Positions 1 to 64,000 of a stretch of 64,000 bases of DNA are shown here, piece after piece. The stretch is from NCBI RefSeq assembly GCF_019823065.1, contig NZ_CP081966.1, positions 3,007,501 through 3,071,500 on the forward strand, read 5' to 3'. The stretch is from Pseudomonas mosselii (GTDB taxonomy: Bacteria > Pseudomonadota > Gammaproteobacteria > Pseudomonadales > Pseudomonadaceae). Numbering within the stretch: the stretch's first letter is position 1; each line of letters begins with the position of its first letter. The translations under genes and the position numbers were made by a program. Below the pieces are notes generated by a model, which saw only the letters and a program-made list of their open reading frames with translations, ran no database searches and was not told the DNA's origin.

Positions 1-1
1 G

Positions 2-304
2 GGCGACAAGGTCAACGTGACCCGCGAGATCGACGGCGGCCTGCAGACCGTGGCGTTGAACCTGCCGGCGATCGTCACCACCGACCTGCGTCTGAACGAG
101 CCGCGCTACGCCTCCTTGCCGAACATCATGAAGGCCAAGAAGAAGCCGCTGGAGGTGCTCACCCCGGACGCCCTGGGCGTTGCCACCGCGTCCACCGTGA
201 AGACCCTGAAAGTCGAAGCGCCGGCTGCCCGCCAGGCCGGCATCAAGGTCAAGTCGGTGGCGGAACTGGTCGAGAAACTGAAGAACGAGGCGAAGGTAAT
301 CTAA
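2..304 (+). CDS. etfB: Electron transfer flavoprotein subunit beta, 3' part
   Basis: The frame is open from the window edge to TAA at 302-304, so only the C-terminal ~100 residues are present. The protein is the beta subunit of the electron transfer flavoprotein. This cytoplasmic heterodimer takes electrons from acyl-CoA and other flavin dehydrogenases and passes them to ETF:ubiquinone oxidoreductase. Typical EtfB sequence is visible: the segment [20 protein letters not shown] followed by [11 protein letters not shown], the conserved stretch that contacts partner dehydrogenases. The stop abuts the ATG of etfA without spacing, so the two are co-transcribed and probably translationally coupled. 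The true start lies upstream of the window. Confidence 0.95.
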
Positions 305-1249
305 ATGACTATCCTGGTTATCGCTGAACACACCAATGCCGCCCTGGCGCCGGCCACTCTCAACACCGTGGCCGCTGCGCAGAAGATCGGTGGCGACATC
401 CACCTCCTGGTTGCCGGTGCCGCCTGTGGCGCCGCCGCCGAAGCGGCTGCCAAGCTCGCCGGCGTGGCCAAGGTGCTGGTGGCCGACAACGCCGCCTTCG
501 CCCATCAGCTGCCGGAAAACGTTGCGCCGCTGGTAGCTGCTCTTGTTCAAGAAGCAGGGGGCAAGGGTTACAGCCACATCCTCGCCGCCGCCACCAGCAA
601 CGGCAAGAACATCCTGCCGCGCGTCGCCGCCCAGCTGGACGTCGACCAGATCTCCGAAATCATCGCCGTGGAAAGCGCCGACACTTTCAAGCGGCCGATC
701 TACGCCGGTAACGCCATCGCCACCGTGCAGTCTTCGGCGGCGGTGAAGGTGATCACCGTGCGTGCCACCGGTTTCGATCCGGTGGCCGGCGAAGGCGGCA
801 GTGCTGTCGTGGAAGCCGTGGCCGTTGGCGGCGACGCCGGCATCTCGGCCTTCGTCTTTGAGGCGCTGGCCAAGTCCGATCGTCCGGAACTGACCGCGGC
901 CAAGATCGTCGTCTCCGGCGGTCGCGGCATGCAGAACGGCGACAACTTCAAGCACCTGTATGCCCTGGCCGACAAGCTCGGCGCCGCCGTCGGTGCTTCG
1001 CGCGCTGCGGTCGACGCCGGTTTCGTGCCCAACGACATGCAGGTTGGCCAGACCGGCAAGATCGTCGCGCCGCAGCTGTACATCGCCGTCGGCATCAGCG
1101 GTGCCATCCAGCACCTGGCCGGGATGAAAGACTCCAAGGTCATCGTGGCAATCAACAAGGACGAAGAGGCGCCGATTTTTCAGGTGGCGGATTACGGTCT
1201 AGTGGGTGACTTGTTCGAGGTCGTGCCGCAGTTGCAGCAAGTGATCTGA
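305..1249 (+). CDS. etfA: Electron transfer flavoprotein subunit alpha
   Basis: This is the full-length alpha subunit, 314 residues, the usual bacterial size. It carries the FAD of the ETF dimer and works with EtfB in fatty-acid, amino-acid and glutarate-type oxidation. The N-terminal half has the variable alpha/beta domain ([11 protein letters not shown]). The C-terminal half has the FAD-binding region, with [33 protein letters not shown], the [17 protein letters not shown] motif and the terminal [10 protein letters not shown]. The ATG follows the etfB stop directly. High GC and codon use mark this as backbone DNA, and the lower-GC island starts just downstream. No obvious terminator hairpin follows. 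Confidence 0.97.
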
Positions 1250-1895
1250 AGCCCTAAAGGAATGTGTTGCAATACCTATAGAATTGTGCTATGCGTGCAT
1301 ACTCAAGTGGCGTGCGGGTTTCAGGGCTAATGCATTTGAAACATAGAGTTGACGTGCGGGAAAGACAATTTTTTGACTTACACGTTATGCGGTAAGTCTG
1401 ATGCTTGAGCGTTTGAGCTTAGGCATTCTGGTTGTTTTCGTTATTCTTTGTACCCGGTTTTGTACCCGGTTTTGACTTCTTGTAGCATGTAGTGCTGGTT
1501 GCTGGCTTAGGGTGGTTGTGCCGAGATTGAATCGGCCTCGAGCCCGTCATTGAGTGCTTTGCTTGTAGTCCTACTGGCTTGAAACGTTTAAGCGCTATGT
1601 TGTCTGTCTGGCTATCACGCTGAGTGTAGGTGTTGTTAGGTGACTCGCTCGCTAATAACGCTCTCTCGGAAAGAGATGTAAGCCATAGCGTCATTGAGGT
1701 CTTTTATTCTGACTTGGACAGCCTGAGAGATTTTCTCATCGCTTTCCGCTGGAGGAGTTTCGTCTGGGTGGGCCATCTTCCAGAGAGCAAGAAGCTTCAG
1801 GTATGACAAAAGAGAGTGCGCTCAGCAGCAAGTGGTCGCCCGCCTGAAGTACTTATGATCATGACTCCACTCATTACAAAAACAAGAGAAGAGCC
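1250..1895. other. Intergenic region at the left edge of the catabolic island
   Basis: No supported gene lies in these 646 bases. GC content is visibly lower than in etfBA. A perfect 12-base tandem duplication (unit TGTACCCGGTTT) occupies 1449-1472. The 91-codon minus-strand frame at 1419-1694 has no recognisable family and low-complexity composition, so it is not called. A purine-rich stretch just before 1896 (AAGAGAAGAG) can serve as ribosome binding site for the permease. The change of composition suggests that the backbone/island junction lies here. Confidence 0.5.
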
Positions 1896-3257
1896 ATGGC
1901 CGGAAACATCAAAAAACAGGTCGATAGTATCGACTACAGCACCGTCGCGGTTCCGGAAGAACACCGCATGAGCAAAGGCTCACTGACGATGGCTTGGTGG
2001 GCCATCTGCAGTGCTATGTTTTGGCTGGTGGTGTCCGCCACCCTGGCAATGAGCTTTGGTACGATGAATGCCATAATCGGCTTACTCTTGTCGGTCGTAA
2101 CTTATGCGGCCATCAACGGGGTCATTGCCCGCTACGCCATTAAGACCGGATTATCGGTCGCACTCTTCTCCCGGGTGCTATTCGGACGCGCCGGCGCAGC
2201 ACTGGCCACCCTGATTTTCTTCGCCACGGCGATCTACTACAGCGTGTTTGAAGGCTCGGTGATCGCCATTGCTATCCAACACTACGTGTCCGACATCACG
2301 CTCAATCAAGCCTACCTAATAGTGGTGCTATACAGCGTGCCACTGGTGTTCGGTAGCGTGCAGACCTGGCTGGATAAGTTCAATGGCGTGCTGCTGCCGC
2401 TCTACCTGATTGGTCTGATTGCCGTAGTAGCGATGGCCGTCGGTGAATACGGCTACAGTTCTGCCTGGTTGGAAATGGGGCCTGAGAGCGGGCCAGTAAG
2501 TAATGGCTGGTGGGACTGTTTCACCTATTTCATGGGAGTGTGGATTCTCATGATGTACACCTGGGACTACGCACGCTTCGGTCGTAAGCAGGACGCCAGC
2601 TACCACGCTAAATTTAACTTCGGCCTACCATTCTATATCTTCACCTTTCTTATTAACGGTCTGGTCGGCATCTTTCTCGCCGCCACCATTCCCACAGAGG
2701 GCGGCCTGTCTGAGGTCTCGGTGGTGCTGGCCATTGTCGAGCTGATGGGTATCTGGGGGTTGTTGTTCGTTTGGGTCAGCCAGACCCGTATCAATACCGC
2801 AAATTTCTTCATGGCCGCTAGCAACATGCATGCGTTCTTCGGCCGTTTTGGCTTGGCGGCTGTGCCTTATATGGCATGGGCCGTAGTAGTTGGCATCGTG
2901 GTCTACACAATGATGTTGCTCAATGTGTTCAGCTACATTCTGCAAGCCCTGGCATACCAGAGCATCTTTGTAGTGGCTTGGGTAGCGATCGCTTTGGCGC
3001 ATATTTTCTCGCCGAAATATACCCAGCTGTTCGAGGGCAATATTGAATTCGCTCTCGAACGAGTCAACGCCTTCAACCCGTGCGGCTTGATCGCCTGGTT
3101 CTTTGCCGCTGGCCTGGGGATAGTGCTGCTGAATTTCGGCGGAGCAACGCTGGCGACCTTCTCAGCGCCGGTGACCTTTGTCTGCGCGTTCGCCAGCTAC
3201 TGGCTGCTACTCAACAGCGCCAAACGCAGCTGGTTTGTCCGCACCAGCTGCAGCTGA
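1896..3257 (+). CDS. NCS1-family permease (cytosine/hydantoin/allantoin type)
   Basis: A 453-residue polytopic inner-membrane protein with about 12 hydrophobic segments. It belongs to the nucleobase:cation symporter-1 family, which carries cytosine, purines, hydantoins and allantoin with Na+ or H+. Family-like elements are the N-terminal cytoplasmic tail ending in EEHRMSKGSLTMAWWAICSA, the TM1-2 region with small residues, and FSRVLFGRAGAALATLIFF before TM3. The protein is followed after 147 bases by a porin and then by the hydantoinase-type lactamase genes. Hydantoin carriers such as Mhp1 are in this family, so uptake of a cyclic amide used by the downstream enzymes is a reasonable inference; the substrate itself cannot be read from sequence. 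The ATG at 1896 has a purine-rich site upstream. Confidence 0.85.
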   Translation: MAGNIKKQVDSIDYSTVAVPEEHRMSKGSLTMAWWAICSAMFWLVVSATLAMSFGTMNAIIGLLLSVVTYAAINGVIARYAIKTGLSVALFSRVLFGRAGAALATLIFFATAIYYSVFEGSVIAIAIQHYVSDITLNQAYLIVVLYSVPLVFGSVQTWLDKFNGVLLPLYLIGLIAVVAMAVGEYGYSSAWLEMGPESGPVSNGWWDCFTYFMGVWILMMYTWDYARFGRKQDASYHAKFNFGLPFYIFTFLINGLVGIFLAATIPTEGGLSEVSVVLAIVELMGIWGLLFVWVSQTRINTANFFMAASNMHAFFGRFGLAAVPYMAWAVVVGIVVYTMMLLNVFSYILQALAYQSIFVVAWVAIALAHIFSPKYTQLFEGNIEFALERVNAFNPCGLIAWFFAAGLGIVLLNFGGATLATFSAPVTFVCAFASYWLLLNSAKRSWFVRTSCS

Positions 3258-3332
3258 AACCAATATCGGCGCCCACCGGGCCGATGTATTCGGCTCCGGC
3301 AACTTGCTGCAGCTACCAAACCCGATCCAAAA

Positions 3333-3359
3333 CTAAGCCGCAACACCGCAGCGGCTTAG
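3333..3359 (+). repeat. Hairpin between permease and porin genes
   Basis: A perfect 9-bp inverted repeat (CTAAGCCGC / GCGGCTTAG) with a 9-base loop lies in the permease-porin gap. It lacks a clear T tract, so it may be an mRNA processing or stability element rather than a terminator. Confidence 0.4.
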
Positions 3360-3404
3360 TGCTGCGTAGCTGAAAAAAAGACTAACAATGCTAAGAGCCA
3401 ATTC

Positions 3405-4583
3405 ATGAAAATGATCAACCTGCACCCACAAGCAACTCTCATATTACTTCCATTGTTGGCATCGCTCGCGCTACCCGCAGGTGCGGTGGCTATCAATGAC
3501 AACTTGGACATTGGCGGCGCCGTGCGTGCGCGTATCGACTACGACCCCGACCGGGATATCGAGAAGCTGAGTTTCGATACTGCCTTTCTCACCGCTACCT
3601 ACAACTCCGATAGTTGGATCGGCGCGGCTAAATACCGTTTCTATGGCGACGCTTACCCTTTCGACTATACCGACAAGATCGGTGACATCGCCTTCGCCGA
3701 ATATGCATGGATCGGCTACAAGTTCGATGAGTCGCGTCAGATTCAGGTGGGACTAAACAAGATTCCGTTCGGCCTGCTGCCCTATGCCGGCAGCACTTTC
3801 TTCTTGACCTTGGGCAGCGTGATCGGCCTGGAAGACATTGCGAACCTTGGTGTTAAATACATCCAGCAGCAGGATGACTGGAACTTCCAACTCGCTTACT
3901 ACCTAAGCCCGGCTGATCAGGGTCAAGGTACAAGCCGCGGCGGGCGGACCTATGCAACCAGTGTTGCTACGGCAGATGACTACGTCGTCGACGGCAGCGA
4001 TAACCACGAGCGCGACATCTTAGTCGGGCGTCTGGCCCGCAACCTAAAGCTTGGGAGCTGGCAGTCGGAGATCGGCGCCTCGGCATTGACCTCGACGCTG
4101 CAGAACCAGGACAGTCGTGATAGCGGCCGCCGAAATGCCCTAGCAGTCCACTACTCGGGCAAGAATGGCCCCTGGGGCGTGCAACTGCAAGCCACTCGCC
4201 AGGACATGAGCCCGGAGAATCCCGGCAGAGACAAGCTGGTTAGCTTCGGCAGCTTCGACGGCACCTTTAACGTTGCCGCCAAGGGTAACCTCTATGTAGC
4301 CGACCTCAGCTATGACATTCCTGGCTCACTCGGGTGGCTCTCTGGTGTCAAGGTTTACGGTAACTACAGCCTGTTCGACAAGGATGAGTCCAGCTTCGAG
4401 GATTCCCAGCGCTTCATCCTTGGCACATCTTTCTCGCTGAAAGACCTATGGATCGCCGTCGAGTGGTTGCACGGCAAGCACGATCCCTACATCGGTGGCG
4501 GTAGCTACACCCAGAGCCTGGGCGCCGGCGGTAGCGAACGCTGGGAAAACCAGTTGTATACCAATATCGGTTACTACTTCTGA
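3405..4583 (+). CDS. Outer-membrane porin, beta-barrel channel
   Basis: A 392-residue exported protein. The first ~27 residues form a signal peptide (basic start, hydrophobic LILLPLLASLALPAG, cleavage near GAVA). The mature part is rich in alternating aromatic/polar beta strands and ends in YTNIGYYF, a typical terminal strand with a C-terminal phenylalanine recognised by the BAM machinery. The IPFGLLPYAG region and overall shape resemble phosphate-selective (OprO/P) or maltoporin-like porins of Pseudomonas. It lies between the NCS1 permease and the lactamase genes and ends in a strong terminator, so it probably provides outer-membrane entry for the same substrate. The specific ligand is unknown. 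Confidence 0.8.
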   Translation: MKMINLHPQATLILLPLLASLALPAGAVAINDNLDIGGAVRARIDYDPDRDIEKLSFDTAFLTATYNSDSWIGAAKYRFYGDAYPFDYTDKIGDIAFAEYAWIGYKFDESRQIQVGLNKIPFGLLPYAGSTFFLTLGSVIGLEDIANLGVKYIQQQDDWNFQLAYYLSPADQGQGTSRGGRTYATSVATADDYVVDGSDNHERDILVGRLARNLKLGSWQSEIGASALTSTLQNQDSRDSGRRNALAVHYSGKNGPWGVQLQATRQDMSPENPGRDKLVSFGSFDGTFNVAAKGNLYVADLSYDIPGSLGWLSGVKVYGNYSLFDKDESSFEDSQRFILGTSFSLKDLWIAVEWLHGKHDPYIGGGSYTQSLGAGGSERWENQLYTNIGYYF

Positions 4584-4623
4584 GGCAATAAGCGCCCCTA
4601 GCAACCACTCACGCTCCTATTTT

Positions 4624-4649
4624 CGCCAGCCATGTGCTGGCGTTTTTTT
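4624..4649 (+). terminator. Rho-independent terminator of the porin gene
   Basis: A 7-bp perfect stem (CGCCAGC / GCTGGCG) with loop CATGT is followed by seven T residues, 40 bases after the porin stop. The group IIC intron begins four bases after the T tract, which is the target preference known for this intron class. Confidence 0.9.
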
Positions 4650-4652
4650 ATG

Positions 4653-6575
4653 GTGCGCCAGGCATGGCGCGTAGCGCCGTGACTGGCGCTGTCGGGTTCA
4701 CTGTGGTGGTGAGCCTGGCGACTTGGAGGTGAAAGTCCTCTACACACCCGGCAAGGGGAAGTGTTAGCTGAAGGCAAGGGTGTCGCGGGCGACTGCGAAT
4801 CTGAAGGAAGCCCGAGACAAAATGCTGGCCTGACGAACAGGAAGCGGATGAGGCGGCGCAGCGGGGTGAGGTGGCCATAATCGCCAAAGCCCGATACTTG
4901 CACGGAACGCTGCGACGTAGATCCGACAGGCATAAGCAGGAAGGTCGCGCGAATTACCCTGGGAGATCTGTACGCTTGCCATTGTGCTACCGATTGTCGA
5001 GAGGCGACGGGATGGGCGTGCAGAAGTCAGCCGAGGCCGTAGTAAGTGGCGGTCAACCACGCCATCAAGGGCCGAACAGGTCATGCCGCCAGTAGGCGTC
5101 AGCGTCTCGTCGATAACCGAAATGCAGAAATTTCTCCAAGAGAAGACTGTCACCCCGAGTCCCGGCCAGAGGCCGAGGATGACGCCTGACAGCGCAGAGG
5201 TATCGGCGGCGTCGGTGACGTGGATGAACGCGGAGCCGGACACGCTGATGGAGCGGGTGCTTGCGCCGCTCAATCTCAAGCGTGCGTATCAGCGCGTGGT
5301 CAGCAACAAGGGGGCGCCGGGTGCCGATGGCATGACGGTCGCCGACTTGGCAGGCTACGTGAAACAGTATTGGCCCATCCTGAAGGTCAGGCTGCTGGCA
5401 GGTGAATACCATCCCCAGGCAGTGCGGGCGGTCGAAATTCCCAAACCGCAGGGCGGTATGCGGCAACTGGGCATTCCCAGTGTCGTGGATCGCCTGATCC
5501 AGCAAGCCCTGCTGCAACAGCTCACGCCGATCTTCGATCCGCTGTTCTCGGACTATAGCTACGGCTTCCGTCCGGGCAGAAGCGCTCACCAGGCTGTCGA
5601 GATGGCCCGCACCCATGTGGCGGCGGGTCATAGGTGTTGCGTGGAACTCGATCTGGAGAAGTTCTTTGATCGGGTCAACCACGACATCCTGATGTTCTGT
5701 GTTGAGCGCCATGTCGAAGACAAACAGGTGCTCAGACTCATCCGCCGTTACCTCGAAGCGGGCGTCATGTCGGGCGGGGTTGTCAGCCATCGGCAGGAGG
5801 GGGCGCCGCAAGGCGGCCCGCTTTCGCCGCTGCTGTCGAACATCCTGCTCGATGAACTCGACCGTGAGTTGGAGCGGCGAGGCCATCGCTTCGTGCGCTA
5901 TGCCGATGACGCGAACATTTATGTCCGTAGTCCGCGTGCTGGCGAACGAGTGCTGGCCAGTGTCGAGCGGTTCCTGAATCACCGTCTGAAACTGAGACTG
6001 AATCGGGACAAGAGTCGCGTGGCTGGGTCGTGGAAATGCGACTACCTGGGGTATGGGATGAGTTGGCACTCGCAGCCTAGACTGCGAGTGGCAACCATGA
6101 GCCTGCGCCGTGTGCGCGACCGTCTCAGGGAACTGCTGCGAGGGGTGCGGGGCCACAAGATGGCGAATGTCATCGAGCGGGTAAACCCGGTGCTGCGAGG
6201 CTGGGCAGGCTACTTCAAGCTCAGCCAGAGCAAGCGTCCACTGGAAGAGCTGGATGGCTGGGTCAGGCACAAACTTCGCTGTGTCATCTGGCGGCAATGG
6301 AAGCAGCCCTCTACGAGGGCGCGCAACCTGATGCGCCTGGGATTGAGCGAGGAGCGTGCCTGCAAGTCGGCCTTCAATGGCCGAGGCCCGTGGTGGAACT
6401 CAGGAGCGCCGCATATGAATCAGGCGCTGCCGAAGAAGCTATGGGACAGACTTTGACTGGTCTCGATACTGGATACGATCAATCGGCTTAACCGCATGGC
6501 CTGAACCGCCGTGTACGGAACCGTACGCACGGTGGTGTGGGAGGACGGCGGCCGTGAGGCCGCCTCCTACCCGAT
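4653..6575 (+). mobile_element. Group II intron, bacterial class C
   Basis: A 1.9-kb retroelement inserted just behind the porin terminator. The 5' boundary is the conserved GTGCG at 4653. The 3' part carries a domain V hairpin at about 6503-6536 (CCGCCGTG, then TACGG, loop AACC, GTACG, CACGGTGG). A domain VI stem (GGGAGG / CCTCCTACCC) follows and ends in CCGAT at 6575. The internal reverse transcriptase ORF lacks the DNA endonuclease domain, as usual for class C. These introns retrohome downstream of transcription terminators, and that is exactly its position. The boundaries are inferred from consensus and not from an empty site. Confidence 0.85.
5083..6456 (+). CDS. ltrA: Group II intron reverse transcriptase/maturase
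   Basis: The intron-encoded protein acts as RNA-splicing maturase and as reverse transcriptase for target-primed retrohoming. The RT core is complete, with PQGGMRQLGIPSVVDRL, the YGFRPGRSAHQA block, the QEGAPQGGPLSPLLSN motif and the catalytic RYADDANIYV (YADD box). A thumb/maturase X region (LRGWAGYFKLS) follows. The protein ends in the class C tail GPWWNSGAPHMNQALPKKLW, with no HNH endonuclease domain. The same frame is open from 4984. I place the start at the ATG at 5083 because earlier codons overlap structured intron RNA; the start is uncertain. Confidence 0.9.
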   Translation: MPPVGVSVSSITEMQKFLQEKTVTPSPGQRPRMTPDSAEVSAASVTWMNAEPDTLMERVLAPLNLKRAYQRVVSNKGAPGADGMTVADLAGYVKQYWPILKVRLLAGEYHPQAVRAVEIPKPQGGMRQLGIPSVVDRLIQQALLQQLTPIFDPLFSDYSYGFRPGRSAHQAVEMARTHVAAGHRCCVELDLEKFFDRVNHDILMFCVERHVEDKQVLRLIRRYLEAGVMSGGVVSHRQEGAPQGGPLSPLLSNILLDELDRELERRGHRFVRYADDANIYVRSPRAGERVLASVERFLNHRLKLRLNRDKSRVAGSWKCDYLGYGMSWHSQPRLRVATMSLRRVRDRLRELLRGVRGHKMANVIERVNPVLRGWAGYFKLSQSKRPLEELDGWVRHKLRCVIWRQWKQPSTRARNLMRLGLSEERACKSAFNGRGPWWNSGAPHMNQALPKKLWDRL

Positions 6576-6756
6576 CGCAGCGTTCCGGCCTCCCGGCATT
6601 AGATCTTGAGTAGATGCACCAGTAGAAACAGTTCACTTCAGGCCAAAAAACGGTGCGCTTGAAGACAAGCCAGCCGCTAGGCCCGCGCGTAGCTTAGCGA
6701 TGTGGGCAAGACATCCGTCACGCCTCCCCAGACAAAAACAAGATTTGTGGTGACCC

Positions 6757-8502
6757 ATGAACACAGTAGACCCGATCACCCTGGCAGTCGTGCGCGGTGC
6801 GCTCGAAACAGCCCAGCGAGAAATGACCCTGACGCTGGAAAAGACCAGTCGCTCGAGCGTGTTCAACCTCGCCCACGACTATTCCAACGCACTCTTCGAT
6901 CACCTCCCGGAAATGATCCTGCAAGGCCAGGACATTCCTATTCATCTCGGTTCGCTTATCCCAGCGATGAAATGCGTTGCTGGCTTCTTCGGTGATGAGA
7001 TTGCCGAGGGCGATGTTATTTATCATAACGATCCAGCCTACATGGGCAGTCATATCCTCGACTGCTGCATGTACAAACCGGTGTTCTATAAGGGCGAGCT
7101 GGTGTTCTGGACGGTCTGCAAGGGCCACCTGACCGATATTGGCGGCCCGGTACCGGCCGGCTACAACCCGGACGCAAAAGAAATCTACGCAGAGGGCCTG
7201 CGCATCCCGCCTGTCAAGTTGTGGGCCCAGGGCCAGCGCCGGGAAGACGTAATCAACCTGCTGCTGACCAACATGCGCGCCCGCGCCTATCAAGAAGGCG
7301 ATCTGAATGCCCAGTACGGTGCTTGCAGCGTGGGCGAGCGTCACCTGATCGAGTTGCTCGATCGCTATGGCGTCGACCAGGTCCGAGCGTGCATTACCGA
7401 GCTGAAAGATATGGCAGACCGTCATATGCGCGCATTGTTGCGTGATGTGCCAGACGGTTTCTACAGCGGCACTGCCATTCTCGAAGACTCCGGTCATGGT
7501 CTGGGAGAATTGTCGATCACTGCCCAGGTGGAAATTCGCGGCGACGAGGCGCACGTTCTGATAGAGAGCCCGCCGCAGGTGCCTTACTTCATCAACTCCT
7601 ACGCGGGCAATTCGATCTCCGGGGTTTACCTCGGACTGATGATGTTCGCCCAGGTGCCACCGCCCTACAATGAAGGCCTCTATCGCTGCGTGAGTGTAGA
7701 CCTTGGCCCGTCCGGTACTCTGTGCAACGCCCAGGAGCCGGCACCGCACGTCAACTGCACCACTACTCCGATGGAAACCCTCGCCGATGCCGTGCGTCTG
7801 GCCCTTGAACAGGCGGCTCCGGAGCGTGTGACCGCCTCCTGGGGGCATGCCAGCGGGATCAATATCGCTGGGCACGACCCACGCAACAACAACGATGAAT
7901 ATGTGACCATGGTGCTGGCCTCGGTCATCTCCGGCGCTGGCGCTAACAAGGCTATGGATGGTTGGCCTGCTTGCGGCCCGCTGTGCTGCTTCGGCGCGCT
8001 GATGTCCGGCGATATCGAACTGCTTGAGTACTCCTATCCGGTACTGATACACCGCTACAGCCTGATGACCGACAGTGGTGGCGCCGGTGAATTCCGCGGT
8101 GGCTCTGGTACTCGCCTGGAGCTCGAGCCGCTGAAGCACGCCATGACCGTGGTCGGTTTCGGTGAGGGCCGGCAGCTGCCTACCGCCGGTGCGGCAGGGG
8201 CGAAGAATGTTCTGCTCGAGCCCAAGCTCGGCCGCTTGATCCATAGACATGTCGACGGTGAGGAAGACCATTACATCCAGAACACTCTGCTGACCGCACA
8301 ACCAGGTGAGCGCGTAATCAACGTCAACCCGGGCGGTGGTGGCTATGGCGACCCACTACGTCGTCCGCTGGCCACGGTTCTAGCCGATGTGCGCAACGGC
8401 TTGGTCTCGATTGACGGCGCGCGCCTTGAATACGGCGTAGTGATTGACGGCAACGGCCAACTCGATGAAGCCGCAACCCACGCACACCGAGCCGCGCACT
8501 GA
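6757..8502 (+). CDS. hyuB: Hydantoinase B / oxoprolinase-type lactamase, beta subunit (OplB/CapB-like)
   Basis: A full-length 581-residue HyuB-family subunit. Family blocks seen are PEMILQGQDIPIHLGSL, the metal-site region DVIYHNDPAYMGSHILD, GHLTDIGGPVPAGY, the GAGEFRGGSGTRLE segment and the glycine-rich end NPGGGGYGDPLRR. With the HyuA subunit it makes an ATP-dependent enzyme that opens cyclic amides. Known members act on N-methylhydantoin, 5-oxoproline, delta-valerolactam (OplBA of P. putida) and caprolactam (CapAB of P. jessenii). HyuA follows after 35 bases and an AraC regulator after that. The transaminase, semialdehyde dehydrogenase and glutarate genes downstream favour valerolactam over 5-oxoproline; this is inference. 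The group II intron lies immediately upstream. Confidence 0.88.
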   Translation: MNTVDPITLAVVRGALETAQREMTLTLEKTSRSSVFNLAHDYSNALFDHLPEMILQGQDIPIHLGSLIPAMKCVAGFFGDEIAEGDVIYHNDPAYMGSHILDCCMYKPVFYKGELVFWTVCKGHLTDIGGPVPAGYNPDAKEIYAEGLRIPPVKLWAQGQRREDVINLLLTNMRARAYQEGDLNAQYGACSVGERHLIELLDRYGVDQVRACITELKDMADRHMRALLRDVPDGFYSGTAILEDSGHGLGELSITAQVEIRGDEAHVLIESPPQVPYFINSYAGNSISGVYLGLMMFAQVPPPYNEGLYRCVSVDLGPSGTLCNAQEPAPHVNCTTTPMETLADAVRLALEQAAPERVTASWGHASGINIAGHDPRNNNDEYVTMVLASVISGAGANKAMDGWPACGPLCCFGALMSGDIELLEYSYPVLIHRYSLMTDSGGAGEFRGGSGTRLELEPLKHAMTVVGFGEGRQLPTAGAAGAKNVLLEPKLGRLIHRHVDGEEDHYIQNTLLTAQPGERVINVNPGGGGYGDPLRRPLATVLADVRNGLVSIDGARLEYGVVIDGNGQLDEAATHAHRAAH

Positions 8503-8537
8503 GCACAGCCCCTTTGAGCAATGCAGAGAATTCGAAA

Positions 8538-10628
8538 ATGAGCAAACAACAATATCGCCTGGGCATCGATGCCGGCGGCACCTTCACTGATTTCATCCTC
8601 GCCGACCATCAGGGCAACGTGCAGTTGTTCAAGGCGCCGTCCACCCCACATGACGGCACCCTGGCCATACGCAACGGTCTGGCGCAAATCGCCGATGCCC
8701 TCGGCCGTACACCAGCCGAGATCATTGCCGACTGCGATCTGTGCATCAACGGGACGACTGTGGCGCTCAACGCACTGATCGAAAAGACCGGGGTCAAGGT
8801 GGGCCTGCTGTGTACCGATGGCCATGAAGACAGCCTGGAAATTCGCCTTGGCCACAAAGAAGATGGCCATCGCTATGACGCCACTTATCCACCGGCGCAT
8901 ATGTTAGTGCCGCGCCACCTGCGCCGTCCAATCGGCGGGCGTATTATCAGTGACGGCAGCGAGTTCAGCCCGCTAGACGAGGCGGCGATTCATGCCGCCA
9001 TCGACTACTTCCGCGAACAACAGGTGCAGGCGGTGGCGATCTCCTTCGTCTGGTCGGTGCGCAACCCTAGTCACGAGCAGCGCGCTATGGCTATGGTGCG
9101 TGCGGCTTTACCTGACGTATTTGTCTGCAGCGGCCACGAGGTGTTCCCGCAGATTCGCGAATACACACGCACCTCGACAACCGTGGTCAACGCCTACCTT
9201 AGCCCAGTGATGGGTCGTTATATCGAACGCATCGACGCGCTGTTCGAGGAGCTGGGCGCGCAGCAGCCTACCCGCTATTTCCAGTCCAACGGAGGTCTGG
9301 CTCCTGGCGTGGTAATGCGTGAGCGGGCGGTCAACGCGATCAACTCCGGTCCGGCATCTGCCCCGCAAGCCGGCTTGTGCGTGGCCCAGCCATTCGGTAT
9401 CGACAACGTAATCACCGTCGATATGGGTGGTACCTCGTTCGACATCACTCTTAGCAAAGGCGGTCGCACCAACTTCAGCAAAGACAGCGACTTCCTCCGT
9501 TACCGTATCGGCGTGCCAATGATTCAGGTGGAAACCCTTGGCGCCGGCGGTGGCTCGATCGCCCACTTTGACGACTTCGGCATGCTCCAGGTCGGTCCAC
9601 GCAGTGCCGGGGCTAACCCCGGGCCTGTGTGTTATGGAAAGGGTGGGGTCGAGCCGACTGTAACCGATGCTAACCTGGCGCTCGGTTATCTGGCTGATGG
9701 TGCACTGCTCGGTGGCAGCATCCGTCTAAATCGACAAGCCGCGATCGATGCGATCCGCAGTAAAATTGCCGAACCGCTGGGTATCAGTGTCGAGCGCGCG
9801 GCCGTCGGTATCATTACCCTGGTTAACCTGAGCATGGTTAGTGGTATCCGCCGCGTGTCCATTGAGCGTGGTTATGATCCCCGTGACTTCGCCCTGATCG
9901 GTGCCGGTGGTGCAGCGGGCATGCACGTGATGCGACTAGCTGAGGAAATCGGCAGCAAGGTTGTGCTGATTCCCAAGGTGGCTTCGGGGCTGTGCGCCTT
10001 CGGCCAGATTCTCTCTGACATCCGCTATGATCAGCTGACTACTTTGCCGATGCGTTTGGATGACGAGTTCGTCGATTTGGAGCAACTAAACCAGGCCCTG
10101 CAGCAGTTACGCGAGCGTGGTATGACGAACCTGCGAGACGATGGTTTCGGTGGTGACAATCGTATTGAATGCCAGTACAGCCTGGAGATTCGTTACCTCG
10201 GACAGATCCACGAGTGCAGCGTCGAACTGAGCTGCGACCGGCTCGACCGTAGCAGCCTGGCGGCCCTGCGCGAATCCTTCCACCAGCGGCACAAGGCGCT
10301 GTTTTCCTTCAGTGAGCCTAACAGCCCGGTCGAACTAGTTAATCTAGAGTGCTCGGTGATCGCGCGGTTACAGCGTCCACCAATGCCTGAACTTGCAACC
10401 CCGCTCAAGGCAACGGCCGCGATTCCGGCTGGTCATCGTCCGATGCTGTTCAATGCGCAAGACGATTGGCAGGACACGCCTGTGTACAACGGCGACCGCA
10501 TAGAAGTAGGGCAGATTATTCAAGGTCCCTGTGTGATTGAGGAAGCGACCACAAACATCGTTGTTCCACCGGGCTGGCGGGTCAGTCTGGATCCCTCGGC
10601 CACATATGAACTGACTCCCGGTCATTGA
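8538..10628 (+). CDS. hyuA: Hydantoinase A / oxoprolinase-type lactamase, ATP-binding alpha subunit (OplA/CapA-like)
   Basis: A 696-residue partner of the preceding HyuB. It has the actin-fold ATPase signatures of the family: N-terminal LGIDAGGTFTDFILAD, INSGPASAPQAG, the second phosphate loop VDMGGTSFDITL, GAGGGSIA, SAGANPGPVCYG and TDANLALGYL. It couples ATP hydrolysis, through an enzyme-bound phosphorylated intermediate, to lactam ring opening by HyuB in the cytoplasm. The frame is open from a TTG at 8514. The ATG at 8538 is preferred because the protein then begins MSKQQYRLGIDAGG, as is normal for the family. A hairpin follows at 10664-10693. Substrate choice is inferred from neighbours only. 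Confidence 0.88.
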   Translation: MSKQQYRLGIDAGGTFTDFILADHQGNVQLFKAPSTPHDGTLAIRNGLAQIADALGRTPAEIIADCDLCINGTTVALNALIEKTGVKVGLLCTDGHEDSLEIRLGHKEDGHRYDATYPPAHMLVPRHLRRPIGGRIISDGSEFSPLDEAAIHAAIDYFREQQVQAVAISFVWSVRNPSHEQRAMAMVRAALPDVFVCSGHEVFPQIREYTRTSTTVVNAYLSPVMGRYIERIDALFEELGAQQPTRYFQSNGGLAPGVVMRERAVNAINSGPASAPQAGLCVAQPFGIDNVITVDMGGTSFDITLSKGGRTNFSKDSDFLRYRIGVPMIQVETLGAGGGSIAHFDDFGMLQVGPRSAGANPGPVCYGKGGVEPTVTDANLALGYLADGALLGGSIRLNRQAAIDAIRSKIAEPLGISVERAAVGIITLVNLSMVSGIRRVSIERGYDPRDFALIGAGGAAGMHVMRLAEEIGSKVVLIPKVASGLCAFGQILSDIRYDQLTTLPMRLDDEFVDLEQLNQALQQLRERGMTNLRDDGFGGDNRIECQYSLEIRYLGQIHECSVELSCDRLDRSSLAALRESFHQRHKALFSFSEPNSPVELVNLECSVIARLQRPPMPELATPLKATAAIPAGHRPMLFNAQDDWQDTPVYNGDRIEVGQIIQGPCVIEEATTNIVVPPGWRVSLDPSATYELTPGH

Positions 10629-10663
10629 CCGTCAGGGATTTTTAACAAAGGATTGTGTAACAA

Positions 10664-10693
10664 CGGCACCGACGGCATTCACCGTTGGTGCCG
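10664..10693 (+). terminator. Hairpin after hyuA, possible terminator
   Basis: A 12-bp stem with one wobble pair (CGGCACCGACGG / CCGTTGGTGCCG) and a 6-base loop lies in the hyuA-AraC gap. No T tract follows, so termination would be weak or Rho-assisted. Confidence 0.45.
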
Positions 10694-10725
10694 CCCTCAT
10701 AATAACTACAAATTGAGGACCTTTC

Positions 10726-11685
10726 ATGACAGATCAATTGTCTACGCGGTATTGGCCTGAGGGAGAAAGGCAATCGCGTTGGGCCGAAGCCATCGGCAAT
10801 ACATATTTTCCATTGTCGTTGGAGTTCAATTCCAGCGCCATTTTCCAAGGCAGCCTGAAAATTTGGAAAACGGGCAGTACGCCGTTGGCGTTATCGCGCC
10901 TGCGCTCCAGTCAGCTAGGCTATTCGCGCAGCGAGAGCCAGGTTAGCGAAGATACTGAACCCTGTTACCTTGTAACAGTGCCGCGCCTTACCGAAGTACA
11001 CTTCGAGCAAGACGGTCGTGAGCTCCATTGTAAGCCAGGTGGGTTCATCTTCGAGCGAGGCGATGCGCCTTATCGTTTTCACTACTCCTGCGACAACGAC
11101 CTTTGGGTATTCAAGCTGCCTGAGCGCGCGCTACATGGACAGATACGTGGAGCCGAGCGCTACACCCGTTTCTGTTTCGAGGCTCGGCGTGGATTGGGAC
11201 GAATTTTTGTTGATCAACTGGCGATGTGTGCCGCGCGCTTCGACGAATGCGATGCGGATGCCCGTCATATGCTGCTGGAACAGGTGCTTTCGACGTTGTT
11301 AATGGCTCTGCGCCAAGATGAGCGCGTCCTTAATAGTGAGAGTTCGAGTCTAGCTGCCCTGCATTTGCAGCGTATCGAGCACTACATCGACCGAAACTTG
11401 TGTTCAGCTGAACTAAACCCGCAGCATATTGCTCAGGCCTGCGGCTTATCGGTTCGCTATTTGCATAAATTATTTTTCAGTACGCCCTACAGTCTCGGTG
11501 AATGGATTCGCCTGAAACGATTGGAGGCTGTATATCAACGCCTACGTGATCCCCACTGCCACCTATCAATCGGTGAGCTGGCATATCGTTGGGGGTTCAG
11601 TGATCAGGCACAATTTTCCCGGCATTTTCGCCAGCACTTTAGTTGTACTGCCAGTGAAGCCCGAGCCGTTTCGTTAAAGCCGTAG
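10726..11685 (+). CDS. AraC-family transcriptional regulator (OplR-like)
   Basis: A 319-residue regulator. The N-terminal ~200 residues form an AraC-binding-like sensor domain of the NphR/FeaR type, with ETEPCYLVTVPRLTE-type core strands and the KPGGFIFERGDAPYRF segment. The C-terminal ~100 residues hold two helix-turn-helix motifs: AELNPQHIAQACGLSVRYLHKLF and LSIGELAYRWGFSDQAQFSRHFRQHF. It sits 97 bases behind hyuA on the same strand. In P. putida an AraC regulator next to the valerolactam lactamase genes (OplR) responds to lactams, so this gene is the likely lactam sensor of the island. Its direct targets cannot be read from the sequence. Confidence 0.85.
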   Translation: MTDQLSTRYWPEGERQSRWAEAIGNTYFPLSLEFNSSAIFQGSLKIWKTGSTPLALSRLRSSQLGYSRSESQVSEDTEPCYLVTVPRLTEVHFEQDGRELHCKPGGFIFERGDAPYRFHYSCDNDLWVFKLPERALHGQIRGAERYTRFCFEARRGLGRIFVDQLAMCAARFDECDADARHMLLEQVLSTLLMALRQDERVLNSESSSLAALHLQRIEHYIDRNLCSAELNPQHIAQACGLSVRYLHKLFFSTPYSLGEWIRLKRLEAVYQRLRDPHCHLSIGELAYRWGFSDQAQFSRHFRQHFSCTASEARAVSLKP

Positions 11686-12062
11686 CCGGTTACTTTATTG
11701 TCAATGTGCTCTGGGGGATTAGAAGTCACTCGGCGTAGCTCCCCATAAAGGCTCCACGCCTTTTCACCGTTGCGGGAGTACCAGTTATATATCGGCGTCT
11801 GATATTCCATACGGGCGCTAACTTGGGTAAGCCTTTGTCGTCTGCATTGGCAAACTCATGCGTAGCTGGTGTTGCTGATCAAGCCAAGCTTATTGTTTTA
11901 GGTTCACGCGAGCGGGCTGAGAGCGGCGCAGGCTTCACAAGCGTAAGACGGAACCATGCTAGGTGCAAAGCTATGGTGTTGGGTAGTAATTGCTTCAGGT
12001 CTGTCCTGCAAAAAACATGCTGAAATTCCGCAGGCACCCCCTCTAAGGGCGAGACACGGTAA
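11686..12062. other. Intergenic region between convergent araC-type and csiR-type genes
   Basis: These 377 bases hold no supported gene. Short frames on both strands (for example 11823-12023) have no family features and no convincing ribosome binding site. Confidence 0.5.
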
Positions 12063-12782
12063 CTATCCCATGATTTCAGGGGCGGACTGGGATGCTCTCA
12101 GGTTGCTGTTGCGCATGATCCCTTCGATGATCGGTACTGGTGTCATCAGATGAGCCTGCATCATGGCGCTTGCTCGCGTTGCGTCACGGGCAAGGATAGC
12201 TTCTACCAGTTCGCTGTGCTCTTGACGTTTCAGGGACAAGGCCTCCTCGGATAGCACCGTGCGCCGCAGCCACAGCTGGCGATAGCGCTCGGCCTGATCG
12301 AACAGATAGGCGCGCGCCTGCAGCAGGTGTCTAGACCCACAGCCGGAGGCTATAGCTGTATGGAAGGCCTTGTGTCGGGCATCCCATATTTCCAGCATCT
12401 GCTCCTGGGTCTTGACCTCCATTACCTTGGCCAATGTATGCGAATAGGCCAACACCTGGGCCTCCCAGGCGTCATCGCCGCGTTCGATGGCGAGCTTAAG
12501 TACCAGCGCTTCGAGATTGGCCCGTGCGTCATAGATGTCCTGCATTTCGCTCAGCGACATAGGAGCGACGCGGTAGCCACGCTGACTGATAGCTACTACC
12601 AGATTTTCCGCAATCAGATGCGATAGCGCTTCACGCAGAGGGCCTACGCCTAGGTCGTAGCGCTCCTTAAGCGCAGTCATTCGCAGTTTTTCTCCGGGCT
12701 TGAACATGCCCTGAATTATGTCCCGCTTGAGCCACTCATAGCCGCTGACTGCTGAGTTTTGGCGGGGGGCGAGCGTATCCAT
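12063..12782 (-). CDS. csiR: GntR-family regulator, FadR/FCD subgroup (CsiR-like)
   Basis: A 239-residue repressor-type protein. It has an N-terminal winged helix (IIQGMFKPGEKLRMTALKER, then LGVGPLREALSHLIAENLV) and a C-terminal all-helical FCD ligand domain containing DARANLEALVLKLAI, ARHKAFHTAIASGCGSRHLL and the HSELVEAILARDATRASAMMQAHL end. It is divergent from csiD, as csiR is in part of the Enterobacteria and Pseudomonas. Known CsiR represses glutarate hydroxylase genes and is released by glutarate or 2-hydroxyglutarate. The start ATG has GAGGAG 8-9 bases upstream. A perfect inverted repeat at 12865-12902 in the shared promoter region is its likely operator. Confidence 0.85.
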   Translation of the reverse strand: MDTLAPRQNSAVSGYEWLKRDIIQGMFKPGEKLRMTALKERYDLGVGPLREALSHLIAENLVVAISQRGYRVAPMSLSEMQDIYDARANLEALVLKLAIERGDDAWEAQVLAYSHTLAKVMEVKTQEQMLEIWDARHKAFHTAIASGCGSRHLLQARAYLFDQAERYRQLWLRRTVLSEEALSLKRQEHSELVEAILARDATRASAMMQAHLMTPVPIIEGIMRNSNLRASQSAPEIMG

Positions 12783-12864
12783 AAACCATGCTCCTCAACG
12801 GGTTTTATCCATCATACGCAACTGCAGAAATATTTACTAAGTGGAGATGCAGTTGCCGAGTGTC

Positions 12865-12902
12865 GCTATTTTATAAAAGCGTAGACATTTTTATAAAATA
12901 GC
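12865..12902. promoter_or_regulatory. Candidate CsiR operator, 14-bp inverted repeat
   Basis: Perfect arms GCTATTTTATAAAA (12865-12878) and TTTTATAAAATAGC (12889-12902) with a 10-base spacer lie between the divergent csiR and csiD genes, 73 bases before the csiD ATG. The position suits control of csiD and autoregulation of csiR. Binding is inferred. Confidence 0.55.
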
Positions 12903-12974
12903 TATATTTTTAGTCCGGCTGTTCTGGTAAATCTCGGGGCGGCGTACAGACAATTTTTTCGTCAGGACTCTGCC

Positions 12975-13952
12975 ATGAATGCCTTTACCCAGCTCAAAGA
13001 TCTTGTGATGCCGCTACCGACCGCCGTTAAGGGGTTTTCTCTTTCACCCTCCGCTCAGTCGCCCCGTTTGTTCGAGCTGACCTTCACTAAGGCGACGATA
13101 GAGGCTTTCTGTGTAGCAGTGGCCGAGTGGCCGGTGCAGGCGCTGGAATACAAGTCCTTCTTGCGATTTCGCTTCGCCAAAATTCTTGACGATCTCTGCG
13201 GTAACAGCCTGCGCCCGGTGCTACTCAACGCCCTAATGGATCGTGCCACCGGAGGGCTGTTAATCAAGCAGGAGGCCCTGAATGATGTGGCACAAGCTGA
13301 TGATATGGTCAAATTCTCGACTGCTGTGGCCCACCTGCTGGGGCGGTCGAACTTTGATGCGATGAGCGGCCAGTTCTACGCACGCTTCGTGGTCGAGAAC
13401 GTCGATAATTCGGACAGCTACCTGCGCCAACCTCACCGGGTAATGGAGTTGCACAACGATGGTACTTTCGTCGATCAGATCACCGACTACGTGCTGATGA
13501 TGAAGATCGATGAGCAGAATATCGAAGGTGGCAACTCGCTGATCCTGCATCTGGACGACTGGGAGGATCGCCATGCTTTCTTCCATCATCCGCTAGCACG
13601 GCGCGTCATGCGCTGGACCGCGCCGCCGAGTAAAAGGGTCGATACGGACGTGTTCCATTCGATCTTTGATGTCGACGCCGAAGGGCGGCCGACTATTCGC
13701 TATATCGATCAATTTGTTCAGCCCAAAGACTTCGACGAGGGCAACTGGCTGACCGACCTGTCTATCTCCCTGGAGGGCAGTAAACAGAAGCTTTCCGTGC
13801 CGGTGCCAGTTGGCTGCTTCCTGCTGATTAATAACCTGTATTGGCTGCATGGCCGCGATCGTTTCACCCCTCACCCTGGGCTGCGCCGTGAACTGATGCG
13901 CCAGCGCGGTTACTTCAGTTACCCCAAACTCGGCCATCAGCAAGGCCAATAA
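12975..13952 (+). CDS. csiD: Glutarate 2-hydroxylase, Fe(II)/2-oxoglutarate dioxygenase
   Basis: Also named glaH. It converts glutarate, O2 and 2-oxoglutarate to L-2-hydroxyglutarate, succinate and CO2. The length is 325 residues, identical to E. coli CsiD. The iron ligands fall at the known positions: His160 and Asp162 in [11 protein letters not shown], and the distal His292 in [12 protein letters not shown]. Arg and hydrophobic residues for 2-oxoglutarate binding lie in [13 protein letters not shown]. The gene starts 192 bases from divergent csiR and is followed at once by lhgO, which oxidises its product. With the transaminase and dehydrogenase further on, it gives a CoA-free route for C5 dicarboxylate. 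Confidence 0.95.
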
Positions 13953-14036
13953 TTGCCATTAATTGAACAGGGGCTGCGCGGTTTAGCCCTTGTCGTTTGT
14001 CCACGGGGCAAAACAGATCGAGTAGAGGTGATAGCG

Positions 14037-15266
14037 GTGTACGATTTTGTGATCATCGGGGGCGGCATTATCGGCATGTCGACTGCCATGCAATTAATCA
14101 AGGCCTACCCAGAGTCGAAAATCTTGTTGCTCGAGAAAGAGTCCGGGCCAGCTAAGCATCAGACGGGGCACAATAGCGGGGTCATCCACGCCGGCGTCTA
14201 CTACACGCCGGGTAGCTTGAAGGCGAAGTTCTGCCTGGAAGGCAACCGTGCTACCAAATCGTTCTGTAACGAGCACGGCATTATCTACGATGAGTGCGGT
14301 AAGTTGCTGGTCGCCACCAATGAGGTGGAAATGCAGCGCATGCGCGCGCTTTGGGAGCGCACTGCAGCCAATGGTCTGGAGCGCGAGTGGCTGTCTGCGG
14401 AGCAACTGAAGGAACGCGAACCGAACATCACCGGAATCGGCGGGATCTTCGTGCCCTCCAGTGGTATCGTTAACTATGCCGAGGTCACCGCTGCCATGGC
14501 TCGCGAGTTCCAGAGGCACGGTGGCGAGATTCGCTACGACAGCGAAGTCATCGGCCTGGAAGAGCGCGCCACGGAGATGCGGGTTAAAACCCAGCATGAA
14601 GAAGTCATTGCACGCTTTTTGGTGACCTGCTCGGGTCTGATGGCCGACCGCATTGTATGTCTACTGGGCTTAGATCCTGGCTTTAGCATTTGCCCGTTCC
14701 GTGGCGAATACTATTTGCTGCCTGAGCAGCACAACCGGATCGTCAATCACCTGATCTACCCGATTCCCGATCCCTCCATGCCGTTCCTCGGCGTGCACCT
14801 GACGCGAATGATCGACGGCAGTGTGACAGTCGGTCCCAATGCTGTGCTGGCACTCAAGCGTGAGGGCTATCGCAAGCGTGACATATCTTTGTCCGACACG
14901 TTCGCAATGCTCACCAATCCGGGCATTCTTAAAGTGCTCAAGGACAATCTGCGGCCCGGCCTGATCGAGATGAAAAACTCGCTGTTCAAGCGTGGTTATC
15001 TACAGCAAGTACGCAAGTACTGCCCCAGCTTAACGCTGCAGGATCTCAAGCCTTACCCGGCCGGCGTCCGCGCCCAAGCGGTTTCAGCGGACGGCAAGTT
15101 GATCGAGGACTTCCTGTTCCGCAATACCCGCCGTAGCGTCAACGTCTGCAATGCACCATCGCCGGCGGCTACCTCTGCAATTCCCATAGGCGCCTACATC
15201 ATCAAGCAGATTGATGCACAGCTGCAGGGGCTACCCAGGTTTGTAAAAAACCAACATCCCGCATGA
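14037..15266 (+). CDS. lhgO: L-2-hydroxyglutarate oxidase/dehydrogenase, FAD-dependent
   Basis: A 409-residue FAD enzyme of the DAO family. It oxidises L-2-hydroxyglutarate to 2-oxoglutarate, probably passing electrons to the membrane quinone pool. The dinucleotide motif YDFVIIGGGIIGMSTAMQL stands at the N-terminus. It is followed by HQTGHNSGVIHAGVYY, which is diagnostic of LhgO, and CPFRGEYYLLP. The open frame reaches back to 13953, overlapping the csiD end, but GTG at 14037 is chosen because GAGG lies 8 bases upstream and family members begin at this point. It regenerates the 2-oxoglutarate consumed by CsiD, so the pair belong to one operon. Confidence 0.93.
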   Translation: MYDFVIIGGGIIGMSTAMQLIKAYPESKILLLEKESGPAKHQTGHNSGVIHAGVYYTPGSLKAKFCLEGNRATKSFCNEHGIIYDECGKLLVATNEVEMQRMRALWERTAANGLEREWLSAEQLKEREPNITGIGGIFVPSSGIVNYAEVTAAMAREFQRHGGEIRYDSEVIGLEERATEMRVKTQHEEVIARFLVTCSGLMADRIVCLLGLDPGFSICPFRGEYYLLPEQHNRIVNHLIYPIPDPSMPFLGVHLTRMIDGSVTVGPNAVLALKREGYRKRDISLSDTFAMLTNPGILKVLKDNLRPGLIEMKNSLFKRGYLQQVRKYCPSLTLQDLKPYPAGVRAQAVSADGKLIEDFLFRNTRRSVNVCNAPSPAATSAIPIGAYIIKQIDAQLQGLPRFVKNQHPA

Positions 15267-15504
15267 GGCAGTGCGGGGCGAATTCGGCAGTGCACTGGAA
15301 CGAACAAGACTGTGCGCAAGACGACAAGCCCCGCACCGGCTCAGTCTAATAGGCTATCGGCTAGTGCACTTAACGTCCCCGAGCCAAGTCATCGTTACTG
15401 AACTCGTTACCGAATTGAAGTGTGTGATTGTGATCAAAAGCCGGATGCCTACTTATAAGGCTACTCCCAGAAACCATGCTTGTTAGTCATATTGAGAGCG
15501 CCCC

Positions 15505-16872
15505 ATGAACCAGTCAGTATCCTCGCTGCCAGAAAAAGACATTCAGTATCAACTGCACCCCTACACCAATGCTCGCCTTCATCAGGAGCTTGGCCCGCTG
15601 ATCATCGAGCGCGGGGAGGGTATCTATGTTTATGACGATCAGGGCAAGGGTTATATCGAGGCGATGGCTGGGTTGTGGAGCGCCGCGCTTGGCTTTAGCA
15701 ATCAACGTCTGATCAAGGCAGCTGAGCAGCAATTCAACACCCTGCCGTTTTATCACCTGTTCAGTCACAAATCGCATCGCCCGAGTATCGAGTTAGCCGA
15801 AAAGCTGATCGAGATGGCGCCGGTGCCTATGAGTAAGGTGTTCTTCACCAACTCCGGTTCCGAGGCTAACGATACTGTAGTGAAGATGGTCTGGTACCTC
15901 AATAACGCTCTAGGCAAACCAGCCAAGAAGAAGTTCATCAGTCGGGTCAACGGCTACCACGGCATCACCGTCGCCAGCGCAAGCTTGACTGGCCTTCCAG
16001 GCAACCAGCGCGGTTTCGACCTGCCGCTTCCAGGCTTCCTGCATGTCGGCTGCCCGCACCATTATCGTTTCGCCCTTGCCGGTGAAAGTGAAGAGCATTT
16101 CGCTGACCGCCTTGCCGTCGAGCTCGAGCAGAAGATTCTCGCCGAAGGCCCGGAGACTATCGCAGCGTTCATTGGCGAGCCATTGATGGGCGCTGGCGGT
16201 GTCATAGTGCCGCCTCGTACCTACTGGGAGAAGATCCAGAAAGTTTGCCGTAAGTACGACATCCTGGTTATCGCCGATGAGGTAATCTGTGGATTTGGGC
16301 GTACCGGGCAGATGTTTGGCAGCCAGACCTTTGGTATCCAGCCGGACATCATGGTGTTATCCAAGCAACTGTCATCTTCTTATCAGCCGATAGCGGCGAT
16401 TCTGATCAATGCCCCAGTATTTGAGGGCATCGCTGATCAGAGCCAAGCGCTTGGCGCGCTTGGGCATGGGTTCACCGGCAGCGGTCATCCGGTAGCTACT
16501 GCCGTGGCCTTGGAGAACCTGAAGATTATTGAAGAGGAGAGCCTGGTCGAGCATGCGGCGCAAATGGGCCAGTTGTTGCGCAGCGGCCTACAGCATTTCA
16601 TCGATCATCCCTTGGTGGGCGAAATTCGCGGTTGTGGACTGATCGCTGCGGTAGAACTAGTTGGCGATCGCGTGAGCAAGGCGCCGTATCAGGCGCTAGG
16701 CACCCTCGGACGCTACATGGCCGGCAGAGCCCAGGAACACGGCATGATTACTCGCGCCATGGGTGATGCCGTGGCCTTCTGCCCGCCGTTAATCGTCAAC
16801 GAACAGGAAGTCGGAATGATTGTAGAGCGCTTTGCCAGGGCGCTGGACGACACCACTCAGTGGGTTGGTTAG
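15505..16872 (+). CDS. Class III omega-aminotransferase
   Basis: A 455-residue PLP enzyme of fold type I. Visible features are FFTNSGSEANDTVVKM (phosphate-binding region), GYHGITVASASLTG, the aspartate of VIADEVICGFGRTG (Asp258) and the Schiff-base Lys287 in MVLSKQLSSSYQPIAA. It resembles pyruvate-dependent omega-transaminases such as SpuC and the 6-aminohexanoate transaminase found beside caprolactamase in P. jessenii, more than the shorter canonical DavT/GabT. In this context it should convert the omega-amino acid from lactam opening (5-aminovalerate or 6-aminohexanoate) to the semialdehyde. It lies 238 bases after lhgO and 109 before the dehydrogenase. Confidence 0.87.
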   Translation: MNQSVSSLPEKDIQYQLHPYTNARLHQELGPLIIERGEGIYVYDDQGKGYIEAMAGLWSAALGFSNQRLIKAAEQQFNTLPFYHLFSHKSHRPSIELAEKLIEMAPVPMSKVFFTNSGSEANDTVVKMVWYLNNALGKPAKKKFISRVNGYHGITVASASLTGLPGNQRGFDLPLPGFLHVGCPHHYRFALAGESEEHFADRLAVELEQKILAEGPETIAAFIGEPLMGAGGVIVPPRTYWEKIQKVCRKYDILVIADEVICGFGRTGQMFGSQTFGIQPDIMVLSKQLSSSYQPIAAILINAPVFEGIADQSQALGALGHGFTGSGHPVATAVALENLKIIEEESLVEHAAQMGQLLRSGLQHFIDHPLVGEIRGCGLIAAVELVGDRVSKAPYQALGTLGRYMAGRAQEHGMITRAMGDAVAFCPPLIVNEQEVGMIVERFARALDDTTQWVG

Positions 16873-16981
16873 ATCAATCCGGGGGAGGAGAGAATTGCTT
16901 TTATGTGGCTCTCCTCGGCTTAAATTCATAGCTTGGAAAATAGCTGAGCAGCACTGAATGCAGTCTGCGAAGGAGCACGCC

Positions 16982-18433
16982 ATGCAACTCAAAGATACCC
17001 AATTGTTCCGCCAACAGGCTTATATCGACGGAACCTGGTTGGACGCGGACAGCGGCCAGACCATTCAGGTCACCAATCCGGCCACCAACGAAGTTATGGG
17101 TAGTGTGCCGAAGATGGGGGCAGCGGAAACCCGTCGAGCCATCGAAGCAGCAGATCATGCCCTGCCAGCCTGGCGTGCACTGACAGCTAAAGACCGCGCC
17201 AACAAACTGCGCCGCTGGTTTGAACTGATGATTGAAAACCAGGACGACCTGGGTCGTCTCATGACCATGGAGCAAGGTAAGCCACTTGCCGAAGCCAAGG
17301 GCGAAATTGCTTTCGCGGCGTCCTTCCTTGAGTGGTTCGCCGAAGAAGCCAAGCGCGTGTATGGCGACGTAATTCCCGGCCACCAACCGGACAAACGCCT
17401 GATCGTGATCAAACAGCCCATCGGCGTAACGGCAGCGATTACACCCTGGAACTTCCCGGCAGCCATGATCACCCGTAAAGCCGGCCCGGCCCTGGCCGCC
17501 GGTTGTACCATGGTGCTCAAGCCAGCGTCGCAAACGCCTTATTCGGCGCTGGCGTTGGCAGTGCTGGCCGAGCGTGCCGGGATCCCCAAAGGCGTGTTCA
17601 GTGTAATCACTGGCAGTGCTGGCGAAGTCGGCAGCGAACTGACTAGCAACCCGATCGTGCGCAAGTTGAGCTTTACTGGCTCCACCGAAATTGGTCGCCA
17701 GCTAATGGCCGAATGTGCCAAGGACATTAAAAAGGTGTCGCTAGAACTGGGCGGAAACGCGCCGTTCATCGTATTCGATGATGCCGACCTTGATAAGGCA
17801 GTGGAAGGCGCACTGATCTCCAAATACCGCAACAATGGCCAGACCTGCGTGTGCGCCAACCGCCTGTATATCCAAGACGGCGTATACGATGCCTTCGCCG
17901 AGAAGCTGAAAATCGCGGTAGCTAAGTTGCAGATTGGTAACGGTTTGGACGAAGGTATCACCACCGGCCCTCTGATCGATGCCAAGGCGGTGGCCAAGGT
18001 CCAGGAGCACATTGCCGACGCCATTAGCAAGGGTGCCAAGCTACTCGCTGGTGGTAAGCCGCACGCCCTCGGTGGCACTTTCTTCGAGCCGAGCATCCTC
18101 ATTGACGTACCGAATAACGCCGCCGTAGCCAAGGAAGAAACCTTCGGTCCGCTGGCGCCGCTGTTCCGTTTTAAGGACGAGGCCGACGTGATCGCGATGT
18201 CCAATGACACCGAGTTCGGCCTGGCCTCGTACTTCTATGCCCGCGATATGGGGCGCGTGTTCCGTGTGGCCGAAGCCCTAGAATACGGTATGGTCGGCGT
18301 CAATACTGGGCTGATCTCCAATGAAGTTGCGCCTTTCGGTGGTATCAAGGCATCCGGCCTGGGTCGCGAAGGATCCAAGTACGGCATTGAGGATTACCTG
18401 GAGATCAAGTACCTCTGCCTGGGTGGTATCTAA
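16982..18433 (+). CDS. gabD: Glutarate/succinate semialdehyde dehydrogenase (GabD/DavD type)
   Basis: A 483-residue NAD(P)-dependent aldehyde dehydrogenase. The general base Glu255 (VSLELGGNAPF) and nucleophile Cys289 (NNGQTCVCANR) are present. So are the cofactor motifs TPWNFPAAMITRK and FTGSTEIGRQL and the C-terminal GLGREGSKYGIEDYLEIKY, typical of GabD. The frame extends to an ATG at 16958, but the ATG at 16982 has AAGGAG seven bases upstream and gives the usual length. It should oxidise glutarate semialdehyde from the transaminase to glutarate, which feeds CsiD. Succinate semialdehyde is a possible second substrate. Confidence 0.93.
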   Translation: MQLKDTQLFRQQAYIDGTWLDADSGQTIQVTNPATNEVMGSVPKMGAAETRRAIEAADHALPAWRALTAKDRANKLRRWFELMIENQDDLGRLMTMEQGKPLAEAKGEIAFAASFLEWFAEEAKRVYGDVIPGHQPDKRLIVIKQPIGVTAAITPWNFPAAMITRKAGPALAAGCTMVLKPASQTPYSALALAVLAERAGIPKGVFSVITGSAGEVGSELTSNPIVRKLSFTGSTEIGRQLMAECAKDIKKVSLELGGNAPFIVFDDADLDKAVEGALISKYRNNGQTCVCANRLYIQDGVYDAFAEKLKIAVAKLQIGNGLDEGITTGPLIDAKAVAKVQEHIADAISKGAKLLAGGKPHALGGTFFEPSILIDVPNNAAVAKEETFGPLAPLFRFKDEADVIAMSNDTEFGLASYFYARDMGRVFRVAEALEYGMVGVNTGLISNEVAPFGGIKASGLGREGSKYGIEDYLEIKYLCLGGI

Positions 18434-18684
18434 GAGCCCGGCGAATAGGCACGTGATTCTCGCTCAGGCCCCACTTGGCGAGCATCATTAATCTTGGCCC
18501 GGTCTATAAAACCCGGGCATGCTACATCGGTTGTGGCGCAGACAAAGATTGACGCGGGCTATTTCTACGTCACCGTCTACTTCTCACGGCTGTTGCCGCG
18601 CAACCAGAGTCTGGAGGCCTGTATCCGCGTCGACAGCGCCCCCTGTTCGAGCTAGGTGCCTAACATTTCTAACGATTGAGCGTT

Positions 18685-18719
18685 GCGCGGAGTCCTACAC
18701 CTAGGCTCTGCGCCTTTTT
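18685..18719 (+). terminator. Probable terminator of the lactam/glutarate operon
   Basis: An 8-bp stem GCGCGGAG / CTCTGCGC (one wobble) is followed by CTTTTTA, about 250 bases after the dehydrogenase stop. Beyond it only gene scraps are found. Confidence 0.55.
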
Positions 18720-18844
18720 AATCCCGCCGCGCTAGATTAGGCGAAGTAATGCTGCCTTCACAGCCAGTCCTGCTGGTATGGATAAAGGTGATATCCATCA
18801 CCTATGCCATGTTAGGGGCGACGGTGAACTCTCTCTAAGATGGT

Positions 18845-19107
18845 TTGGTGCGATGATTTAAGGCGCCCCAGCGACCGTTGATTGCATCCAATGTGCTCAT
18901 TAGCTTTTCTGTTCGAGCTGGCTGTTCCTGTGCGAATAGATCCTGTGTGTACTCATCACGCTTACACAGGTCTAGCAGCAACACTTGGGCTTTGGCATAG
19001 CTGAAACCCTCTCGTTACAGCCTTTTGATTCCCTCCTGTGCCGCTGCAATGATCAAACGCGTGTCATCGGTCGGGTAGGGCAGTTGGCAAAGCAGGCCGT
19101 TGGCGTA
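18845..19107 (-). pseudogene. umuC/rulB-type error-prone DNA polymerase, C-terminal fragment
   Basis: On the minus strand the frame reads YANGLLCQLPYPTDDTRLII, then AAAQEGIKRL, a TAA stop at 19015-19017 where a tyrosine codon is expected, then REGFSYAKAQVLLLDLCKRD and the QPARTEKLMSTLDAINGRWG end. This is the C-terminal part of Y-family polymerases of the UmuC/RulB type carried on Pseudomonas plasmids and islands. Both ends are missing and the frame is broken, so it is a relic. rulAB genes are known insertion hot spots for Pseudomonas mobile elements, which fits its place at an island border. Confidence 0.7.
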
Positions 19108-19109
19108 CT

Positions 19110-19243
19110 TACCATCATTGAATTCGCTCGGTCGCAATCAGGCGAGCATTCGGGGCTTGGATCACGATCCCTCCAGTCGTAATAGCCACTGGCAGAAATC
19201 TTCAAGCAGAGGCACATAAGGTCGTAAGAACTGCGTAGCTGGT
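19110..19243 (-). pseudogene. IS3-family transposase OrfB, N-terminal fragment
   Basis: The minus strand reads SYDLMCLCLKISASGYYDWR and then DRDPSP. This is the N-terminal motif (LMCR-x-L-x-VSxSGYYxWR) of IS3-group OrfB integrases. Only about 40 codons remain. The fragment abuts the umuC scrap and marks a rearranged junction. Confidence 0.6.
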
Positions 19244-19422
19244 GACCCCGTCTTCCGTGCCATGAAAGTTGACCTGACCAACCGCTATCCGTCAGTCGGT
19301 GAGGCGAAGCAACTTCCTTTATGGCATGGTGCCACAGTCCCTTATTACGGAACGTGTAGTACCCGCATTGATTTCGTAGGGCGAGCAGCAGTGCCGCGTG
19401 ATGAAGTGAAAGGCTTGGTCGC
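19244..19422. other. Unassigned junction DNA
   Basis: Between the IS3 scrap and livM no family could be recognised. A 60-codon plus-strand frame starts at 19262 but has no supporting features. Together with 18434-18844, which holds only the terminator, this forms the gene-poor right border of the catabolic island. Confidence 0.4.
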
Positions 19423-20466
19423 TTGCCCGACCTTCTACACGTAGGATCGCTATGGCATGTCCATGTCCTGTCAGCAACAGCAACAGCAACAGCAACAGCA
19501 ATTGCTTATGGCTTGGGATCGACAGTATCCTTCCACCTGCAGCAACTGACCCACATCATGATTCTCGCCCTGGTCGCTCTCAGCCTCGACCTGTTGGTGG
19601 GCGTGACCGGCATGGTCAGCCTGGCCCAGGCGGCCTTCTTCGGCATCGCCGGCTACAGCCTGGTGTTGTTCGCCCCGGAGTTCGAGGCGGTGAACTTCTG
19701 GCTGGCGCTGCTGCTGTGCCTGGGCGTCAGCGCCGCAGCTGCGCTGCTGATGGGCCTGCTGATCATCCGCACCTCGGGCATCTTCTTCATCATGGCGACC
19801 ATCGCCTTCTCGCAGATGCTCTATTACCTGTTCCACGACTCGGCCTTCGCCGGCGGCTCGGACGGCATCTACCTGTTCCTCAAGCCCGAGGTGGCCATCG
19901 CCGGGGTGCATCTGCTCGACCTGGAGAACCCGCGCAGCCTGTTCTACCTGGTGCTCGGCTCCCTGGTGCTGGTCTATCTGCTGCTGCGCACCTTCCTGCG
20001 CGCGCCGTTCGGCCGGGTGCTGCTGGGCATCAAGCACAACGAGGAACGGGTCCGTTCCATGGGCTACAACCCGCTGTTCTACAAGCTGGCGGCCTTCGTC
20101 ATTGCCGGCACCATCGCCGGCTACGCCGGCATGCTCTCGGCCACCCAATACGGTTTCGTCAGCCCCGACCAGGTCGGCTGGCAGCTCTCGGCCCACGCCC
20201 TGGTGATGGTCATCCTCGGTGGCATGGGCAGCCTGTTCGGCGCCATCTTCGGCGCCTTCGCCTTCGAGGGCCTGCACCATCTGTTCGCCGGCCTGACCCC
20301 GCACTGGGAGCTGCCCATGGGGCTGGTGGTCATCGCCATGGTTCTGTTGCTGCCGCGCGGTCTCGCCGGGTTGCTGCTGCAGCTCTGCGACCGGCGCACA
20401 GCCACGGCCTGCGACGCAAGTACGGTATCCACCCCCGACGCGATGAAGAAGGAGGCCGGCGTATGA
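19423..20466 (+). CDS. livM: Branched-chain amino acid/amide ABC permease LivM, altered N-terminus
   Basis: From about residue 30 this is a good LivM: THIMILALVALSLDLLVGVT, the MVSLAQAAFFGIAGYS stretch, several membrane helices, the conserved EERVRSMGYNPLFYKL loop (the coupling helix for the ATPases), GYAGMLSATQYGFVSP and GGMGSLFGAIFGAFAFEGL. The first ~30 residues (MPDLLHVGSLWHVHV plus a Thr-Ala tract from the CAGCAA repeat) do not look like a natural LivM start, which normally contains TM1. The gene therefore seems joined to foreign DNA at about 19500. livH and the binding protein are absent upstream. TGA overlaps the livG ATG. Function is doubtful. Confidence 0.7.
   Translation: MPDLLHVGSLWHVHVLSATATATATAIAYGLGSTVSFHLQQLTHIMILALVALSLDLLVGVTGMVSLAQAAFFGIAGYSLVLFAPEFEAVNFWLALLLCLGVSAAAALLMGLLIIRTSGIFFIMATIAFSQMLYYLFHDSAFAGGSDGIYLFLKPEVAIAGVHLLDLENPRSLFYLVLGSLVLVYLLLRTFLRAPFGRVLLGIKHNEERVRSMGYNPLFYKLAAFVIAGTIAGYAGMLSATQYGFVSPDQVGWQLSAHALVMVILGGMGSLFGAIFGAFAFEGLHHLFAGLTPHWELPMGLVVIAMVLLLPRGLAGLLLQLCDRRTATACDASTVSTPDAMKKEAGV
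19472..19501 (+). repeat. Five tandem CAGCAA hexamers
   Basis: Exactly five copies of CAGCAA lie at the 5' end of the livM frame. In that frame they encode an alternating Thr-Ala tract. Changes of copy number would keep the frame. Confidence 0.9.
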
Positions 20467-21221
20467 CCGCCCATGTTCTAGAAACCCGCGGACTGAGCAA
20501 GGCCTTCGGCGGCCTGCGTGCGGTCAACGACATTTCCCTGAGCGTGGCGCCCTGCGAGGTACACGCGATCATCGGCCCCAACGGCGCCGGCAAGAGCACC
20601 ATGGTCAATCTGCTGTCCGGCCATCTTCAGCCCAGCGCCGGGCAGATCCTCTTTCACGGCCGCGACATCACCGGCTTGGCGCCCAACCGGGTGTCGCACC
20701 TGGGCATCGGCCGCAGCTTCCAGCGCACCAACATCTTTCCCAGCTTCACCTGCCTGGAAAACTGCTGGCTGGCGGCGCAGTCGCGGCTGAAGAACTCCTT
20801 TCGTTTCTTCCGCCGCTGCGAGGCCTATGTCGAGGTACGCGAGCGCGCCGAACGGGCGCTGGAGCTTTGCGGCCTGGCCGCCCACCGCGACACCCTGGCC
20901 GATGCCCTGAGTTATGGCGAGCAACGCCAACTGGAGATCGGCATGGTACTGGCCACCGAGCCGAGCTTCCTGCTGCTCGACGAACCCATGGCCGGCATGG
21001 GCAAGGACGAATCGGCGCGGGTGGTCGAACTGCTCGCCAGACTGTCGCAGCAGTACGCCATGGTCCTGGTCGAGCACGACATGGATGCGGTGTTCAGCAT
21101 CGCCCACCGTCTCACCGTGATGGTCAACGGCGAGCTGCTGGCCAGTGGCCCGCTGGACCAGGTGCGCAACGATCCGGCGGTACAGCAGGCCTATCTGGGC
21201 GACGGCGAGGAGCAATTCTGA
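20463..21221 (+). CDS. livG: Branched-chain amino acid/amide ABC transporter ATPase LivG
   Basis: A 252-residue cytoplasmic ATPase with the LivG pattern: Walker [19 protein letters not shown], the [20 protein letters not shown] segment typical of this subfamily, signature [16 protein letters not shown], Walker [12 protein letters not shown] and the switch histidine in [14 protein letters not shown]. Its ATG overlaps the livM stop (ATGA) and its stop overlaps the livF start, so the three are one operon. The substrate cannot be read; related orphan HAAT sets carry amino acids, amides or urea. High GC is typical of the Pseudomonas backbone. Confidence 0.92.
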
Positions 21222-21937
21222 TGAGCGCACAAGCCCTGGTGCAGGCCACCGGCCTGCACACCTATTACGGCAACAGTCATGTGCTGCATGGCGTCGACCT
21301 GCAGATCCAGCCGGGCGAGACCCTGGCGCTGATGGGCCGCAACGGCATGGGCAAGAGCACCACCATTCGCTCGTTGCTCGGCCTGACGCCGGCGCGCCGC
21401 GGCGAGGTGCTGATCCGCGGCGAGCGCTGCAGCGGCCGCGCCACCCACCAGATCATCCGCCGCGGTATCGGCTATGTGCCAGAGGGCCGCGGCATGTTCC
21501 CCAACCTGAGCGTGCGCGAGAGCCTGATCATGGCCGCCCGCCCGGGCCTGGACGGGCGCCGCGACTGGAACCTGGAGCGGGTGCTGGCGACCTTCCCGCG
21601 CCTGGCCGAGCGCTTCTCCCACCTGAGCGGCAACCTTTCCGGCGGCGAGCAGCAGATGGTCGCCATCGGCCGCGCGTTGCTGACCAACCCCGAACTGATG
21701 ATCCTCGACGAGGCCACCGAGGGCCTGGCGCCCTTGATCCGCAAGGAGATCTGGGACGTGATCCGCCTGATCAAGGCCAGCGGTATCGCCACTCTGGTGG
21801 TGGACAAGAACGTCAACGTGCTGCTCGACCTGACCGACCGCAGCATGATCATGGTCAAGGGACGGGTGGTGTTCGACGGGCCCAGCGTCGAGCTGAAGTG
21901 CCAGCCGCAGATCCTCCAGGAACATATTGGCCTGTGA
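21221..21937 (+). CDS. livF: Branched-chain amino acid/amide ABC transporter ATPase LivF
   Basis: A 238-residue second ATPase of the transporter. It has Walker [19 protein letters not shown], the LivF-type block [19 protein letters not shown], signature [16 protein letters not shown] and Walker [14 protein letters not shown]. The usual switch-region histidine (VEQN/EH) is replaced by [13 protein letters not shown], a pattern also seen in some LivF proteins. The start overlaps the livG stop by one base. It is followed after 17 bases by a small chemoreceptor, so transport and sensing of the substrate may be linked. Confidence 0.92.
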
Positions 21938-21954
21938 CGCCGGGGAGACTGACG

Positions 21955-22869
21955 ATGAACGAGAAGACCGACGCCCCTGCCCGAAACTGGCAGAAGCCGC
22001 TGGCGGCGTTGCTGCAAGCGACGGCGGCGCTGGCCGCAGCCGGCCTGCTGCTGTTGGACAGCGGCCTGCACGGCCCACTGGCGGCCCTGGCGCTGGCCGG
22101 CGTCGCCCTGGCCGGCCTGCTCTACCACAGGTTGCCGCCGATCCTGGTCGAGTTGCCGCCACCAGCGCCAGCGCCAGCGCCGCCACCGGCGCCTGAGCCT
22201 GAACCGCCGGTGCTGCTGGCGGCGCCTGCTCCCGAGCCGCCTTCCGACCCTGGCCTGCCGCTACGCGCACCCCTGGCGAAGTTGCTCGAGAGCATCCTGC
22301 GCACCGAGCAGGACATGCTCTTCGCCACTGAACTGGCGCGCGCGGGCGGAGAAAAGGTGCAGTTCAGCGCCGCCAGCATCCAGGCCTGCGAGGCGGCGAT
22401 CCGCGAGCTGGCCGGCTACATGGGCACCATCGATCAGGTATTCGACGAACTGTCGCAACAGTCGATGCGCATCGGCGCCATCGTCGGCAGCATCCAGGAC
22501 ATCGCCAAGCAGACCAACCTGCTGGCGCTCAACGCGGCCATCGAGGCGGCCCGCGCCGGTGAGCATGGCCGCGGCTTCGCCGTAGTCGCCGACGAAGTGC
22601 GTCACCTGGCCCAGCGCGCCAACGAGTCCAGCGGCGAGATCCAGCAGATCGCCGGCAGCCTGCAGAAGTCGGCGCAGGAGGCGCGGACGGGAGTCGAACA
22701 CATCGGCCAGTCCACCAGCACCGGCCTGGAGAAGTCCGCCGCGGCCCTGGGCGCCATGGCAGAGATGCGTGCCGGCGCCGCGGTGCGGCTGGAGACGGTC
22801 GAGCGCATCGTTCGGCGCCTGAATGAGCAGCGCACCTTGACCCAGGACATGGTCGAGCTGCTGGGTTAG
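21955..22869 (+). CDS. Small methyl-accepting chemotaxis protein without periplasmic sensor
   Basis: A 304-residue protein, much shorter than a normal MCP. Two adjacent hydrophobic segments lie near residues 12-60 ([29 protein letters not shown]). A proline/alanine-rich linker ([16 protein letters not shown]) and a cytoplasmic signalling domain follow, the latter with the highly conserved tip [20 protein letters not shown] then [15 protein letters not shown]. No ligand-binding or HAMP domain is visible, so the input probably comes from another protein or from the membrane. The gene starts 17 bases after livF and looks co-transcribed with it, suggesting a role in taxis to the ABC substrate. 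Confidence 0.8.
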
Positions 22870-22920
22870 CGGGCTATCGCTGAAGTGGGCACCTTGCGAC
22901 CCCATCGTTGTGACGCAGTC

Positions 22921-23019
22921 TTCGTCAGCCGATTCGACTGGCTGTGGAATCACGATCTGCAGCAAGACCTGAACTTGGCCTACAGCCGTTTAGGCTGGAA
23001 AGCGGCCCTGGCCGCATGA
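22921..23019 (+). pseudogene. 3' end of a salicylate 1-hydroxylase gene (nahG relic)
   Basis: About 30 codons read VSRFDWLWNHDLQQDLNLAY, SRLGWKAALAA and TGA. This matches the C-terminus of the intact salicylate hydroxylase at 29610-30899 (SRFDWLWNHDLDADV..., ARLGW). Nothing of the rest of the gene is present upstream, where the chemoreceptor ends. It is a second copy cut off by recombination. Confidence 0.75.
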
Positions 23020-23026
23020 CTCCGCC

Positions 23027-23191
23027 ATTGCCGTGGACGTGATGCCTTCTCGCCTGGAGTTGGCTCGCAGGGTGGGCACAACGCCCATCTTCAATAGCCG
23101 GGTAGCAGATCCGGCTACGCGTAGTCGCGCAATCACTGACGCAGCTGCGCAGCGCAGTCCCATTCTGCGTATGCCCGGAGCTGCCGACTGA
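23027..23191 (+). pseudogene. Internal fragment of a zinc-type alcohol dehydrogenase
   Basis: The frame reads IAVDVMPSRLELARRVGTTP and then IFNSRVADPATRSRAITDAA before TGA. This resembles the Rossmann segment (IAVDxxxSRLxLARxLGATHxINS) of medium-chain Zn dehydrogenases such as benzyl alcohol dehydrogenase. Only ~55 codons remain. It sits between the nahG scrap and the nahF-type gene, so it may come from an aromatic catabolic cluster. Confidence 0.5.
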
Positions 23192-23237
23192 ATGCGGTCG
23201 CGTCACACAATTTTCCTACTGTCTAAAAGGTCTAGAA

Positions 23238-24689
23238 ATGAGTGCACAACTGGTAATCGACAATATCAAGCTGGACGCTACCGGAGGCAAGACGATCCAA
23301 CGGCTTGACCCTGTGTCCGCCAAACTGGTCAGCACTGCGGCTGCCTGCACCCTGGAAGACGCAAAACGGCTCGCGGCCTCATCCGAGCGAGCATTCCGCA
23401 AATGGTCCAAGACCGGACCGACCGAGCGGCGTCGTCTCCTGCTCGCAGCAGCGGATGTCCTCGAGGCCAAGATGTCGGAATTCTGCCGGATCATGGCTGA
23501 GGAAATTGGCGCATCGCAGCTCTGGGCGCAGTTCAACGTAGGTGCATCGGCGAATCTGCTGCGCGAGGCTGCAGCGCTCACTACTCAAATCAAGGGTGAG
23601 ACGATTCCAACCGATAAGCTTGGCGCTTTCTCGTTGACGCTTCGCCAGCCGGTGGGCACCGTGCTGAGCATTGTGCCGTGGAATGGGCCGGTGATCCTGG
23701 GGGCTCGCGCTATCGCGTATCCGCTGGCGTGCGGCAATACCGTGATCTTCAAAGGCTCGGAAAACAGTCCTCGCACTCATGCCCTTGTGGCCGATGCCTT
23801 CATTGAGGCAGGCCTGCCGGCGGGTGTGCTCAATTTCCTGATTACCGCGCCCGAAGACGCATCGGCTGTCACCGAAGCGTTGGTGGCCCACGATACCGTG
23901 CGCCGGGTCAACTTCACGGGCTCCACCAAGGTCGGCCGCATGATCGCCGAAACCTGTGCGTCCCATCTCAAGCGCTGTTTGTTGGAGTTGGGTGGCAAGG
24001 CTCCTTTCGTAGTGCTGGAGGATGCCGATATCGACGGCGCAGTGAATGCCGCAGTATTCGGCTCGTTCCTGTATCAAGGGCAAATCTGCATGTCGACCGA
24101 GCGTTTCGTGGTCGATCAGCGTGTTGCCGACGAATTCGTGAGTAAGTTTTCCGAGCGAATCGGCAAACTGGAGCTTGGCGACCCCACCGCATCTCCGACC
24201 TGCGTAGTCGGACCGGTCATCGCCCAGGGCTCGGTAAAGCGGATCAACCATCTGATCGAAGATGCGCTCGGCAAAGGGGCTGTCATCGCCGCGGGCGGTA
24301 TCGCCGACAGTGCCTTGATGCAGCCCACGCTAGTCGACCGCGTGACCAAGGACATGGAAATCTACGACGAGGAAACCTTTGGTCCTATTACCACGATCGT
24401 TCGTGTCGACGGGGCAGAGGAGGCGTTGGAAGTGGCCAATGACACGGCTTATGGCCTCTCATCTGCAATTTTCAGCGCCAATGTCTCCAAAGCGCTTGAG
24501 CTGGCAAGTCGGTTGGATGCAGGTTGTGTCCACATCAACGGCGCCACCGTACAAAACGAAGCGCAGGCCCCCTATGGTGGTATGAAGCAGAGTGGATACG
24601 GCCGTTTCGATGGAAGCGCTGTGATTGACGAGTTCACAGAAATCAAGTGGGTCACTGTTGAGCCATCTGATCAGCCTTATCCCTTCTGA
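23238..24689 (+). CDS. nahF: Salicylaldehyde dehydrogenase
   Basis: A 483-residue NAD-dependent aldehyde dehydrogenase, the exact length of NahF. Key residues fall at NahF numbering: Asn149 (VPWNGP), Glu250 (LLELGGKAPF), Cys284 (GQICMSTER), and the pocket residues Trp96 and Arg157. It oxidises salicylaldehyde to salicylate with NAD+, the last upper-pathway step of naphthalene degradation, and related aromatic aldehydes may also be used. The ATG at 23238 has AAGGT upstream. It is preceded by relics of salicylate hydroxylase and alcohol dehydrogenase. The intact salicylate hydroxylase lies 5 kb on, so two sal/nah segments seem to have been brought together. Confidence 0.9.
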   Translation: MSAQLVIDNIKLDATGGKTIQRLDPVSAKLVSTAAACTLEDAKRLAASSERAFRKWSKTGPTERRRLLLAAADVLEAKMSEFCRIMAEEIGASQLWAQFNVGASANLLREAAALTTQIKGETIPTDKLGAFSLTLRQPVGTVLSIVPWNGPVILGARAIAYPLACGNTVIFKGSENSPRTHALVADAFIEAGLPAGVLNFLITAPEDASAVTEALVAHDTVRRVNFTGSTKVGRMIAETCASHLKRCLLELGGKAPFVVLEDADIDGAVNAAVFGSFLYQGQICMSTERFVVDQRVADEFVSKFSERIGKLELGDPTASPTCVVGPVIAQGSVKRINHLIEDALGKGAVIAAGGIADSALMQPTLVDRVTKDMEIYDEETFGPITTIVRVDGAEEALEVANDTAYGLSSAIFSANVSKALELASRLDAGCVHINGATVQNEAQAPYGGMKQSGYGRFDGSAVIDEFTEIKWVTVEPSDQPYPF

Positions 24690-24911
24690 TGTTTCGGGGC
24701 CGGCGGAGCAAGTGGATTCGCCGGTTCACGCGCGTTCGCATCATTTCTCCCAGATGATCGTAAAACGCTCGGATCCACGGCCAAGCGCGTCTTGCCGCGA
24801 AAGTGTTGCACGCGTGATAACAAATTGTAGCGGTGCGCGGTCGCCGGCTTTGTGTACGAGCAGGAAAAACGCGCGCTGATCTGACAATCGCCGTGGCCGC
24901 AGCTGTTGGCT

Positions 24912-25988
24912 TCAATGGCTGCTGTGGCGAGTAGTGACAAAGCGGTTGAGCAAGCGGTGCACCATGAACACGACGAACAGGGTCAACAGCACCGAGACAC
25001 ACACCGAACTCAGCCGGTAGAGGGTCGCAAATATGATGTCGTGGCTGGGCGTAAGCGACTGGCCGAACAGGATGGCCAGGGTGGTCAAAGCGCCGAAGCC
25101 GACGCCGGGCACCCCCTTTTCCAGCATGTGCCAGCGCGCGCAGACCATGGCGGCGATCCATAGCAGCAGGGCGACCAGCGGCAGTAGGTCGTGGTGATCA
25201 TAGAGCAGCAGCATGATCAGCAGGGCAATCACGCAGCCGAGCAGGGTGCCATGCGCACGGGTACGGCCGGCGAAGCGTGAGCCGTTCCAGTGCATGGGAA
25301 ACAACAGCAGGATGCTGGCGACCTGAGCCGACAGCGAGTCCTGCAGATCCAGGCACTGGAATACGCTGAACGACAGCGTCGCCACCGTTGCCCCGAGCAG
25401 TGCCTCGTGGCGCCGACTGGCGCGGTCTTTGGGCGGCGGCGTGCGTGCGGGGCGCGGCTCGCAGTCGGGAAACAGGTAGAACATCAGCACGGCGATCGCT
25501 GCGGCCAGCACGATGGCCAGGCCATTGCTCCCAAGCATGGCGATGACGTCGGTGTGCGGGTAGCTGGCGAAGTTCAGCTGGATCGACAGAAATACTGCGC
25601 CGAGGGCGCCGAACAGGAAGTTCGGGCCGCTGGCCATCAGCGCGAAACGGTAGAGAAACAGCAAGAACACCAGCGGAATCATCAGCAGCGGTCGGCCGCC
25701 GAACAGACCGTAGAGCAACGCGACCTCCAGGCTGACGACCAGTCCCTGGGTGAAGAACTGGCGCATCAGGTGGGCAGTCAGGCGCGGCACCAGGCCGAGC
25801 AGTAGCATCGGATAGACGCAGAAGAAGGCACCGTACTGCAGGTCGAACAGCTTGCACAGGACAAAGGCCAGACTGCCGCCAGTGGCGATGCGCAGACACT
25901 GGCGCAGGTCGTTCTTGCCCAGTGACAAACGGGGCGCTGTGGCCCTTTCGGCAAGTGTGTGTGCCGCCGCGGAGGGTTCAGTAGACAT
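24912..25988 (-). CDS. FUSC/DUF2955-family membrane protein, aromatic acid efflux component
   Basis: A 358-residue inner-membrane protein with two sets of hydrophobic helices separated by a polar linker (CEPRPARTPPPKDRASRRHE). This is the FUSC/DUF2955 layout, a half-length relative of AaeB, the p-hydroxybenzoic acid efflux pump. Characteristic segments are RQCLRIATGGSLAFVLCKLF near the N-terminus and GSRFAGRTRAHGTLLGCVIA in the second half. The start overlaps the end of the membrane fusion protein gene by 11 bases, so the two form one pump. A LysR regulator is divergent. Weak-acid or aromatic efflux is inferred from family and neighbours. Confidence 0.82.
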   Translation of the reverse strand: MSTEPSAAAHTLAERATAPRLSLGKNDLRQCLRIATGGSLAFVLCKLFDLQYGAFFCVYPMLLLGLVPRLTAHLMRQFFTQGLVVSLEVALLYGLFGGRPLLMIPLVFLLFLYRFALMASGPNFLFGALGAVFLSIQLNFASYPHTDVIAMLGSNGLAIVLAAAIAVLMFYLFPDCEPRPARTPPPKDRASRRHEALLGATVATLSFSVFQCLDLQDSLSAQVASILLLFPMHWNGSRFAGRTRAHGTLLGCVIALLIMLLLYDHHDLLPLVALLLWIAAMVCARWHMLEKGVPGVGFGALTTLAILFGQSLTPSHDIIFATLYRLSSVCVSVLLTLFVVFMVHRLLNRFVTTRHSSH

Positions 25989-27039
25989 AGTGCAACCAAC
26001 TGATCAGGCGGATCTGCAGCGTAGCGGCGAGGTTCACCAGCGGGTTGTCGAAGGGCTTCAGCTGAACCGTGGCCTTAGCCCCGGTGGGCAGCAGGAACGG
26101 CAGCTCTTCATCGAGTGCCAGGTGCACGCGTTGTCGTTGCGCGTCGCGAACCCAGCGCTCGGATTGCGCGGGCGTTGCCAGCTCGCCGTTGGCATCGATC
26201 TGGCCTTCCCGGACTCCGGCGTCGAAATGACTGACCCGGGCGCTGAACAGCTCGCCTGGACGGGCGTCGAATACGACCACGGCTGGGGTGTCGACGCCGA
26301 TGTAGCGCAGGGACTTCTCGCGGAAGTCGGCGATGATGTCCAGGCGGTCCTCGACCAGAGCGGCCACCGGCGTTCCTGCCGCGACGAAGGTGCCGGGGGT
26401 GAGCTGCAGGTTGCTGAGCACGCCGCCACGTTCGGCGCGAACCTCGCTGTAGTCCCGCTGCAGGTGCGCCCGGAGCAGTGCATTGCGGGCTTGGCGTAGC
26501 CGTAGATTGGCACCGTCGGCGCCGCCGCGACGGGCCTGCAGTTCACGGACTCTGGCCTGCGCCGTACGCAGTTGGGCCTGGGCCATCAGATGCTGCGCTT
26601 CGGCCGCATCGTAGGCCTGGCGCGAGACATGCTGGCGTTCGAGCAGGCGCGACAGGCGTAGGGCCTGAGCGCCCGACTCGTTCGACTTGGCTTGGGCCGC
26701 GCTGACCTCGGCACGGGCGGCGGCCAGCAGGGCATCGAGTTCAGTGTTGTCCTGGTGTGCCTGTTCGAGCGCCAACTCGGCCCGCTGCACCTCCAGCTCG
26801 AATGGCTGCGGATCGAGGCGAAACAGTAACTGGCCAGGTTGTACGTACTGGTTATTGCTCACCGCCAGCTCACTGACCTGGCCTGCGACCCGCGGCGCGA
26901 CCTTCAGTACCGGTCGGGTCAACTGCGCCTGTGGTGTCAACGGCATGCTCAGGTCGGCGGTTAGGAAGTAGATGAAGCAACAGGCTAGGGCCGAGATAGC
27001 GATTTGAACCCAGCGGGCAAATCGTTGATCGGGAGTCAT
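25978..27039 (-). CDS. HlyD-type membrane fusion protein (AaeA/EmrA-like)
   Basis: A 353-residue periplasmic adaptor anchored by an N-terminal helix (VQIAISALACCFIYFLTADL). The first lipoyl half-motif (KVAPRVAGQVSELAV), a long coiled-coil hairpin rich in Ala/Gln/Glu (about residues 90-200), the second lipoyl half (YSEVRAERGGVLSNLQLTPG) and the beta-barrel end follow. It couples the inner-membrane DUF2955 protein to an outer-membrane channel, none of which is encoded nearby. The open frame extends to 27315, but ATG at 27039 (MTPDQRFARW) gives the normal start directly before the anchor. Transcription is divergent from the LysR gene at 27187. Confidence 0.88.
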   Translation of the reverse strand: MTPDQRFARWVQIAISALACCFIYFLTADLSMPLTPQAQLTRPVLKVAPRVAGQVSELAVSNNQYVQPGQLLFRLDPQPFELEVQRAELALEQAHQDNTELDALLAAARAEVSAAQAKSNESGAQALRLSRLLERQHVSRQAYDAAEAQHLMAQAQLRTAQARVRELQARRGGADGANLRLRQARNALLRAHLQRDYSEVRAERGGVLSNLQLTPGTFVAAGTPVAALVEDRLDIIADFREKSLRYIGVDTPAVVVFDARPGELFSARVSHFDAGVREGQIDANGELATPAQSERWVRDAQRQRVHLALDEELPFLLPTGAKATVQLKPFDNPLVNLAATLQIRLISWLHYVY

Positions 27040-27186
27040 GAATACCTCGGTTAAGCAAAGCGTCGGGGGACGGGCGCACGCTGGAAAGTCCGGGCCGGCC
27101 CGCGAAGGCGGCAGTATATTTCCCATGCTTTCATGCAAAAATAGCCGTCTTATGCAAAGAACACTTACTAAATAGGTAACAGTCAG

Positions 27187-28122
27187 ATGGATGTTTTTCA
27201 GGCAATGCGGGTGTTTACTCGCGTGGTGGACGCGGGCACCTTCACGGCTGCTGCACAGACGCTGGGCTTGTCCACCGCGCAGGTGTCGCGGCAGGTGTCC
27301 GAACTCGAAAGTCATCTGCAGGCACGCCTACTGCAACGTACCACCCGCCGGCTGGGGCTGACCGAGGTAGGCAGCCGTTACCTGGAGCGCTGTCGGCATA
27401 TTCTCAGCGAGCTGGAAGACGCTGGCGCCGAGGCCGGTGGTGCCTACCTGATGCCCAGGGGGCGCCTGCGGGTGCACGCGATCACCGGTTTGGGCACCCA
27501 TCTACTTGCACCCTTGGCCGCCCGCTATAGCGAGCTCTACCCGGAAGTGAACCTTGAGCTGACGCTCTCCCAGCGCCACCCTGACCTGCTCGAGGAGGGG
27601 CAGGATGTGGTCATTACTCTGGCCCGGGAGTTGCCCGACTCCGAACTGGTCGCTCAACTGCTCGGCACTACCTACAGCGTGGTCTGTGCGGCGCCGAGCT
27701 ACCTGGGGCAGCACGGTATTCCGATGACTCTCGACGAGCTGAGCCAGCATCGCTGCCTGCGCCTGCTCGACCCGGTTTTTGGCGACAGCTGGACCTTTAC
27801 CGACAACGGCGTCGAGCGGGCGATCCGTCTGGGAGAAACATTTCAGGTCAACGTCGCCGAGGCGATGGCCCAGGCGGCAGGAGAGGGTATGGGTATTTGC
27901 GTACTGCCGGACCTGATAGCGGCCAAGGCCTTCGCACAGGGCCGACTGGTACGCCTGCTGGCCGAACATCGCCTGCACGAGCGGGGTATCTATGCGCTGT
28001 ACCCGTCGCGGCGCTTTCTCGATGCCAAGGTGAGAACCTGGGTGGAGTTCCTCAAGGAGCAATTACCCCTGGTATTCCGCGGTAATCGAACCCTGGTGGA
28101 AAACCCCACCTATTGGGCGTGA
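27187..28122 (+). CDS. LysR-family regulator (AaeR-like)
   Basis: A 311-residue regulator. Residues 1-60 hold the winged helix (MRVFTRVVDAGTFTAAAQTL, then LSTAQVSRQVSELESHLQARLLQRTTR). The rest is the periplasmic-binding-like effector domain, with ITGLGTHLLAPLAARYSELY and GEGMGICVLPDLIAA. This subgroup includes AaeR and DhcR. Its start lies 147 bases from the divergent fusion-protein gene, the classical arrangement for a LysR activator of an efflux operon induced by an aromatic acid. A likely inducer in this context is salicylate or a related aromatic acid; that is inference. Confidence 0.85.
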   Translation: MDVFQAMRVFTRVVDAGTFTAAAQTLGLSTAQVSRQVSELESHLQARLLQRTTRRLGLTEVGSRYLERCRHILSELEDAGAEAGGAYLMPRGRLRVHAITGLGTHLLAPLAARYSELYPEVNLELTLSQRHPDLLEEGQDVVITLARELPDSELVAQLLGTTYSVVCAAPSYLGQHGIPMTLDELSQHRCLRLLDPVFGDSWTFTDNGVERAIRLGETFQVNVAEAMAQAAGEGMGICVLPDLIAAKAFAQGRLVRLLAEHRLHERGIYALYPSRRFLDAKVRTWVEFLKEQLPLVFRGNRTLVENPTYWA

Positions 28123-28278
28123 CCCTGGGAGCAAACCGGTGTGGCCAGGGTTGATGCCCTGTCGCTTAGCGCTCTTCGATTATTACGCTAAAGGCAAAAC
28201 TACCTTGCCTGGAGTTCGCTGTTTCTTGCCGGAACCACTCCTTAAGCTGATGCTCATCGAGTCATTACGAGGTGCAGC

Positions 28279-28506
28279 ATGAAAGCAAGATACTGGATGA
28301 TCGGCGTGACACTTGTCGCTCAGTGGGCAGTCGCCGACGATGCGCAGCCATACCATTATGGCCAGGCCATGGATGTCGCCAGGGTCATTTCGATCGAGAT
28401 GCCTCAGGGCTGTGAGGTGGGCGAGGCGACCATGGTCTATGAGGATTCACACGGCGAGATCCATACCCTGGTGTATCTGCGCCAGGGCGAGAGCTGCGTG
28501 TATTGA
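28279..28506 (+). CDS. Small secreted DUF2790 protein
   Basis: A 75-residue protein with an N-terminal signal peptide (MKARYWMIGVTLVAQWAVA, cleavage before DDAQP). The core YHYGQAMDVARVISIEMPQG, then CEVGEATMVYEDSHGEIHTL, is the DUF2790 pattern, a short periplasmic family almost confined to Pseudomonas. Two cysteines in the mature part could form a disulfide. ATG at 28279 is preceded by GAGGTGC. The function is unknown. It lies alone between two LysR genes and is convergent with nahR. Confidence 0.8.
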   Translation: MKARYWMIGVTLVAQWAVADDAQPYHYGQAMDVARVISIEMPQGCEVGEATMVYEDSHGEIHTLVYLRQGESCVY

Positions 28507-28579
28507 GTCCGTCGCAGGACTCGGCAGTCAGCCCGATCCCTCATGGCAGGCAATGGGCTGTCAGGCACTTCGGGCGCCG

Positions 28580-29482
28580 TCAGTCCGCAAATAGCTCGAA
28601 CATCAGTTGCCTGAGCCAGCGGTTGGCGGAGTCTCGGTGATACTTGGCGTGCCAGAACAGGTTGATATCGATTTCCGGTAGCTGCACGGGGTGGGGCAGG
28701 GCCACCAAACCGAAGGGCTGGACGCAGCACTCGGCAAAGCGCTCGGGTACCGTGGCCAGCAGATCGGTGCGCTGGAGAATATGGCCCACAGCGACGAAGT
28801 GCGGCACTTCGAGACGGATGTCCCGCTCTATCCCCAGACGCGCCATGTGTGCGTCCACTTCGCCGTGGCCGGTGGTGGCGGCGATGACCCGCACATGACC
28901 GTGAGCGCAGAAGCGCTCCAGCGTGAGCGGCTCGCTGGTGACGGGGTGGTCCTTGCGACACATGCATACGTAACGATGATGGAACAGACGGCGAGTGAAG
29001 AAGCCTGCCTGCAGGTGTGGCAGCAGGCCTACGGCGAGGTCGACGGTGCCGCTCTGCAGCGCCTCGATCAGGGATACGGAGGTGTTGCGCACGGTACTGA
29101 TGCGGCAGCCTGGTGCCAGGCGGGAGAGGGCATCCATCAGGCGCGGGGTGAAGTAGATTTCACCGATATCGGTCATCGCGATGGTGAAGGTGCGTTCGCT
29201 GGTTAGCGGGTCGAAACTGTCTTGGCGACTCAGCGCCTCGCGCAGGGTATGGATGGCCAGCGACACTGGCTCAGCAAGTTGCTGGGCGTAGGGGGTAGGC
29301 TCCATACCCTGATAGGTACGCACGAACAGGTCGTCCTGCAGGGCTGTACGCAGGCGCCTGAGGGCGTTGCTCACGGTGGGCTGGGTCAGACCCAGGCTTT
29401 CCGCGGCGGTGGAGACGCGGCGGTCGATCAGCAACTGGTTGAACACCACTAGCAGGTTCAGATCCAGGTCGCGCAGGTCCAT
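28580..29482 (-). CDS. nahR: LysR-type salicylate-responsive activator NahR
   Basis: A 300-residue regulator closely resembling NahR. It starts MDLRDLDLNLLVVFNQLLID, has the helix-turn-helix GLTQPTVSNALRRLRTALQD, then FVRTYQGMEPTPYAQQLAEP, the SERTFTIAMTDIGEIYFTPR region, VPHFVAVGHILQRTDLLATV and the end DINLFWHAKYHRDSANRWL. NahR binds salicylate and activates the nah and sal operons. It is divergent from salicylate hydroxylase, as in other sal clusters. ATG at 29494 is also in frame, but GAGG lies just ahead of the 29482 ATG and known NahR begins at this point. Confidence 0.93.
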   Translation of the reverse strand: MDLRDLDLNLLVVFNQLLIDRRVSTAAESLGLTQPTVSNALRRLRTALQDDLFVRTYQGMEPTPYAQQLAEPVSLAIHTLREALSRQDSFDPLTSERTFTIAMTDIGEIYFTPRLMDALSRLAPGCRISTVRNTSVSLIEALQSGTVDLAVGLLPHLQAGFFTRRLFHHRYVCMCRKDHPVTSEPLTLERFCAHGHVRVIAATTGHGEVDAHMARLGIERDIRLEVPHFVAVGHILQRTDLLATVPERFAECCVQPFGLVALPHPVQLPEIDINLFWHAKYHRDSANRWLRQLMFELFAD

Positions 29483-29508
29483 GGTCTGCCTCATAGGTTG
29501 GTAGGAAT

Positions 29509-29523
29509 ATTCAGGTTTGAAAT
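29509..29523. promoter_or_regulatory. Candidate NahR binding site
   Basis: ATTCAGGTTTGAAAT is an imperfect dyad of the LysR type (ATTCA...TGAAAT). It lies in the 127-base gap between divergent nahR and nahG, 27 bases from the nahR start, and resembles the ATTCA-containing half of NahR sites. Binding is not shown. Confidence 0.4.
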
Positions 29524-29609
29524 AGTTTGTATGCAGGCTGCGGTATTTATCAATATTTCTCGTGCGCCCATGATGACTTCACTCCAACAACAACATCATG
29601 GGTACAAAC

Positions 29610-30899
29610 ATGATCACCAAGCCTGCCCTGCGTATCGGCATCATCGGCGGCGGTATTTCCGGCGTCGCCCTGGCACTGGATCTGTGCCGCCATTCCCATC
29701 TCGACGTCCAGCTCTTCGAATCCGCACCGGCCTTCGGTGAGGTGGGAGCGGGCGTTTCCTTCGGTGCTAACGCGGTGCGAGCCATTGCCGGTCTCGGCAT
29801 TGCAGAGCCTTACGCCCAGGTTGCCGATCGCACCCCCGAGCCCTGGCAGGACGTGTGGTTCGAATGGCGCCGCAGCGTCGACGCCGGTTACATTGGCGCG
29901 AGCGTGGCTCCTGGCGTGGGGCAGTCTTCGGTGCACCGGGCGGATTTCCTCGACGTGCTCGCCAGCCGACTGCCGGAGGGCATTGCCCGATTCAATAAGC
30001 GCGCCGTGGGCGTGGAGCAGCACGGCGATGAGGCCTGTGTGCGCTTTACCGACGGTAGTGAATATCGCGGTGACTTGCTGATCGCCGCCGATGGCATCAA
30101 ATCGGCTATTCGTGGCCATGTCCTCGAGGGTATCGGGGCCCCGCCCGCCGTGCCGCGCTTCAGTGGTACCTGCGCCTACCGTGGCATGATCGATAGCCTG
30201 CACCTGCGCGAGGCCTACCGTGCCGCTGGCGTTGACGAGCACTTGGTGGACGTGCCGCAGATGTACCTGGGCCTGGATGGCCACATCCTTACCTTTCCGG
30301 TTAAGCGGGGGCGCATCATCAACGTGGTGGCCTTCGTATCTGACCGCAGTCAGCCCGCGCCCACCTGGCCCGAGAATTCGCCCTGGGTTCGTCAGGCCAG
30401 CCAGCGTGAGATGCTCGACGCCTTCGTCGGCTGGGGCGATGCTGCGCGAATCCTGCTGGAGTGCATTCCCTCGCCAACCTACTGGGCTCTGCACGACCTC
30501 GCCGAGCTACCTGGTTATGTCCACGGCCGTGTGGCGCTGATCGGCGATGCCGCCCACGCGATGCTGCCGCACCAGGGCGCCGGGGCAGGGCAGGGGCTCG
30601 AGGACGCCTACTTCCTCGCCCGCCTGCTGGGAGATGTTCAGGTGAGTCGCGGCAACCTCGATGAGTTGCTGGCTGCCTACGACGCCTTGCGCCGCCCGCG
30701 TGCCTGCCGCGTGCAGCGTACCTCCTGGGAAGCCGGTGAACTTTACGAACTGCGTGACCCGGCAGTGGGTGATGACAAACAGGCGCTGGGAGCTACCTTG
30801 GCTAGCCGCTTCGACTGGTTGTGGAACCACGACCTCGACGCTGACGTGCGAGATGCCCGCGCTCGACTAGGTTGGACAGCCCTGAGCCACTGCGCCTAG
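29610..30899 (+). CDS. nahG: Salicylate 1-monooxygenase (salicylate hydroxylase)
   Basis: A 429-residue FAD monooxygenase that converts salicylate, NADH and O2 to catechol and CO2 in the cytoplasm. It has the FAD motif RIGIIGGGISGVALALDL, the FGEVGAGVSFGANAVRAI segment, APGVGQSSVHRADFLD, DLLIAADGIKS (second FAD motif) and GRVALIGDAAHAMLPHQGAG with the GQGLEDAYFLARLL tail. Over its length it reads like NahG of NAH plasmids. ATGs at 29598 and 29610 are both possible; the second is used here because most of the family starts a few residues before the FAD motif. nahR is divergent and an aromatic-acid carrier follows after 73 bases. Confidence 0.95.
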   Translation: MITKPALRIGIIGGGISGVALALDLCRHSHLDVQLFESAPAFGEVGAGVSFGANAVRAIAGLGIAEPYAQVADRTPEPWQDVWFEWRRSVDAGYIGASVAPGVGQSSVHRADFLDVLASRLPEGIARFNKRAVGVEQHGDEACVRFTDGSEYRGDLLIAADGIKSAIRGHVLEGIGAPPAVPRFSGTCAYRGMIDSLHLREAYRAAGVDEHLVDVPQMYLGLDGHILTFPVKRGRIINVVAFVSDRSQPAPTWPENSPWVRQASQREMLDAFVGWGDAARILLECIPSPTYWALHDLAELPGYVHGRVALIGDAAHAMLPHQGAGAGQGLEDAYFLARLLGDVQVSRGNLDELLAAYDALRRPRACRVQRTSWEAGELYELRDPAVGDDKQALGATLASRFDWLWNHDLDADVRDARARLGWTALSHCA

Positions 30900-30972
30900 T
30901 TGCGCGTCGTTCTACCGGAATCGGCCTCGATGCCGGTTCCGGCTCTATAACAATGACAAGAAGAGCTATGCC

Positions 30973-32319
30973 ATGCGTGATATCGACGTTTCCGCCCTGC
31001 TTGACGGGGCCCGCTTCAATACCTTTCACGGGCGCGTGCTGTTCTGGTGCGCGCTGATCATTATCTTCGATGGCTATGATCTGGTTATCTACGGCGTGGT
31101 GCTGCCGTCGCTGATGCAAGCCTGGAACCTCTCTGCGCTGCAGGCCGGTCTGCTAGGCAGCTGCGCATTGGTGGGCATGATGCTCGGTGCACTGTTCTTC
31201 GGCCCACTGTCGGACCGGATCGGGCGCCGCAAGACCATCATGACCTGTGTGGTCCTGTTCAGCGGTTTTACCGTGATCAACGGATTCGCGCGCACTCCCG
31301 AGGAGTTTGCCATTTGCCGCTTTTTCGCCGGGCTTGGTATCGGTGGGGTGATGCCCAATGTGGTGGCGCTGATGAACGAGTACGCGCCGAAGAAAATCCG
31401 CAGCACCCTGGTGGCGATCATGTTCAGCGGTTACTCGGTGGGGGGCATGCTCTCTGCGGGTCTGGGCATGGCGTTGATGCCCAGCTGGGGCTGGCAATCG
31501 GTGTTCTTCGTGGCGGTTGTACCGCTGCTGGTGCTGCCGTTGCTGGTGCGCCAGCTGCCGGAGTCGTTGAACTTCCTGCTGCGCCAGGGGGAGGTCGAAC
31601 GCGCCAAAGAGCTGCTGGCCAGGGCAGAGCCCGACTACGTGCCCAAAATGCACGACCGGCTCAATCTGGCAAAGGGGCAGGCGGGCAAGGTGGCCATCTC
31701 CCAGTTGTTCCAGGATGGTCGCGCACTGAAAACGCTGATGCTCTGGGTGGCCTTCTTCTGCTGCCTGCTGATGGTCTACGCCCTGAGTTCCTGGCTGCCG
31801 AAGCTTATGAACGCTGCCGGCTACGGCCTCAACTCCAGCCTGGCGTTCCTGCTGGTGCTGAACTTCGGCGCCATCTTCGGGGCAATCGGCGGCGGCTGGC
31901 TGGGAGATCGCATAGGCCTGGGTCGGGTACTCCTGGCGTTCTTCGCCACCGGTGCGCTGTCGCTGAGTCTATTGGCGCTGAAGTCACCGCTGCCGGTGCT
32001 CTACCTGCTGATCGGCGTGGCCGGGGCCTGCACTATCGGTACGCAGATCCTCGCCAATGCCTGCGCCGTGCAATTTTACCCCGCGCATATCCGCTCCACT
32101 GGTCTGGGCTGGGCGATGGGAATTGGCCGTATTGGCGCCATCATCGGCCCGTTGCTGGGCGGAGCTTTGCACGCCGCGCAACTGCCGTTGCAGGCGAGCT
32201 TTCTGGCGTTCGCGCTGCCGGGGCTGGTGGGCGCCGCCGCCATTATGGGTTTTCTCTGGCACCGGCCGGGTCAGGTCTGCACGCTGATGGAGAAACCTCT
32301 GGAATCGACTGCCGGCTGA
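30973..32319 (+). CDS. MFS aromatic acid:H+ symporter (BenK/PcaK type)
   Basis: A 448-residue inner-membrane carrier with 12 helices. It has the aromatic acid:H+ symporter signature DGYDLVIYGVVLPSL in TM1, the MFS loop 2-3 motif GPLSDRIGRRKT, the R-x3-G-x-GxGG pattern CRFFAGLGIGGVMPN and the central loop carrying VERAKELLARAEPDYVP. Family members import benzoate, 4-hydroxybenzoate or related acids. Its place 73 bases after salicylate hydroxylase suggests salicylate uptake under NahR control. The ligand is inferred from context. A strong hairpin follows. Confidence 0.88.
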   Translation: MRDIDVSALLDGARFNTFHGRVLFWCALIIIFDGYDLVIYGVVLPSLMQAWNLSALQAGLLGSCALVGMMLGALFFGPLSDRIGRRKTIMTCVVLFSGFTVINGFARTPEEFAICRFFAGLGIGGVMPNVVALMNEYAPKKIRSTLVAIMFSGYSVGGMLSAGLGMALMPSWGWQSVFFVAVVPLLVLPLLVRQLPESLNFLLRQGEVERAKELLARAEPDYVPKMHDRLNLAKGQAGKVAISQLFQDGRALKTLMLWVAFFCCLLMVYALSSWLPKLMNAAGYGLNSSLAFLLVLNFGAIFGAIGGGWLGDRIGLGRVLLAFFATGALSLSLLALKSPLPVLYLLIGVAGACTIGTQILANACAVQFYPAHIRSTGLGWAMGIGRIGAIIGPLLGGALHAAQLPLQASFLAFALPGLVGAAAIMGFLWHRPGQVCTLMEKPLESTAG

Positions 32320-32338
32320 TCCACTGCTATCAGGAACT

Positions 32339-32369
32339 GAGCACCGCACCCATGTCGGGTGTGGTGCTC
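32339..32369 (+). terminator. Hairpin after the nahG-MFS operon
   Basis: A 13-bp stem (GAGCACCGCACCC / GGGTGTGGTGCTC, one wobble) with a 5-base loop lies 19 bases after the MFS stop. It lacks a long T tract but its place fits transcription termination. Confidence 0.55.
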
Positions 32370-32552
32370 TGGTTGACCGCTCGCAACCGGCATATGGAAC
32401 CACCATGGTCTCGGCTGCTATAGATGCCGATCCGCTGTGCGTAGTCGGATCCTAGGCTAGGCGTTGGATCATGAGAAAGCCTTGAGACTCGAAGCGGCTG
32501 CCAACTCGATGGTTAGCAGGTGCTGAGGCGCCGGTCATCACATCCATACTTT

Positions 32553-32810
32553 TCAATGAACGTGACGGTTGCGCTGCACGTAGCCGTACTGACAGATCTT
32601 GAGCAGATTAGCCGGATCATAATCAGGACGCCCCGTACGATGAGACCGGGCCTTGTCGAACCCCAACGCCTGAAGATCGCAGCCTGCGAAATGGGTGGGT
32701 GAAGTCCTGCACGGGATTATCAAAGCACAGAGAGTCATCGCTGCCGGCCACCAGTTCTTCACTGCCGCGAACATCGAGAGGCTGGTACATCTCGGAGCCA
32801 AGTACAGCAC
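32553..32810 (-). pseudogene. Decayed transposase, N-terminal region
   Basis: The minus strand reads LQALGFDKARSHRTGRPDYD, PANLLKICQYGYVQRNR and a stop. This is the N-terminal block of IS1182-like transposases (LGF...TGRPxYxPxxLLKLYxYGYxNR). A matching earlier piece (DNPVQDF) lies in another frame just upstream, so at least one frameshift has occurred, and the catalytic domain is absent. The rest of 32370-33097 shows no recognisable gene. Confidence 0.6.
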
Positions 32811-33097
32811 GAAGGCTGCAATGATCGACGATCTTCGAGACGGTCGCTGAAGACCAGTAAGACCAAGACCTCAGCGATTTCGGACGCATCTCCCGTGATG
32901 ACTTTTTCAATGACGACGGAAGCGCGACCTCCTGATTTCTTGCTGGCGCAGAAACGCGCCAGCAAGCAGATGGCATGTCCGCGAGTCGAGGTCGAGCATG
33001 CGCTGGTTGCATAACTCACCCATCACCTGAGCCAAGGAAAATTTTCTCGTTCTCAAGCTATGCGCGATGGCTAAACAAGTGTGTGTTTAATGGGCGT

Positions 33098-34402
33098 CTA
33101 ACGTCTGATTGGAAGGCTTTTCACCGAGTGTGCCCGTTGTTCGTCCAGCGAGTTGTAGTACGTATTTTGGGTAGTGCTGAGACTATTGTGACGAAGGTCA
33201 GCCTGGAGGTCCTTCATCTCTCGATATGGTGCATCAAAGGTTGCGGAGGTGTGGCGTAACCAATGCAGTGAAGCTGAACGCAACTGGTCTATTTCGTCAT
33301 CGCTCCAGCCTTCCTCAGCCATACGCCCCATAGCGCGATCAAATAGCCCTTGGAGCAGCAGGCGAATATGTCGATCAGATAGCCCACCACGCCCCTTCAG
33401 GGAACTGATCAACGGTGTTTTCTCGTGGGCAGATGGCTGGGGGGAGAGCTGTAAATGCTGGCGATAGCGTATCAGGTAGTTCTGGATGTATTCGTCGCGG
33501 ATGCTGATCTTGGCGGCCTTGTTGCCTTTGCCCACCACATGAAACCACCAGTTGCCCATGCTATCGCGGCGGATGTCGCCCATGGTAGGCGTCCAGTTGT
33601 CACGCCCGACCAGATCGGAGACTCGCAGGTACATGGAGAACAGAGTCGCAACGATGAACAGAGTGCGTTCGTGTGTCGGGTCGGTCGCGGCCATCTGCTC
33701 GGCAGTCTCGATCACGTAGCTCCACTGCAGCGGAGTCAGGGAACGTGACGCCACATCCAAGGTGTTGCGTTGCTTGTAGATGGATTTCTGTTTTACCGCC
33801 CGGAAGGGGTTCACCTCGGTGAGACCCTCATCAATCGCGTGTTGGAAGAAGCTGCCGCAGACTGCGAATACCTGAGCCACCGATCCCTGGGACAAGCGGT
33901 AGGGACGGGAGGGAAGGGCGGCAACGGCCTCTTCGGCAATCTTGCGTTCGCGCTTGGCCACAGTGTGACTGAAAGGTCGCCATTGCAAATTGACGATGTA
34001 GGTGTCCGTGTCGAGCTTCTTGCGACCACCCACGCGCAGGAAGCGGGACTTTACGACCGGACCTATCCAGTCGGCGGGCGGGTTGAGGCAGAACTCCATG
34101 AAGGCCTCGGCGTCCCGGCGACGCAGTTCAACAAGGGGCTTGACAGCCACCAGTAGGGACCAGAGCAGCAGCCGCTCGACGTGGGTTCGATAGGAGTTGA
34201 ACGTGGCTTCGTTGCCGGCGTAGGACTTCAGAAATCCCCGAACGGCGCGATAGCCCTCGACGGCCTGGAGCTCATCGGCACAACCATGGAGGAAGTCCCG
34301 AACCGCTGGAAGCTCGCCATTGAGGTGAAGAAAGTTGAGTTCGTGGAAGCGATCAAAGGTCTCGAAAAGCGGCTGGGGATGCTGCGACATGAAGTGGTTC
34401 AA
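33098..34402 (-). CDS. Tyrosine recombinase/integrase
   Basis: A 434-residue site-specific recombinase with a full catalytic set: Arg260 (SMYLRVSDL), Lys292 (VVGKGNK), His380 and Arg383 (LHWLRHTSATF), His405 (ADLRHNSLST) and the nucleophile in NTYYNS (Tyr415 or 416). The N-terminal ~200 residues form a SAM-like core-binding domain (FNSYRTHVERLLLWSLLVAV). It probably moves or once moved the accessory DNA here. A second, diverged paralogue lies upstream on the same strand. An 11-bp inverted repeat at 34445-34480 precedes the start. The element boundaries could not be found by eye. Confidence 0.88.
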   Translation of the reverse strand: MNHFMSQHPQPLFETFDRFHELNFLHLNGELPAVRDFLHGCADELQAVEGYRAVRGFLKSYAGNEATFNSYRTHVERLLLWSLLVAVKPLVELRRRDAEAFMEFCLNPPADWIGPVVKSRFLRVGGRKKLDTDTYIVNLQWRPFSHTVAKRERKIAEEAVAALPSRPYRLSQGSVAQVFAVCGSFFQHAIDEGLTEVNPFRAVKQKSIYKQRNTLDVASRSLTPLQWSYVIETAEQMAATDPTHERTLFIVATLFSMYLRVSDLVGRDNWTPTMGDIRRDSMGNWWFHVVGKGNKAAKISIRDEYIQNYLIRYRQHLQLSPQPSAHEKTPLISSLKGRGGLSDRHIRLLLQGLFDRAMGRMAEEGWSDDEIDQLRSASLHWLRHTSATFDAPYREMKDLQADLRHNSLSTTQNTYYNSLDEQRAHSVKSLPIRR

Positions 34403-34444
34403 CCTGGGCGAATGCGTCTATATCGGTCTTTCAGCGTAGTATAG

Positions 34445-34480
34445 AGCAATATCCGGGTCTGGTGATTATCGGATATTGCT
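34445..34480. repeat. 11-bp inverted repeat between the two recombinase genes
   Basis: Perfect arms AGCAATATCCG (34445-34455) and CGGATATTGCT (34470-34480) are separated by 14 bases. They lie 43 bases ahead of the first recombinase start. The repeat may be an operator or a recombinase core site. Confidence 0.6.
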
Positions 34481-34667
34481 TAGATTTCTCCGATCAATCC
34501 TCGCTGTCCTTCTTAAAATCTGTAACCCCATGATCCTTACAAATAATACGTTTAATAACATGCAGTTACGATTGGAGTCGGATTTTTAAATGGGAGAAAT
34601 GAGTCTGCCGGGCGTCCCGCCAGAGAAGCTTATAGGCCAGGAATTTAAGCTAGCGGGGAACGCTCTA

Positions 34668-35855
34668 TCAACCATAATACCTTCCATAGGTATAAGCCAA
34701 GCTGAAAATGCCTAGATATTTCTGCAACTCGGCAGGGCGGAAGCTTTGCGCACGAATCTTTGCGCCGCTTTCTTTCAAAAAACGCATACTGCCACCAAGC
34801 AGGATATTCCAGTGCTCACCGCCTTTGTCTGTAGAAGTAATGCTTGCATGAGCTTTCATAAGCGCTTCTTTAACAATGCTTCGTATTTGTCGCACGGAAA
34901 GACCGGGGCGCCCGTGACTAGCCTCCAAGATAGGGATTTCTTCGTTCTGCTCTGGGAACGGGGGTAGTCCTCGGCTTTTTCGATAGCGTCTCAAGTAGGG
35001 CAGGAACTCTGGAGTGACTTCAACTTTCCTTAGCAGCCGACCTGGCGCCTCTAGTATCAACCACCATCTGGCATCGTCTAGAACAAAGCAATTCATGCAT
35101 GGGCAGTAGTTATCAGCATTTGCAAGGTCTGCAGCATGCAAACACATAAGAGTCGTTGCTGCTATTATAAAAAGAGCACGCTCACCAGCAGGATCACCCA
35201 GCGCATGAAATTCTAGCGCTTGCAGAACCTGACCTAATTGCTCGGAAGTTAAATATCGTTCCACAGGGTAAGTAGCGCGCATTCCTCTTCCATAGAAAGT
35301 TCGTGATGATATAGCTGGATTTATCGCTATCACATCTTCCTCGCAGAGAAAACCATAAAATGAACTACAAACGCTACGAATGAAACGCAAGGTTTCCACT
35401 TTAGGGCTGCGCGCCCCTACATCTTTAGATGCTCGAATATTGAAAGGCCGCCATGATTCATTGAAAACCGAATTACCATCGACTTGAGCGAATCTAGCGG
35501 TTGTAGAAAATCCAACCCAATTTGAAGGTGGCATCTTGCAAAAAGTAATAAAATTCGTAAACGTCTCTTTATCTAGTGTCAGTACAGTTTTTTCGGCGAC
35601 AATCCAGCTCCATAGGAGCAAACGTTCAACGAATGTTCGGTAATTATTAAAGGTTCCAAGCGGGTGACTATGATATGCAAGAAAGCGGATAGCGCATTTT
35701 AAGTCCGTTTCTACATCAAGATTAGCGGAGAGACTACTGAGGAAGGCTTCGATGCAGGGGTAGCGAGCGTAGTACAGCCCGAGATCGAGAGACATACTTT
35801 CGGGACCAGCAAGGACAGGCCGAGGGTCTATGACTTTTGACATTGACGATCCCAT
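34668..35855 (-). CDS. Tyrosine recombinase-like protein lacking catalytic residues
   Basis: A 395-residue paralogue of the neighbouring recombinase. The alignable landmarks are TFNNYRTFVERLLLWSWIVA against FNSYRTHVERLLLWSLLVAV, and PSNWVGF against PADWIGP. At the active-site positions it differs: the first arginine is His (LMCLHAADL), the HxLRH box reads MRFLK, and the later histidine is Ile (LGIFSLAYT), while the final tyrosines (GRYYG) remain. It should therefore be inactive for strand transfer and may be an architectural or regulatory partner. Its base composition is clearly more AT-rich than its neighbours. The start could also be the ATG four codons later. Confidence 0.75.
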   Translation of the reverse strand: MGSSMSKVIDPRPVLAGPESMSLDLGLYYARYPCIEAFLSSLSANLDVETDLKCAIRFLAYHSHPLGTFNNYRTFVERLLLWSWIVAEKTVLTLDKETFTNFITFCKMPPSNWVGFSTTARFAQVDGNSVFNESWRPFNIRASKDVGARSPKVETLRFIRSVCSSFYGFLCEEDVIAINPAISSRTFYGRGMRATYPVERYLTSEQLGQVLQALEFHALGDPAGERALFIIAATTLMCLHAADLANADNYCPCMNCFVLDDARWWLILEAPGRLLRKVEVTPEFLPYLRRYRKSRGLPPFPEQNEEIPILEASHGRPGLSVRQIRSIVKEALMKAHASITSTDKGGEHWNILLGGSMRFLKESGAKIRAQSFRPAELQKYLGIFSLAYTYGRYYG

Positions 35856-36235
35856 TGGTCTAAAAGGAAGTCACGAGTACTCTTGAAAAATAGCACAGTA
35901 TTTAGTCTTCTTTTTAGGCTTTTTAAACAGGCAAAAGCCTCATCAGGATTCTCCTTTTTTAACCGTTAACGAGGGGGGGCAAGGGAAACCTTGACAGCGG
36001 AGAATGCTGCATCTCACTGATATCTTGGTATTTTTTTTAATCAGTCATTTTCTACTTTTTCATCAGGCGTCACAGGTGACCGAATCAGAAGGTCACCTCC
36101 CGCAATACGCAATTTAACATAATATACATTATGCGCATCTTCGTATGGAGCTATCAGGCCAAGGGTGGTCAGATTGGAAGCCAGGCCAAAACGCTTGCTT
36201 CGACCTGGTACGTCAGTGGCCAGCCTGACTAGCTA
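35856..36235. other. AT-rich intergenic region with a start-less open frame
   Basis: No complete gene is seen. On the minus strand a frame from about 36229 to TGA at 36041-36043 reads VPGRSKRFGLASNLTTLGLI, then APYEDAHNVYYVKLRIAG and on to EKVEND. It looks coding but has no start codon, and it begins right behind the yidD stop. It may be the rest of a decayed gene. The poly-T and poly-G runs at 35992-36040 are otherwise unremarkable. Confidence 0.4.
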
Positions 36236-36442
36236 TCACGGATAGTCTTCACCGCCATTGGGGAACTGGCATCGATGGATACGGTTCAGTGCCATCTTCC
36301 AACCACGTACTGCACCGTGCTTCTCGATAGCCAGCAACGCGTAATTCGAGCAGCTAGGCTCGAACCTACAAGCGTTTCTGAGACGACTCGGTGCCACCCG
36401 TTGATAAAAACGAATGACACCAACGGATAGCCCGGCGATCAC
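36236..36442 (-). CDS. yidD: YidD-family membrane protein insertion factor (extra or displaced copy)
   Basis: A 68-residue protein with the complete YidD pattern: IRFYQRVAPSRLRNACRFEP, the cysteine motif CRFEPSCSNYALLAIEKHG, and RIHRCQFPNGGEDYP. YidD assists membrane protein insertion and normally sits between rnpA and yidC near the origin. Here it overlaps a DUF4177 gene by four bases in accessory DNA, with no rnpA or yidC nearby, so it is probably a second copy with a specialised role. Confidence 0.85.
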   Translation of the reverse strand: MIAGLSVGVIRFYQRVAPSRLRNACRFEPSCSNYALLAIEKHGAVRGWKMALNRIHRCQFPNGGEDYP

Positions 36443-36681
36443 CGTGGCTTACGGAAAGAAATGACGTAGTAATTAGCCATCGAATCTTTTTTGCCCGTCA
36501 ACGCATCGAAGCAGCCAGCTTTCACAGATACACCGATCGAGTCGATCCGATAGAACTCCCAGCCCTGAGCGGCATATTCGTTGACGACCTTTTCCAGGTA
36601 GACCGCAGCTTCATTGCCACGATGCTTGCTTGCTTGCACTTCAATGTTCGGTGGAACCTGGACCATCTTGTAAACGTACAT
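36439..36681 (-). CDS. DUF4177 domain protein
   Basis: An 80-residue soluble protein that starts YVYKMVQVPPNIEV and contains the DUF4177 core VNEYAAQGWEFYRIDSIGV with the ending YYVISFRKPR. Such proteins are small alpha/beta folds of unknown function. Its end overlaps the yidD start by four bases (ATGA), so the two are translationally coupled, with DUF4177 first. The partnership with a YidD suggests a membrane-associated role, but nothing more can be said. Confidence 0.75.
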   Translation of the reverse strand: MYVYKMVQVPPNIEVQASKHRGNEAAVYLEKVVNEYAAQGWEFYRIDSIGVSVKAGCFDALTGKKDSMANYYVISFRKPR

Positions 36682-36938
36682 CGCATCTTCCTTGCATCAG
36701 GGGCTTGATTGACACTTTGTCAGCCAGGGTGGCCAGCAAAATGATCTCAATAGTAGCGATGAGACAGCTGTAGCTCAAACCCCCGTAATCACTGGAATCT
36801 AGCAAGCGTAGGCATCCACGATGCGCTAGTGTGCGAGCCTGAGTAACGCGTGGGAGTCTATGCGTAGATGCGTATTGAGCATCAGCCCAGAGGGAGGCCA
36901 GATTTCAGCCTCCATCAAAGCCCCATTTCCAATCCAGC

Positions 36939-37676
36939 TCACTGGAACGTCAATTCTTTCGGCACCTCATACCGACTGCCGTCATAATCCAGATCGAACA
37001 TCTTCGTCGTCGAACTGCTCTCGATTTCCTCACAGTCATCAACGCCTTTCACAACGCTCCGACTCCCGGTCGATATCTCAGTCACCCGCAACCTGCTGAA
37101 ACCATCCTTGCCAGGTTTGCCAATCGCTAATGTGCGCTTTGTCTCGCCGAACTCTCCGGCGCAGGAACCATCCCATTCACCGTTGCCCTTGCTTACAACC
37201 AGGCCTTCCATGACCCGGCGCAACTGCGAACCGTCGTTCACGTAGAGGCTCAGTGTCTCGCTGCTGAACGGATTGACCCGCGACGAGCCTGTGTGCTGAA
37301 TACGCACTCCAAATGCCCGCAGCCCAGGCGCAACCTGATACCGCGCCGTGTCCAACGCCAGGCCTGAAAACTGCACCGCGTCGGAGACGATCGCAGCCTC
37401 CTGGTAACTGCGAGCAATGATCTTGCCGCTGGCGGCTTCTGCCACCAGCACATCCAGGCCGTAATCGCCTTGCCCGTACTCATCGACGTTCATCATCATA
37501 GGCAAGGCTGCCAGTACTTGGCTGGCGTCTGCAGGATTGACCTTGCAGGCCGCAAATTCACTGGCAAGCTTCAAGGTTGGGTGCAGGTTCTGGGCCCAGG
37601 TTTGCAAATGCTGCGTACAGTCGCCCCAGGCGATCATGGGGGCAAACAACAGCGGTAACACGGTGAATCCACGCAT
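36939..37676 (-). CDS. Secreted protein of unknown function
   Basis: A 245-residue protein with a short signal peptide (MRGFTVLPLLFAPMIAWG, cleavage before DCTQH). The mature part contains four cysteines (DC, AAC, SC, DDC), suggesting disulfides in the periplasm. Elements such as YGLDVLVAEAASGKIIARSY and FDLDYDGSRYEVPKELTFQ suggest a beta-rich fold. I do not recognise the family. It stands alone, facing away from the diguanylate cyclase gene, with a long palindrome in the shared upstream region. Confidence 0.65.
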   Translation of the reverse strand: MRGFTVLPLLFAPMIAWGDCTQHLQTWAQNLHPTLKLASEFAACKVNPADASQVLAALPMMMNVDEYGQGDYGLDVLVAEAASGKIIARSYQEAAIVSDAVQFSGLALDTARYQVAPGLRAFGVRIQHTGSSRVNPFSSETLSLYVNDGSQLRRVMEGLVVSKGNGEWDGSCAGEFGETKRTLAIGKPGKDGFSRLRVTEISTGSRSVVKGVDDCEEIESSSTTKMFDLDYDGSRYEVPKELTFQ

Positions 37677-37784
37677 GGAGATGCCTCATTCCTTTGATGG
37701 TTTTGCCAGGGTATGTGAGCTGGGCGCAAACTTCACATGGTTGATGGGTACACGTGCCCTGCCCGATCTTTGATAACCCTGAAT

Positions 37785-37820
37785 TATAACTCAACTAAAT
37801 GAATATTTAGTTGAGTTATA
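37785..37820. promoter_or_regulatory. 36-base palindrome, candidate operator
   Basis: Perfect 16-bp arms TATAACTCAACTAAAT and ATTTAGTTGAGTTATA are separated by GAAT. It lies between the divergent secreted-protein gene (start 37676) and the diguanylate cyclase gene (start about 37929). No T tract or gene end is adjacent, so an operator is more likely than a terminator. Confidence 0.6.
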
Positions 37821-37928
37821 TGACAAGGACTCCCTCAGTATTCCACTAAAGTTAACGCAGCGGCGGCAGACAACCCGTGCGCATCAACCCTGCCTGCCCG
37901 GCATTTGCGCGCCTCGGACCTCGAATAC

Positions 37929-39449
37929 ATGAATGCTTTGCTGTTCTCGCCCGTTTTTCTGGGTACCAATATCCTGGTTGCCAGCGCGATCATCTGCCTT
38001 GCTTTGTGGTATTACTCGCGCCCTCATCCAGGCCCCGGGCTGTGGACGCTCGGCATCTTGCTGCTGATGCCGGGCCAGTACCTTACCCTGGGCGGCACCT
38101 ATTCGGCCTCGTTGCTGTACAACGTACTGAGCTACACCCTCCAGGTCTCCGGCGAGGCTGTGCTGGTGATCGGGATATTCCGTTTTCTTGGCCGTCCAGC
38201 GCCCTGGTGGCTGGTGCCGGCGACCTGCCTGACCGCCCTGCCCTGGCTGCTCTGGCAAAGCCAGGTCGGATTGCCTGACAGCGAGGTACTGATTGCCCTG
38301 TATGCCTTCGTCAGCGCCTTGATACGTGCGCTGGCCTGCTGGGCACTGTTGCGGCTACCGGGAGACCGGCGTCTGCGCAGCGCCCGGCGTTTCGCGGCCC
38401 TGAACTTCGGCCTGCTGGCCCTGTGCTCGCTGGTCGGTGGTTTTCTCAGTCTGCTCGACGACCAGCAGGACGGCGGCCCCCGCCAAGGGTTCGAGTCGAT
38501 GTCCGAAATGTTCACCTACAACGTCGGCTATCCGCTGTGGATCCTTTGCCTGTTCGGCCTGACCCTGCTCACCCTGCGCCGCTTCCTGCTCGCCGCGCAA
38601 AGCTCTGCCGCACGTTTCGAGCGGTTGATGAACATCACCAGCGCCGCAGTGGTGATTGTCCGCAATGGCCGGATCGTCGACGGCAACCCGATGCTTAGGC
38701 AGCTTTTCGGCCATGATCGGGACTATTTCCTTGAACGCCCCCTCGCCCATCTGTTCAAGGCCGAGCAAGACCTTGAGCAACAGCTGGGCCGGTTCGATGG
38801 CGTGCCGCTCGACCGGGTGGCCGTGCGCAGTGATGGTGGCCAGTTCGATGCGGAACTGACGGTGGCGGCCCTCGATGATGGAACTCACGTCGCCGAGATC
38901 CGTGATGTCAGCGGTCGCAAATCGCTGGAAAAAGCACTGCGCCGAACGGCCTCGCGTGACGCCCTGACCGGCGTTATGAACCGCGGCGCCTTTACCGAAC
39001 AGGCGCAGCTGGTGTTGAGCCAGGCGAAGCGCGATGGGCGCTCGCTGTGCCTGGCGATCCTCGACATCGATCACTTCAAGCGCATCAACGACAGCCATGG
39101 CCATCCGATCGGCGACCTGGCGCTGAAGGCGTTCAGTGCAGTGTGCGAACGCCAGGTCAGGCGCTCGGACCTGTTCGCACGGTTCGGCGGCGAAGAGTTC
39201 GTGCTGCTGCTTTCTGATACCGACGCGCAGCAGGCCTTTGCCTTGCTTGAGCGGCTGCGCACGGCATGGAGTGCCCATCGACTGGATATCCCGGGCGGCC
39301 AGCTGCAGTCCACCGTCAGCATCGGCATGGTCCGGGTTGATGGCGAGGCTACCTTTGAACACTGGATCAATCTGGCCGACCAGGCGCTTTATGCCGCCAA
39401 GCAAGCGGGGCGTGATCGTACTCAGGTCTACGCGGGGAGTGCTGCGTGA
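37929..39449 (+). CDS. Membrane diguanylate cyclase (7TM-like, PAS, GGDEF)
   Basis: A 506-residue protein that makes cyclic di-GMP from two GTP. The N-terminal ~220 residues hold about six or seven membrane helices (LGTNILVASAIICLALWYYS onward). A PAS-like domain follows (FERLMNITSAAVVIVRNGRI, then EIRDVSGRKSLEKAL). The C-terminal GGDEF domain is complete, with DALTGVMNRGAF, LDIDHFKRINDSHGHPIGD and the active-site GGEEF in ARFGGEEFVLLLS. No I-site RxxD is obvious immediately before GGEEF (RRSDLFARF places RSD nearby). The frame runs back to a TTG at 37905, but ATG at 37929 begins the first membrane helix. Confidence 0.88.
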   Translation: MNALLFSPVFLGTNILVASAIICLALWYYSRPHPGPGLWTLGILLLMPGQYLTLGGTYSASLLYNVLSYTLQVSGEAVLVIGIFRFLGRPAPWWLVPATCLTALPWLLWQSQVGLPDSEVLIALYAFVSALIRALACWALLRLPGDRRLRSARRFAALNFGLLALCSLVGGFLSLLDDQQDGGPRQGFESMSEMFTYNVGYPLWILCLFGLTLLTLRRFLLAAQSSAARFERLMNITSAAVVIVRNGRIVDGNPMLRQLFGHDRDYFLERPLAHLFKAEQDLEQQLGRFDGVPLDRVAVRSDGGQFDAELTVAALDDGTHVAEIRDVSGRKSLEKALRRTASRDALTGVMNRGAFTEQAQLVLSQAKRDGRSLCLAILDIDHFKRINDSHGHPIGDLALKAFSAVCERQVRRSDLFARFGGEEFVLLLSDTDAQQAFALLERLRTAWSAHRLDIPGGQLQSTVSIGMVRVDGEATFEHWINLADQALYAAKQAGRDRTQVYAGSAA

Positions 39450-39514
39450 AATAGCCATCCCGCCTCGTCAAGCGGCTATGCTCACCAGACCCACCCCACG
39501 GAGCCTGTTCGAAA

Positions 39515-41122
39515 ATGGACATTCGCCAGAAAACCATCGGGTTCGGTCTGGTCAGCATCCTCGCCGCGCTGTTGCTCGGCGGTAGCGGCCTGCTCGCCGA
39601 GCATGACCAGAACCAGGCACTCAAGCGCAGCGAGGCCAGCATGGCCGCCCTACGCAATCACATGGAAGGCGACATGATGCACGACGCGCTGCGCGCCGAC
39701 GTGCTGGCCGCCCTGCTGGTCAAGCCGGGCGACACGGACACCGCCAACCAGGTGCTGGCCGACCTCGACGAGCACGCCAAATGGTTCCGCAGTGTCGTGC
39801 AGAGCAACCTCGAACTGCCTCTGGATAGCGATCTGCACCAGGCTATCAGCGAGCTGGGCCCCCTCCTCGACCACTATATCGCCAGTGCCACCTCAATCAT
39901 CCAGCTGGCCTTGCAGTCACCCGAGCAGGCCCAGGCACAATTGCCGGCCTTCGTCGCGGCGTTCAAGGAGCTGGAGCAGCGCAACAGCACCCTCAGTGAT
40001 CTGATCGCCGGCAACGCCGACAAGAGCCGCGAGCAGAGCACCGCCACCCTGCACCAGGGCGTCGCCGTGCTGGTCGGCGGGATGGTCCTGGCCGCCGTGG
40101 TGCTGGCGCTGTGCACTTTCCTGCTGTTGCGCTCGATCCTGCGCCCCTTGAGCCAGACCATGGCGGTGGCCGAACGCATCGCCCAAGGCGACCTCACCAC
40201 CCAGATCCAGGTCCATGACCGCGACGAGACCGGGCACCTGCTGCGCTCGTTGGCCGACATGCGCGACAGCCTGGGCAACATGATCAAGGCCATCCATGAA
40301 GAGAACTTGCTGCTGCGTGAAGTAGCCGATGAACTGGGCCAGGCTTCCAGCAGCCTCGTACAACGCACCAGCCAGCAGTCCGACAGCGCCGTGAGCATGG
40401 CCTCGGCCACCGAGCAGATGATCGCCAACCTGGCGCGGATCGCCGACCACGCCCGCGATGCGCAGGCTATCTCCGGGCAGTCCGAGCGCCTGGCCAGCGA
40501 CGGCGGCGAGGTCATCCTCAACGTGGTCGGCGGCATGCAGGGGATCGACGAAGCGGTCAACCGCTCCTCTGAAACCATCACCGTGCTGGGGCAAAGCTCG
40601 GAAGAAATCCACTCGATCATCCAGGTGATCAACACCATCGCCGAGCAGACCAACCTGCTGGCTTTGAACGCGGCCATCGAAGCCGCCCGTGCCGGCGAGG
40701 CCGGGCGCGGCTTTGCCGTGGTCGCCGACGAAGTACGCGGCTTGGCCGGGCGCACGGCGCAGTCGACCCGAGAGATAACCGGCATGATCGAACGCATCCG
40801 ACAAAGCACGGGCAACGCCGTCGACAGCATGCAGACTGGCGTCACCCGGGTCCGCGCCGGCGTGGAGCTGGCCACCCAGGCGGGGGCGTCGATCCAACAG
40901 ATTCGTGAAGGCGCCCGCCGCGCCGCGTCGGTTGTCGAGGAAATCTCGCAGACCATCGGCGAGCAGACCCGGGCCAGCCAGGATGTCGCGCAACAGGTCG
41001 AGCTGATCGCCCGCATGTCCAGGGACAGCACCGACACCACGCGGCAGCTGGCGTCGGCGGCGCAGCGCCTGGGCGAAATCGCCCAGGGCATGCAGGCGAG
41101 CGTGTCGCGGTTTCGCGTGTGA
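39515..41122 (+). CDS. Methyl-accepting chemotaxis protein
   Basis: A 535-residue transmembrane chemoreceptor. TM1 ([19 protein letters not shown]) is followed by a periplasmic helical-bundle sensor of about 160 residues, TM2 ([23 protein letters not shown]), a HAMP domain ([20 protein letters not shown]) and the signalling domain with tip [20 protein letters not shown] then [16 protein letters not shown]. It signals to CheA/CheW. The ligand is unknown; the sensor resembles the small four-helix MCP domains. It starts 65 bases after the diguanylate cyclase on the same strand and is convergent with the serine hydrolase gene. Confidence 0.92.
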
Positions 41123-41124
41123 CT

Positions 41125-41151
41125 GGGCAGGCGCTTGCCGGCGCCCTGCCC
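41125..41151. terminator. Hairpin between convergent MCP and serine hydrolase genes
   Basis: GGGCAGGCGC and GCGCCCTGCCC can pair with one bulge around a short loop, between the two convergent stops. It is GC-rich without a T tract, so it is a weak candidate for a shared terminator. Confidence 0.35.
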
Positions 41152-41161
41152 TCGCCCGGTG

Positions 41162-42493
41162 CTACTGGCTCAGCGCCTTGGCCACTGCGTTGACGAACAC
41201 CGCCTGCTCGTCATACAGCGAGCCGGGGCTCTCGGCGTTCTTCCAGGTCGACCACTGCACCACCACCAGATGCTCCGCCGGGTTGATGGCGATGCTCTGG
41301 CCGAAGATGCCCAGCGCCCAAAAGGTCTTGTCGCTGTTGGCGGTGCGCTTGGGCTCGGCATCGCTGTCCGGGGCCGGGGCGTTGTACCACCACTGGTAGC
41401 CGTACTGGCCGTTGGGCGCTGCGGCCGTCACCGATCCCTTGGCTTGGGTCCAGTGGGTCGAACGTGCTACCCAGTCGTCCGGGAGCAGCTTTTCGCCATC
41501 CGGCAGCTGGCCGCCGCTCTGCACAAACTGGCCGAAGCGCCCCCAGTCGCGCAGCGTGGCATTGAAACCGTGGCCGCCCATGTCCACCTTGCCCGGCACC
41601 AGGGCGTGCCAGACGCCAGCCTGTTGCATGCCGTAGCGGCTCCACACCCGAGTTTGCAGATACTCGGCGATGGTCATGCCGGTGGCATTCTCCAACACCC
41701 GACCGACCAGCCAGGCGCCACCGGTGTTGTACGACCAGACCTCACCCGGCTTGACCCCGGGCTTGCGCTTGACCGACCTCACCAGTTCGAGCACGCAGTG
41801 ATAGGGATCAGCAGTGGCCTCGCACTGGGTCATGTGCGAAAAGTCCGAATCCTTGGAGGCGTAGTTCTCGTCCCAGATTACGCCCGAGGTGTGTTGCAAC
41901 AGCTGGTGCAAGGTCACGTCCTGCCATTCGGAACCTTCCAGCTCCGGGACATAGCGGCTGATCCTGTCATCCAGCGACTGGATCTTGCCCTCCTTGACGG
42001 CGATGCCGACCAGCACGCTGACCACTGACTTGGCCACCGAGCGGGACGTCCACAAGGTCTGTGGCGTGTTGCCCTTGCCGTAGTATTCGTAGGCGATCTT
42101 GCCGTCCTTGAGCACCAGCAGGCCGGTCACGCTCTGGTTGGCCAGGTACTGCGCCAGGTTGTGCGTCTTGCCGCCCAACTGATACTGCACGTCGGTCAGC
42201 GCGTGGCTGGCCTGCGGCAAGGGAAATGGCGTGGCGCCGTTCGGGGCGAAGACATCGCCACCGTAGAGGCGGTAAGTGTTGCGAAAGCCCACGACCCGGG
42301 TGGCCTGGTCCCAGGTGAGCATATCCCTGGCAGCCGGCAGCACCTTGTCGAACGGCTGCGGACAGGGTTCAAGCCCTGGCACGCCGCAGGCCCCCTTGTT
42401 GTCGGCCGCCTGCGCCACACCCGCCAGGGCGGCGAGCGTCAGGGCCAGGATGGAAAGACCGTTGAACGACTTCTTTATTGTTGTTGGCCGCAT
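41162..42493 (-). CDS. Secreted serine hydrolase, class C beta-lactamase fold
   Basis: A 443-residue periplasmic or secreted enzyme with a signal peptide (SFNGLSILALTLAALAGVAQA, cleavage before ADNKG). The catalytic SxxK motif is SRSVAKSV and the YxN motif is SYNTGGAWL, with HTSGVIWDENY nearby. This is the beta-lactamase/esterase EstB/NylB-like family (COG1680). Members cleave esters, peptides or amide oligomers, so true beta-lactamase activity cannot be claimed. The frame extends to 42643, but ATG at 42493 (MRPTTIKKSF) has GGAG upstream and starts the signal peptide. A LysR gene is divergent. Confidence 0.85.
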   Translation of the reverse strand: MRPTTIKKSFNGLSILALTLAALAGVAQAADNKGACGVPGLEPCPQPFDKVLPAARDMLTWDQATRVVGFRNTYRLYGGDVFAPNGATPFPLPQASHALTDVQYQLGGKTHNLAQYLANQSVTGLLVLKDGKIAYEYYGKGNTPQTLWTSRSVAKSVVSVLVGIAVKEGKIQSLDDRISRYVPELEGSEWQDVTLHQLLQHTSGVIWDENYASKDSDFSHMTQCEATADPYHCVLELVRSVKRKPGVKPGEVWSYNTGGAWLVGRVLENATGMTIAEYLQTRVWSRYGMQQAGVWHALVPGKVDMGGHGFNATLRDWGRFGQFVQSGGQLPDGEKLLPDDWVARSTHWTQAKGSVTAAAPNGQYGYQWWYNAPAPDSDAEPKRTANSDKTFWALGIFGQSIAINPAEHLVVVQWSTWKNAESPGSLYDEQAVFVNAVAKALSQ

Positions 42494-42614
42494 CGGAGGG
42501 CTCCTCGTAAAGCGCGGAAATACGCTGCCCCGAGTGTCGGCAACTTGAACGGGCGGGAAAAGCACAATAAATTTGCCTTCACTATTAAAAAAACTAACAG
42601 CCAGGAGCGTGTCC

Positions 42615-43511
42615 ATGGCCGAAGACCGCCTGCCCCCGCTCAACGCCGTGCGTGCTTTCGAGGCCGCCGCCCGCCTGGGTAGCTATGTCGCCGCCTCCCA
42701 GGCGTTGCACGTGACCCAGCCGGCGATCGGTCGGCATGTAAAGAACCTCGAGGCCTGGCTGGGCGTGCGCCTGCTTGAGCGCTCCCCCCGCGGCGTGAGC
42801 CTCACCCTGCCCGGCGCCCATTACTACAAGGCCGCAGCCGAAGCACTGCAGATCCTCGCTGATGCCGGTGCGCGCCTGGCACAACGGGGAGACGAGCGCT
42901 GGCTACGGATCCTCTGCGTGCCGGCGTTCGCCTCGCGCTGGCTGACACCGCGCATCGACGCCCTGCGCAGCCTGCGCCCGGACCTGAGGATCGCCATCGA
43001 GCCTAATGCCACCTTTACCAGCGTGGATGCGCGCCAGGCGGACCTGGGCATCGCCTTCGGTCTGCCGGGTGAGCTGAGCGGGGTACGCGAGGTGTTGATC
43101 CGCCCGAAGGTGTTCGCCGTCTGCGCGCCGAGCTACCTCGCGCAGTTGCCTGCGAGACTAAGCGCTGCGAACTTGCCCGGATGCAGGCTGATCCATGTCG
43201 ATGACGGCACCTGGTGGAACAGCTGGTTCGCCGCCAATGGCCTGAGGGTACGGGTCAAGGCCGACACTTCGCACATCAGCAACGATATCGTGCTGAACCT
43301 GGCCCAACGCGGTCACGGCGTTGCCCTGGCCACCGAGGTACTGGTGGGGCGTGAGCTGCGCGAAGGCAGCCTGGTGCGCTGCGTGGAACAAGCCGTGGCG
43401 CTGGAAAGCTACCAGTTGCTGACGCCAGCGCAGCCGCCGAGTGCCGATGCGTTGTGGTTCATGGGTTGGTTGGGTGACAGCCTGCGTGAGGCATATCCGG
43501 ACGCGGTGTGA
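42615..43511 (+). CDS. LysR-family regulator (GcvA type)
   Basis: A 298-residue regulator beginning MAEDRLPPLNAVRAFEAAAR, which is the GcvA-subgroup signature. The helix-turn-helix is SQALHVTQPAIGRHVKNLEA, and the effector domain has ILCVPAFASRWLTPRIDAL and RGHGVALATEVLVGRELREG. The gene is divergent from the serine hydrolase with a 121-base gap, so it probably controls that gene. This arrangement is common for GcvA-like activators of beta-lactamase-fold enzymes (AmpR type). The ATG at 42615 has CAGGAG upstream; earlier in-frame codons are ignored. Confidence 0.88.
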   Translation: MAEDRLPPLNAVRAFEAAARLGSYVAASQALHVTQPAIGRHVKNLEAWLGVRLLERSPRGVSLTLPGAHYYKAAAEALQILADAGARLAQRGDERWLRILCVPAFASRWLTPRIDALRSLRPDLRIAIEPNATFTSVDARQADLGIAFGLPGELSGVREVLIRPKVFAVCAPSYLAQLPARLSAANLPGCRLIHVDDGTWWNSWFAANGLRVRVKADTSHISNDIVLNLAQRGHGVALATEVLVGRELREGSLVRCVEQAVALESYQLLTPAQPPSADALWFMGWLGDSLREAYPDAV

Positions 43512-43591
43512 ATCTGGCACCGGCTGGCCGGTGATCAGGGGGCAAGTCGCATTGGTGCACCATCCCTCCCACGCAGCCAGCGCTGGTCTGG

Positions 43592-45829
43592 CTAGAAGTC
43601 CACCGAGGTAGAGAACAACACCGACCGCGGCGTGCCCAGCCCACCGGACAGGCCACTGCCATCGCCGCCATTCCACGAACCGATCCAGTAGGCCTTGTTG
43701 GCCACGTTCTGCACGGTGGCGCGGAAGGTCACCGGCTTGTCCGAGATCTTCAGGCTGTAGCGGGCGCCCAGGTCGAAGATCGTGTAGGACGGCAGCGACA
43801 GGTTGTTGGCATCGGTGGCGTAGCGCCGGCCGGCATAGTTGGCGTTGCCGGTCAGGGTCAAGCCCGGAAGCTCACGCAGGTCGTACTCGACGCCGAGCTT
43901 GGCCAGCACCTTGGGCACGCCCGTGGCCTGGTTGCCTTCGTTCTCCTTGCGTATCGATTTCGTCAGCTCGGCCTTGGTGTAGGACGCTCCGCCCAGCAGG
44001 CGCAGCCCCGGCTCGAGCTCGCCGAAGAACGACCATTCCAGGCCACGGTTGCGCTGCTCGCCGTACACGCCGTAGACCTGCGTGACCGGGTCGGTATAGG
44101 CGCTTGGTTTCTTCACCTGATAGACACTGACCGTGTGCGCGAAGGTGCCCAGGTCGAGCTTGGCGCCCAGTTCGTACTGCTTGGTCTGGTACGGCGCCAT
44201 GATCGCACCCGCGTTTCGCGCGTTGTCCGGCGCGATACCGCCCTGGCTCAGGCCTTCGATGTAGTTGCCGTACAGCGACAGCTCGTCGGTGACCTTGACC
44301 AGCAGGGCCGTGGCCGGCGATACCCGGCTTTCATCGTAGGGCTTGGAGGTGCGCTGGTGGTTGCCGTTGTAGTTCGACGCGCGCACGTTCTGGTGGCGTG
44401 CACCGACGGTCCACTGCACCTTGTCATCGAGGAACGACAGGGTGTCGAGCAAGGCTTCGCTGCTCAGCCGGGCACGCATGCGCGAGGTGACGTTGCCGTA
44501 CTCGCCGATCTCCGGGCGCGGGCCGTAGTCCAGGTTGTAGTAGTTGGTGCGGATGGTCGACGACAGGCGCTTGTCCTTGAAGCTGTTCTCGGAGTCGTAG
44601 CGGGTGGCCGCCAGCGACCAGGCGTGATCCACGGGCCCGGTGGCGAAACGCCCGCGCAGGCCGACTTCGCCGGATTTCTGCTCGCCATCGCGGGCCGAGC
44701 GGATCGGCGTGGCGGAGATGTCGCCGGCATCGTTGAGCAGCATGCCGCTGGTCATCAGCGCGTTGTAGCCCCCTTCCCTGTGGCCCCAGCCGGCGAATGC
44801 GGTGAGCGAGTCGTTGAGGTCGTACTCGCCGCGCAGCACCACGGTGTCGGTGTCGTTGACGGTATAGCCCCACTCCGGGGCCAGCGAATGATCGCCCTTC
44901 TTGGCCTTGGGCAGGTGGGTCACCCCGGGGCTGATCGAGGAGATGCCGAAATAGTTGACCCCGTCCATGCGCTCGCGCTGGTGGTAGTAGTCCAGCGACG
45001 CCCTCGCCCGCTCGCCGCGCCAGTCCAGGGCCAGCGACGACAGCTGCATGCGGTGCTGCTGGTCGTCCACGGGGGTGTCGCCGTCGCGGTAGACGCCGTT
45101 GAAGCGCACGCCGAACTGCTTCTGGTCGCCGAAGCGGCGGCCGATATCGGCATGTATGCCGGCCAGGCCATCGGACTCGTACGAGGCGGTCAGCCGGGCC
45201 AGGGGCTCGTCGCCGGCACGCTTGGGCACGATGTTGATGCTGCCACCGACGCTGCCGTCAGGCGGCATGCCGTTGAGCAGCGCCGATGGGCCCTTGAGCA
45301 CTTCGATGCGCTCGGCGAGCTCGGTGGAGCCGCGCATGTTCGGCGCCATGCTCGGCAGGCCGTTGAAGGTGATGTCGTTGCCGGTGCTGTAGAGGCCTCG
45401 GATGAAGAAGGTCTCGAAGATGCCGCGCTTGCTCGGCACGTACACCGACGGATCGGTGGCGCCGATCACCGAGCCGATGTCCTGGGCCTGGCGGTTCTCG
45501 ATGTATTCCTTGGTGTAGCTGATGGCGTTGAACGGCGTTTCGCTGAAGTCCTTGTTGCCCATCAGCCCGAGCCGGCTGCCCGAACCGACCTGGCCACCGG
45601 CATATTCCGGTGGTGGGGCGCCCAGCGAATCACGGGTGTCCTGTACCAACGTTTCCGGCAGGGTCAGGCCCTCCTCCTTCACATCGGGGGTCTGTTGCTG
45701 CGCCGAGGTGGTGGAACGTGGCGGTTGCGCGAAGGCGTTGCCGGCGATGGCGGCCATGCCCAGCAGTACGGCCATGAACAAGGCCCTGCGGGGCAGGTTC
45801 GGGGCCTGGGGATGTTGCAGTGGAAGCAT
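43592..45829 (-). CDS. TonB-dependent siderophore receptor (BauA/FatA-like)
   Basis: A 745-residue outer-membrane receptor. A signal peptide (RALFMAVLLGMAAIAGNAFA) precedes the plug domain (GSVIGATDPSVYVPSKRGIF, then FIRGLYSTGNDITFNGLPS, IEVLKGPSALLNGMPPDGSV). A 22-strand barrel ends in SVLFSTSVDF. No N-terminal signalling (STN) domain is present, so it does not act through a FecR-type anti-sigma factor. It probably imports the ferric form of the siderophore made by this locus. ATG at 45829 is chosen over 45868 because AAGGAA lies upstream. A Fur-box-like element precedes it. It is last in a same-strand row from the sigma factor. Confidence 0.92.
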   Translation of the reverse strand: MLPLQHPQAPNLPRRALFMAVLLGMAAIAGNAFAQPPRSTTSAQQQTPDVKEEGLTLPETLVQDTRDSLGAPPPEYAGGQVGSGSRLGLMGNKDFSETPFNAISYTKEYIENRQAQDIGSVIGATDPSVYVPSKRGIFETFFIRGLYSTGNDITFNGLPSMAPNMRGSTELAERIEVLKGPSALLNGMPPDGSVGGSINIVPKRAGDEPLARLTASYESDGLAGIHADIGRRFGDQKQFGVRFNGVYRDGDTPVDDQQHRMQLSSLALDWRGERARASLDYYHQRERMDGVNYFGISSISPGVTHLPKAKKGDHSLAPEWGYTVNDTDTVVLRGEYDLNDSLTAFAGWGHREGGYNALMTSGMLLNDAGDISATPIRSARDGEQKSGEVGLRGRFATGPVDHAWSLAATRYDSENSFKDKRLSSTIRTNYYNLDYGPRPEIGEYGNVTSRMRARLSSEALLDTLSFLDDKVQWTVGARHQNVRASNYNGNHQRTSKPYDESRVSPATALLVKVTDELSLYGNYIEGLSQGGIAPDNARNAGAIMAPYQTKQYELGAKLDLGTFAHTVSVYQVKKPSAYTDPVTQVYGVYGEQRNRGLEWSFFGELEPGLRLLGGASYTKAELTKSIRKENEGNQATGVPKVLAKLGVEYDLRELPGLTLTGNANYAGRRYATDANNLSLPSYTIFDLGARYSLKISDKPVTFRATVQNVANKAYWIGSWNGGDGSGLSGGLGTPRSVLFSTSVDF

Positions 45830-45853
45830 GAGGGATTCCTTTCGGGACGAAAT

Positions 45854-45872
45854 GGTAATGTTTCTCATTAGT
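45854..45872 (-). promoter_or_regulatory. Candidate Fur box ahead of the TonB receptor
   Basis: The minus strand carries AATGAGAAACATTACC-type sequence, an imperfect match to the Fur consensus GATAATGATAATCATTATC, about 25-43 bases before the receptor ATG. Confidence 0.5.
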
Positions 45873-46006
45873 CATTCCGTACGAGTCGGTGAATCCCTCA
45901 ACAGAAATTACAGTCATTTGGCCACTATCGGTCCAGCAACCCATTTCGTGTAGGAGATCGCCCAGCCCTTTGGGGCTGCGCTGTCTTGCAGGGAACTGCT
46001 ATCTCT

Positions 46007-46123
46007 GTGGGAGCGGCCTTGCGTCGCGAGAGGGCTGCGCAGCAGCCCCAGCAATTTTGATGGTGGCTCGGAATCTGGGGCCGCTGCGCGCCCCTTTCGC
46101 GACGCAAGGCCGCTCCCACAGGA
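46007..46123. repeat. REP-like inverted repeat pair (element 1)
   Basis: Arms of 30 bases at 46007-46036 and 46094-46123 are inverted with one mismatch. They share the core TGTGGGAGCGGCCTTGCGTC. The loop holds a smaller dyad (GGGCTGCGCAGCAGCCC). Such elements are the intergenic palindromes of P. putida-group genomes. This one lies between the siderophore binding protein gene and the receptor gene and may stabilise or attenuate transcripts. Confidence 0.85.
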
Positions 46124-46147
46124 ATTACGTATGGCCTGAATGCAGGA

Positions 46148-47110
46148 TTAGCCCTGATACCCCTTCACCACCTCGTCCGCCACCCGCTCCAGGCAGGTCA
46201 CGCTGGCGGTGCACAGGTACCAGGTCTGTGGATCGACGAACACCACATGGCCGTTCTTCCACGCCTTGGTCTGGCGCAGCAGCGGGTTGTCCAGGGTCTC
46301 GCGGTCCAGCGCGGCCCGGCGCTCCATCACTGCGGTGCGGTCGATCACGTAGAGGATGTCAGGGTCGGCCTGGTGAATGAACTCGTTGGAGATCGGCTGC
46401 CCGTGCAGGCCTGCCTGCATGTCGTCACTGGCCGGCTTGACCCCGAGGGTGTCGAAGATGAAGCCGTAGCGCGAGCGCACGCCATAGGCGGTGAACGCGC
46501 CGTTGTTGTGCAGCACCACCAGCGCCTTCTCCGGGCGCCCGTCGGTCACTTGGCGCACCTGGGCCACCTTGGCGTCGATGCGCGCGGCGGTTTCCCGGGC
46601 CCGGTCTTCCTTGCCGAGGATCCGTCCGACGGTCAGCAGGTGCTGCTTGGCGGTGTCGATGACGTTGCCCTGGCGGTTGTCCATGTCGATGTCGTAGTGC
46701 ACCGTCGGGGCGATCTGGCTCAGTTCCGGGTAGCTCTGCGCCTGCAGCGGCGAGATCAGGATCAGGTCGGGCTTGAGCGCATGCAGGCGCTCGAGGTTGG
46801 GCTGGATGGTGGTGCCGACATCGGCCACCTTGGGGTCGTCGCGGTACTTGGCCAGGAAGCCCGCCACATAGTCCTTGGCGATGCCTACCACCGGCGCGCC
46901 GAGCTGATCGAGGGTGTCCAGCTCGCTCATGTCGAAGGCCACCACGCGCTGCGGCTGGTGTTCGACCAGCGTGGTGCCCAGGGCGTGCTCGACCTTCACC
47001 GGGGCGTAGTCGGCGCTGGCGGCGCGCGCCTGGGCCGGCGGGGCCTGGTCGCAGCCGGGCAGCGCGGCCGCCACGGCGGCGGCCAGCAGTATCTTGCAGA
47101 TTCCGTTCAT
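46148..47110 (-). CDS. Periplasmic siderophore-binding lipoprotein (FatB/BauB-like)
   Basis: A 320-residue class III substrate-binding protein with a lipoprotein signal (LLAAAVAAALPGC, lipid Cys about residue 20). The conserved fold elements include LVEHQPQRVVAFDMSELDTL, LHALKPDLILISPLQAQSYP and the interlobe helix GKEDRARETAARIDAKVAQV. It should capture the ferric siderophore delivered by the TonB receptor and pass it to the two permeases. Its ATG overlaps the end of the ATPase gene by four bases, and it is the last gene of the import unit before the REP element. FatB of Vibrio (anguibactin) and CeuE/YclQ are in this group. Confidence 0.9.
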   Translation of the reverse strand: MNGICKILLAAAVAAALPGCDQAPPAQARAASADYAPVKVEHALGTTLVEHQPQRVVAFDMSELDTLDQLGAPVVGIAKDYVAGFLAKYRDDPKVADVGTTIQPNLERLHALKPDLILISPLQAQSYPELSQIAPTVHYDIDMDNRQGNVIDTAKQHLLTVGRILGKEDRARETAARIDAKVAQVRQVTDGRPEKALVVLHNNGAFTAYGVRSRYGFIFDTLGVKPASDDMQAGLHGQPISNEFIHQADPDILYVIDRTAVMERRAALDRETLDNPLLRQTKAWKNGHVVFVDPQTWYLCTASVTCLERVADEVVKGYQG

Positions 47111-47889
47111 ACCAGCTCTCTCGATAGTGATGGGTTGAAGTAGTTGCAGACGAAACCGTGCGCGCTGGGCAGGATCTCGAAGGCCAGGCCGAACAGCGCG
47201 CGCAGGTTGGCCTGGGTGACCACCTCGGCGACCGGCCCGTGGCTGTGCACGGCGCCGCCTTTCATGGCGACGATGTGGTCGGAATAGTTGGCGGCGAAGT
47301 TGATGTCGTGCACCACCAGGATCACCGTGCGCCCCTGCTCGTCGCAGAGCCTGCGGATCGCCTGCATGATCTGCACCGCGTGCTTCATGTCGAGGTTGTT
47401 CAGCGGCTCGTCGAGCAGCAGCAGCTCGGTGCGCTGGGCGATGGTCATGGCCAGGAAGGCCATTTGCCGCTGGCCGCCGCTGAGTTCGTCGAGGTAAGCC
47501 CCGCGCAGAGGCTGCAGCCCCAGGAAATCCAGTGACTCGTCGATCACCTGCTGGTCGTCGGCCGTCAGCAGGCCACGGCTGTAGGGGAAGCGGCCGAAGG
47601 CGACCAGTTCCTCGACGGTCAGGCGCAGGTTGAAGTCCAGCACCTGGCGCAGGGTGGCCACGCGGCGGGCGTAGTCGGCGATGGCTATGCGGTCGATGTC
47701 CTGGCCGTCGAGCAGGATCCGCCCGCGATTGGCCGGCAACAGCCGGGCGATGCACATCAGCAGGGTGCTCTTGCCGGCGCCGTTGGGGCCGATCAACGAG
47801 GTGACCTGGCCGGCGGGAAACGCCAGGCTCACGTCATCGAGCACGGTCTTCTCGCCGTAGGCCTTGTGCAGGTGTTCGAGGGTGATCAT
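47107..47889 (-). CDS. Ferric siderophore ABC transporter ATPase (FepC/BauE-like)
   Basis: A 260-residue ATPase with Walker [21 protein letters not shown], signature LSGGQRQMAFLAMTIAQ, Walker B LLLLDEPLNNLDM and switch histidine VILVVHDINFAANYSD. These match the iron-siderophore subgroup (FecE/FepC). It powers the two permeases encoded just upstream. Start ATG at 47889 overlaps the permease end by four bases, and its stop overlaps the binding protein start, so all import genes are tightly coupled. Earlier in-frame codons run inside the permease gene and are ignored. Confidence 0.92.
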   Translation of the reverse strand: MITLEHLHKAYGEKTVLDDVSLAFPAGQVTSLIGPNGAGKSTLLMCIARLLPANRGRILLDGQDIDRIAIADYARRVATLRQVLDFNLRLTVEELVAFGRFPYSRGLLTADDQQVIDESLDFLGLQPLRGAYLDELSGGQRQMAFLAMTIAQRTELLLLDEPLNNLDMKHAVQIMQAIRRLCDEQGRTVILVVHDINFAANYSDHIVAMKGGAVHSHGPVAEVVTQANLRALFGLAFEILPSAHGFVCNYFNPSLSRELV

Positions 47890-48824
47890 GGGGTGCCTCG
47901 GGTTCGGACCATCAACGCGAGGAAGTACGCGCCGCACACCAGGTTGACGAGGATGCTGACGCTGGTCCGGTAGTTGAACAGGTGCTCGACCAGCAGTTGG
48001 GCGAGCAGGAACATGCCGATGGCCACGGCGCAGGCCAGTGGCAGGGTGACCTGGTGCCGGGCGCTGCGCGCCAGGGCGTAGGCGATGTTGGCGACGAACA
48101 CACCCATGAACGCGGTCGGCCCCACCAGGCTGGTGGACACCGCCACCAGCACGGCGATCAGCGCCATCTGCAGGCGCAGGCAGCGGCCATGGTCCAGGCC
48201 CAGGGCGATGGCCTGGTCGCGCCCCAGCGCCAGCACGTCGAGGACCCGCGTGCCGCGCGCCACCAGCAGTGCCACCGCCGCCACCAGCAGGCCCGAGTAC
48301 AGCACCTGGGTCGGCTGGGCGCGGTTGAAGCTGGTGTAGCCCAGGCTCTGCAGGATGGAGAACTCCCCCGGGCTGGTCTTGAGCTGGATGAACTGGGTGA
48401 AGGTGCCCAGCACCATGGTCAGCACCAGGCCCAGCAGCAACAGGCGGTAGACATCGCCGTGCCCCTCGCGCAGCAGCCAGCGCTGCAGCAGCCACGAGTA
48501 GCCGAGCATCAGCGCGATCGACAGCAGCGCGTTGCCCTGGGCGCCCAGCAGCGCCGCGCTGGCGGTGCCCAGCCACAGCACCAGCAGGGCCTGGAACAGC
48601 AGGTAGATGCCTTCGTAGCCCATGATCGCCGGGGTCAGCACGCGGTTGCCGGCCAGGGTCTGGAAGATCACCGAGGACAAGGCGATGCACACCCCTGCCA
48701 CGATTATCGCGCCCAGGCGCACCAGGCGCTTGGGGATCACGTAGCTGAAGTCCAGGCCCGAACCCAGCAACAGGAACGCCAGCGCCAGGGCCGGCAGCAA
48801 CAACCAGGCGGCGCGGCGCATCAT
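47886..48824 (-). CDS. Ferric siderophore ABC permease (FatC/BauC-like)
   Basis: A 312-residue FecCD-family permease with about 9-10 membrane helices. Landmarks are RLGAIIVAGVCIALSSVIFQ, TLAGNRVLTPAIMGYEGIYL (the conserved NRVLTPxIMG block of the FatC branch), LDVLALGRDQAIALGLDHGR (ATPase contact) and STSLVGPTAFMGVFVANIAY. It pairs with the following FatD-like permease, whose end it overlaps by four bases. Start ATG at 48824 (MMRRAAWLLL) is set by the overlap. The pair forms the membrane channel for the ferric siderophore. Confidence 0.9.
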   Translation of the reverse strand: MMRRAAWLLLPALALAFLLLGSGLDFSYVIPKRLVRLGAIIVAGVCIALSSVIFQTLAGNRVLTPAIMGYEGIYLLFQALLVLWLGTASAALLGAQGNALLSIALMLGYSWLLQRWLLREGHGDVYRLLLLGLVLTMVLGTFTQFIQLKTSPGEFSILQSLGYTSFNRAQPTQVLYSGLLVAAVALLVARGTRVLDVLALGRDQAIALGLDHGRCLRLQMALIAVLVAVSTSLVGPTAFMGVFVANIAYALARSARHQVTLPLACAVAIGMFLLAQLLVEHLFNYRTSVSILVNLVCGAYFLALMVRTRGTP

Positions 48825-49765
48825 TTGCACTTCCACAGGATCAGCAACAGGAACAGCACGCCGCCGACACTGCCGGCGGTCAGGCCAATGGGTACCTCGT
48901 AGGGATGGATCAGCAGCCGGCCGAGGATGTCGCAGGCCAGCAGCAGCGCCGCGCCGCACATGGCAACGATGGGCAGGGTGCGCTTGAGGTGCTCGCCGTA
49001 GCGCAGCGCCACCAGGTTCGGCACCACCAGGCCGACGAAGGGGATCGCGCCCACGGTGATGACCGTGGCCGATACGGTCACCGCCACCAGCACCAGGCCG
49101 AGGATGGCGGTGGCCGCGTAGTTGAGCCCGAGGCTGGTGGCCATGCCCTCGCCCATGCCGAGCACGGTGAAACGCTGAGCGTACAGGTAGGTGAGCACGA
49201 CGATCGGCAGGATCAGGTAGATGATCTCGTAGTTGCCCTCGATCACCCGCGAGAAGTCGCCCAGCAGCCAGCCCTGCATGCTCTGCAGGATGTTGTGGCG
49301 GTAGGCGTAGAATTCGGCGATGGCGCTGAGCAGGCTGCCGTACATCAGGCCGATCACCGGCACCAGCACCAGGTTGGTGAAGCGGATGCGGCGGATGATC
49401 GCCACATACACCAGGCTTGCCAGCAGGCAGAACACCAGGGCGAACAGCATGCGTCCGCTGGCCCCGGCTCCGGGCAGCACGGTCAGGGCCACCAGGATGC
49501 CCAGTTTGGCCGCGTCGAGTCCGCCGCAGGTGGCCGGCTCGACGAAGCGGTTGCGCACGATCTGCTGCAGGATCACCCCGCAGACTGACAGGCCGACACC
49601 GGTCAGCACCAGGGCCGCCAGGCGTGGCAGGCGGCTGGCGGTGAGGGTCAGCCAGGCATCGTCACTGGCCGACCACAAGGCCGACCAGGACATCTGGCTG
49701 GCCCCGACCATCAGTGAAACGCCACACAGCAGCAACAACAGCGTTGGCAGCAGCACCCGACTCAA
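48821..49765 (-). CDS. Ferric siderophore ABC permease (FatD/BauD-like)
   Basis: A 314-residue FecCD-family permease, partner of the FatC-like protein. Landmarks are the first helix LLPTLLLLLCGVSLMVGA, RLPRLAALVLTGVGLSVCGV (the RLPR motif of this family), the block VRNRFVEPATCGGLDAAKLG, GMGEGMATSLGLNYAATAIL (ATPase contact) and ITVGAIPFVGLVVPNLVALR. The start overlaps the end of the upstream ABC exporter gene by four bases, which links export and import genes in a single transcript. Confidence 0.9.
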   Translation of the reverse strand: MSRVLLPTLLLLLCGVSLMVGASQMSWSALWSASDDAWLTLTASRLPRLAALVLTGVGLSVCGVILQQIVRNRFVEPATCGGLDAAKLGILVALTVLPGAGASGRMLFALVFCLLASLVYVAIIRRIRFTNLVLVPVIGLMYGSLLSAIAEFYAYRHNILQSMQGWLLGDFSRVIEGNYEIIYLILPIVVLTYLYAQRFTVLGMGEGMATSLGLNYAATAILGLVLVAVTVSATVITVGAIPFVGLVVPNLVALRYGEHLKRTLPIVAMCGAALLLACDILGRLLIHPYEVPIGLTAGSVGGVLFLLLILWKCK

Positions 49766-51531
49766 GCGGTCACTCCATCGCCTGCCGCCTCGCCGATACG
49801 CCAGCCCTTGGCGGCCCGGCGCTGCTCGAGGAAGTGCGCGTACAACCCACCTTCGGCAGCCAACTGGGCATGGGCGCCCTGCTCGCGGATGCGCCCTTGG
49901 TCGAGCACCACGATCTGGTCGGCCATGGCCACCGTCGACAACTGGTGGGCAATGACGATCAGCGTGCGCTTGCCGCGCAGCCGTGCCAGCGCCTCGGCGA
50001 TGGCCGCCTGGTTCTCGGCGTCCAGCGCCGCGGTGGCCTCGTCGATCAGCAGGATCGGCGCGTCCTTGATCAACGCACGGGCGATCGAGATACGCTGGCG
50101 TTCACCGCCGGACAGCCGTGCACCGCCCTCGCCCACCGGCGTGTGCAAACCTTCGGGCAGGCGTTCGAGGATCTCCTGCACCCCGGCCAGCCGCGCCGCC
50201 TCGAGCACCTCGGCCTCGCTGGCGTCAGGTTTGCCGAGGCGGATGTTGTCGGCGATGCTGCCCTGGAACAGGTAGGCGTCCTGGAAGATCTGGCTGATCT
50301 GCCCGGCAAGTTGCTCGGCGGACATCTGCCGCACATCCACCCCGCCAACCTTGACCCGGCCCTGGGTGACATCGAAGAAGCGGGCGATAAGGCGTACCAG
50401 GGTGGTCTTGCCCGACCCCGACGCGCCGACCAGCGCGGTCATGCTGCCGGGCGCGATATCCAGGCTGACCTCGCGCAGCACTTCGGGTTGATCATCGCCG
50501 TAGCGGAAACCGACCTGCTCCAGCTGCACCGAACCATCGGCCGGCGCCTGCGGCGCGGTGGGTTCGGGCAGCGGCTCGACGGCCAGCAGCTCGGCCACCG
50601 CCTGCAACTGGCCACGGGTGCCGCGCAGCACCTCGCTGTAGCCGGCCACATCCAGCAACGGGTCGATGAAGCGGGTCGCCAGTACCAGCGCGACCAGGGT
50701 GGCGATCACCGCCGCGCTGTCGAAGGCGGCACCGGCCTGCTCGCCGAGCCACAGCGTGGCGGTCACCAGCAAGGCGGCGAAGCTGGCCTGCACCGCCCAG
50801 ACATTGAGCACCGACGACAGCGCCGAAAGCTGGATCAGCTTGCGCGCGGCCTGCTGTTGCTGGGCCACGGCCTGCTCCAGGAAACGCGTGCCGCCCTGCT
50901 CGCCATTGAAGGCGCGCAGCACCGACTGCGCCTGGGCGAACTCGACCATGCGCTGGCTGGTCTGTGCGGTGTCACGCTGGTAGCGCTGGTCGGCGCGCTG
51001 GCCCAGGCGCATGGTCGCCAGCATCACCAGCGCCAGCAGCGGCAGGCTGACCAGGGCCACCAGGCCCAGGCGCAGGTCGACCAGCAACAGCGCGACGAGG
51101 ATCACCAGCGGCGTCACCACCCCGGTGAACAGCGGTGTGAACACATGGGCCGGCAGTTGCGCGATCTCCATCATGCCTTGGGTGGTGACGTGGCTCAGGC
51201 GCGCGGTGTTGGCGGCGCTGAACCAGCCCACCGGCAGCGTGCCGACATGCTCGCCCAGGCGCTGGCGGCCACCGCGCAGCACCGCGATGCCGACGGCGAT
51301 GCCGGCCTTCTCCACCCGCCGGCGCAGGTACCAGCACACCACCACGCCCAGGGCCAGTAGCGCCAGCCATTGGCCGGCGGCCTCCAACTGGTTGCCCAGC
51401 AGGTGTCGCAGGATCGGCACCAGGGTGACGATGGTCAGTCCGCAGAGCACGCCATACACCAGCGCCAGGCGCAGGTAGCGGCGCAGGAACACGGCGTCGG
51501 CGCCGAGCAGTCGAACGAATATCCCCAGCAT
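49762..51531 (-). CDS. Fused ABC exporter half-transporter (siderophore export, BarB/YbtQ-like)
   Basis: A 589-residue protein with six membrane helices (residues ~1-310) fused to an ATPase. The ATPase has Walker A LVGASGSGKTTLVRLIARFF, signature LSGGERQRISIARALI, Walker B ILLIDEATAALDAEN and the switch histidine IVIAHQLSTVA. The membrane part includes LPVGWFSAANTARLSHVTTQ, the coupling-helix region of this subgroup. It likely dimerises with the product of the next upstream gene. BarA/BarB in the acinetobactin locus and YbtPQ in the yersiniabactin locus have the same design. Direction is probably export of the siderophore, but YbtPQ imports, so this is not settled. Start ATG is at 51531. Confidence 0.87.
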   Translation of the reverse strand: MLGIFVRLLGADAVFLRRYLRLALVYGVLCGLTIVTLVPILRHLLGNQLEAAGQWLALLALGVVVCWYLRRRVEKAGIAVGIAVLRGGRQRLGEHVGTLPVGWFSAANTARLSHVTTQGMMEIAQLPAHVFTPLFTGVVTPLVILVALLLVDLRLGLVALVSLPLLALVMLATMRLGQRADQRYQRDTAQTSQRMVEFAQAQSVLRAFNGEQGGTRFLEQAVAQQQQAARKLIQLSALSSVLNVWAVQASFAALLVTATLWLGEQAGAAFDSAAVIATLVALVLATRFIDPLLDVAGYSEVLRGTRGQLQAVAELLAVEPLPEPTAPQAPADGSVQLEQVGFRYGDDQPEVLREVSLDIAPGSMTALVGASGSGKTTLVRLIARFFDVTQGRVKVGGVDVRQMSAEQLAGQISQIFQDAYLFQGSIADNIRLGKPDASEAEVLEAARLAGVQEILERLPEGLHTPVGEGGARLSGGERQRISIARALIKDAPILLIDEATAALDAENQAAIAEALARLRGKRTLIVIAHQLSTVAMADQIVVLDQGRIREQGAHAQLAAEGGLYAHFLEQRRAAKGWRIGEAAGDGVTA

Positions 51532-51533
51532 GA

Positions 51534-53318
51534 TCAGTGCTCCTCCACCTGCGCGGTCGCCCGCGCCTTCGCATAACCCCCGGCAGCCCACAAGCGGGCG
51601 TACAGGCCGCGCCGAGCCAGCAGTTCGTCGTGATTGCCGCGCTCGGCGACCGTGCCCTGGTCCAGCACCAGGATCTGGTCGGCGTGCATCACCGTGTCTA
51701 GACGGTGGGCGATCACCAGCAGCGTGCGGCCCTGGGCGAAGCGCGACAGTGCCTGTTGCAGCTTGACTTCGTTCTCGGCGTCGGCTGCCGCGGTGGCTTC
51801 GTCAAGCACCAGCACCGGCGGGTCGAGCAGCACCGCGCGGGCGATGCTCAGCCGCTGCAGCTCGCCGCCGGAGAACTGCACGTCCTCGCCGATTACCGCG
51901 TCGTAGCCACGCGGTTGGGCAAGGATGCGCTCGTGGATATTGGCGATCCGTGCCGCGGCCTCGATCTGCTCCTGGCTCGCCGAAGGCCGGCCCAGGGCAA
52001 TGTTCTCGCGCACGCTGGCATGGATCAGGCGCACATCCTGCAGAACGAAGCCGATACGCCGGTACAGCTGGGCGCTGTCGATCTGGCGCAGGTCGACGCC
52101 GCCCAGGGTGATGCGCCCGGCGCTGGGGTCGAAGAAGCGCAGCAGCAGGCGCGCCAGGGTCGACTTGCCGGCGCCCGAGGCGCCGACCACCGCGGTCACC
52201 GTGCCAGGCTCGAGGGTGAACGACACCTCGCTCAGCACCGGATTGCGCGGGTCGTAGTGATAGCCCAGACCCTGCACTTCGATCCGTGCATCGGCCGGCA
52301 GCTTGCCGGCGCCCTGGCCGTCGGTCTCCAGCAGCGGCGTGCGCAGCAGCGTCTGCACGCGCTGGGCGGCGCCGGTGGCGTTGTTCAGGTCGTGGGTGAT
52401 ATAGGCCAGCAACAGCAGCGGCGCGCAGATGCCCGGCGCCACCAGGGCGAACGGCAGCACCTGCACCGGGGTGATCCAGCCCAGGCCGACGAACAGCGTG
52501 CCGAACGCCAGCACCACGCCAAGCACCGACACTGGGGCGATCATTGCGTTGGCGTTGGCCATGGCGCTGACCAGCGGCCGGGTGAAGTCGGTGAAGGCCG
52601 CGGCGAAGGCGTCCACCGCCTCGCGGTAGCTGCCATGGGCCTTGCGCTGGCCACCGAAGGCCTTGACCACCGGGATGCCGTTGACGAACTCGACCACCGC
52701 CTGGTTGATCCGCCCCATGCCTGCACCGAAGGCCTGCATGTTGCGGGCGCTGGCCTGGTGGGCGCGGGCGAAGAACAGGAAGAACAGCGGGAACGGCAGC
52801 ATCGACACGATCGCCATACGCCAGTCCATGGCGAACAGGTAGACGATCGAGGCCAGCACCGCCCCGGCGCTGCGCCCCAGGGTGGTATAGAAGTGCGCGG
52901 TGAGGCTGTGCAGGATGCCGATATCGTCCTGCATGGCCTGCTTGACCTCGCCCGAGGCGCGGCTGCTGAACCAGCCCAGGGGCACCCGTGCCAGGCGGCG
53001 GATGATCGCCAGGCGCAGCGTGCCGGTGATGTGGTTGTCGGCCAGGTGCGCGACCAGATCGCCCAGCGAGATCAGCGCCATGCCGGCGAACAGGCAACCC
53101 AGCCCCATGGCGATGACCGGCCAGGCCTGGTCGAGGCCCTGCCCGCCGGCCAGGGCCAGGCGGGCGACTTCGGCGATGGCCGCCAGCGGCGCCAGGGTCA
53201 GCATGGCGCCCAGGGCAGCGAGCAGCCCGGCGACGATCAATCGGCCGCGTATCGGTGCAAGCACCGCGGCGACCGGTCCACGGGCGGACGGGTCCGCCCC
53301 CCCTTGTTCAACACTCAT
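51534..53318 (-). CDS. Fused ABC exporter half-transporter (siderophore export, BarA/YbtP-like)
   Basis: A 594-residue partner half-transporter with six membrane helices, including RLARVPLGWFSSRASGEVKQ and FVNGIPVVKAFGG. Its ATPase has Walker A VVGASGAGKSTLARLLLRFF, signature FSGGELQRLSIARAVL (LSGGQ changed to FSGGE), Walker B VLVLDEATAAADAEN and LVIAHRLDTV. The stop is two bases before the start of the second half-transporter. Two unlike halves suggest a heterodimer, possibly with one degenerate ATP site. The gene follows the sigma factor after 120 bases on the same strand. Confidence 0.87.
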   Translation of the reverse strand: MSVEQGGADPSARGPVAAVLAPIRGRLIVAGLLAALGAMLTLAPLAAIAEVARLALAGGQGLDQAWPVIAMGLGCLFAGMALISLGDLVAHLADNHITGTLRLAIIRRLARVPLGWFSSRASGEVKQAMQDDIGILHSLTAHFYTTLGRSAGAVLASIVYLFAMDWRMAIVSMLPFPLFFLFFARAHQASARNMQAFGAGMGRINQAVVEFVNGIPVVKAFGGQRKAHGSYREAVDAFAAAFTDFTRPLVSAMANANAMIAPVSVLGVVLAFGTLFVGLGWITPVQVLPFALVAPGICAPLLLLAYITHDLNNATGAAQRVQTLLRTPLLETDGQGAGKLPADARIEVQGLGYHYDPRNPVLSEVSFTLEPGTVTAVVGASGAGKSTLARLLLRFFDPSAGRITLGGVDLRQIDSAQLYRRIGFVLQDVRLIHASVRENIALGRPSASQEQIEAAARIANIHERILAQPRGYDAVIGEDVQFSGGELQRLSIARAVLLDPPVLVLDEATAAADAENEVKLQQALSRFAQGRTLLVIAHRLDTVMHADQILVLDQGTVAERGNHDELLARRGLYARLWAAGGYAKARATAQVEEH

Positions 53319-53438
53319 GAATGCTCCTTTTCAGCACGAGGCGCGGGCCGGGCCATCCCAGGGGCGCCCTGCCCGCATGTCCTTCTCAACCTGTTTTCCG
53401 CACGAGGCGGGCAAACCCTCAAGAAAATCTGCGCGCCC

Positions 53439-53954
53439 TCAGGCGCCGCCCAGCCGATAGCGCCTGCAGGTGCGCAGGCCGGCGGCGATGTACTTTTCCA
53501 CCGAGGACACCGAGACCCGCAGCTCGTCAGCGATGGCGCGGTGGGCCATGCCGTCGAGGCGGCACAGCAACAGGGCCTGGCGCGCCTTGGGCGAGTGCCG
53601 CTGCAGGGCCCTGTCGATCGCCCCCAGGGCCTCGATCACCAACGCCCGCGTCTCCTCAGAGGGCACCCACGGCTCGGGCTGCTGGCCATGGTCTTCGAGG
53701 TAGCGTGTTTCGCGCTGGCGACGGCGGTACAGGTCGATGACCTTGCCGTTGGCGATCTGCGTGAGGTGGCAGCGCGACTGCTCGGCGCTGGGCACCTGGC
53801 CCTTGTTCATCAGGTGCAGGTAGATGTCGTGGGCCAGGTCCGCCGCATCCACCGAGTTGCCGAGCTTGCGCCGCAGCAGGTCGCACAACCAGCCGTGATG
53901 ATCCTGATACAGCTGGTGCAGCTGCTGACGAAGCGCGAACGTTCCGTTGTCCAC
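53439..53954 (-). CDS. ECF sigma factor of the iron-starvation type
   Basis: A 171-residue extracytoplasmic-function sigma factor. Region 2 reads LYQDHHGWLCDLLRRKLGNS, then DAADLAHDIYLHLM. Region 4 reads SPKARQALLLCRLDGMAHRA followed by IADELRVSVSSVEKYIAAGL, the FecI/PvdS-type helix-turn-helix. No FecR anti-sigma gene is adjacent, so control is probably by Fur at the promoter, as with PvdS. The start is GTG at 53954, chosen because AGGGAGAGG lies just upstream; an in-frame ATG at 54038 would run through the Fur-box region. It probably drives the siderophore genes. Confidence 0.9.
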   Translation of the reverse strand: MDNGTFALRQQLHQLYQDHHGWLCDLLRRKLGNSVDAADLAHDIYLHLMNKGQVPSAEQSRCHLTQIANGKVIDLYRRRQRETRYLEDHGQQPEPWVPSEETRALVIEALGAIDRALQRHSPKARQALLLCRLDGMAHRAIADELRVSVSSVEKYIAAGLRTCRRYRLGGA

Positions 53955-54011
53955 GGTACCTCTCCCTGAGCGTGGTGCATTCCAGACGGCTTGCTTTGAC
54001 GCACGCCAATC

Positions 54012-54030
54012 TAGATGATAATTATTTGCA
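54012..54030. promoter_or_regulatory. Candidate Fur box in the sigma factor / NRPS divergent region
   Basis: GATGATAATTATTTGCATC matches 12 of 19 positions of the Fur consensus GATAATGATAATCATTATC. It lies 58 bases before the sigma factor GTG and 143 before the T-C NRPS ATG, so it can serve both. Confidence 0.6.
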
Positions 54031-54172
54031 TCTTTCACACCATAACGAATCCCTTGGATTCACGCAATGCACCCCGGTGGTGCAACCCCTCTGCGCGGCC
54101 ACTCACCGCGATCCATGGATGGCAGTGAAGGCCGACGCGGGCCTTGAACGATCGAACAGCAGGAAGCTAGCT

Positions 54173-56272
54173 ATGTTGGAACGCAACACCACCCCACCCT
54201 CGCCCCAGGCTCTGGACGAACACGAGGAACTCGCCTGGTTCGCCCAGCAGCAGCAACCCGAGCAACTGCACCGGCAACTGGGCGCCTGGCGCCTTGGCCC
54301 CCGGGCCGACCTGTCGTTGCTGGCCCTGGCCGTGCAGGCGGTGGTCGAAGCCACGCCGGGCCTGAACAGCCGCTACCACTTCAGCGACGACGGCGACCTG
54401 TACAAGACCCAGGCACCCGGTTGGTACCCGTGCCTGCGCATCGAGCACAGCGCAGCCGAGGGCATGGACGCCCTGCTGCGGGCGCGCCAGGCGGCGCCCT
54501 GGGATTCCACCACGCAGCCGCCGTTCGAGGCCCTGTTGCTGGCCGGCGACCAGCAGGCCGCGCTCGGCCTGCTCTGCCATGCGGTGCTGCGCCAGTCGCC
54601 GCAAGCCCTGCTCGAGCGCATTCGTGCCGAATACGACGCCCTGGCCGGCGACCAGCCACTGCAGTTCGAGCCGCTGTCCCAGGCGCCCTCGACGGACATC
54701 GCGCAACGCATTCTCGACGCGTTCCGCCAAGCCCTGGCGGAGCCTGGCATGACCCTGGAGGATGATTTCTTCGACATGGGCGGCCACTCGCTGCTGGCCA
54801 CCCGCATCATCGGGCGCCTGCAGGGCGAGCACGGCATCGAACTGCGCTTCAGCGACTTCTTCGCTTCGCCCAACGCATCGGCGCTCGCTACCCGTGCCAA
54901 GCTGAGCCAAGGGCAAGCCAGTCAGGCCAGCGATCAGCCCGGTGATATCCAGCAGGCACCGATGGCCCTGGCCCAGGCGTCGTTGTGGCGCGCCTGCGCG
55001 GCGTTCGACTACGGCACCCTGTTCAACCTGCCCTTTGCCCTGGACTTCCACGACCCGGTGGACGAAGCGCTGCTGCAGCAAGCTTTCAGCGACCTGCTGG
55101 AGCGCCACGCCAGCCTGCGCACCACCTACCATGGCGAAGGCGACAGCGCCTGCCAGCGCATCGTGCCGCTGGCCGAACTGGGCCGCTACAAGTGGTTCTG
55201 GACCAGCGCCGAGAGCACCGGCGCAAGCCTTGCCAGCGAGGCGAAGCACCGCTTCGACCTGGCCCGCGAGCTGCCACTGAGGCTGCGCCTGCTGCGTGAC
55301 CCGCACAGCGGCCATCAGGTGCTGTCGTTCCTGGTCCACCACATGGCCATCGACGAGTGGTCGCTGAACGTGATCATGGCCGAACTGGCCGAGGCTTACC
55401 TGGCCCGCGCCCAGGACCGGGCGCCGCAATGGTCGGCGCCGGCGCGCACCTTCCACGAATTCGCCCTCGCCCAGAGTGCCCAGGGCCCGAACCCGCGCCA
55501 CCTGGCGTACTGGACCGAACTGCTGCGCGACGCCACCCGCGGTCTTGCCCTGCCCGCTGACGCCACGCTGCTGCCCGCCGACCAGGCGACCACCCGTGCG
55601 CGCTGGCTGGAGCTGCGTCCTGAGCCCGGCGTGCTGGAGCAACTCGGCGCCAGTGCCCGGCAGCACCAGTCATCGCTGTTCAGCGTGATCTACACCGCCA
55701 TCGCCCTGTCGCTGCACAAGCTCGGCAACCTGTCGGACCTGGTAATCGGCACCTCGGCCTCGGGGCGTACGGATCCGGCGTTCTACGACACCGTTGGGTA
55801 CTTCACCACCATGGTCGCCCACCGCGTGCAGTTCGTCCCGGAACAGTCGCTGGGCGAGCTGCTGGGCGATGTGACGCGGATGATCAACGACTCGATGGCC
55901 TATGCCGATGTACCCATGGAGACCATCCAGCAGGCGCTGGGCATGACGCCGGCCGAGGGGCTGATGTTCGATGTGTACGTGCAGATCCATGCCAACAACG
56001 CCCTCAATGGCGCCCTGCGCACGCCCGAGGGCCAGGCCATTCGCTACAAGCAGATCGACCCGGACAAGAGCGAGTCGATGTTCGGCCTGCAGTTCGAGAT
56101 CATGGAGGATGTGTTCGACGGCCAGCGCTCGCTGCGCCTGGTGGTCACCTACCGCAGCGATCGCTACAGCGCCGCCCAGGTCGAGCGCCTGTGCGCGATG
56201 ATTTCCGCGGCGTTTGGGGTATTTGCCGAGGTGGATGCCGGCCGGCGGGCGCTGGCTGAGGTGGTTTTATAG
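54173..56272 (+). CDS. NRPS protein with carrier (T) and condensation (C) domains, pseudomonine/acinetobactin type
   Basis: A 699-residue assembly-line protein. Residues ~175-245 form a carrier domain with the phosphopantetheine serine at Ser206 (DDFFDMGGHSLLATRI). Residues ~260-699 form a condensation domain with catalytic HHMAIDE (His389-His390, Asp394) and GTSASGRTDPAFYDTVGYF. The first ~170 residues resemble a truncated condensation-type fold without an active-site motif. It probably receives the threonyl or oxazolinyl chain from the Cy-Cy-A protein and the C domain releases it onto N-hydroxyhistamine. ATG at 54173 has AGGAAG upstream. A Fur box and the divergent sigma gene lie ahead. Confidence 0.85.
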   Translation: MLERNTTPPSPQALDEHEELAWFAQQQQPEQLHRQLGAWRLGPRADLSLLALAVQAVVEATPGLNSRYHFSDDGDLYKTQAPGWYPCLRIEHSAAEGMDALLRARQAAPWDSTTQPPFEALLLAGDQQAALGLLCHAVLRQSPQALLERIRAEYDALAGDQPLQFEPLSQAPSTDIAQRILDAFRQALAEPGMTLEDDFFDMGGHSLLATRIIGRLQGEHGIELRFSDFFASPNASALATRAKLSQGQASQASDQPGDIQQAPMALAQASLWRACAAFDYGTLFNLPFALDFHDPVDEALLQQAFSDLLERHASLRTTYHGEGDSACQRIVPLAELGRYKWFWTSAESTGASLASEAKHRFDLARELPLRLRLLRDPHSGHQVLSFLVHHMAIDEWSLNVIMAELAEAYLARAQDRAPQWSAPARTFHEFALAQSAQGPNPRHLAYWTELLRDATRGLALPADATLLPADQATTRARWLELRPEPGVLEQLGASARQHQSSLFSVIYTAIALSLHKLGNLSDLVIGTSASGRTDPAFYDTVGYFTTMVAHRVQFVPEQSLGELLGDVTRMINDSMAYADVPMETIQQALGMTPAEGLMFDVYVQIHANNALNGALRTPEGQAIRYKQIDPDKSESMFGLQFEIMEDVFDGQRSLRLVVTYRSDRYSAAQVERLCAMISAAFGVFAEVDAGRRALAEVVL

Positions 56273-56292
56273 TTCAACGTGGGCGGTGCTTG

Positions 56293-56549
56293 TGAGATCG
56301 AGCGCCGCCCGCGCGGCGCATCGCGACGCAAGGCCGCTCCCACATCTGTTTCGGGCCAGTCAATCCTGCGCCATTACCTGGTCCGCCTTGTTGGTCCGGC
56401 GCGGTTTCAGCGTGGGCACCACTGCCGCCCCACCTCTCTCAAGACATGCGCCAAGGCGGGCAACCATGGCCTGACAGGTTTGGCACATTGCAACAAATGT
56501 GGGAGCGGCCTTGCGTCGCGATGCGCCGCGCGGGCGGCGCTCGATCTCA
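56293..56549. repeat. REP-like inverted repeat with perfect 53-base arms (element 2)
   Basis: Arms at 56293-56345 and 56497-56549 are perfect reverse complements over 53 bases, with a 151-base spacer. They contain the same TGTGGGAGCGGCCTTGCGTC core as element 1. It lies between the convergent T-C NRPS and N-hydroxylase genes, where a large hairpin could stop transcription from both sides. No gene lies in 56273-56596. Confidence 0.9.
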
Positions 56550-56596
56550 TAGGCGCAACATTCCTCACGGCGAAAACTTTGCAGACCAAACGCCCA

Positions 56597-57916
56597 TCAC
56601 CCCTGCGGCAACCCATAGCGCTGGAACGATGACCGCTGCGGCACCCGATACTGCGCCCGGCCCAGCAACTGGTTGAGGATCACCGCATTGCGCACCGGCC
56701 CCAGCCCCAGGTCCGGCGAGCCGACGCCATGCTGGAAGATCTCCGCATTCTGCACGAACACCCGGCCACTGCGGCCATCACAGCGCTGCGCGGTGAAATC
56801 CTCGCCGACGATGCAGTCGCCGTGCGCGTCGGTGGCCAGCACCGTGCCCTTGAGCTGCTCGAACCACTGCGGCCAGGCATGGGCATAGCCGGTCGCCGCG
56901 ACGATCGCATCGGTTTCCAGGGTCGCCCGCTGGTCCAGCTGACGGTGGTGGAAAGTCATGCGCAGGCCCGCCGAGCCCAGGTCCTCGACCGTCTCCACCT
57001 CGCAGCTGGACAGCAGCGTCAGCCCCGGTTCGCGCCCGCCGATGGAGCGTTCGTAGATCAGGTCGTAGATCGCGCCGATGGTGGAGAAACTGATGCCTTT
57101 GTACAGCAGGCCCTGCTCGGCCACGATCTCGCGGCGCTTGTCCCGGTCGAGGGTGTGGAAGTAGTTCATATAGGCCGGGGTGAAGCATTCCTGGCCGAGC
57201 TTGGAGTACTCCATGGGATGGAAGCCCCCTGAACGGGTGATCCAGTGGATCGAAGCTCCCGCCTCCACCTGCTCCGGCGTCAACGCATTGAACAAGGCCA
57301 GTACGCACTCCGCCGCGCTCTGCCCGGAGCCGACCACCACCACGCGCCGGCACTGCTCCAGTTCGCCCTGGCGCTTGCCGAACTCCGCCGAGTGCAGCAC
57401 CGGCGCCTGGCTGCGGGTGCGCGCCCAGGCCGGCAGCCACGGCCGGGTGCCGAGGCCGATGGCCAGGTCCCGGCTGCTGTAGCGCCGCTCCAGGCCCGAC
57501 ACCGACACGCTGTCGATGACGAAGCGCTCGCTGCCGCCATCGTAGCGCACGCCGGTGACCTCTTCGCCGAAGTGGCAGGTCGGCAACTGGCGCGCGGCCC
57601 AGCGGCAATAGTGATCGTATTCACGCCGGGGCACCTGGAAGTGGTCGTAGTAGTAGAACTGGAACAAGCGGTCGTGCTGGTGCAGGTAGTTGAGGTAGCT
57701 CAACGGGTGGCACGGGTCGGCCAGGGTCACAAGATCCGCGAGGAACGGCACCTGCAAGGTGGTGCCCGGCAGCAGCAGGCCCTCGTGCCAGCGAAATTCC
57801 GCCTTGCGCTCAAGGAACGCGCAGCGCAGGTCCGGGTGGCGCGACAGCAGCGCGGCCAAGCCCAGGTTGAACGGTCCGATGCCGATGCCGGCGATGTCTA
57901 CGGTTGCTATGTCCAT
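56597..57916 (-). CDS. Flavin-dependent amine N-hydroxylase (histamine/ornithine N-monooxygenase family)
   Basis: A 439-residue monooxygenase of the IucD/PvdA/BasC family. The FAD motif is DIAGIGIGPFNLGLAALLS, the NADPH motif is RVVVVGSGQSAAECVLALF, and the C-terminal ATGYAHAWP (ATGY box) is present. Family-typical PFLADLVTLADPCHPLSYLN and DHYCRWAARQL also occur. In acinetobactin and pseudomonine pathways the homologue N-hydroxylates histamine, giving the hydroxamate-type nucleophile for the NRPS. Ornithine or lysine are possible alternatives by sequence alone. Start ATG is 57916; it follows the large NRPS gene after 61 bases on the same strand. Confidence 0.88.
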   Translation of the reverse strand: MDIATVDIAGIGIGPFNLGLAALLSRHPDLRCAFLERKAEFRWHEGLLLPGTTLQVPFLADLVTLADPCHPLSYLNYLHQHDRLFQFYYYDHFQVPRREYDHYCRWAARQLPTCHFGEEVTGVRYDGGSERFVIDSVSVSGLERRYSSRDLAIGLGTRPWLPAWARTRSQAPVLHSAEFGKRQGELEQCRRVVVVGSGQSAAECVLALFNALTPEQVEAGASIHWITRSGGFHPMEYSKLGQECFTPAYMNYFHTLDRDKRREIVAEQGLLYKGISFSTIGAIYDLIYERSIGGREPGLTLLSSCEVETVEDLGSAGLRMTFHHRQLDQRATLETDAIVAATGYAHAWPQWFEQLKGTVLATDAHGDCIVGEDFTAQRCDGRSGRVFVQNAEIFQHGVGSPDLGLGPVRNAVILNQLLGRAQYRVPQRSSFQRYGLPQG

Positions 57917-57977
57917 ATGCTCGATGATTTCCCAAAAACTACGGATGGCGCCCCGGGCCGGGCCCAGGGCGGTTGAT

Positions 57978-60900
57978 TCAGGCAGGTGTGGCGGCAAGCA
58001 GGCGCTCGACGTCTTCGACCGTGCGGCACGCCAACAACTGTGCGGGCGACAAGCGCACCGCGAAGGCTTCGCCCAGTCGTGCCGCCAGGGGCTTGAGGTG
58101 CTGCGGCCGCAGGCCCATGGCGAGGAAGTCCCGGGCCGGCTGCGTGACGCCGAGCACCTGCTGATAGATCGCCAGCACCTGGGCGCAACGCTGCGGGTCA
58201 CTGGGCGTCGCTGCCGGCGGCTGCTCGGTTTCGCCTTCCAGCAACGTGCGGGCTCGGCGGCGGTCCGGCTTGCCATTGGCCGTCAACGGCAACTCGGCCA
58301 CCTCGACGAAGCGCGTGGGCACATGGGATTGCGCCAGCAACGCCCGGGCATGCTCGCGTAGCGCCACGGCGCCGGGTGGCGCGTCGTGGCGGCGCACATA
58401 GAGGGCGCCGATGCAGGCCTCGCCCTGTTGCGTATCGCCATAGTCCACCACCAGCACCTGCTGCACCGCCGGATGGCGGATCAGCTCGATCTCGACGTCC
58501 GGCAGCGATACGCGCACACCGCGCACCTTCACATAGCCATTGACCCGGCTGTCGAACAGCAGCACCCCGTCCTCGCGGTAGCGACCTCGATCGCCGGTAC
58601 GGAAGGCCCGTACCGATGTACCCTGCTCGTCGAGCACGCTGACGAAGTCGTTCTGCACCAGCTCACCTTCCTGCAGGTAGCCCAGGGCCAGGCCCACGCC
58701 ACTGGTGTGGATACGCCCGGCGACGCCCTGCGGGCAATGCTCGCCGTGTTCGTCCAGCAGCCAGTAGCGGTTGCCCGGCAATGGGCGTCCATAGGGCACC
58801 CTGGCGCGGTCCTGGTCGCCGATCTCGTGCCAGATGCTCCAGATGGTGGTCTCGGTCGGCCCGCCCAGGGACACCAGCCGCGCCGCCGGCAACAGCTCGC
58901 GCAATTCGGCGATCACCGCCGGCTTGATGTAGTCGCCGCCCTGGGCCAGCAGGCGCAGGCTACGCAAGCCATCGCCCTGGCGGCAGGCCAGGAGCATTTC
59001 GAGGATGGCCGGCACCGAGCACCACAGGCTCACGCCGTGCCGCCTGACCAGCTGGTTCCAGCGCAGCGCGTCCTTTTCCTCGCCGGGCTCAGGCAGCACC
59101 AGCGCCGCCCCGGCGCAGAGGCTGCCGAACACGTCGAACACTGACATGTCGTGATGCAGTGGGGTCACCGAGATGAACACGTCATCGCGGCTGACCTGCC
59201 ACTGCGCCAGGGTGCTGCCGATGACGTTGGCCGTGGCGCGGTTGTTCAGCACCACGCACTTGGGCTTGCCGGTGGTGCCGGAGGTGTAGAGGTAGTAGGC
59301 CGGCGCGGTGCTGGCCGACAACGCCGCCAGGCCTGTCAGGTCCAGGGCGGCCGGCGGACTCGCCAGCAGTGGCGCGGCGCTATTGACCACCAGCGCCGGC
59401 TGGCAGTTGTCCAGCAGGTAGCGCAGGCGCTCTTCGGGCGCTGCCGCGTCGATCGGCACCCAGACCAGCCCGCTCAGGGCGCAGGCCAGGGTCGCCATGC
59501 TGTGCTCGGGACCGCGCGGCAGGCAGATCGCGACCACCTGGCCAGGCTGCAGGCCCCGGGCCTTGAAAGCCTGGGCGATGCGGGCGACGCCCTCGCCCAG
59601 TTCGGCGTAGCTGATCCGCCGCTCGCCGTGCAGCAAGGCGATGCGTCCGCTGTCCGGGCCGAACAGGTTGTGGGCGATGCGGCCGAGGAAATCGACAGGT
59701 GCGGCCTGCGCCTCGCTGCTGTTGAGGCGGTAGTGGCCAAGGTCGATGAACTGCCGTGCCTGGACTTCGAACGCGCCCTGCCCGGCCAGTTGCGCCACCG
59801 CCTGGCCAAAGGCTGCGAGCAGCTGCCCGACCCAGCGGCCATCGACCGCTTCGCGGGCATAGTCGATCTCGAACGCCAAGCCGCCCTCGGCGGTGTTGCA
59901 GAAACGGATGTCCATGGCCACCTGGGGCGTCTGGGTCAGGCCCGCGCTCAAGGTCATCGGACCATCGAGCGCGCCCACCGGCCAGGACAGGCCATTGGTC
60001 AACACCACCGGCAATGCCGGGCCCGGGCCGTTGCTGTCGTACAGCAGGCGGGCCAGGTCCACGCCGGAAAACGCCAGGTGCTGCAGGCCCTCCAGCACAT
60101 CGGCCTGCAGGCGCTTGGCGCGCTCGGCGAACGTGGGCAGTTTGTGTTGCCAGTCGAGGGCGATGAAGCTGGAACGGTTGGCGAACGCGCCGTCCTGGGG
60201 CGGCGCCACCGGCACCGCCACGCACAGGCTGCCCTCGTCGAGCCAGTGGCCGAGCACTTCCAGTACCACGGCCATGATCGTCGAGTTCTTGAACAACCCC
60301 TCGCGTGCGCCGGCGCGGCTCAATGCCTTGAACGCCGGGGCCGGGATCACTTGACGCTGGCGTGCGTATCGGGCCACGCCGACCTTGTCCAGGGCGCAGC
60401 GCCACGGTAGCCGTGGCGCGCCATCGACCTCGGCCAGCTTTGACTTCCAATACTCGGTATCGGCCTTGCGCACCTCGCTCTGGTCGTCGACAGCCGCCGT
60501 CGGCTCGCTGGTGGTCAGCGGCTGGCAGTGCCCGTCGAACAGTTCGACCATCAGGGTGGCGATGGCGCGTCCATCGAGGATCAGCGCATCGAAGCGCACG
60601 AACACCACCAGCTCGCCCTGCGGCAGCTGGAAGGCGGTGACATTCCAGGGCGGTCCAGCCAGGTCGAACAGCGCGTGGGCATAGGCCTCGCTACGGACCT
60701 CGAGCTGCGCCTGGGCTTGCTCACCCGTCAACGCGCGCAGGTCGATCACCTCCAGGTTGACCTGCACCTGGTCGCTCAACGACTGGGTCAGTGCCTGGGC
60801 ATCGATGCGGGTGCGCAGGCTGTCGTGGCGGCGCACCATGTCCGTGAGGCGGCTGCGCAGCAGCGCCAGGTCCATGTGCCCGCGGTATTCGCGAAACTCC

Positions 60901-62282
60901 TGCATGGCCACGCCGCCCAGCGGCAAATGCTCGCCACGCCCCAGCAGGTAGGCCTGCTGCAGGGCGTTCAAAGGGCGATCCCGGCTGGCCGCGATCGTCA
61001 AAGGCTGGTGCAGCGCGCCCATGTCGGCAGCCACCGCGACGGCCAGGGCAATGAAGCGCTCGAACAGTGCCTGGACCCAATCCGCCGGCAGTGCGTCCAG
61101 GCGCACATCCCAGTTGACCAGCAGGCCGCCATCGACCTGGGCCACCTGCGCGTCCAGCGCCACCTGCGGACCCTGGGAGATCACCCAGTCCATCGGCCCG
61201 AACACCCGGCCCACGCGCTCGGAGAACAGCTCGCCACCGGGCAGGTCCAGCCCTGCGGTGAACACCACCGGCGCCAGTTGCGGCGTGCCGTGATGGCGCG
61301 ACAGGTCGCGCATCAGGTCCACGCCTGGATAGGCGCTGTGCGCCAGGCGTTCGACCAATTGCCGGTGCAGGTCCTGGCACAGCGCGGCAAGGCTGGCGAC
61401 GCCGGTGAAGTCGACATCGACCAGCACCAGGTTGGCGAACTCGCCGACGATCCGTTGCACCGGTTCCAGCACCGGCTCGCGCCAGAACACCGGCACGTTC
61501 AGGCGCAGGCGGCGGTCCCCGGTGTGCTCTCCCAGGGCGGTGGCGAACAGCCCGAGCAGCAACGCCGACGAAGTGATCCGCTGCGCCCGCGCCGCCTGTT
61601 GCAAGGCGCGGTACTGCTCGGGTTCGAGCCGGGCGGCAAAGCGCTCGCTGCGCGCCGGGCCCGGGGCAAGCAAGGGCAACGTCGGCGCCGGGGCGATCTG
61701 CGCCAGGCGTGCCCGCCACCAGGCGCGGTCGCGGCTGCGAGCGTCGCGCAGGTCGGCATCGGCACGCACCTGGTCCAGCCAGTCGAAGTAGCTCGGCGTG
61801 GTCGGCAGCACGGTTTCAGGGGTGTCGTACAGCCGGGCCAGGTCTTCCATCAGCACCCGGAAGCTGGACGGGTCCACCGCAATCATGTCGGTGTCCACGT
61901 GTAGCCGAGCGGCATTGCCCGGCAACAGGCTCAGGCCGAAGCGCGCACCCTGGCCAGTACTCAGGTCCAGGCGCTGGTGGCTCCACTGGCGGCGTCTCTC
62001 CAGTAGGCGTCGCTCCACGGCTGGACCGTCCAGATCGCTGAAATCCTCCAGCTCCAGTTGGGGGCGCAGCGTCTCGTCGATGCTCTGCCGTCCCTGTCCG
62101 TCGATGCGCAGCTTGAGCATCGGGTGTGCCCGGTACAGCCCCTCAAGTGCGACTTCAAGGCGCGCCACATCGATGGCCTGGCCATCGAACTCGGCATACA
62201 GGTGAGCGCTGACGCCACCCAGTGCCGCATGTGCATCCCGCCCGATCCAACAGGCGGCCTGCATCGAAGTTAACTCTCTCAT
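57978..62282 (-). CDS. NRPS Cy-Cy-A protein with degenerate C-terminal carrier domain (PmsD/BasD/VibF-like)
   Basis: A 1434-residue protein. Residues ~1-430 form a cyclisation domain with DMIAVDPSS (Asp132, Asp137, Ser140; DxxxxDxxS). Residues ~435-880 form a second Cy domain whose motif reads DALILDGRA, with Ala for Ser. Residues ~890-1330 are an adenylation domain with [19 protein letters not shown] and [20 protein letters not shown]. Residues ~1365-1434 look like a carrier domain, but the serine motif is replaced by MGLRPQHL (1389-1396). It likely activates threonine, acylates it with salicylate or dihydroxybenzoate and forms the oxazoline, using the carrier of the T-C protein. No thioesterase is present. 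ATG 62282 is used; a second ATG lies six codons on. Confidence 0.87.
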
Positions 62283-62337
62283 CGCTTACCCGCGTAGTTG
62301 ACAAATCCATGTGTTTCGCGTCCTCATATTTACTAAC

Positions 62338-62356
62338 GAGAATGATTATATTTCAA
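62338..62356 (+). promoter_or_regulatory. Candidate Fur box between the NRPS and pmsC genes
   Basis: GAGAATGATTATATTTCAA matches the Fur consensus well in its first half (GAxAATGATxAT). It lies in the 111-base gap between the divergent NRPS and isochorismate synthase genes. Confidence 0.55.
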
Positions 62357-62393
62357 GGTTTTCTTTCTCACCCATCGGCCAAGGAGGCTACCC

Positions 62394-63566
62394 ATGAAGA
62401 CAGGCACCCTGCGTTTGCAAGACAGGGACACCGTGCCGCTCAGCCAAGAGGACTCGAGCTTTTCATTCACATCCGGCGACCGCGAGCTGAGCGTCAGCGG
62501 CCTGCGTGAGCGGATCGACACCCCGGCCCACGGCAGCCACCTGGCCGGCGGCGCGCTGCGGCGCAGCATCGACCAGGCCTTCGAGCGCGCCCGCCAGGCC
62601 GGGCAGGACAACCCGATCGTGGTCGGCGCCATCCCCTTCGACACCACTCAGGCATCCAGTCTGTACGTTCCCCAGGCCTATGCCTGGCAGCAACGCACCG
62701 CGGCGCCCGCCCAGGCCGGCGCGCTGCCGGCGCTGCTCAGCCAGGTCAACATCCCCGACGAACACGGTTTCAAGCGCGCCGTGCGCCATGCCATCGTCAA
62801 CTTCCAGCACAGCGATGTGCGCAAGGCCGTGCTCTCGGTGCAGCGCGAACTGCACTTCGCCACGCCCGTGGACCCGGCACAGGTGCAGGCCAACCTCAAG
62901 GCGCTGAACCGCGAGGGCTACCACTTCCGCGTGCCCCTGGCCAACGGCGCCACCCTGCTGGGGGTGAGCCCGGAGCTGCTGGTGCACAAGCAAGGCACGG
63001 CCTTCGTCAGCAACCCGCTGGCAGGCTCCGTGCGGCGCATGGCCGACCCCGAGGCCGACCGCGCCAATGCACAATGGCTGGCGACGTCGGAGAAGGACCA
63101 CTACGAGCACCGCCTGGTCACCGAGGACATCGCCCAGCGCGTCGGCGAACTGTGCAGCCGCCTGCAGGTCCCCGAGCGACCGTCGCTGATCAGCACCGCC
63201 GCGCTGTGGCACCTGTCCACTCGTATCGAGGGCGAACTGGCCACGGCCGATATCGACGCCCTGCAACTGGCCTGCCGGCTGCACCCGACTCCCGCCGTGT
63301 GCGGCTACCCCACCGAGCGGGCTCGGCAACTGATCCGCTTCGTCGAGCCCTTCGAGCGCGGCCTGTTCACCGGCATGGTCGGGTGGTGCGACGCCCAGGG
63401 CAACGGCGAGTGGGTGGTGACCATCCGCTGCGGCACCTTCAGCGGCCAGCGCGTGCGCCTGTTCGCCGGCGCCGGCATCGTCGAGGCCTCCAGCCCCGAC
63501 ACCGAATGGAACGAAGTGCAGACCAAGCTCGGCACCATGCTGCGTGCCTGCGGCCTGGACCATTGA
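62394..63566 (+). CDS. pmsC: Isochorismate synthase
   Basis: A 390-residue chorismate-binding enzyme of the EntC/DhbC/PmsC family. It converts chorismate to isochorismate for salicylate or dihydroxybenzoate synthesis. Landmarks are [29 protein letters not shown] (catalytic lysine), [28 protein letters not shown] (Mg-binding glutamate), [10 protein letters not shown] and [15 protein letters not shown], followed by [11 protein letters not shown]. The ATG at 62394 has AAGGAGG nine bases upstream. The next gene is an aryl-AMP ligase, giving the pmsC-pmsE order known for the pseudomonine operon pmsCEAB. The lyase (pmsB) and histidine decarboxylase (pmsA) would lie beyond the window. Confidence 0.93.
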
Positions 63567-63592
63567 CCTCAAACCCGTTTTCCGAGATGCCC

Positions 63593-64000
63593 ATGACCAT
63601 CGAATTCACCCCCTGGCCCGCGGACCGGGCGCAGCGCTATCGCGCCGCCGGCTACTGGAACGACCAGCCGCTCAGCCAACTGCTGATCGAGCGCGCCGCC
63701 GCGCAGCCACAGGCCCCGGCGATCCTCTGCGGCGAACGCTGCATCAGCTACGGCGAACTGGACCGGCGCGCTTCCAACCTGGCCTCGCGCCTGGCCGCCC
63801 ACGGCCTCGGCCAGGGCGACACGGCACTGGTGCAGTTGCCCAACGTCGCCGAGTTCTACATCGTGCTGTTTGCCCTGTTCAAGGCCGGCATCGCCCCGGT
63901 CAACGCGCTCTACAGCCACCGCCAGCACGAGCTGGGCGCCTTCGCCCGGCAGATCCACCCCGCCTTGCTGATTGCCTCGGCCGAGCATGAGGTGTTCCGC
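63593..64000 (+). CDS. pmsE: Salicylate (or 2,3-dihydroxybenzoate)-AMP ligase, 5' part
   Basis: The first 136 codons of an aryl-acid adenylating enzyme of the EntE/DhbE/PmsE family; it runs off the window. The N-terminus FTPWPADRAQRYRAAGYWND, then ISYGELDRRASNLASRLAAH, GDTALVQLPNVAEFYIVLFA and IHPALLIASAEHEVF, matches EntE-like proteins closely. It activates salicylate or DHB as the acyl-AMP and loads an aryl carrier protein. An ATG at 63587 is two codons earlier; 63593 gives the usual MTIEFTPWP start. It follows pmsC after 26 bases. Which aryl acid is used cannot be decided from this part. Confidence 0.9.
   Translation, partial: MTIEFTPWPADRAQRYRAAGYWNDQPLSQLLIERAAAQPQAPAILCGERCISYGELDRRASNLASRLAAHGLGQGDTALVQLPNVAEFYIVLFALFKAGIAPVNALYSHRQHELGAFARQIHPALLIASAEHEVFR

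Follow-up and report, generated by a model that had tools for sequence, protein, structure and literature searches.

Caprolactam degradation genes of Pseudomonas mosselii as the predicted core of a 66-kb transposon inserted beside dif

Introduction

Transposons of the Tn5053/Tn402 family are res-site hunters. The caprolactam and salicylate catabolic plasmids of Pseudomonas were reportedly the subject of a study by Panov in 2013. The AraC-type regulator gene beside oplBA of P. putida KT2440 is named oplR.

The caprolactam cluster of P. jessenii GO3 lies on contig 5 (ORF4265-4282), and passages of the paper describing it had put the cap genes together with csiR-csiD-lhgO in print in 2018 (PMC6061476). 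The same passages give the order of the E. coli cluster as csiD-lhgO-gabD-gabT-gabP-csiR. The P. putida KT2440 lactamase is orthologous (80-86% identical), according to parts of PMC8453981. The P. putida OplAB enzyme is described in passages of PMC11033972 as converting up to 80% of the six-membered lactam versus no more than 25% of caprolactam. Parts of PMC10053300 treat the CAP and SAL/CAP plasmids, which carry catabolic genes in Pseudomonas.

The window analysed here is a stretch of 64,000 nucleotides from P. mosselii (contig NZ_CP081966.1). The original prediction read its positions 1896..18720 as a self-contained, transferable lactam-to-2-oxoglutarate pathway in a lower-GC block, and contrasted it with P. 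putida, where the glutarate genes are encoded elsewhere; the arrangement of cap genes with csiR-csiD-lhgO was by then known from GO3. The analysis described below suggests, with a probability of roughly 0.85, that the block is the caprolactam core of a 66.4-kb TniA/TniB/TniQ-type transposon that inserts 33-42 bp from dif; its transposition is a prediction.

Genes of the catabolic block

The genes named at the outset (lactamase, AraC regulator, transaminase, GabD, GlaH and LhgO) are all found in the ORF list and by profile searches as intact ORFs of the expected families, within window positions 1896-18433. All features of the block except csiR are on the + strand. The first gene encodes an NCS1-like permease, a candidate for lactam uptake (1896..3257), with a weak TIGR00800 match (19.6 bits, cut-off 353) and no Pfam match; homologues are present in the fetched flanks of 47 of 80 lactamase loci. 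The outer-membrane porin that follows (3405..4583; Pfam Porin_O_P, 24.4 bits) has homologues at 20 of the 80. Directly past the terminator-like hairpin of the porin is the insertion point of a group II intron (about 4653..6575, with ends judged by eye and accurate to a few bases). It has Rfam matches RF02001, RF01998 and RF00029 within 4783-6575 and a maturase ORF at 4984-6456 (TIGR04416 above cut-off). Loci L052 and L053 lack the intron and are collinear in all else. The original prediction was silent on this intron within its stretch.

The caprolactamase is encoded by capB/hyuB (beta, Zn subunit, 6757..8502; NF050157, 1150.7 bits) and capA/hyuA (alpha, ATP subunit, 8514..10628; NF050156, 1189.3 bits), both above the cut-off of 1000. 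CapB is identical to chain B of PDB 6YRA at 581 of 581 residues, and CapA to chain A at 693 of 696 (residues 9-704). The ATP-site and Zn-site residues are kept (CapA D11 and D295; CapB D41, H99 and H124). Parts of PMC8453981 give D101 for an aspartate of CapB; position 101 here is a leucine and the aspartate is at 102, in a protein identical to the solved chain. As both subunits exceed the caprolactamase cut-offs and are identical or nearly identical to the solved enzyme, a 5-oxoprolinase or hydantoinase identity is rejected, and the two-subunit, ATP-dependent lactamase of the original prediction stands.

An AraC-family regulator, a candidate lactam sensor resembling OplR, follows (10726..11685; Pfam AraC_binding_2 and HTH_18), and a homologue lies within 1.5 kb past capA in 75 of the 80 loci. 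The GntR-family repressor gene csiR (12063..12782, - strand; NF008576, 380.9 bits, cut-off 218) had been left unnamed at first. Next to it are glaH/csiD, for glutarate 2-hydroxylase (12975..13952; NF002814, 496 bits, cut-off 333), and lhgO, for L-2-hydroxyglutarate oxidase (13953..15266; NF008726, 604 bits, cut-off 299). Solved relatives of GlaH include 2R6S and 6GPE, and its residues H160, D162 and H292, which had been singled out as intact, are indeed all present. The true start of lhgO is probably at about 14040, because the family match begins only at residue 30. The 6-aminohexanoate (omega) transaminase (15505..16872; PRK06105, 777.5 bits, cut-off 517) is identical to PDB 6G4B at 455 of 455 residues. 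The last gene encodes a gabD-type semialdehyde dehydrogenase (16958..18433; NF008415, 1018 bits, cut-off 828), whose best solved relative is 3JZ4 and whose predicted substrate is 6-oxohexanoate or glutarate semialdehyde.

The caprolactam pathway and its cargo neighbours

Judged by sequence, the lactamase and the transaminase belong to the caprolactam pathway known from P. jessenii; these enzymes are not new. Because of this match, the demonstrated substrate is taken to be epsilon-caprolactam (C6) and the product adipate, both as shown by others; growth of the present host on caprolactam is a prediction. Caprolactam would be activated with ATP by CapA and its ring opened by CapB to give 6-aminohexanoate, which would then be transaminated. 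The lactamase and transaminase steps have been shown by others with identical proteins (CapA 693/696). Oxidation of the transaminated product to adipate was proposed in the GO3 work from induction and homology. Adipate would probably be converted via 3-oxoadipyl-CoA to acetyl-CoA and succinyl-CoA by the adjacent cluster outside the window.

This adipate beta-oxidation/ETF cluster lies directly upstream of the block. Its last gene, for the alpha subunit of an electron transfer flavoprotein (305..1249, +), matches NCBIfam ETF models, none of them above cut-off. The remaining genes are upstream of the window (L142 12357-19483 and on), and the 3-oxoadipyl-CoA thiolase is above cut-off. The adipate cluster is not supported as a usual neighbour of capBA: the thiolase and CoA-transferase (at 100%) occur at 2 of the 80 loci only, L050 and L129, which are both copies of the transposon, and five further loci have one or two weaker matches (32-56%). 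These counts refer to flanks of at most 10 kb, which can miss the cluster (about 10 kb was available on both sides at only 60 of the 80 loci); part of the cluster is more than 10 kb from capBA within the transposon itself. A second catabolic cargo gene encodes salicylate 1-monooxygenase (29598..30899, +; TIGR03219, 759 bits, cut-off 446).

The transposon

The element is 66,377 bp long and spans window positions -30302 to 36074. It contains the block, the adipate beta-oxidation cluster, the salicylate monooxygenase gene and TniA/TniB/TniQ-type genes, and is bounded by terminal inverted repeats. The left repeat begins at G000:C1:2977198, that is, window position -30302; the right repeat (36056..36074, +) agrees with it at 16 of the 19 terminal bases. 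A 5-bp target duplication, GGTGA, is present at 36075..36079 (+) and immediately before the left end. All four copies with both ends recovered have perfect 5-bp duplications (GGTGA, ACTGA, ATGCT and GCGTA).

The transposon would be moved by its TniA/TniB/TniQ-type machinery. Of this, the Mu-type C-terminus of TniA and the TniB ATPase (PF09299 and PF05621) are above cut-off, while rve (27.2 bits, cut-off 32.6) and TniQ (PF06527, 24.5 bits, cut-off 27) are just below it. No tniR serine resolvase was seen among the scanned ORFs of the element, a part of all its ORFs. Two genes on the - strand near the right end encode an XerC-like tyrosine recombinase (33098..34402; TIGR02224, E=9e-15, below cut-off, no Pfam match) and a second tyrosine-recombinase-like protein (34668..35855), which has no family match and is 59% identical to a protein beside dif in genome G085.

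The GC content of the lower-GC DNA is 0.53-0.60 versus 0.65-0.70 past 40 kb. The drop in GC is thus real, but 1896..18720 are not the limits of the foreign DNA, and the element also includes GC-rich DNA at about 20-32 kb. In the same way, the idea of a self-contained, transferable unit is supported, except that the mobile unit is the 66-kb transposon and not the 17-kb block.

Long stretches of the element recur at 99.9-100% identity in other Pseudomonas hosts. The copy in G032 is 99.92% identical over 60.3 kb and 100% over 6.2 kb, that in P. marincola 99.99% over 31 kb, and that in P. chengduensis 402 99.98% over 21.7 kb; the rpoB loci of the hosts are just 83.6-89.7% identical (10 pairs). One copy is a MAG with the two ends on separate contigs. 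The left end of the P. marincola copy was not recovered, and its right end has about 1.1 kb extra as well as a final 0.6 kb that is only 96.5% identical. These alignments show near-identical transfer of a complete pathway between species.

Insertion beside dif

The core of the chromosomal dif site lies at 36114..36135 (-), just past the right end. It is the sole match in the genome, and 100 shuffles of the window gave 0 matches. Each of the five element-bearing genomes has a single dif match (at most 2 mismatches allowed), at 39, 42, 41, 33 and 42 bp from the right end and in constant orientation. Phages and islands that use dif via XerCD-mediated integration exist, and the right-end pair of tyrosine-recombinase-like genes, with dif nearby, would fit an island that entered dif in this way or an integrative conjugative element. 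Such an origin is nevertheless highly improbable: all five genomes have one dif, 33-42 bp away, an element bounded by two dif-like sites being found in none of them, and both ends of the element show inverted repeats and exact 5-bp duplications, which are typical of TniA-type transposition.

The position near dif is probably due to TniQ and/or the element's recombinases choosing the target, in that they would sense the Xer-dif complex. Among 19 genomes with a TniA relative and dif on one contig, the two are within 200 kb of each other in 11 (9 of 17 once two copies of the element are excluded). Since the other 8 of 19 relatives are more than 1 Mb from dif, proximity to dif does not hold for the TniA family as a whole. 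The orientation of dif to tniA in the 11 near cases is as here in 5 and opposite in 6.

No complete empty site was found, as the 600-base joined flanks had no full-length match in the genomes of 95 relatives. The query was matched in the host genome by its two separate flanks, in G007 by bases 1-264 at 85%, and in G024 by flank pieces of 53 and 105 bases that are 147 kb apart. Many of the short matches consisted of the dif motif, and it was these that drew attention to dif. Among the matches listed from the openly licensed PMC literature (titles and starts of abstracts), no dif-directed Tni transposon was found, nor was one in passages of PMC8373256, PMC8649781 and PMC11472951. The same literature yielded no caprolactam transposon or island among the matches listed.

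Plasmids

A megablast search with the 17-kb block matched 314 of 72,556 plasmid records, none of which covers 80% of the block; the 20 matches listed all correspond to the intron alone. No plasmid record has a lactamase protein of at least 80% identity (the best among the matches listed has 72.5%), and the left 10 kb of the element has no plasmid megablast match; the search may omit records very close to the genome of the window. Plasmid NZ_CP156902 of P. kurunegalensis shares with the element the adipate-ETF stretch (9.7 kb at 99.99%) as well as 993 bp from the right-end recombinase. The 70 kb fetched of this plasmid has no capBA match, so it does not hold the element in full.

The C5 route and the glutarate genes

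The C5 series (valerolactam and 5-aminovalerate) would probably be accepted by the same enzymes, and the resulting glutarate would be converted to 2-oxoglutarate by the intact GlaH and then LhgO. This putative route is plausible. It is favoured by the recurrent linkage of lactamase and glaH genes and by the lactam preference of OplAB. The gene glaH lies in the fetched lactamase flank at 17 of the 80 named loci. Six arrangements are represented, four of them from Pseudomonas, one from Halomonas and one from Marinobacterium. GlaH is present in 22 of 32 Pseudomonas genomes with the lactamase versus 24 of 366 without it, a count inflated by host relatedness, and by their coordinates the two genes are at most 10 kb apart in 10 of the 22. 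The same linkage, co-occurrence and preference for the six-membered lactam (passages of PMC11033972) could mean that the block chiefly serves to convert delta-valerolactam and 5-aminovalerate to 2-oxoglutarate, with caprolactam as a side substrate. This seems unlikely, given that the proteins match those of a bacterium that degrades caprolactam and that the element adds an adipate cluster, whose thiolase and CoA-transferase reach 100%, within the flanks of up to 10 kb at the 80 loci, only in two copies of the element. The original prediction is partly supported: its lactam-to-2-oxoglutarate pathway stands as a favoured C5 route, but caprolactam is the demonstrated substrate and adipate the end.

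The glutarate genes may also be passengers, because none of LhgO, CsiD and CsiR showed significant upregulation in P. jessenii on caprolactam (passages of PMC6061476). They could have been carried along with a transaminase-gabD pair recruited from an operon with the logic of E. coli csiD-lhgO-gabD-gabT-gabP-csiR. This is a possibility, though a doubtful one: the reading frames are intact, the copies compared are 100% identical at the protein level, and the linkage of lactamase to glaH recurs in other arrangements.

Implications

The biochemistry of the caprolactam core is already in print; what is new, as far as the papers searched go, is the vehicle, a mobile element. It ties caprolactam genes to salicylate genes, and a whole degradation pathway for caprolactam, an industrial chemical from which nylon-6 is built, appears to have moved near-identically between species. 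A simple targeting rule is suggested, that of a transposon landing beside dif, and the true role of lactamase clusters (C5 versus C6 lactams) becomes directly addressable. In a wider proposal, with about even chances of being right, large TniABQ transposons that carry paired tyrosine-recombinase-like genes would form a lineage of their own, which hunts the dif region of Pseudomonas by sensing Xer-bound dif. It would have recently spread a complete degradation package for the nylon-6 monomer, salicylate and probably C5 lactams between species, and might account as well for the caprolactam plasmids, known since 1984, and for the SAL/CAP plasmids that came later.

Comparison with known systems

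The closest described cluster is that of P. jessenii GO3, with enzymes identical or 693/696 and a gene order alike as far as described. As in the present host, the adipate cluster shares a contig with the cap genes, and the lengths of eight contig-5 genes in the GO3 table equal those in the window to one base, according to parts of PMC6061476. The dehydrogenase length fits only with a start at the internal ATG at 16982. Three primers of the paper, and the gene part of ATrev, are found in the window. The words transpos-, horizontal, intron, AraC, recombinase and salicylate are absent from its main text by word counts, and the ORF numbering in the passages seen has no space for an AraC gene between CsiR and CapA. 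The presence of the transposon in GO3 is therefore a prediction.

The block resembles the E. coli csiD cluster in grouping csiR, glaH, lhgO and gabD, but has a caprolactam-type (6G4B-type) transaminase in place of gabT and an adjoining lactamase module; inspection by eye of the ORFs of at least 150 aa in 1896-18433 revealed none resembling gabP. It shares an orthologous lactamase and an AraC-type regulator with oplBA/oplR of KT2440, whereas glaH and lhgO are both absent from the fetched flanks of the P. putida/P. monteilii loci L070, L080 and L083 (KT2440 is not among them). As on the CAP and SAL/CAP plasmids, caprolactam and salicylate degradation travel together, but here both pathways are on one chromosomal transposon.

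With the Tn5053/Tn402 and Tn7-like transposons the element shares TniA/TniB/TniQ-type genes, a 5-bp duplication, TGT...ACA ends and insertion beside a recombination site. Unlike them, it is 66 kb long, carries catabolic cargo, has tyrosine-recombinase-like genes at its far end, and has its target beside the chromosomal dif.

The known caprolactam cluster

The lactam genes are an already known cluster whose first substrate is caprolactam. HyuB (CapB, 6757-8502) and HyuA (CapA, 8514-10628) are identical to chains B and A of PDB entry 6YRA at 581 of 581 and 693 of 696 residues, and the transaminase matches 6G4B at 455 of 455. The PDB names themselves are generic; we take 6YRA to be the Pseudomonas jessenii caprolactamase and 6G4B the 6-aminohexanoate transaminase of the same species. 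NCBIfam names and the available parts of the caprolactamase structure paper (PMC8453981) and of the pathway paper on P. jessenii GO3 (PMC6061476) support this identification. CapB has leucine at residue 101 and aspartate at 102, whereas the structure paper, as available, speaks of D101; the sequence is identical to the solved chain.

In the available parts of the pathway paper, three primers and the gene part of a fourth match the window. Eight gene lengths in its contig-5 table equal those of the window genes to one base, and the dehydrogenase length agrees only if the gene starts at the internal ATG at 16982. GO3 contig 5 is described there as carrying the dehydrogenase, transaminase, LhgO, CsiD, CsiR, CapA and CapB and, further along, for adipate, a CoA-transferase, thiolase, 3-hydroxyacyl-CoA dehydrogenase, enoyl-CoA hydratase, IclR regulator and acyl-CoA dehydrogenase. 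A word count of the same available text finds no mention of AraC, an intron or a recombinase. This gene content and the enzyme identities show that the block was already known as a gene cluster. The original prediction of a lactam pathway is borne out as to the presence of the genes; the first substrate is caprolactam.

The genes named in that prediction are intact open reading frames at the positions given there, and profile matches confirm their families, apart from a weak permease match. In the glutarate hydroxylase H160, D162 and H292 are conserved, and the block indeed has a higher AT content than the sequence past 40 kb. Absent from the earlier list, and present in the block, are a group II intron and the GntR-type csiR (12063-12782, minus strand, from a family match). 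Searches of the host genome give a single hyuA match (E cut-off 0.001) and a single glaH (csiD) match (E cut-off 1e-60).

Adipate and glutarate genes

The adipate cluster directly precedes the window in the host chromosome (12357-19483 of L142, the fetched DNA before the window) and is followed by electron transfer flavoprotein (ETF) genes; its 3-oxoadipyl-CoA thiolase scores over the model cut-off. As this cluster adjoins the window, a route from caprolactam through adipate to acetyl-CoA and succinyl-CoA is encoded in one stretch. The steps past 6-oxohexanoate would lead via adipate to acetyl-CoA and succinyl-CoA, and the GO3 paper, in its available parts, likewise proposes these steps from induction and homology (PMC6061476). 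The same adipate-ETF module, at 99.99%, lies on a 517-kb conjugative plasmid of P. kurunegalensis (L168/L169, NZ_CP156902.1, 363240-372962). Genes nearby are annotated as alcohol dehydrogenase, FAD oxidoreductase and hydrolase and are perhaps part of a cyclohexanol-type route; the module thus resembles an interchangeable terminal unit.

The linkage of glaH to the lactamase recurs in other genomes. Among the best 80 of 164 capB-homologue loci, glaH lies in the fetched flank of at least 17, a lower bound because about 10 kb on both sides was available in only 60 of the 80; three of the 17 are element copies. Six arrangements occur: downstream and co-directional (L050-L053, L129), upstream and co-directional (L054, L055, L077), upstream and opposed (L072-L074, L081, L084), downstream and opposed (L078, L089), and one each in Halomonas (L090) and Marinobacterium (L094). 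Across 398 sampled Pseudomonas genomes (two draws taken as one set because their handles agree), glaH at E up to 1e-60 is present in 22 of 32 genomes with a lactamase at E up to 1e-100 and in 24 of 366 without one (Fisher p 3e-16, or 7e-14 without the three element copies, related hosts reducing the independence). The two genes are within 10 kb in 10 of the 22, and apart or on different contigs in the remainder. The homologous OplAB of P. putida favours the six-membered lactam in vitro, according to the available part of PMC11033972. The GO3 paper, as available, reports no significant upregulation of LhgO, CsiD and CsiR on caprolactam (PMC6061476), which counts against the linkage evidence for a C5 role. 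On balance, C5 lactams or 5-aminovalerate were probably the original substrates of the cluster family, and the present copy would serve caprolactam and perhaps both.

Group II intron

The intron is complete (4653-6575) and lies between the porin gene and hyuB, directly behind the hairpin and T's at the end of the former. Class C introns sit behind such terminator-like hairpins. Its join is known within a few bases, since L052 and L053 lack it and are otherwise collinear at 86-90%. It is carried by the element copies compared over that stretch (L050, L051, L129 and that of G032, another Pseudomonas). Among the plasmid matches listed is a 99.5% identical copy on P. aeruginosa plasmid NZ_ON248939.1.

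The transposon

Alignment with G032 extends from -30305 (counted before the window start) to 36187; the identity is 99.9-100%, and G032 has a single additional piece of 2.4 kb. The exact element spans -30302 to 36074 (66,377 bp) and ends in imperfect inverted repeats, TGTGATGCCCGATCAAAAA and TGTGACGCCTGATGAAAAA, alike at 16 of 19 positions. The flanking duplication is GGTGA on both sides in the host, ACTGA in G032, ATGCT in P. chengduensis 402 and GCGTA in Pseudomonas MAG ALOHA A2.5_105, where the ends are on different contigs. In P. marincola JCM 14761, GCTGA follows the right end and the left end was not recovered; about 1.1 kb extra lies near this right end, the last 0.6 kb being 96.5% identical. 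The ends and duplications point to 5-bp staggered joining in transposition. The P. chengduensis element has both ends on one contig and the same 66,377 bp, its base-by-base comparison covering 21.7 kb plus end pieces. Between the five hosts, the rpoB loci share 83.6-89.7% identity; against this divergence, the near-identity of the element indicates that it moved recently between species.

TniA, TniB and TniQ-like genes occupy the left end, and two tyrosine-recombinase-like genes the right, the second having no family hit. By eye, this second protein (34668-35855) appears to lack the usual catalytic residues; a 59% identical protein is found beside dif, the chromosome-separation site, in genome G085. 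A salicylate 1-monooxygenase and a transporter for aromatic acids are further cargo; CAP and SAL/CAP plasmids join caprolactam and salicylate pathways, as described in the available part of PMC10053300. Searches of plasmid records with the block, the lactamase protein and the left-end DNA found no record covering the block. The element also holds an efflux-type pair (FUSC-like and HlyD-like, 24912-27315), possibly for aromatic acids, and, in its left part, a LigB-type ring-opening dioxygenase (L142 4691-5632) accompanied by LysR regulators and an enzyme of the SDR type. A short-repeat run (SATATATATA / SNSNSNSN) at 19423-19500, at the start of a LivM-like transporter gene, is possibly phase-variable.

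Insertion beside dif

Matches to the right flank in many relatives turned out to be the dif motif, at 36114-36135 in the window. Each of the five element-bearing genomes has a single dif core match when up to 2 mismatches are allowed, the reversed control giving none, and the right end lies 39, 42, 41, 33 and 42 bp from it in constant orientation. The end-plus-dif pattern matches 5 of 398 Pseudomonas genomes: three element carriers, and G240 and G407, in which recombinases akin to those of the right end adjoin dif. In 31 genomes scanned around dif, such a recombinase is present within 1.5 kb (E below 1e-20) in five: G085, G407, G088, G178 and G240.

TniA relatives occur in 38 of 199 genomes searched, and TniA and dif were placed in 37 (G063 left out). 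They share a contig in 19 genomes, within 200 kb in 11 and over 1 Mb apart in 8; by estimate, chance would give roughly 1 in 15 for 200 kb either side in about 6 Mb. Without the host and G032, the near cases are 9 of 17. For G024 a weaker second TniA was counted, being on the dif contig. In G024 and G070 the TniA matches do not surpass those of the far genomes, and the gap in G184 is 183 kb, so these three count for little. The position of dif 3' of tniA in 11 of 11 near cases says little, as 6 of 8 far ones share it; dif is oriented as in the host element in 5 of the 11. On its second contig, of about 65 kb, the host has a further TniA relative that is more distant, at 33% identity (G000:C2:36088-37521), and a chromosomal relative in G032 scores the same.

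A transposon with probable dif targeting is new within the literature searched, and is a variant of a known transposon type. Tn5053 transposons are res-site hunters; by analogy, TniQ or the recombinases of the present element would sense Xer proteins at dif.
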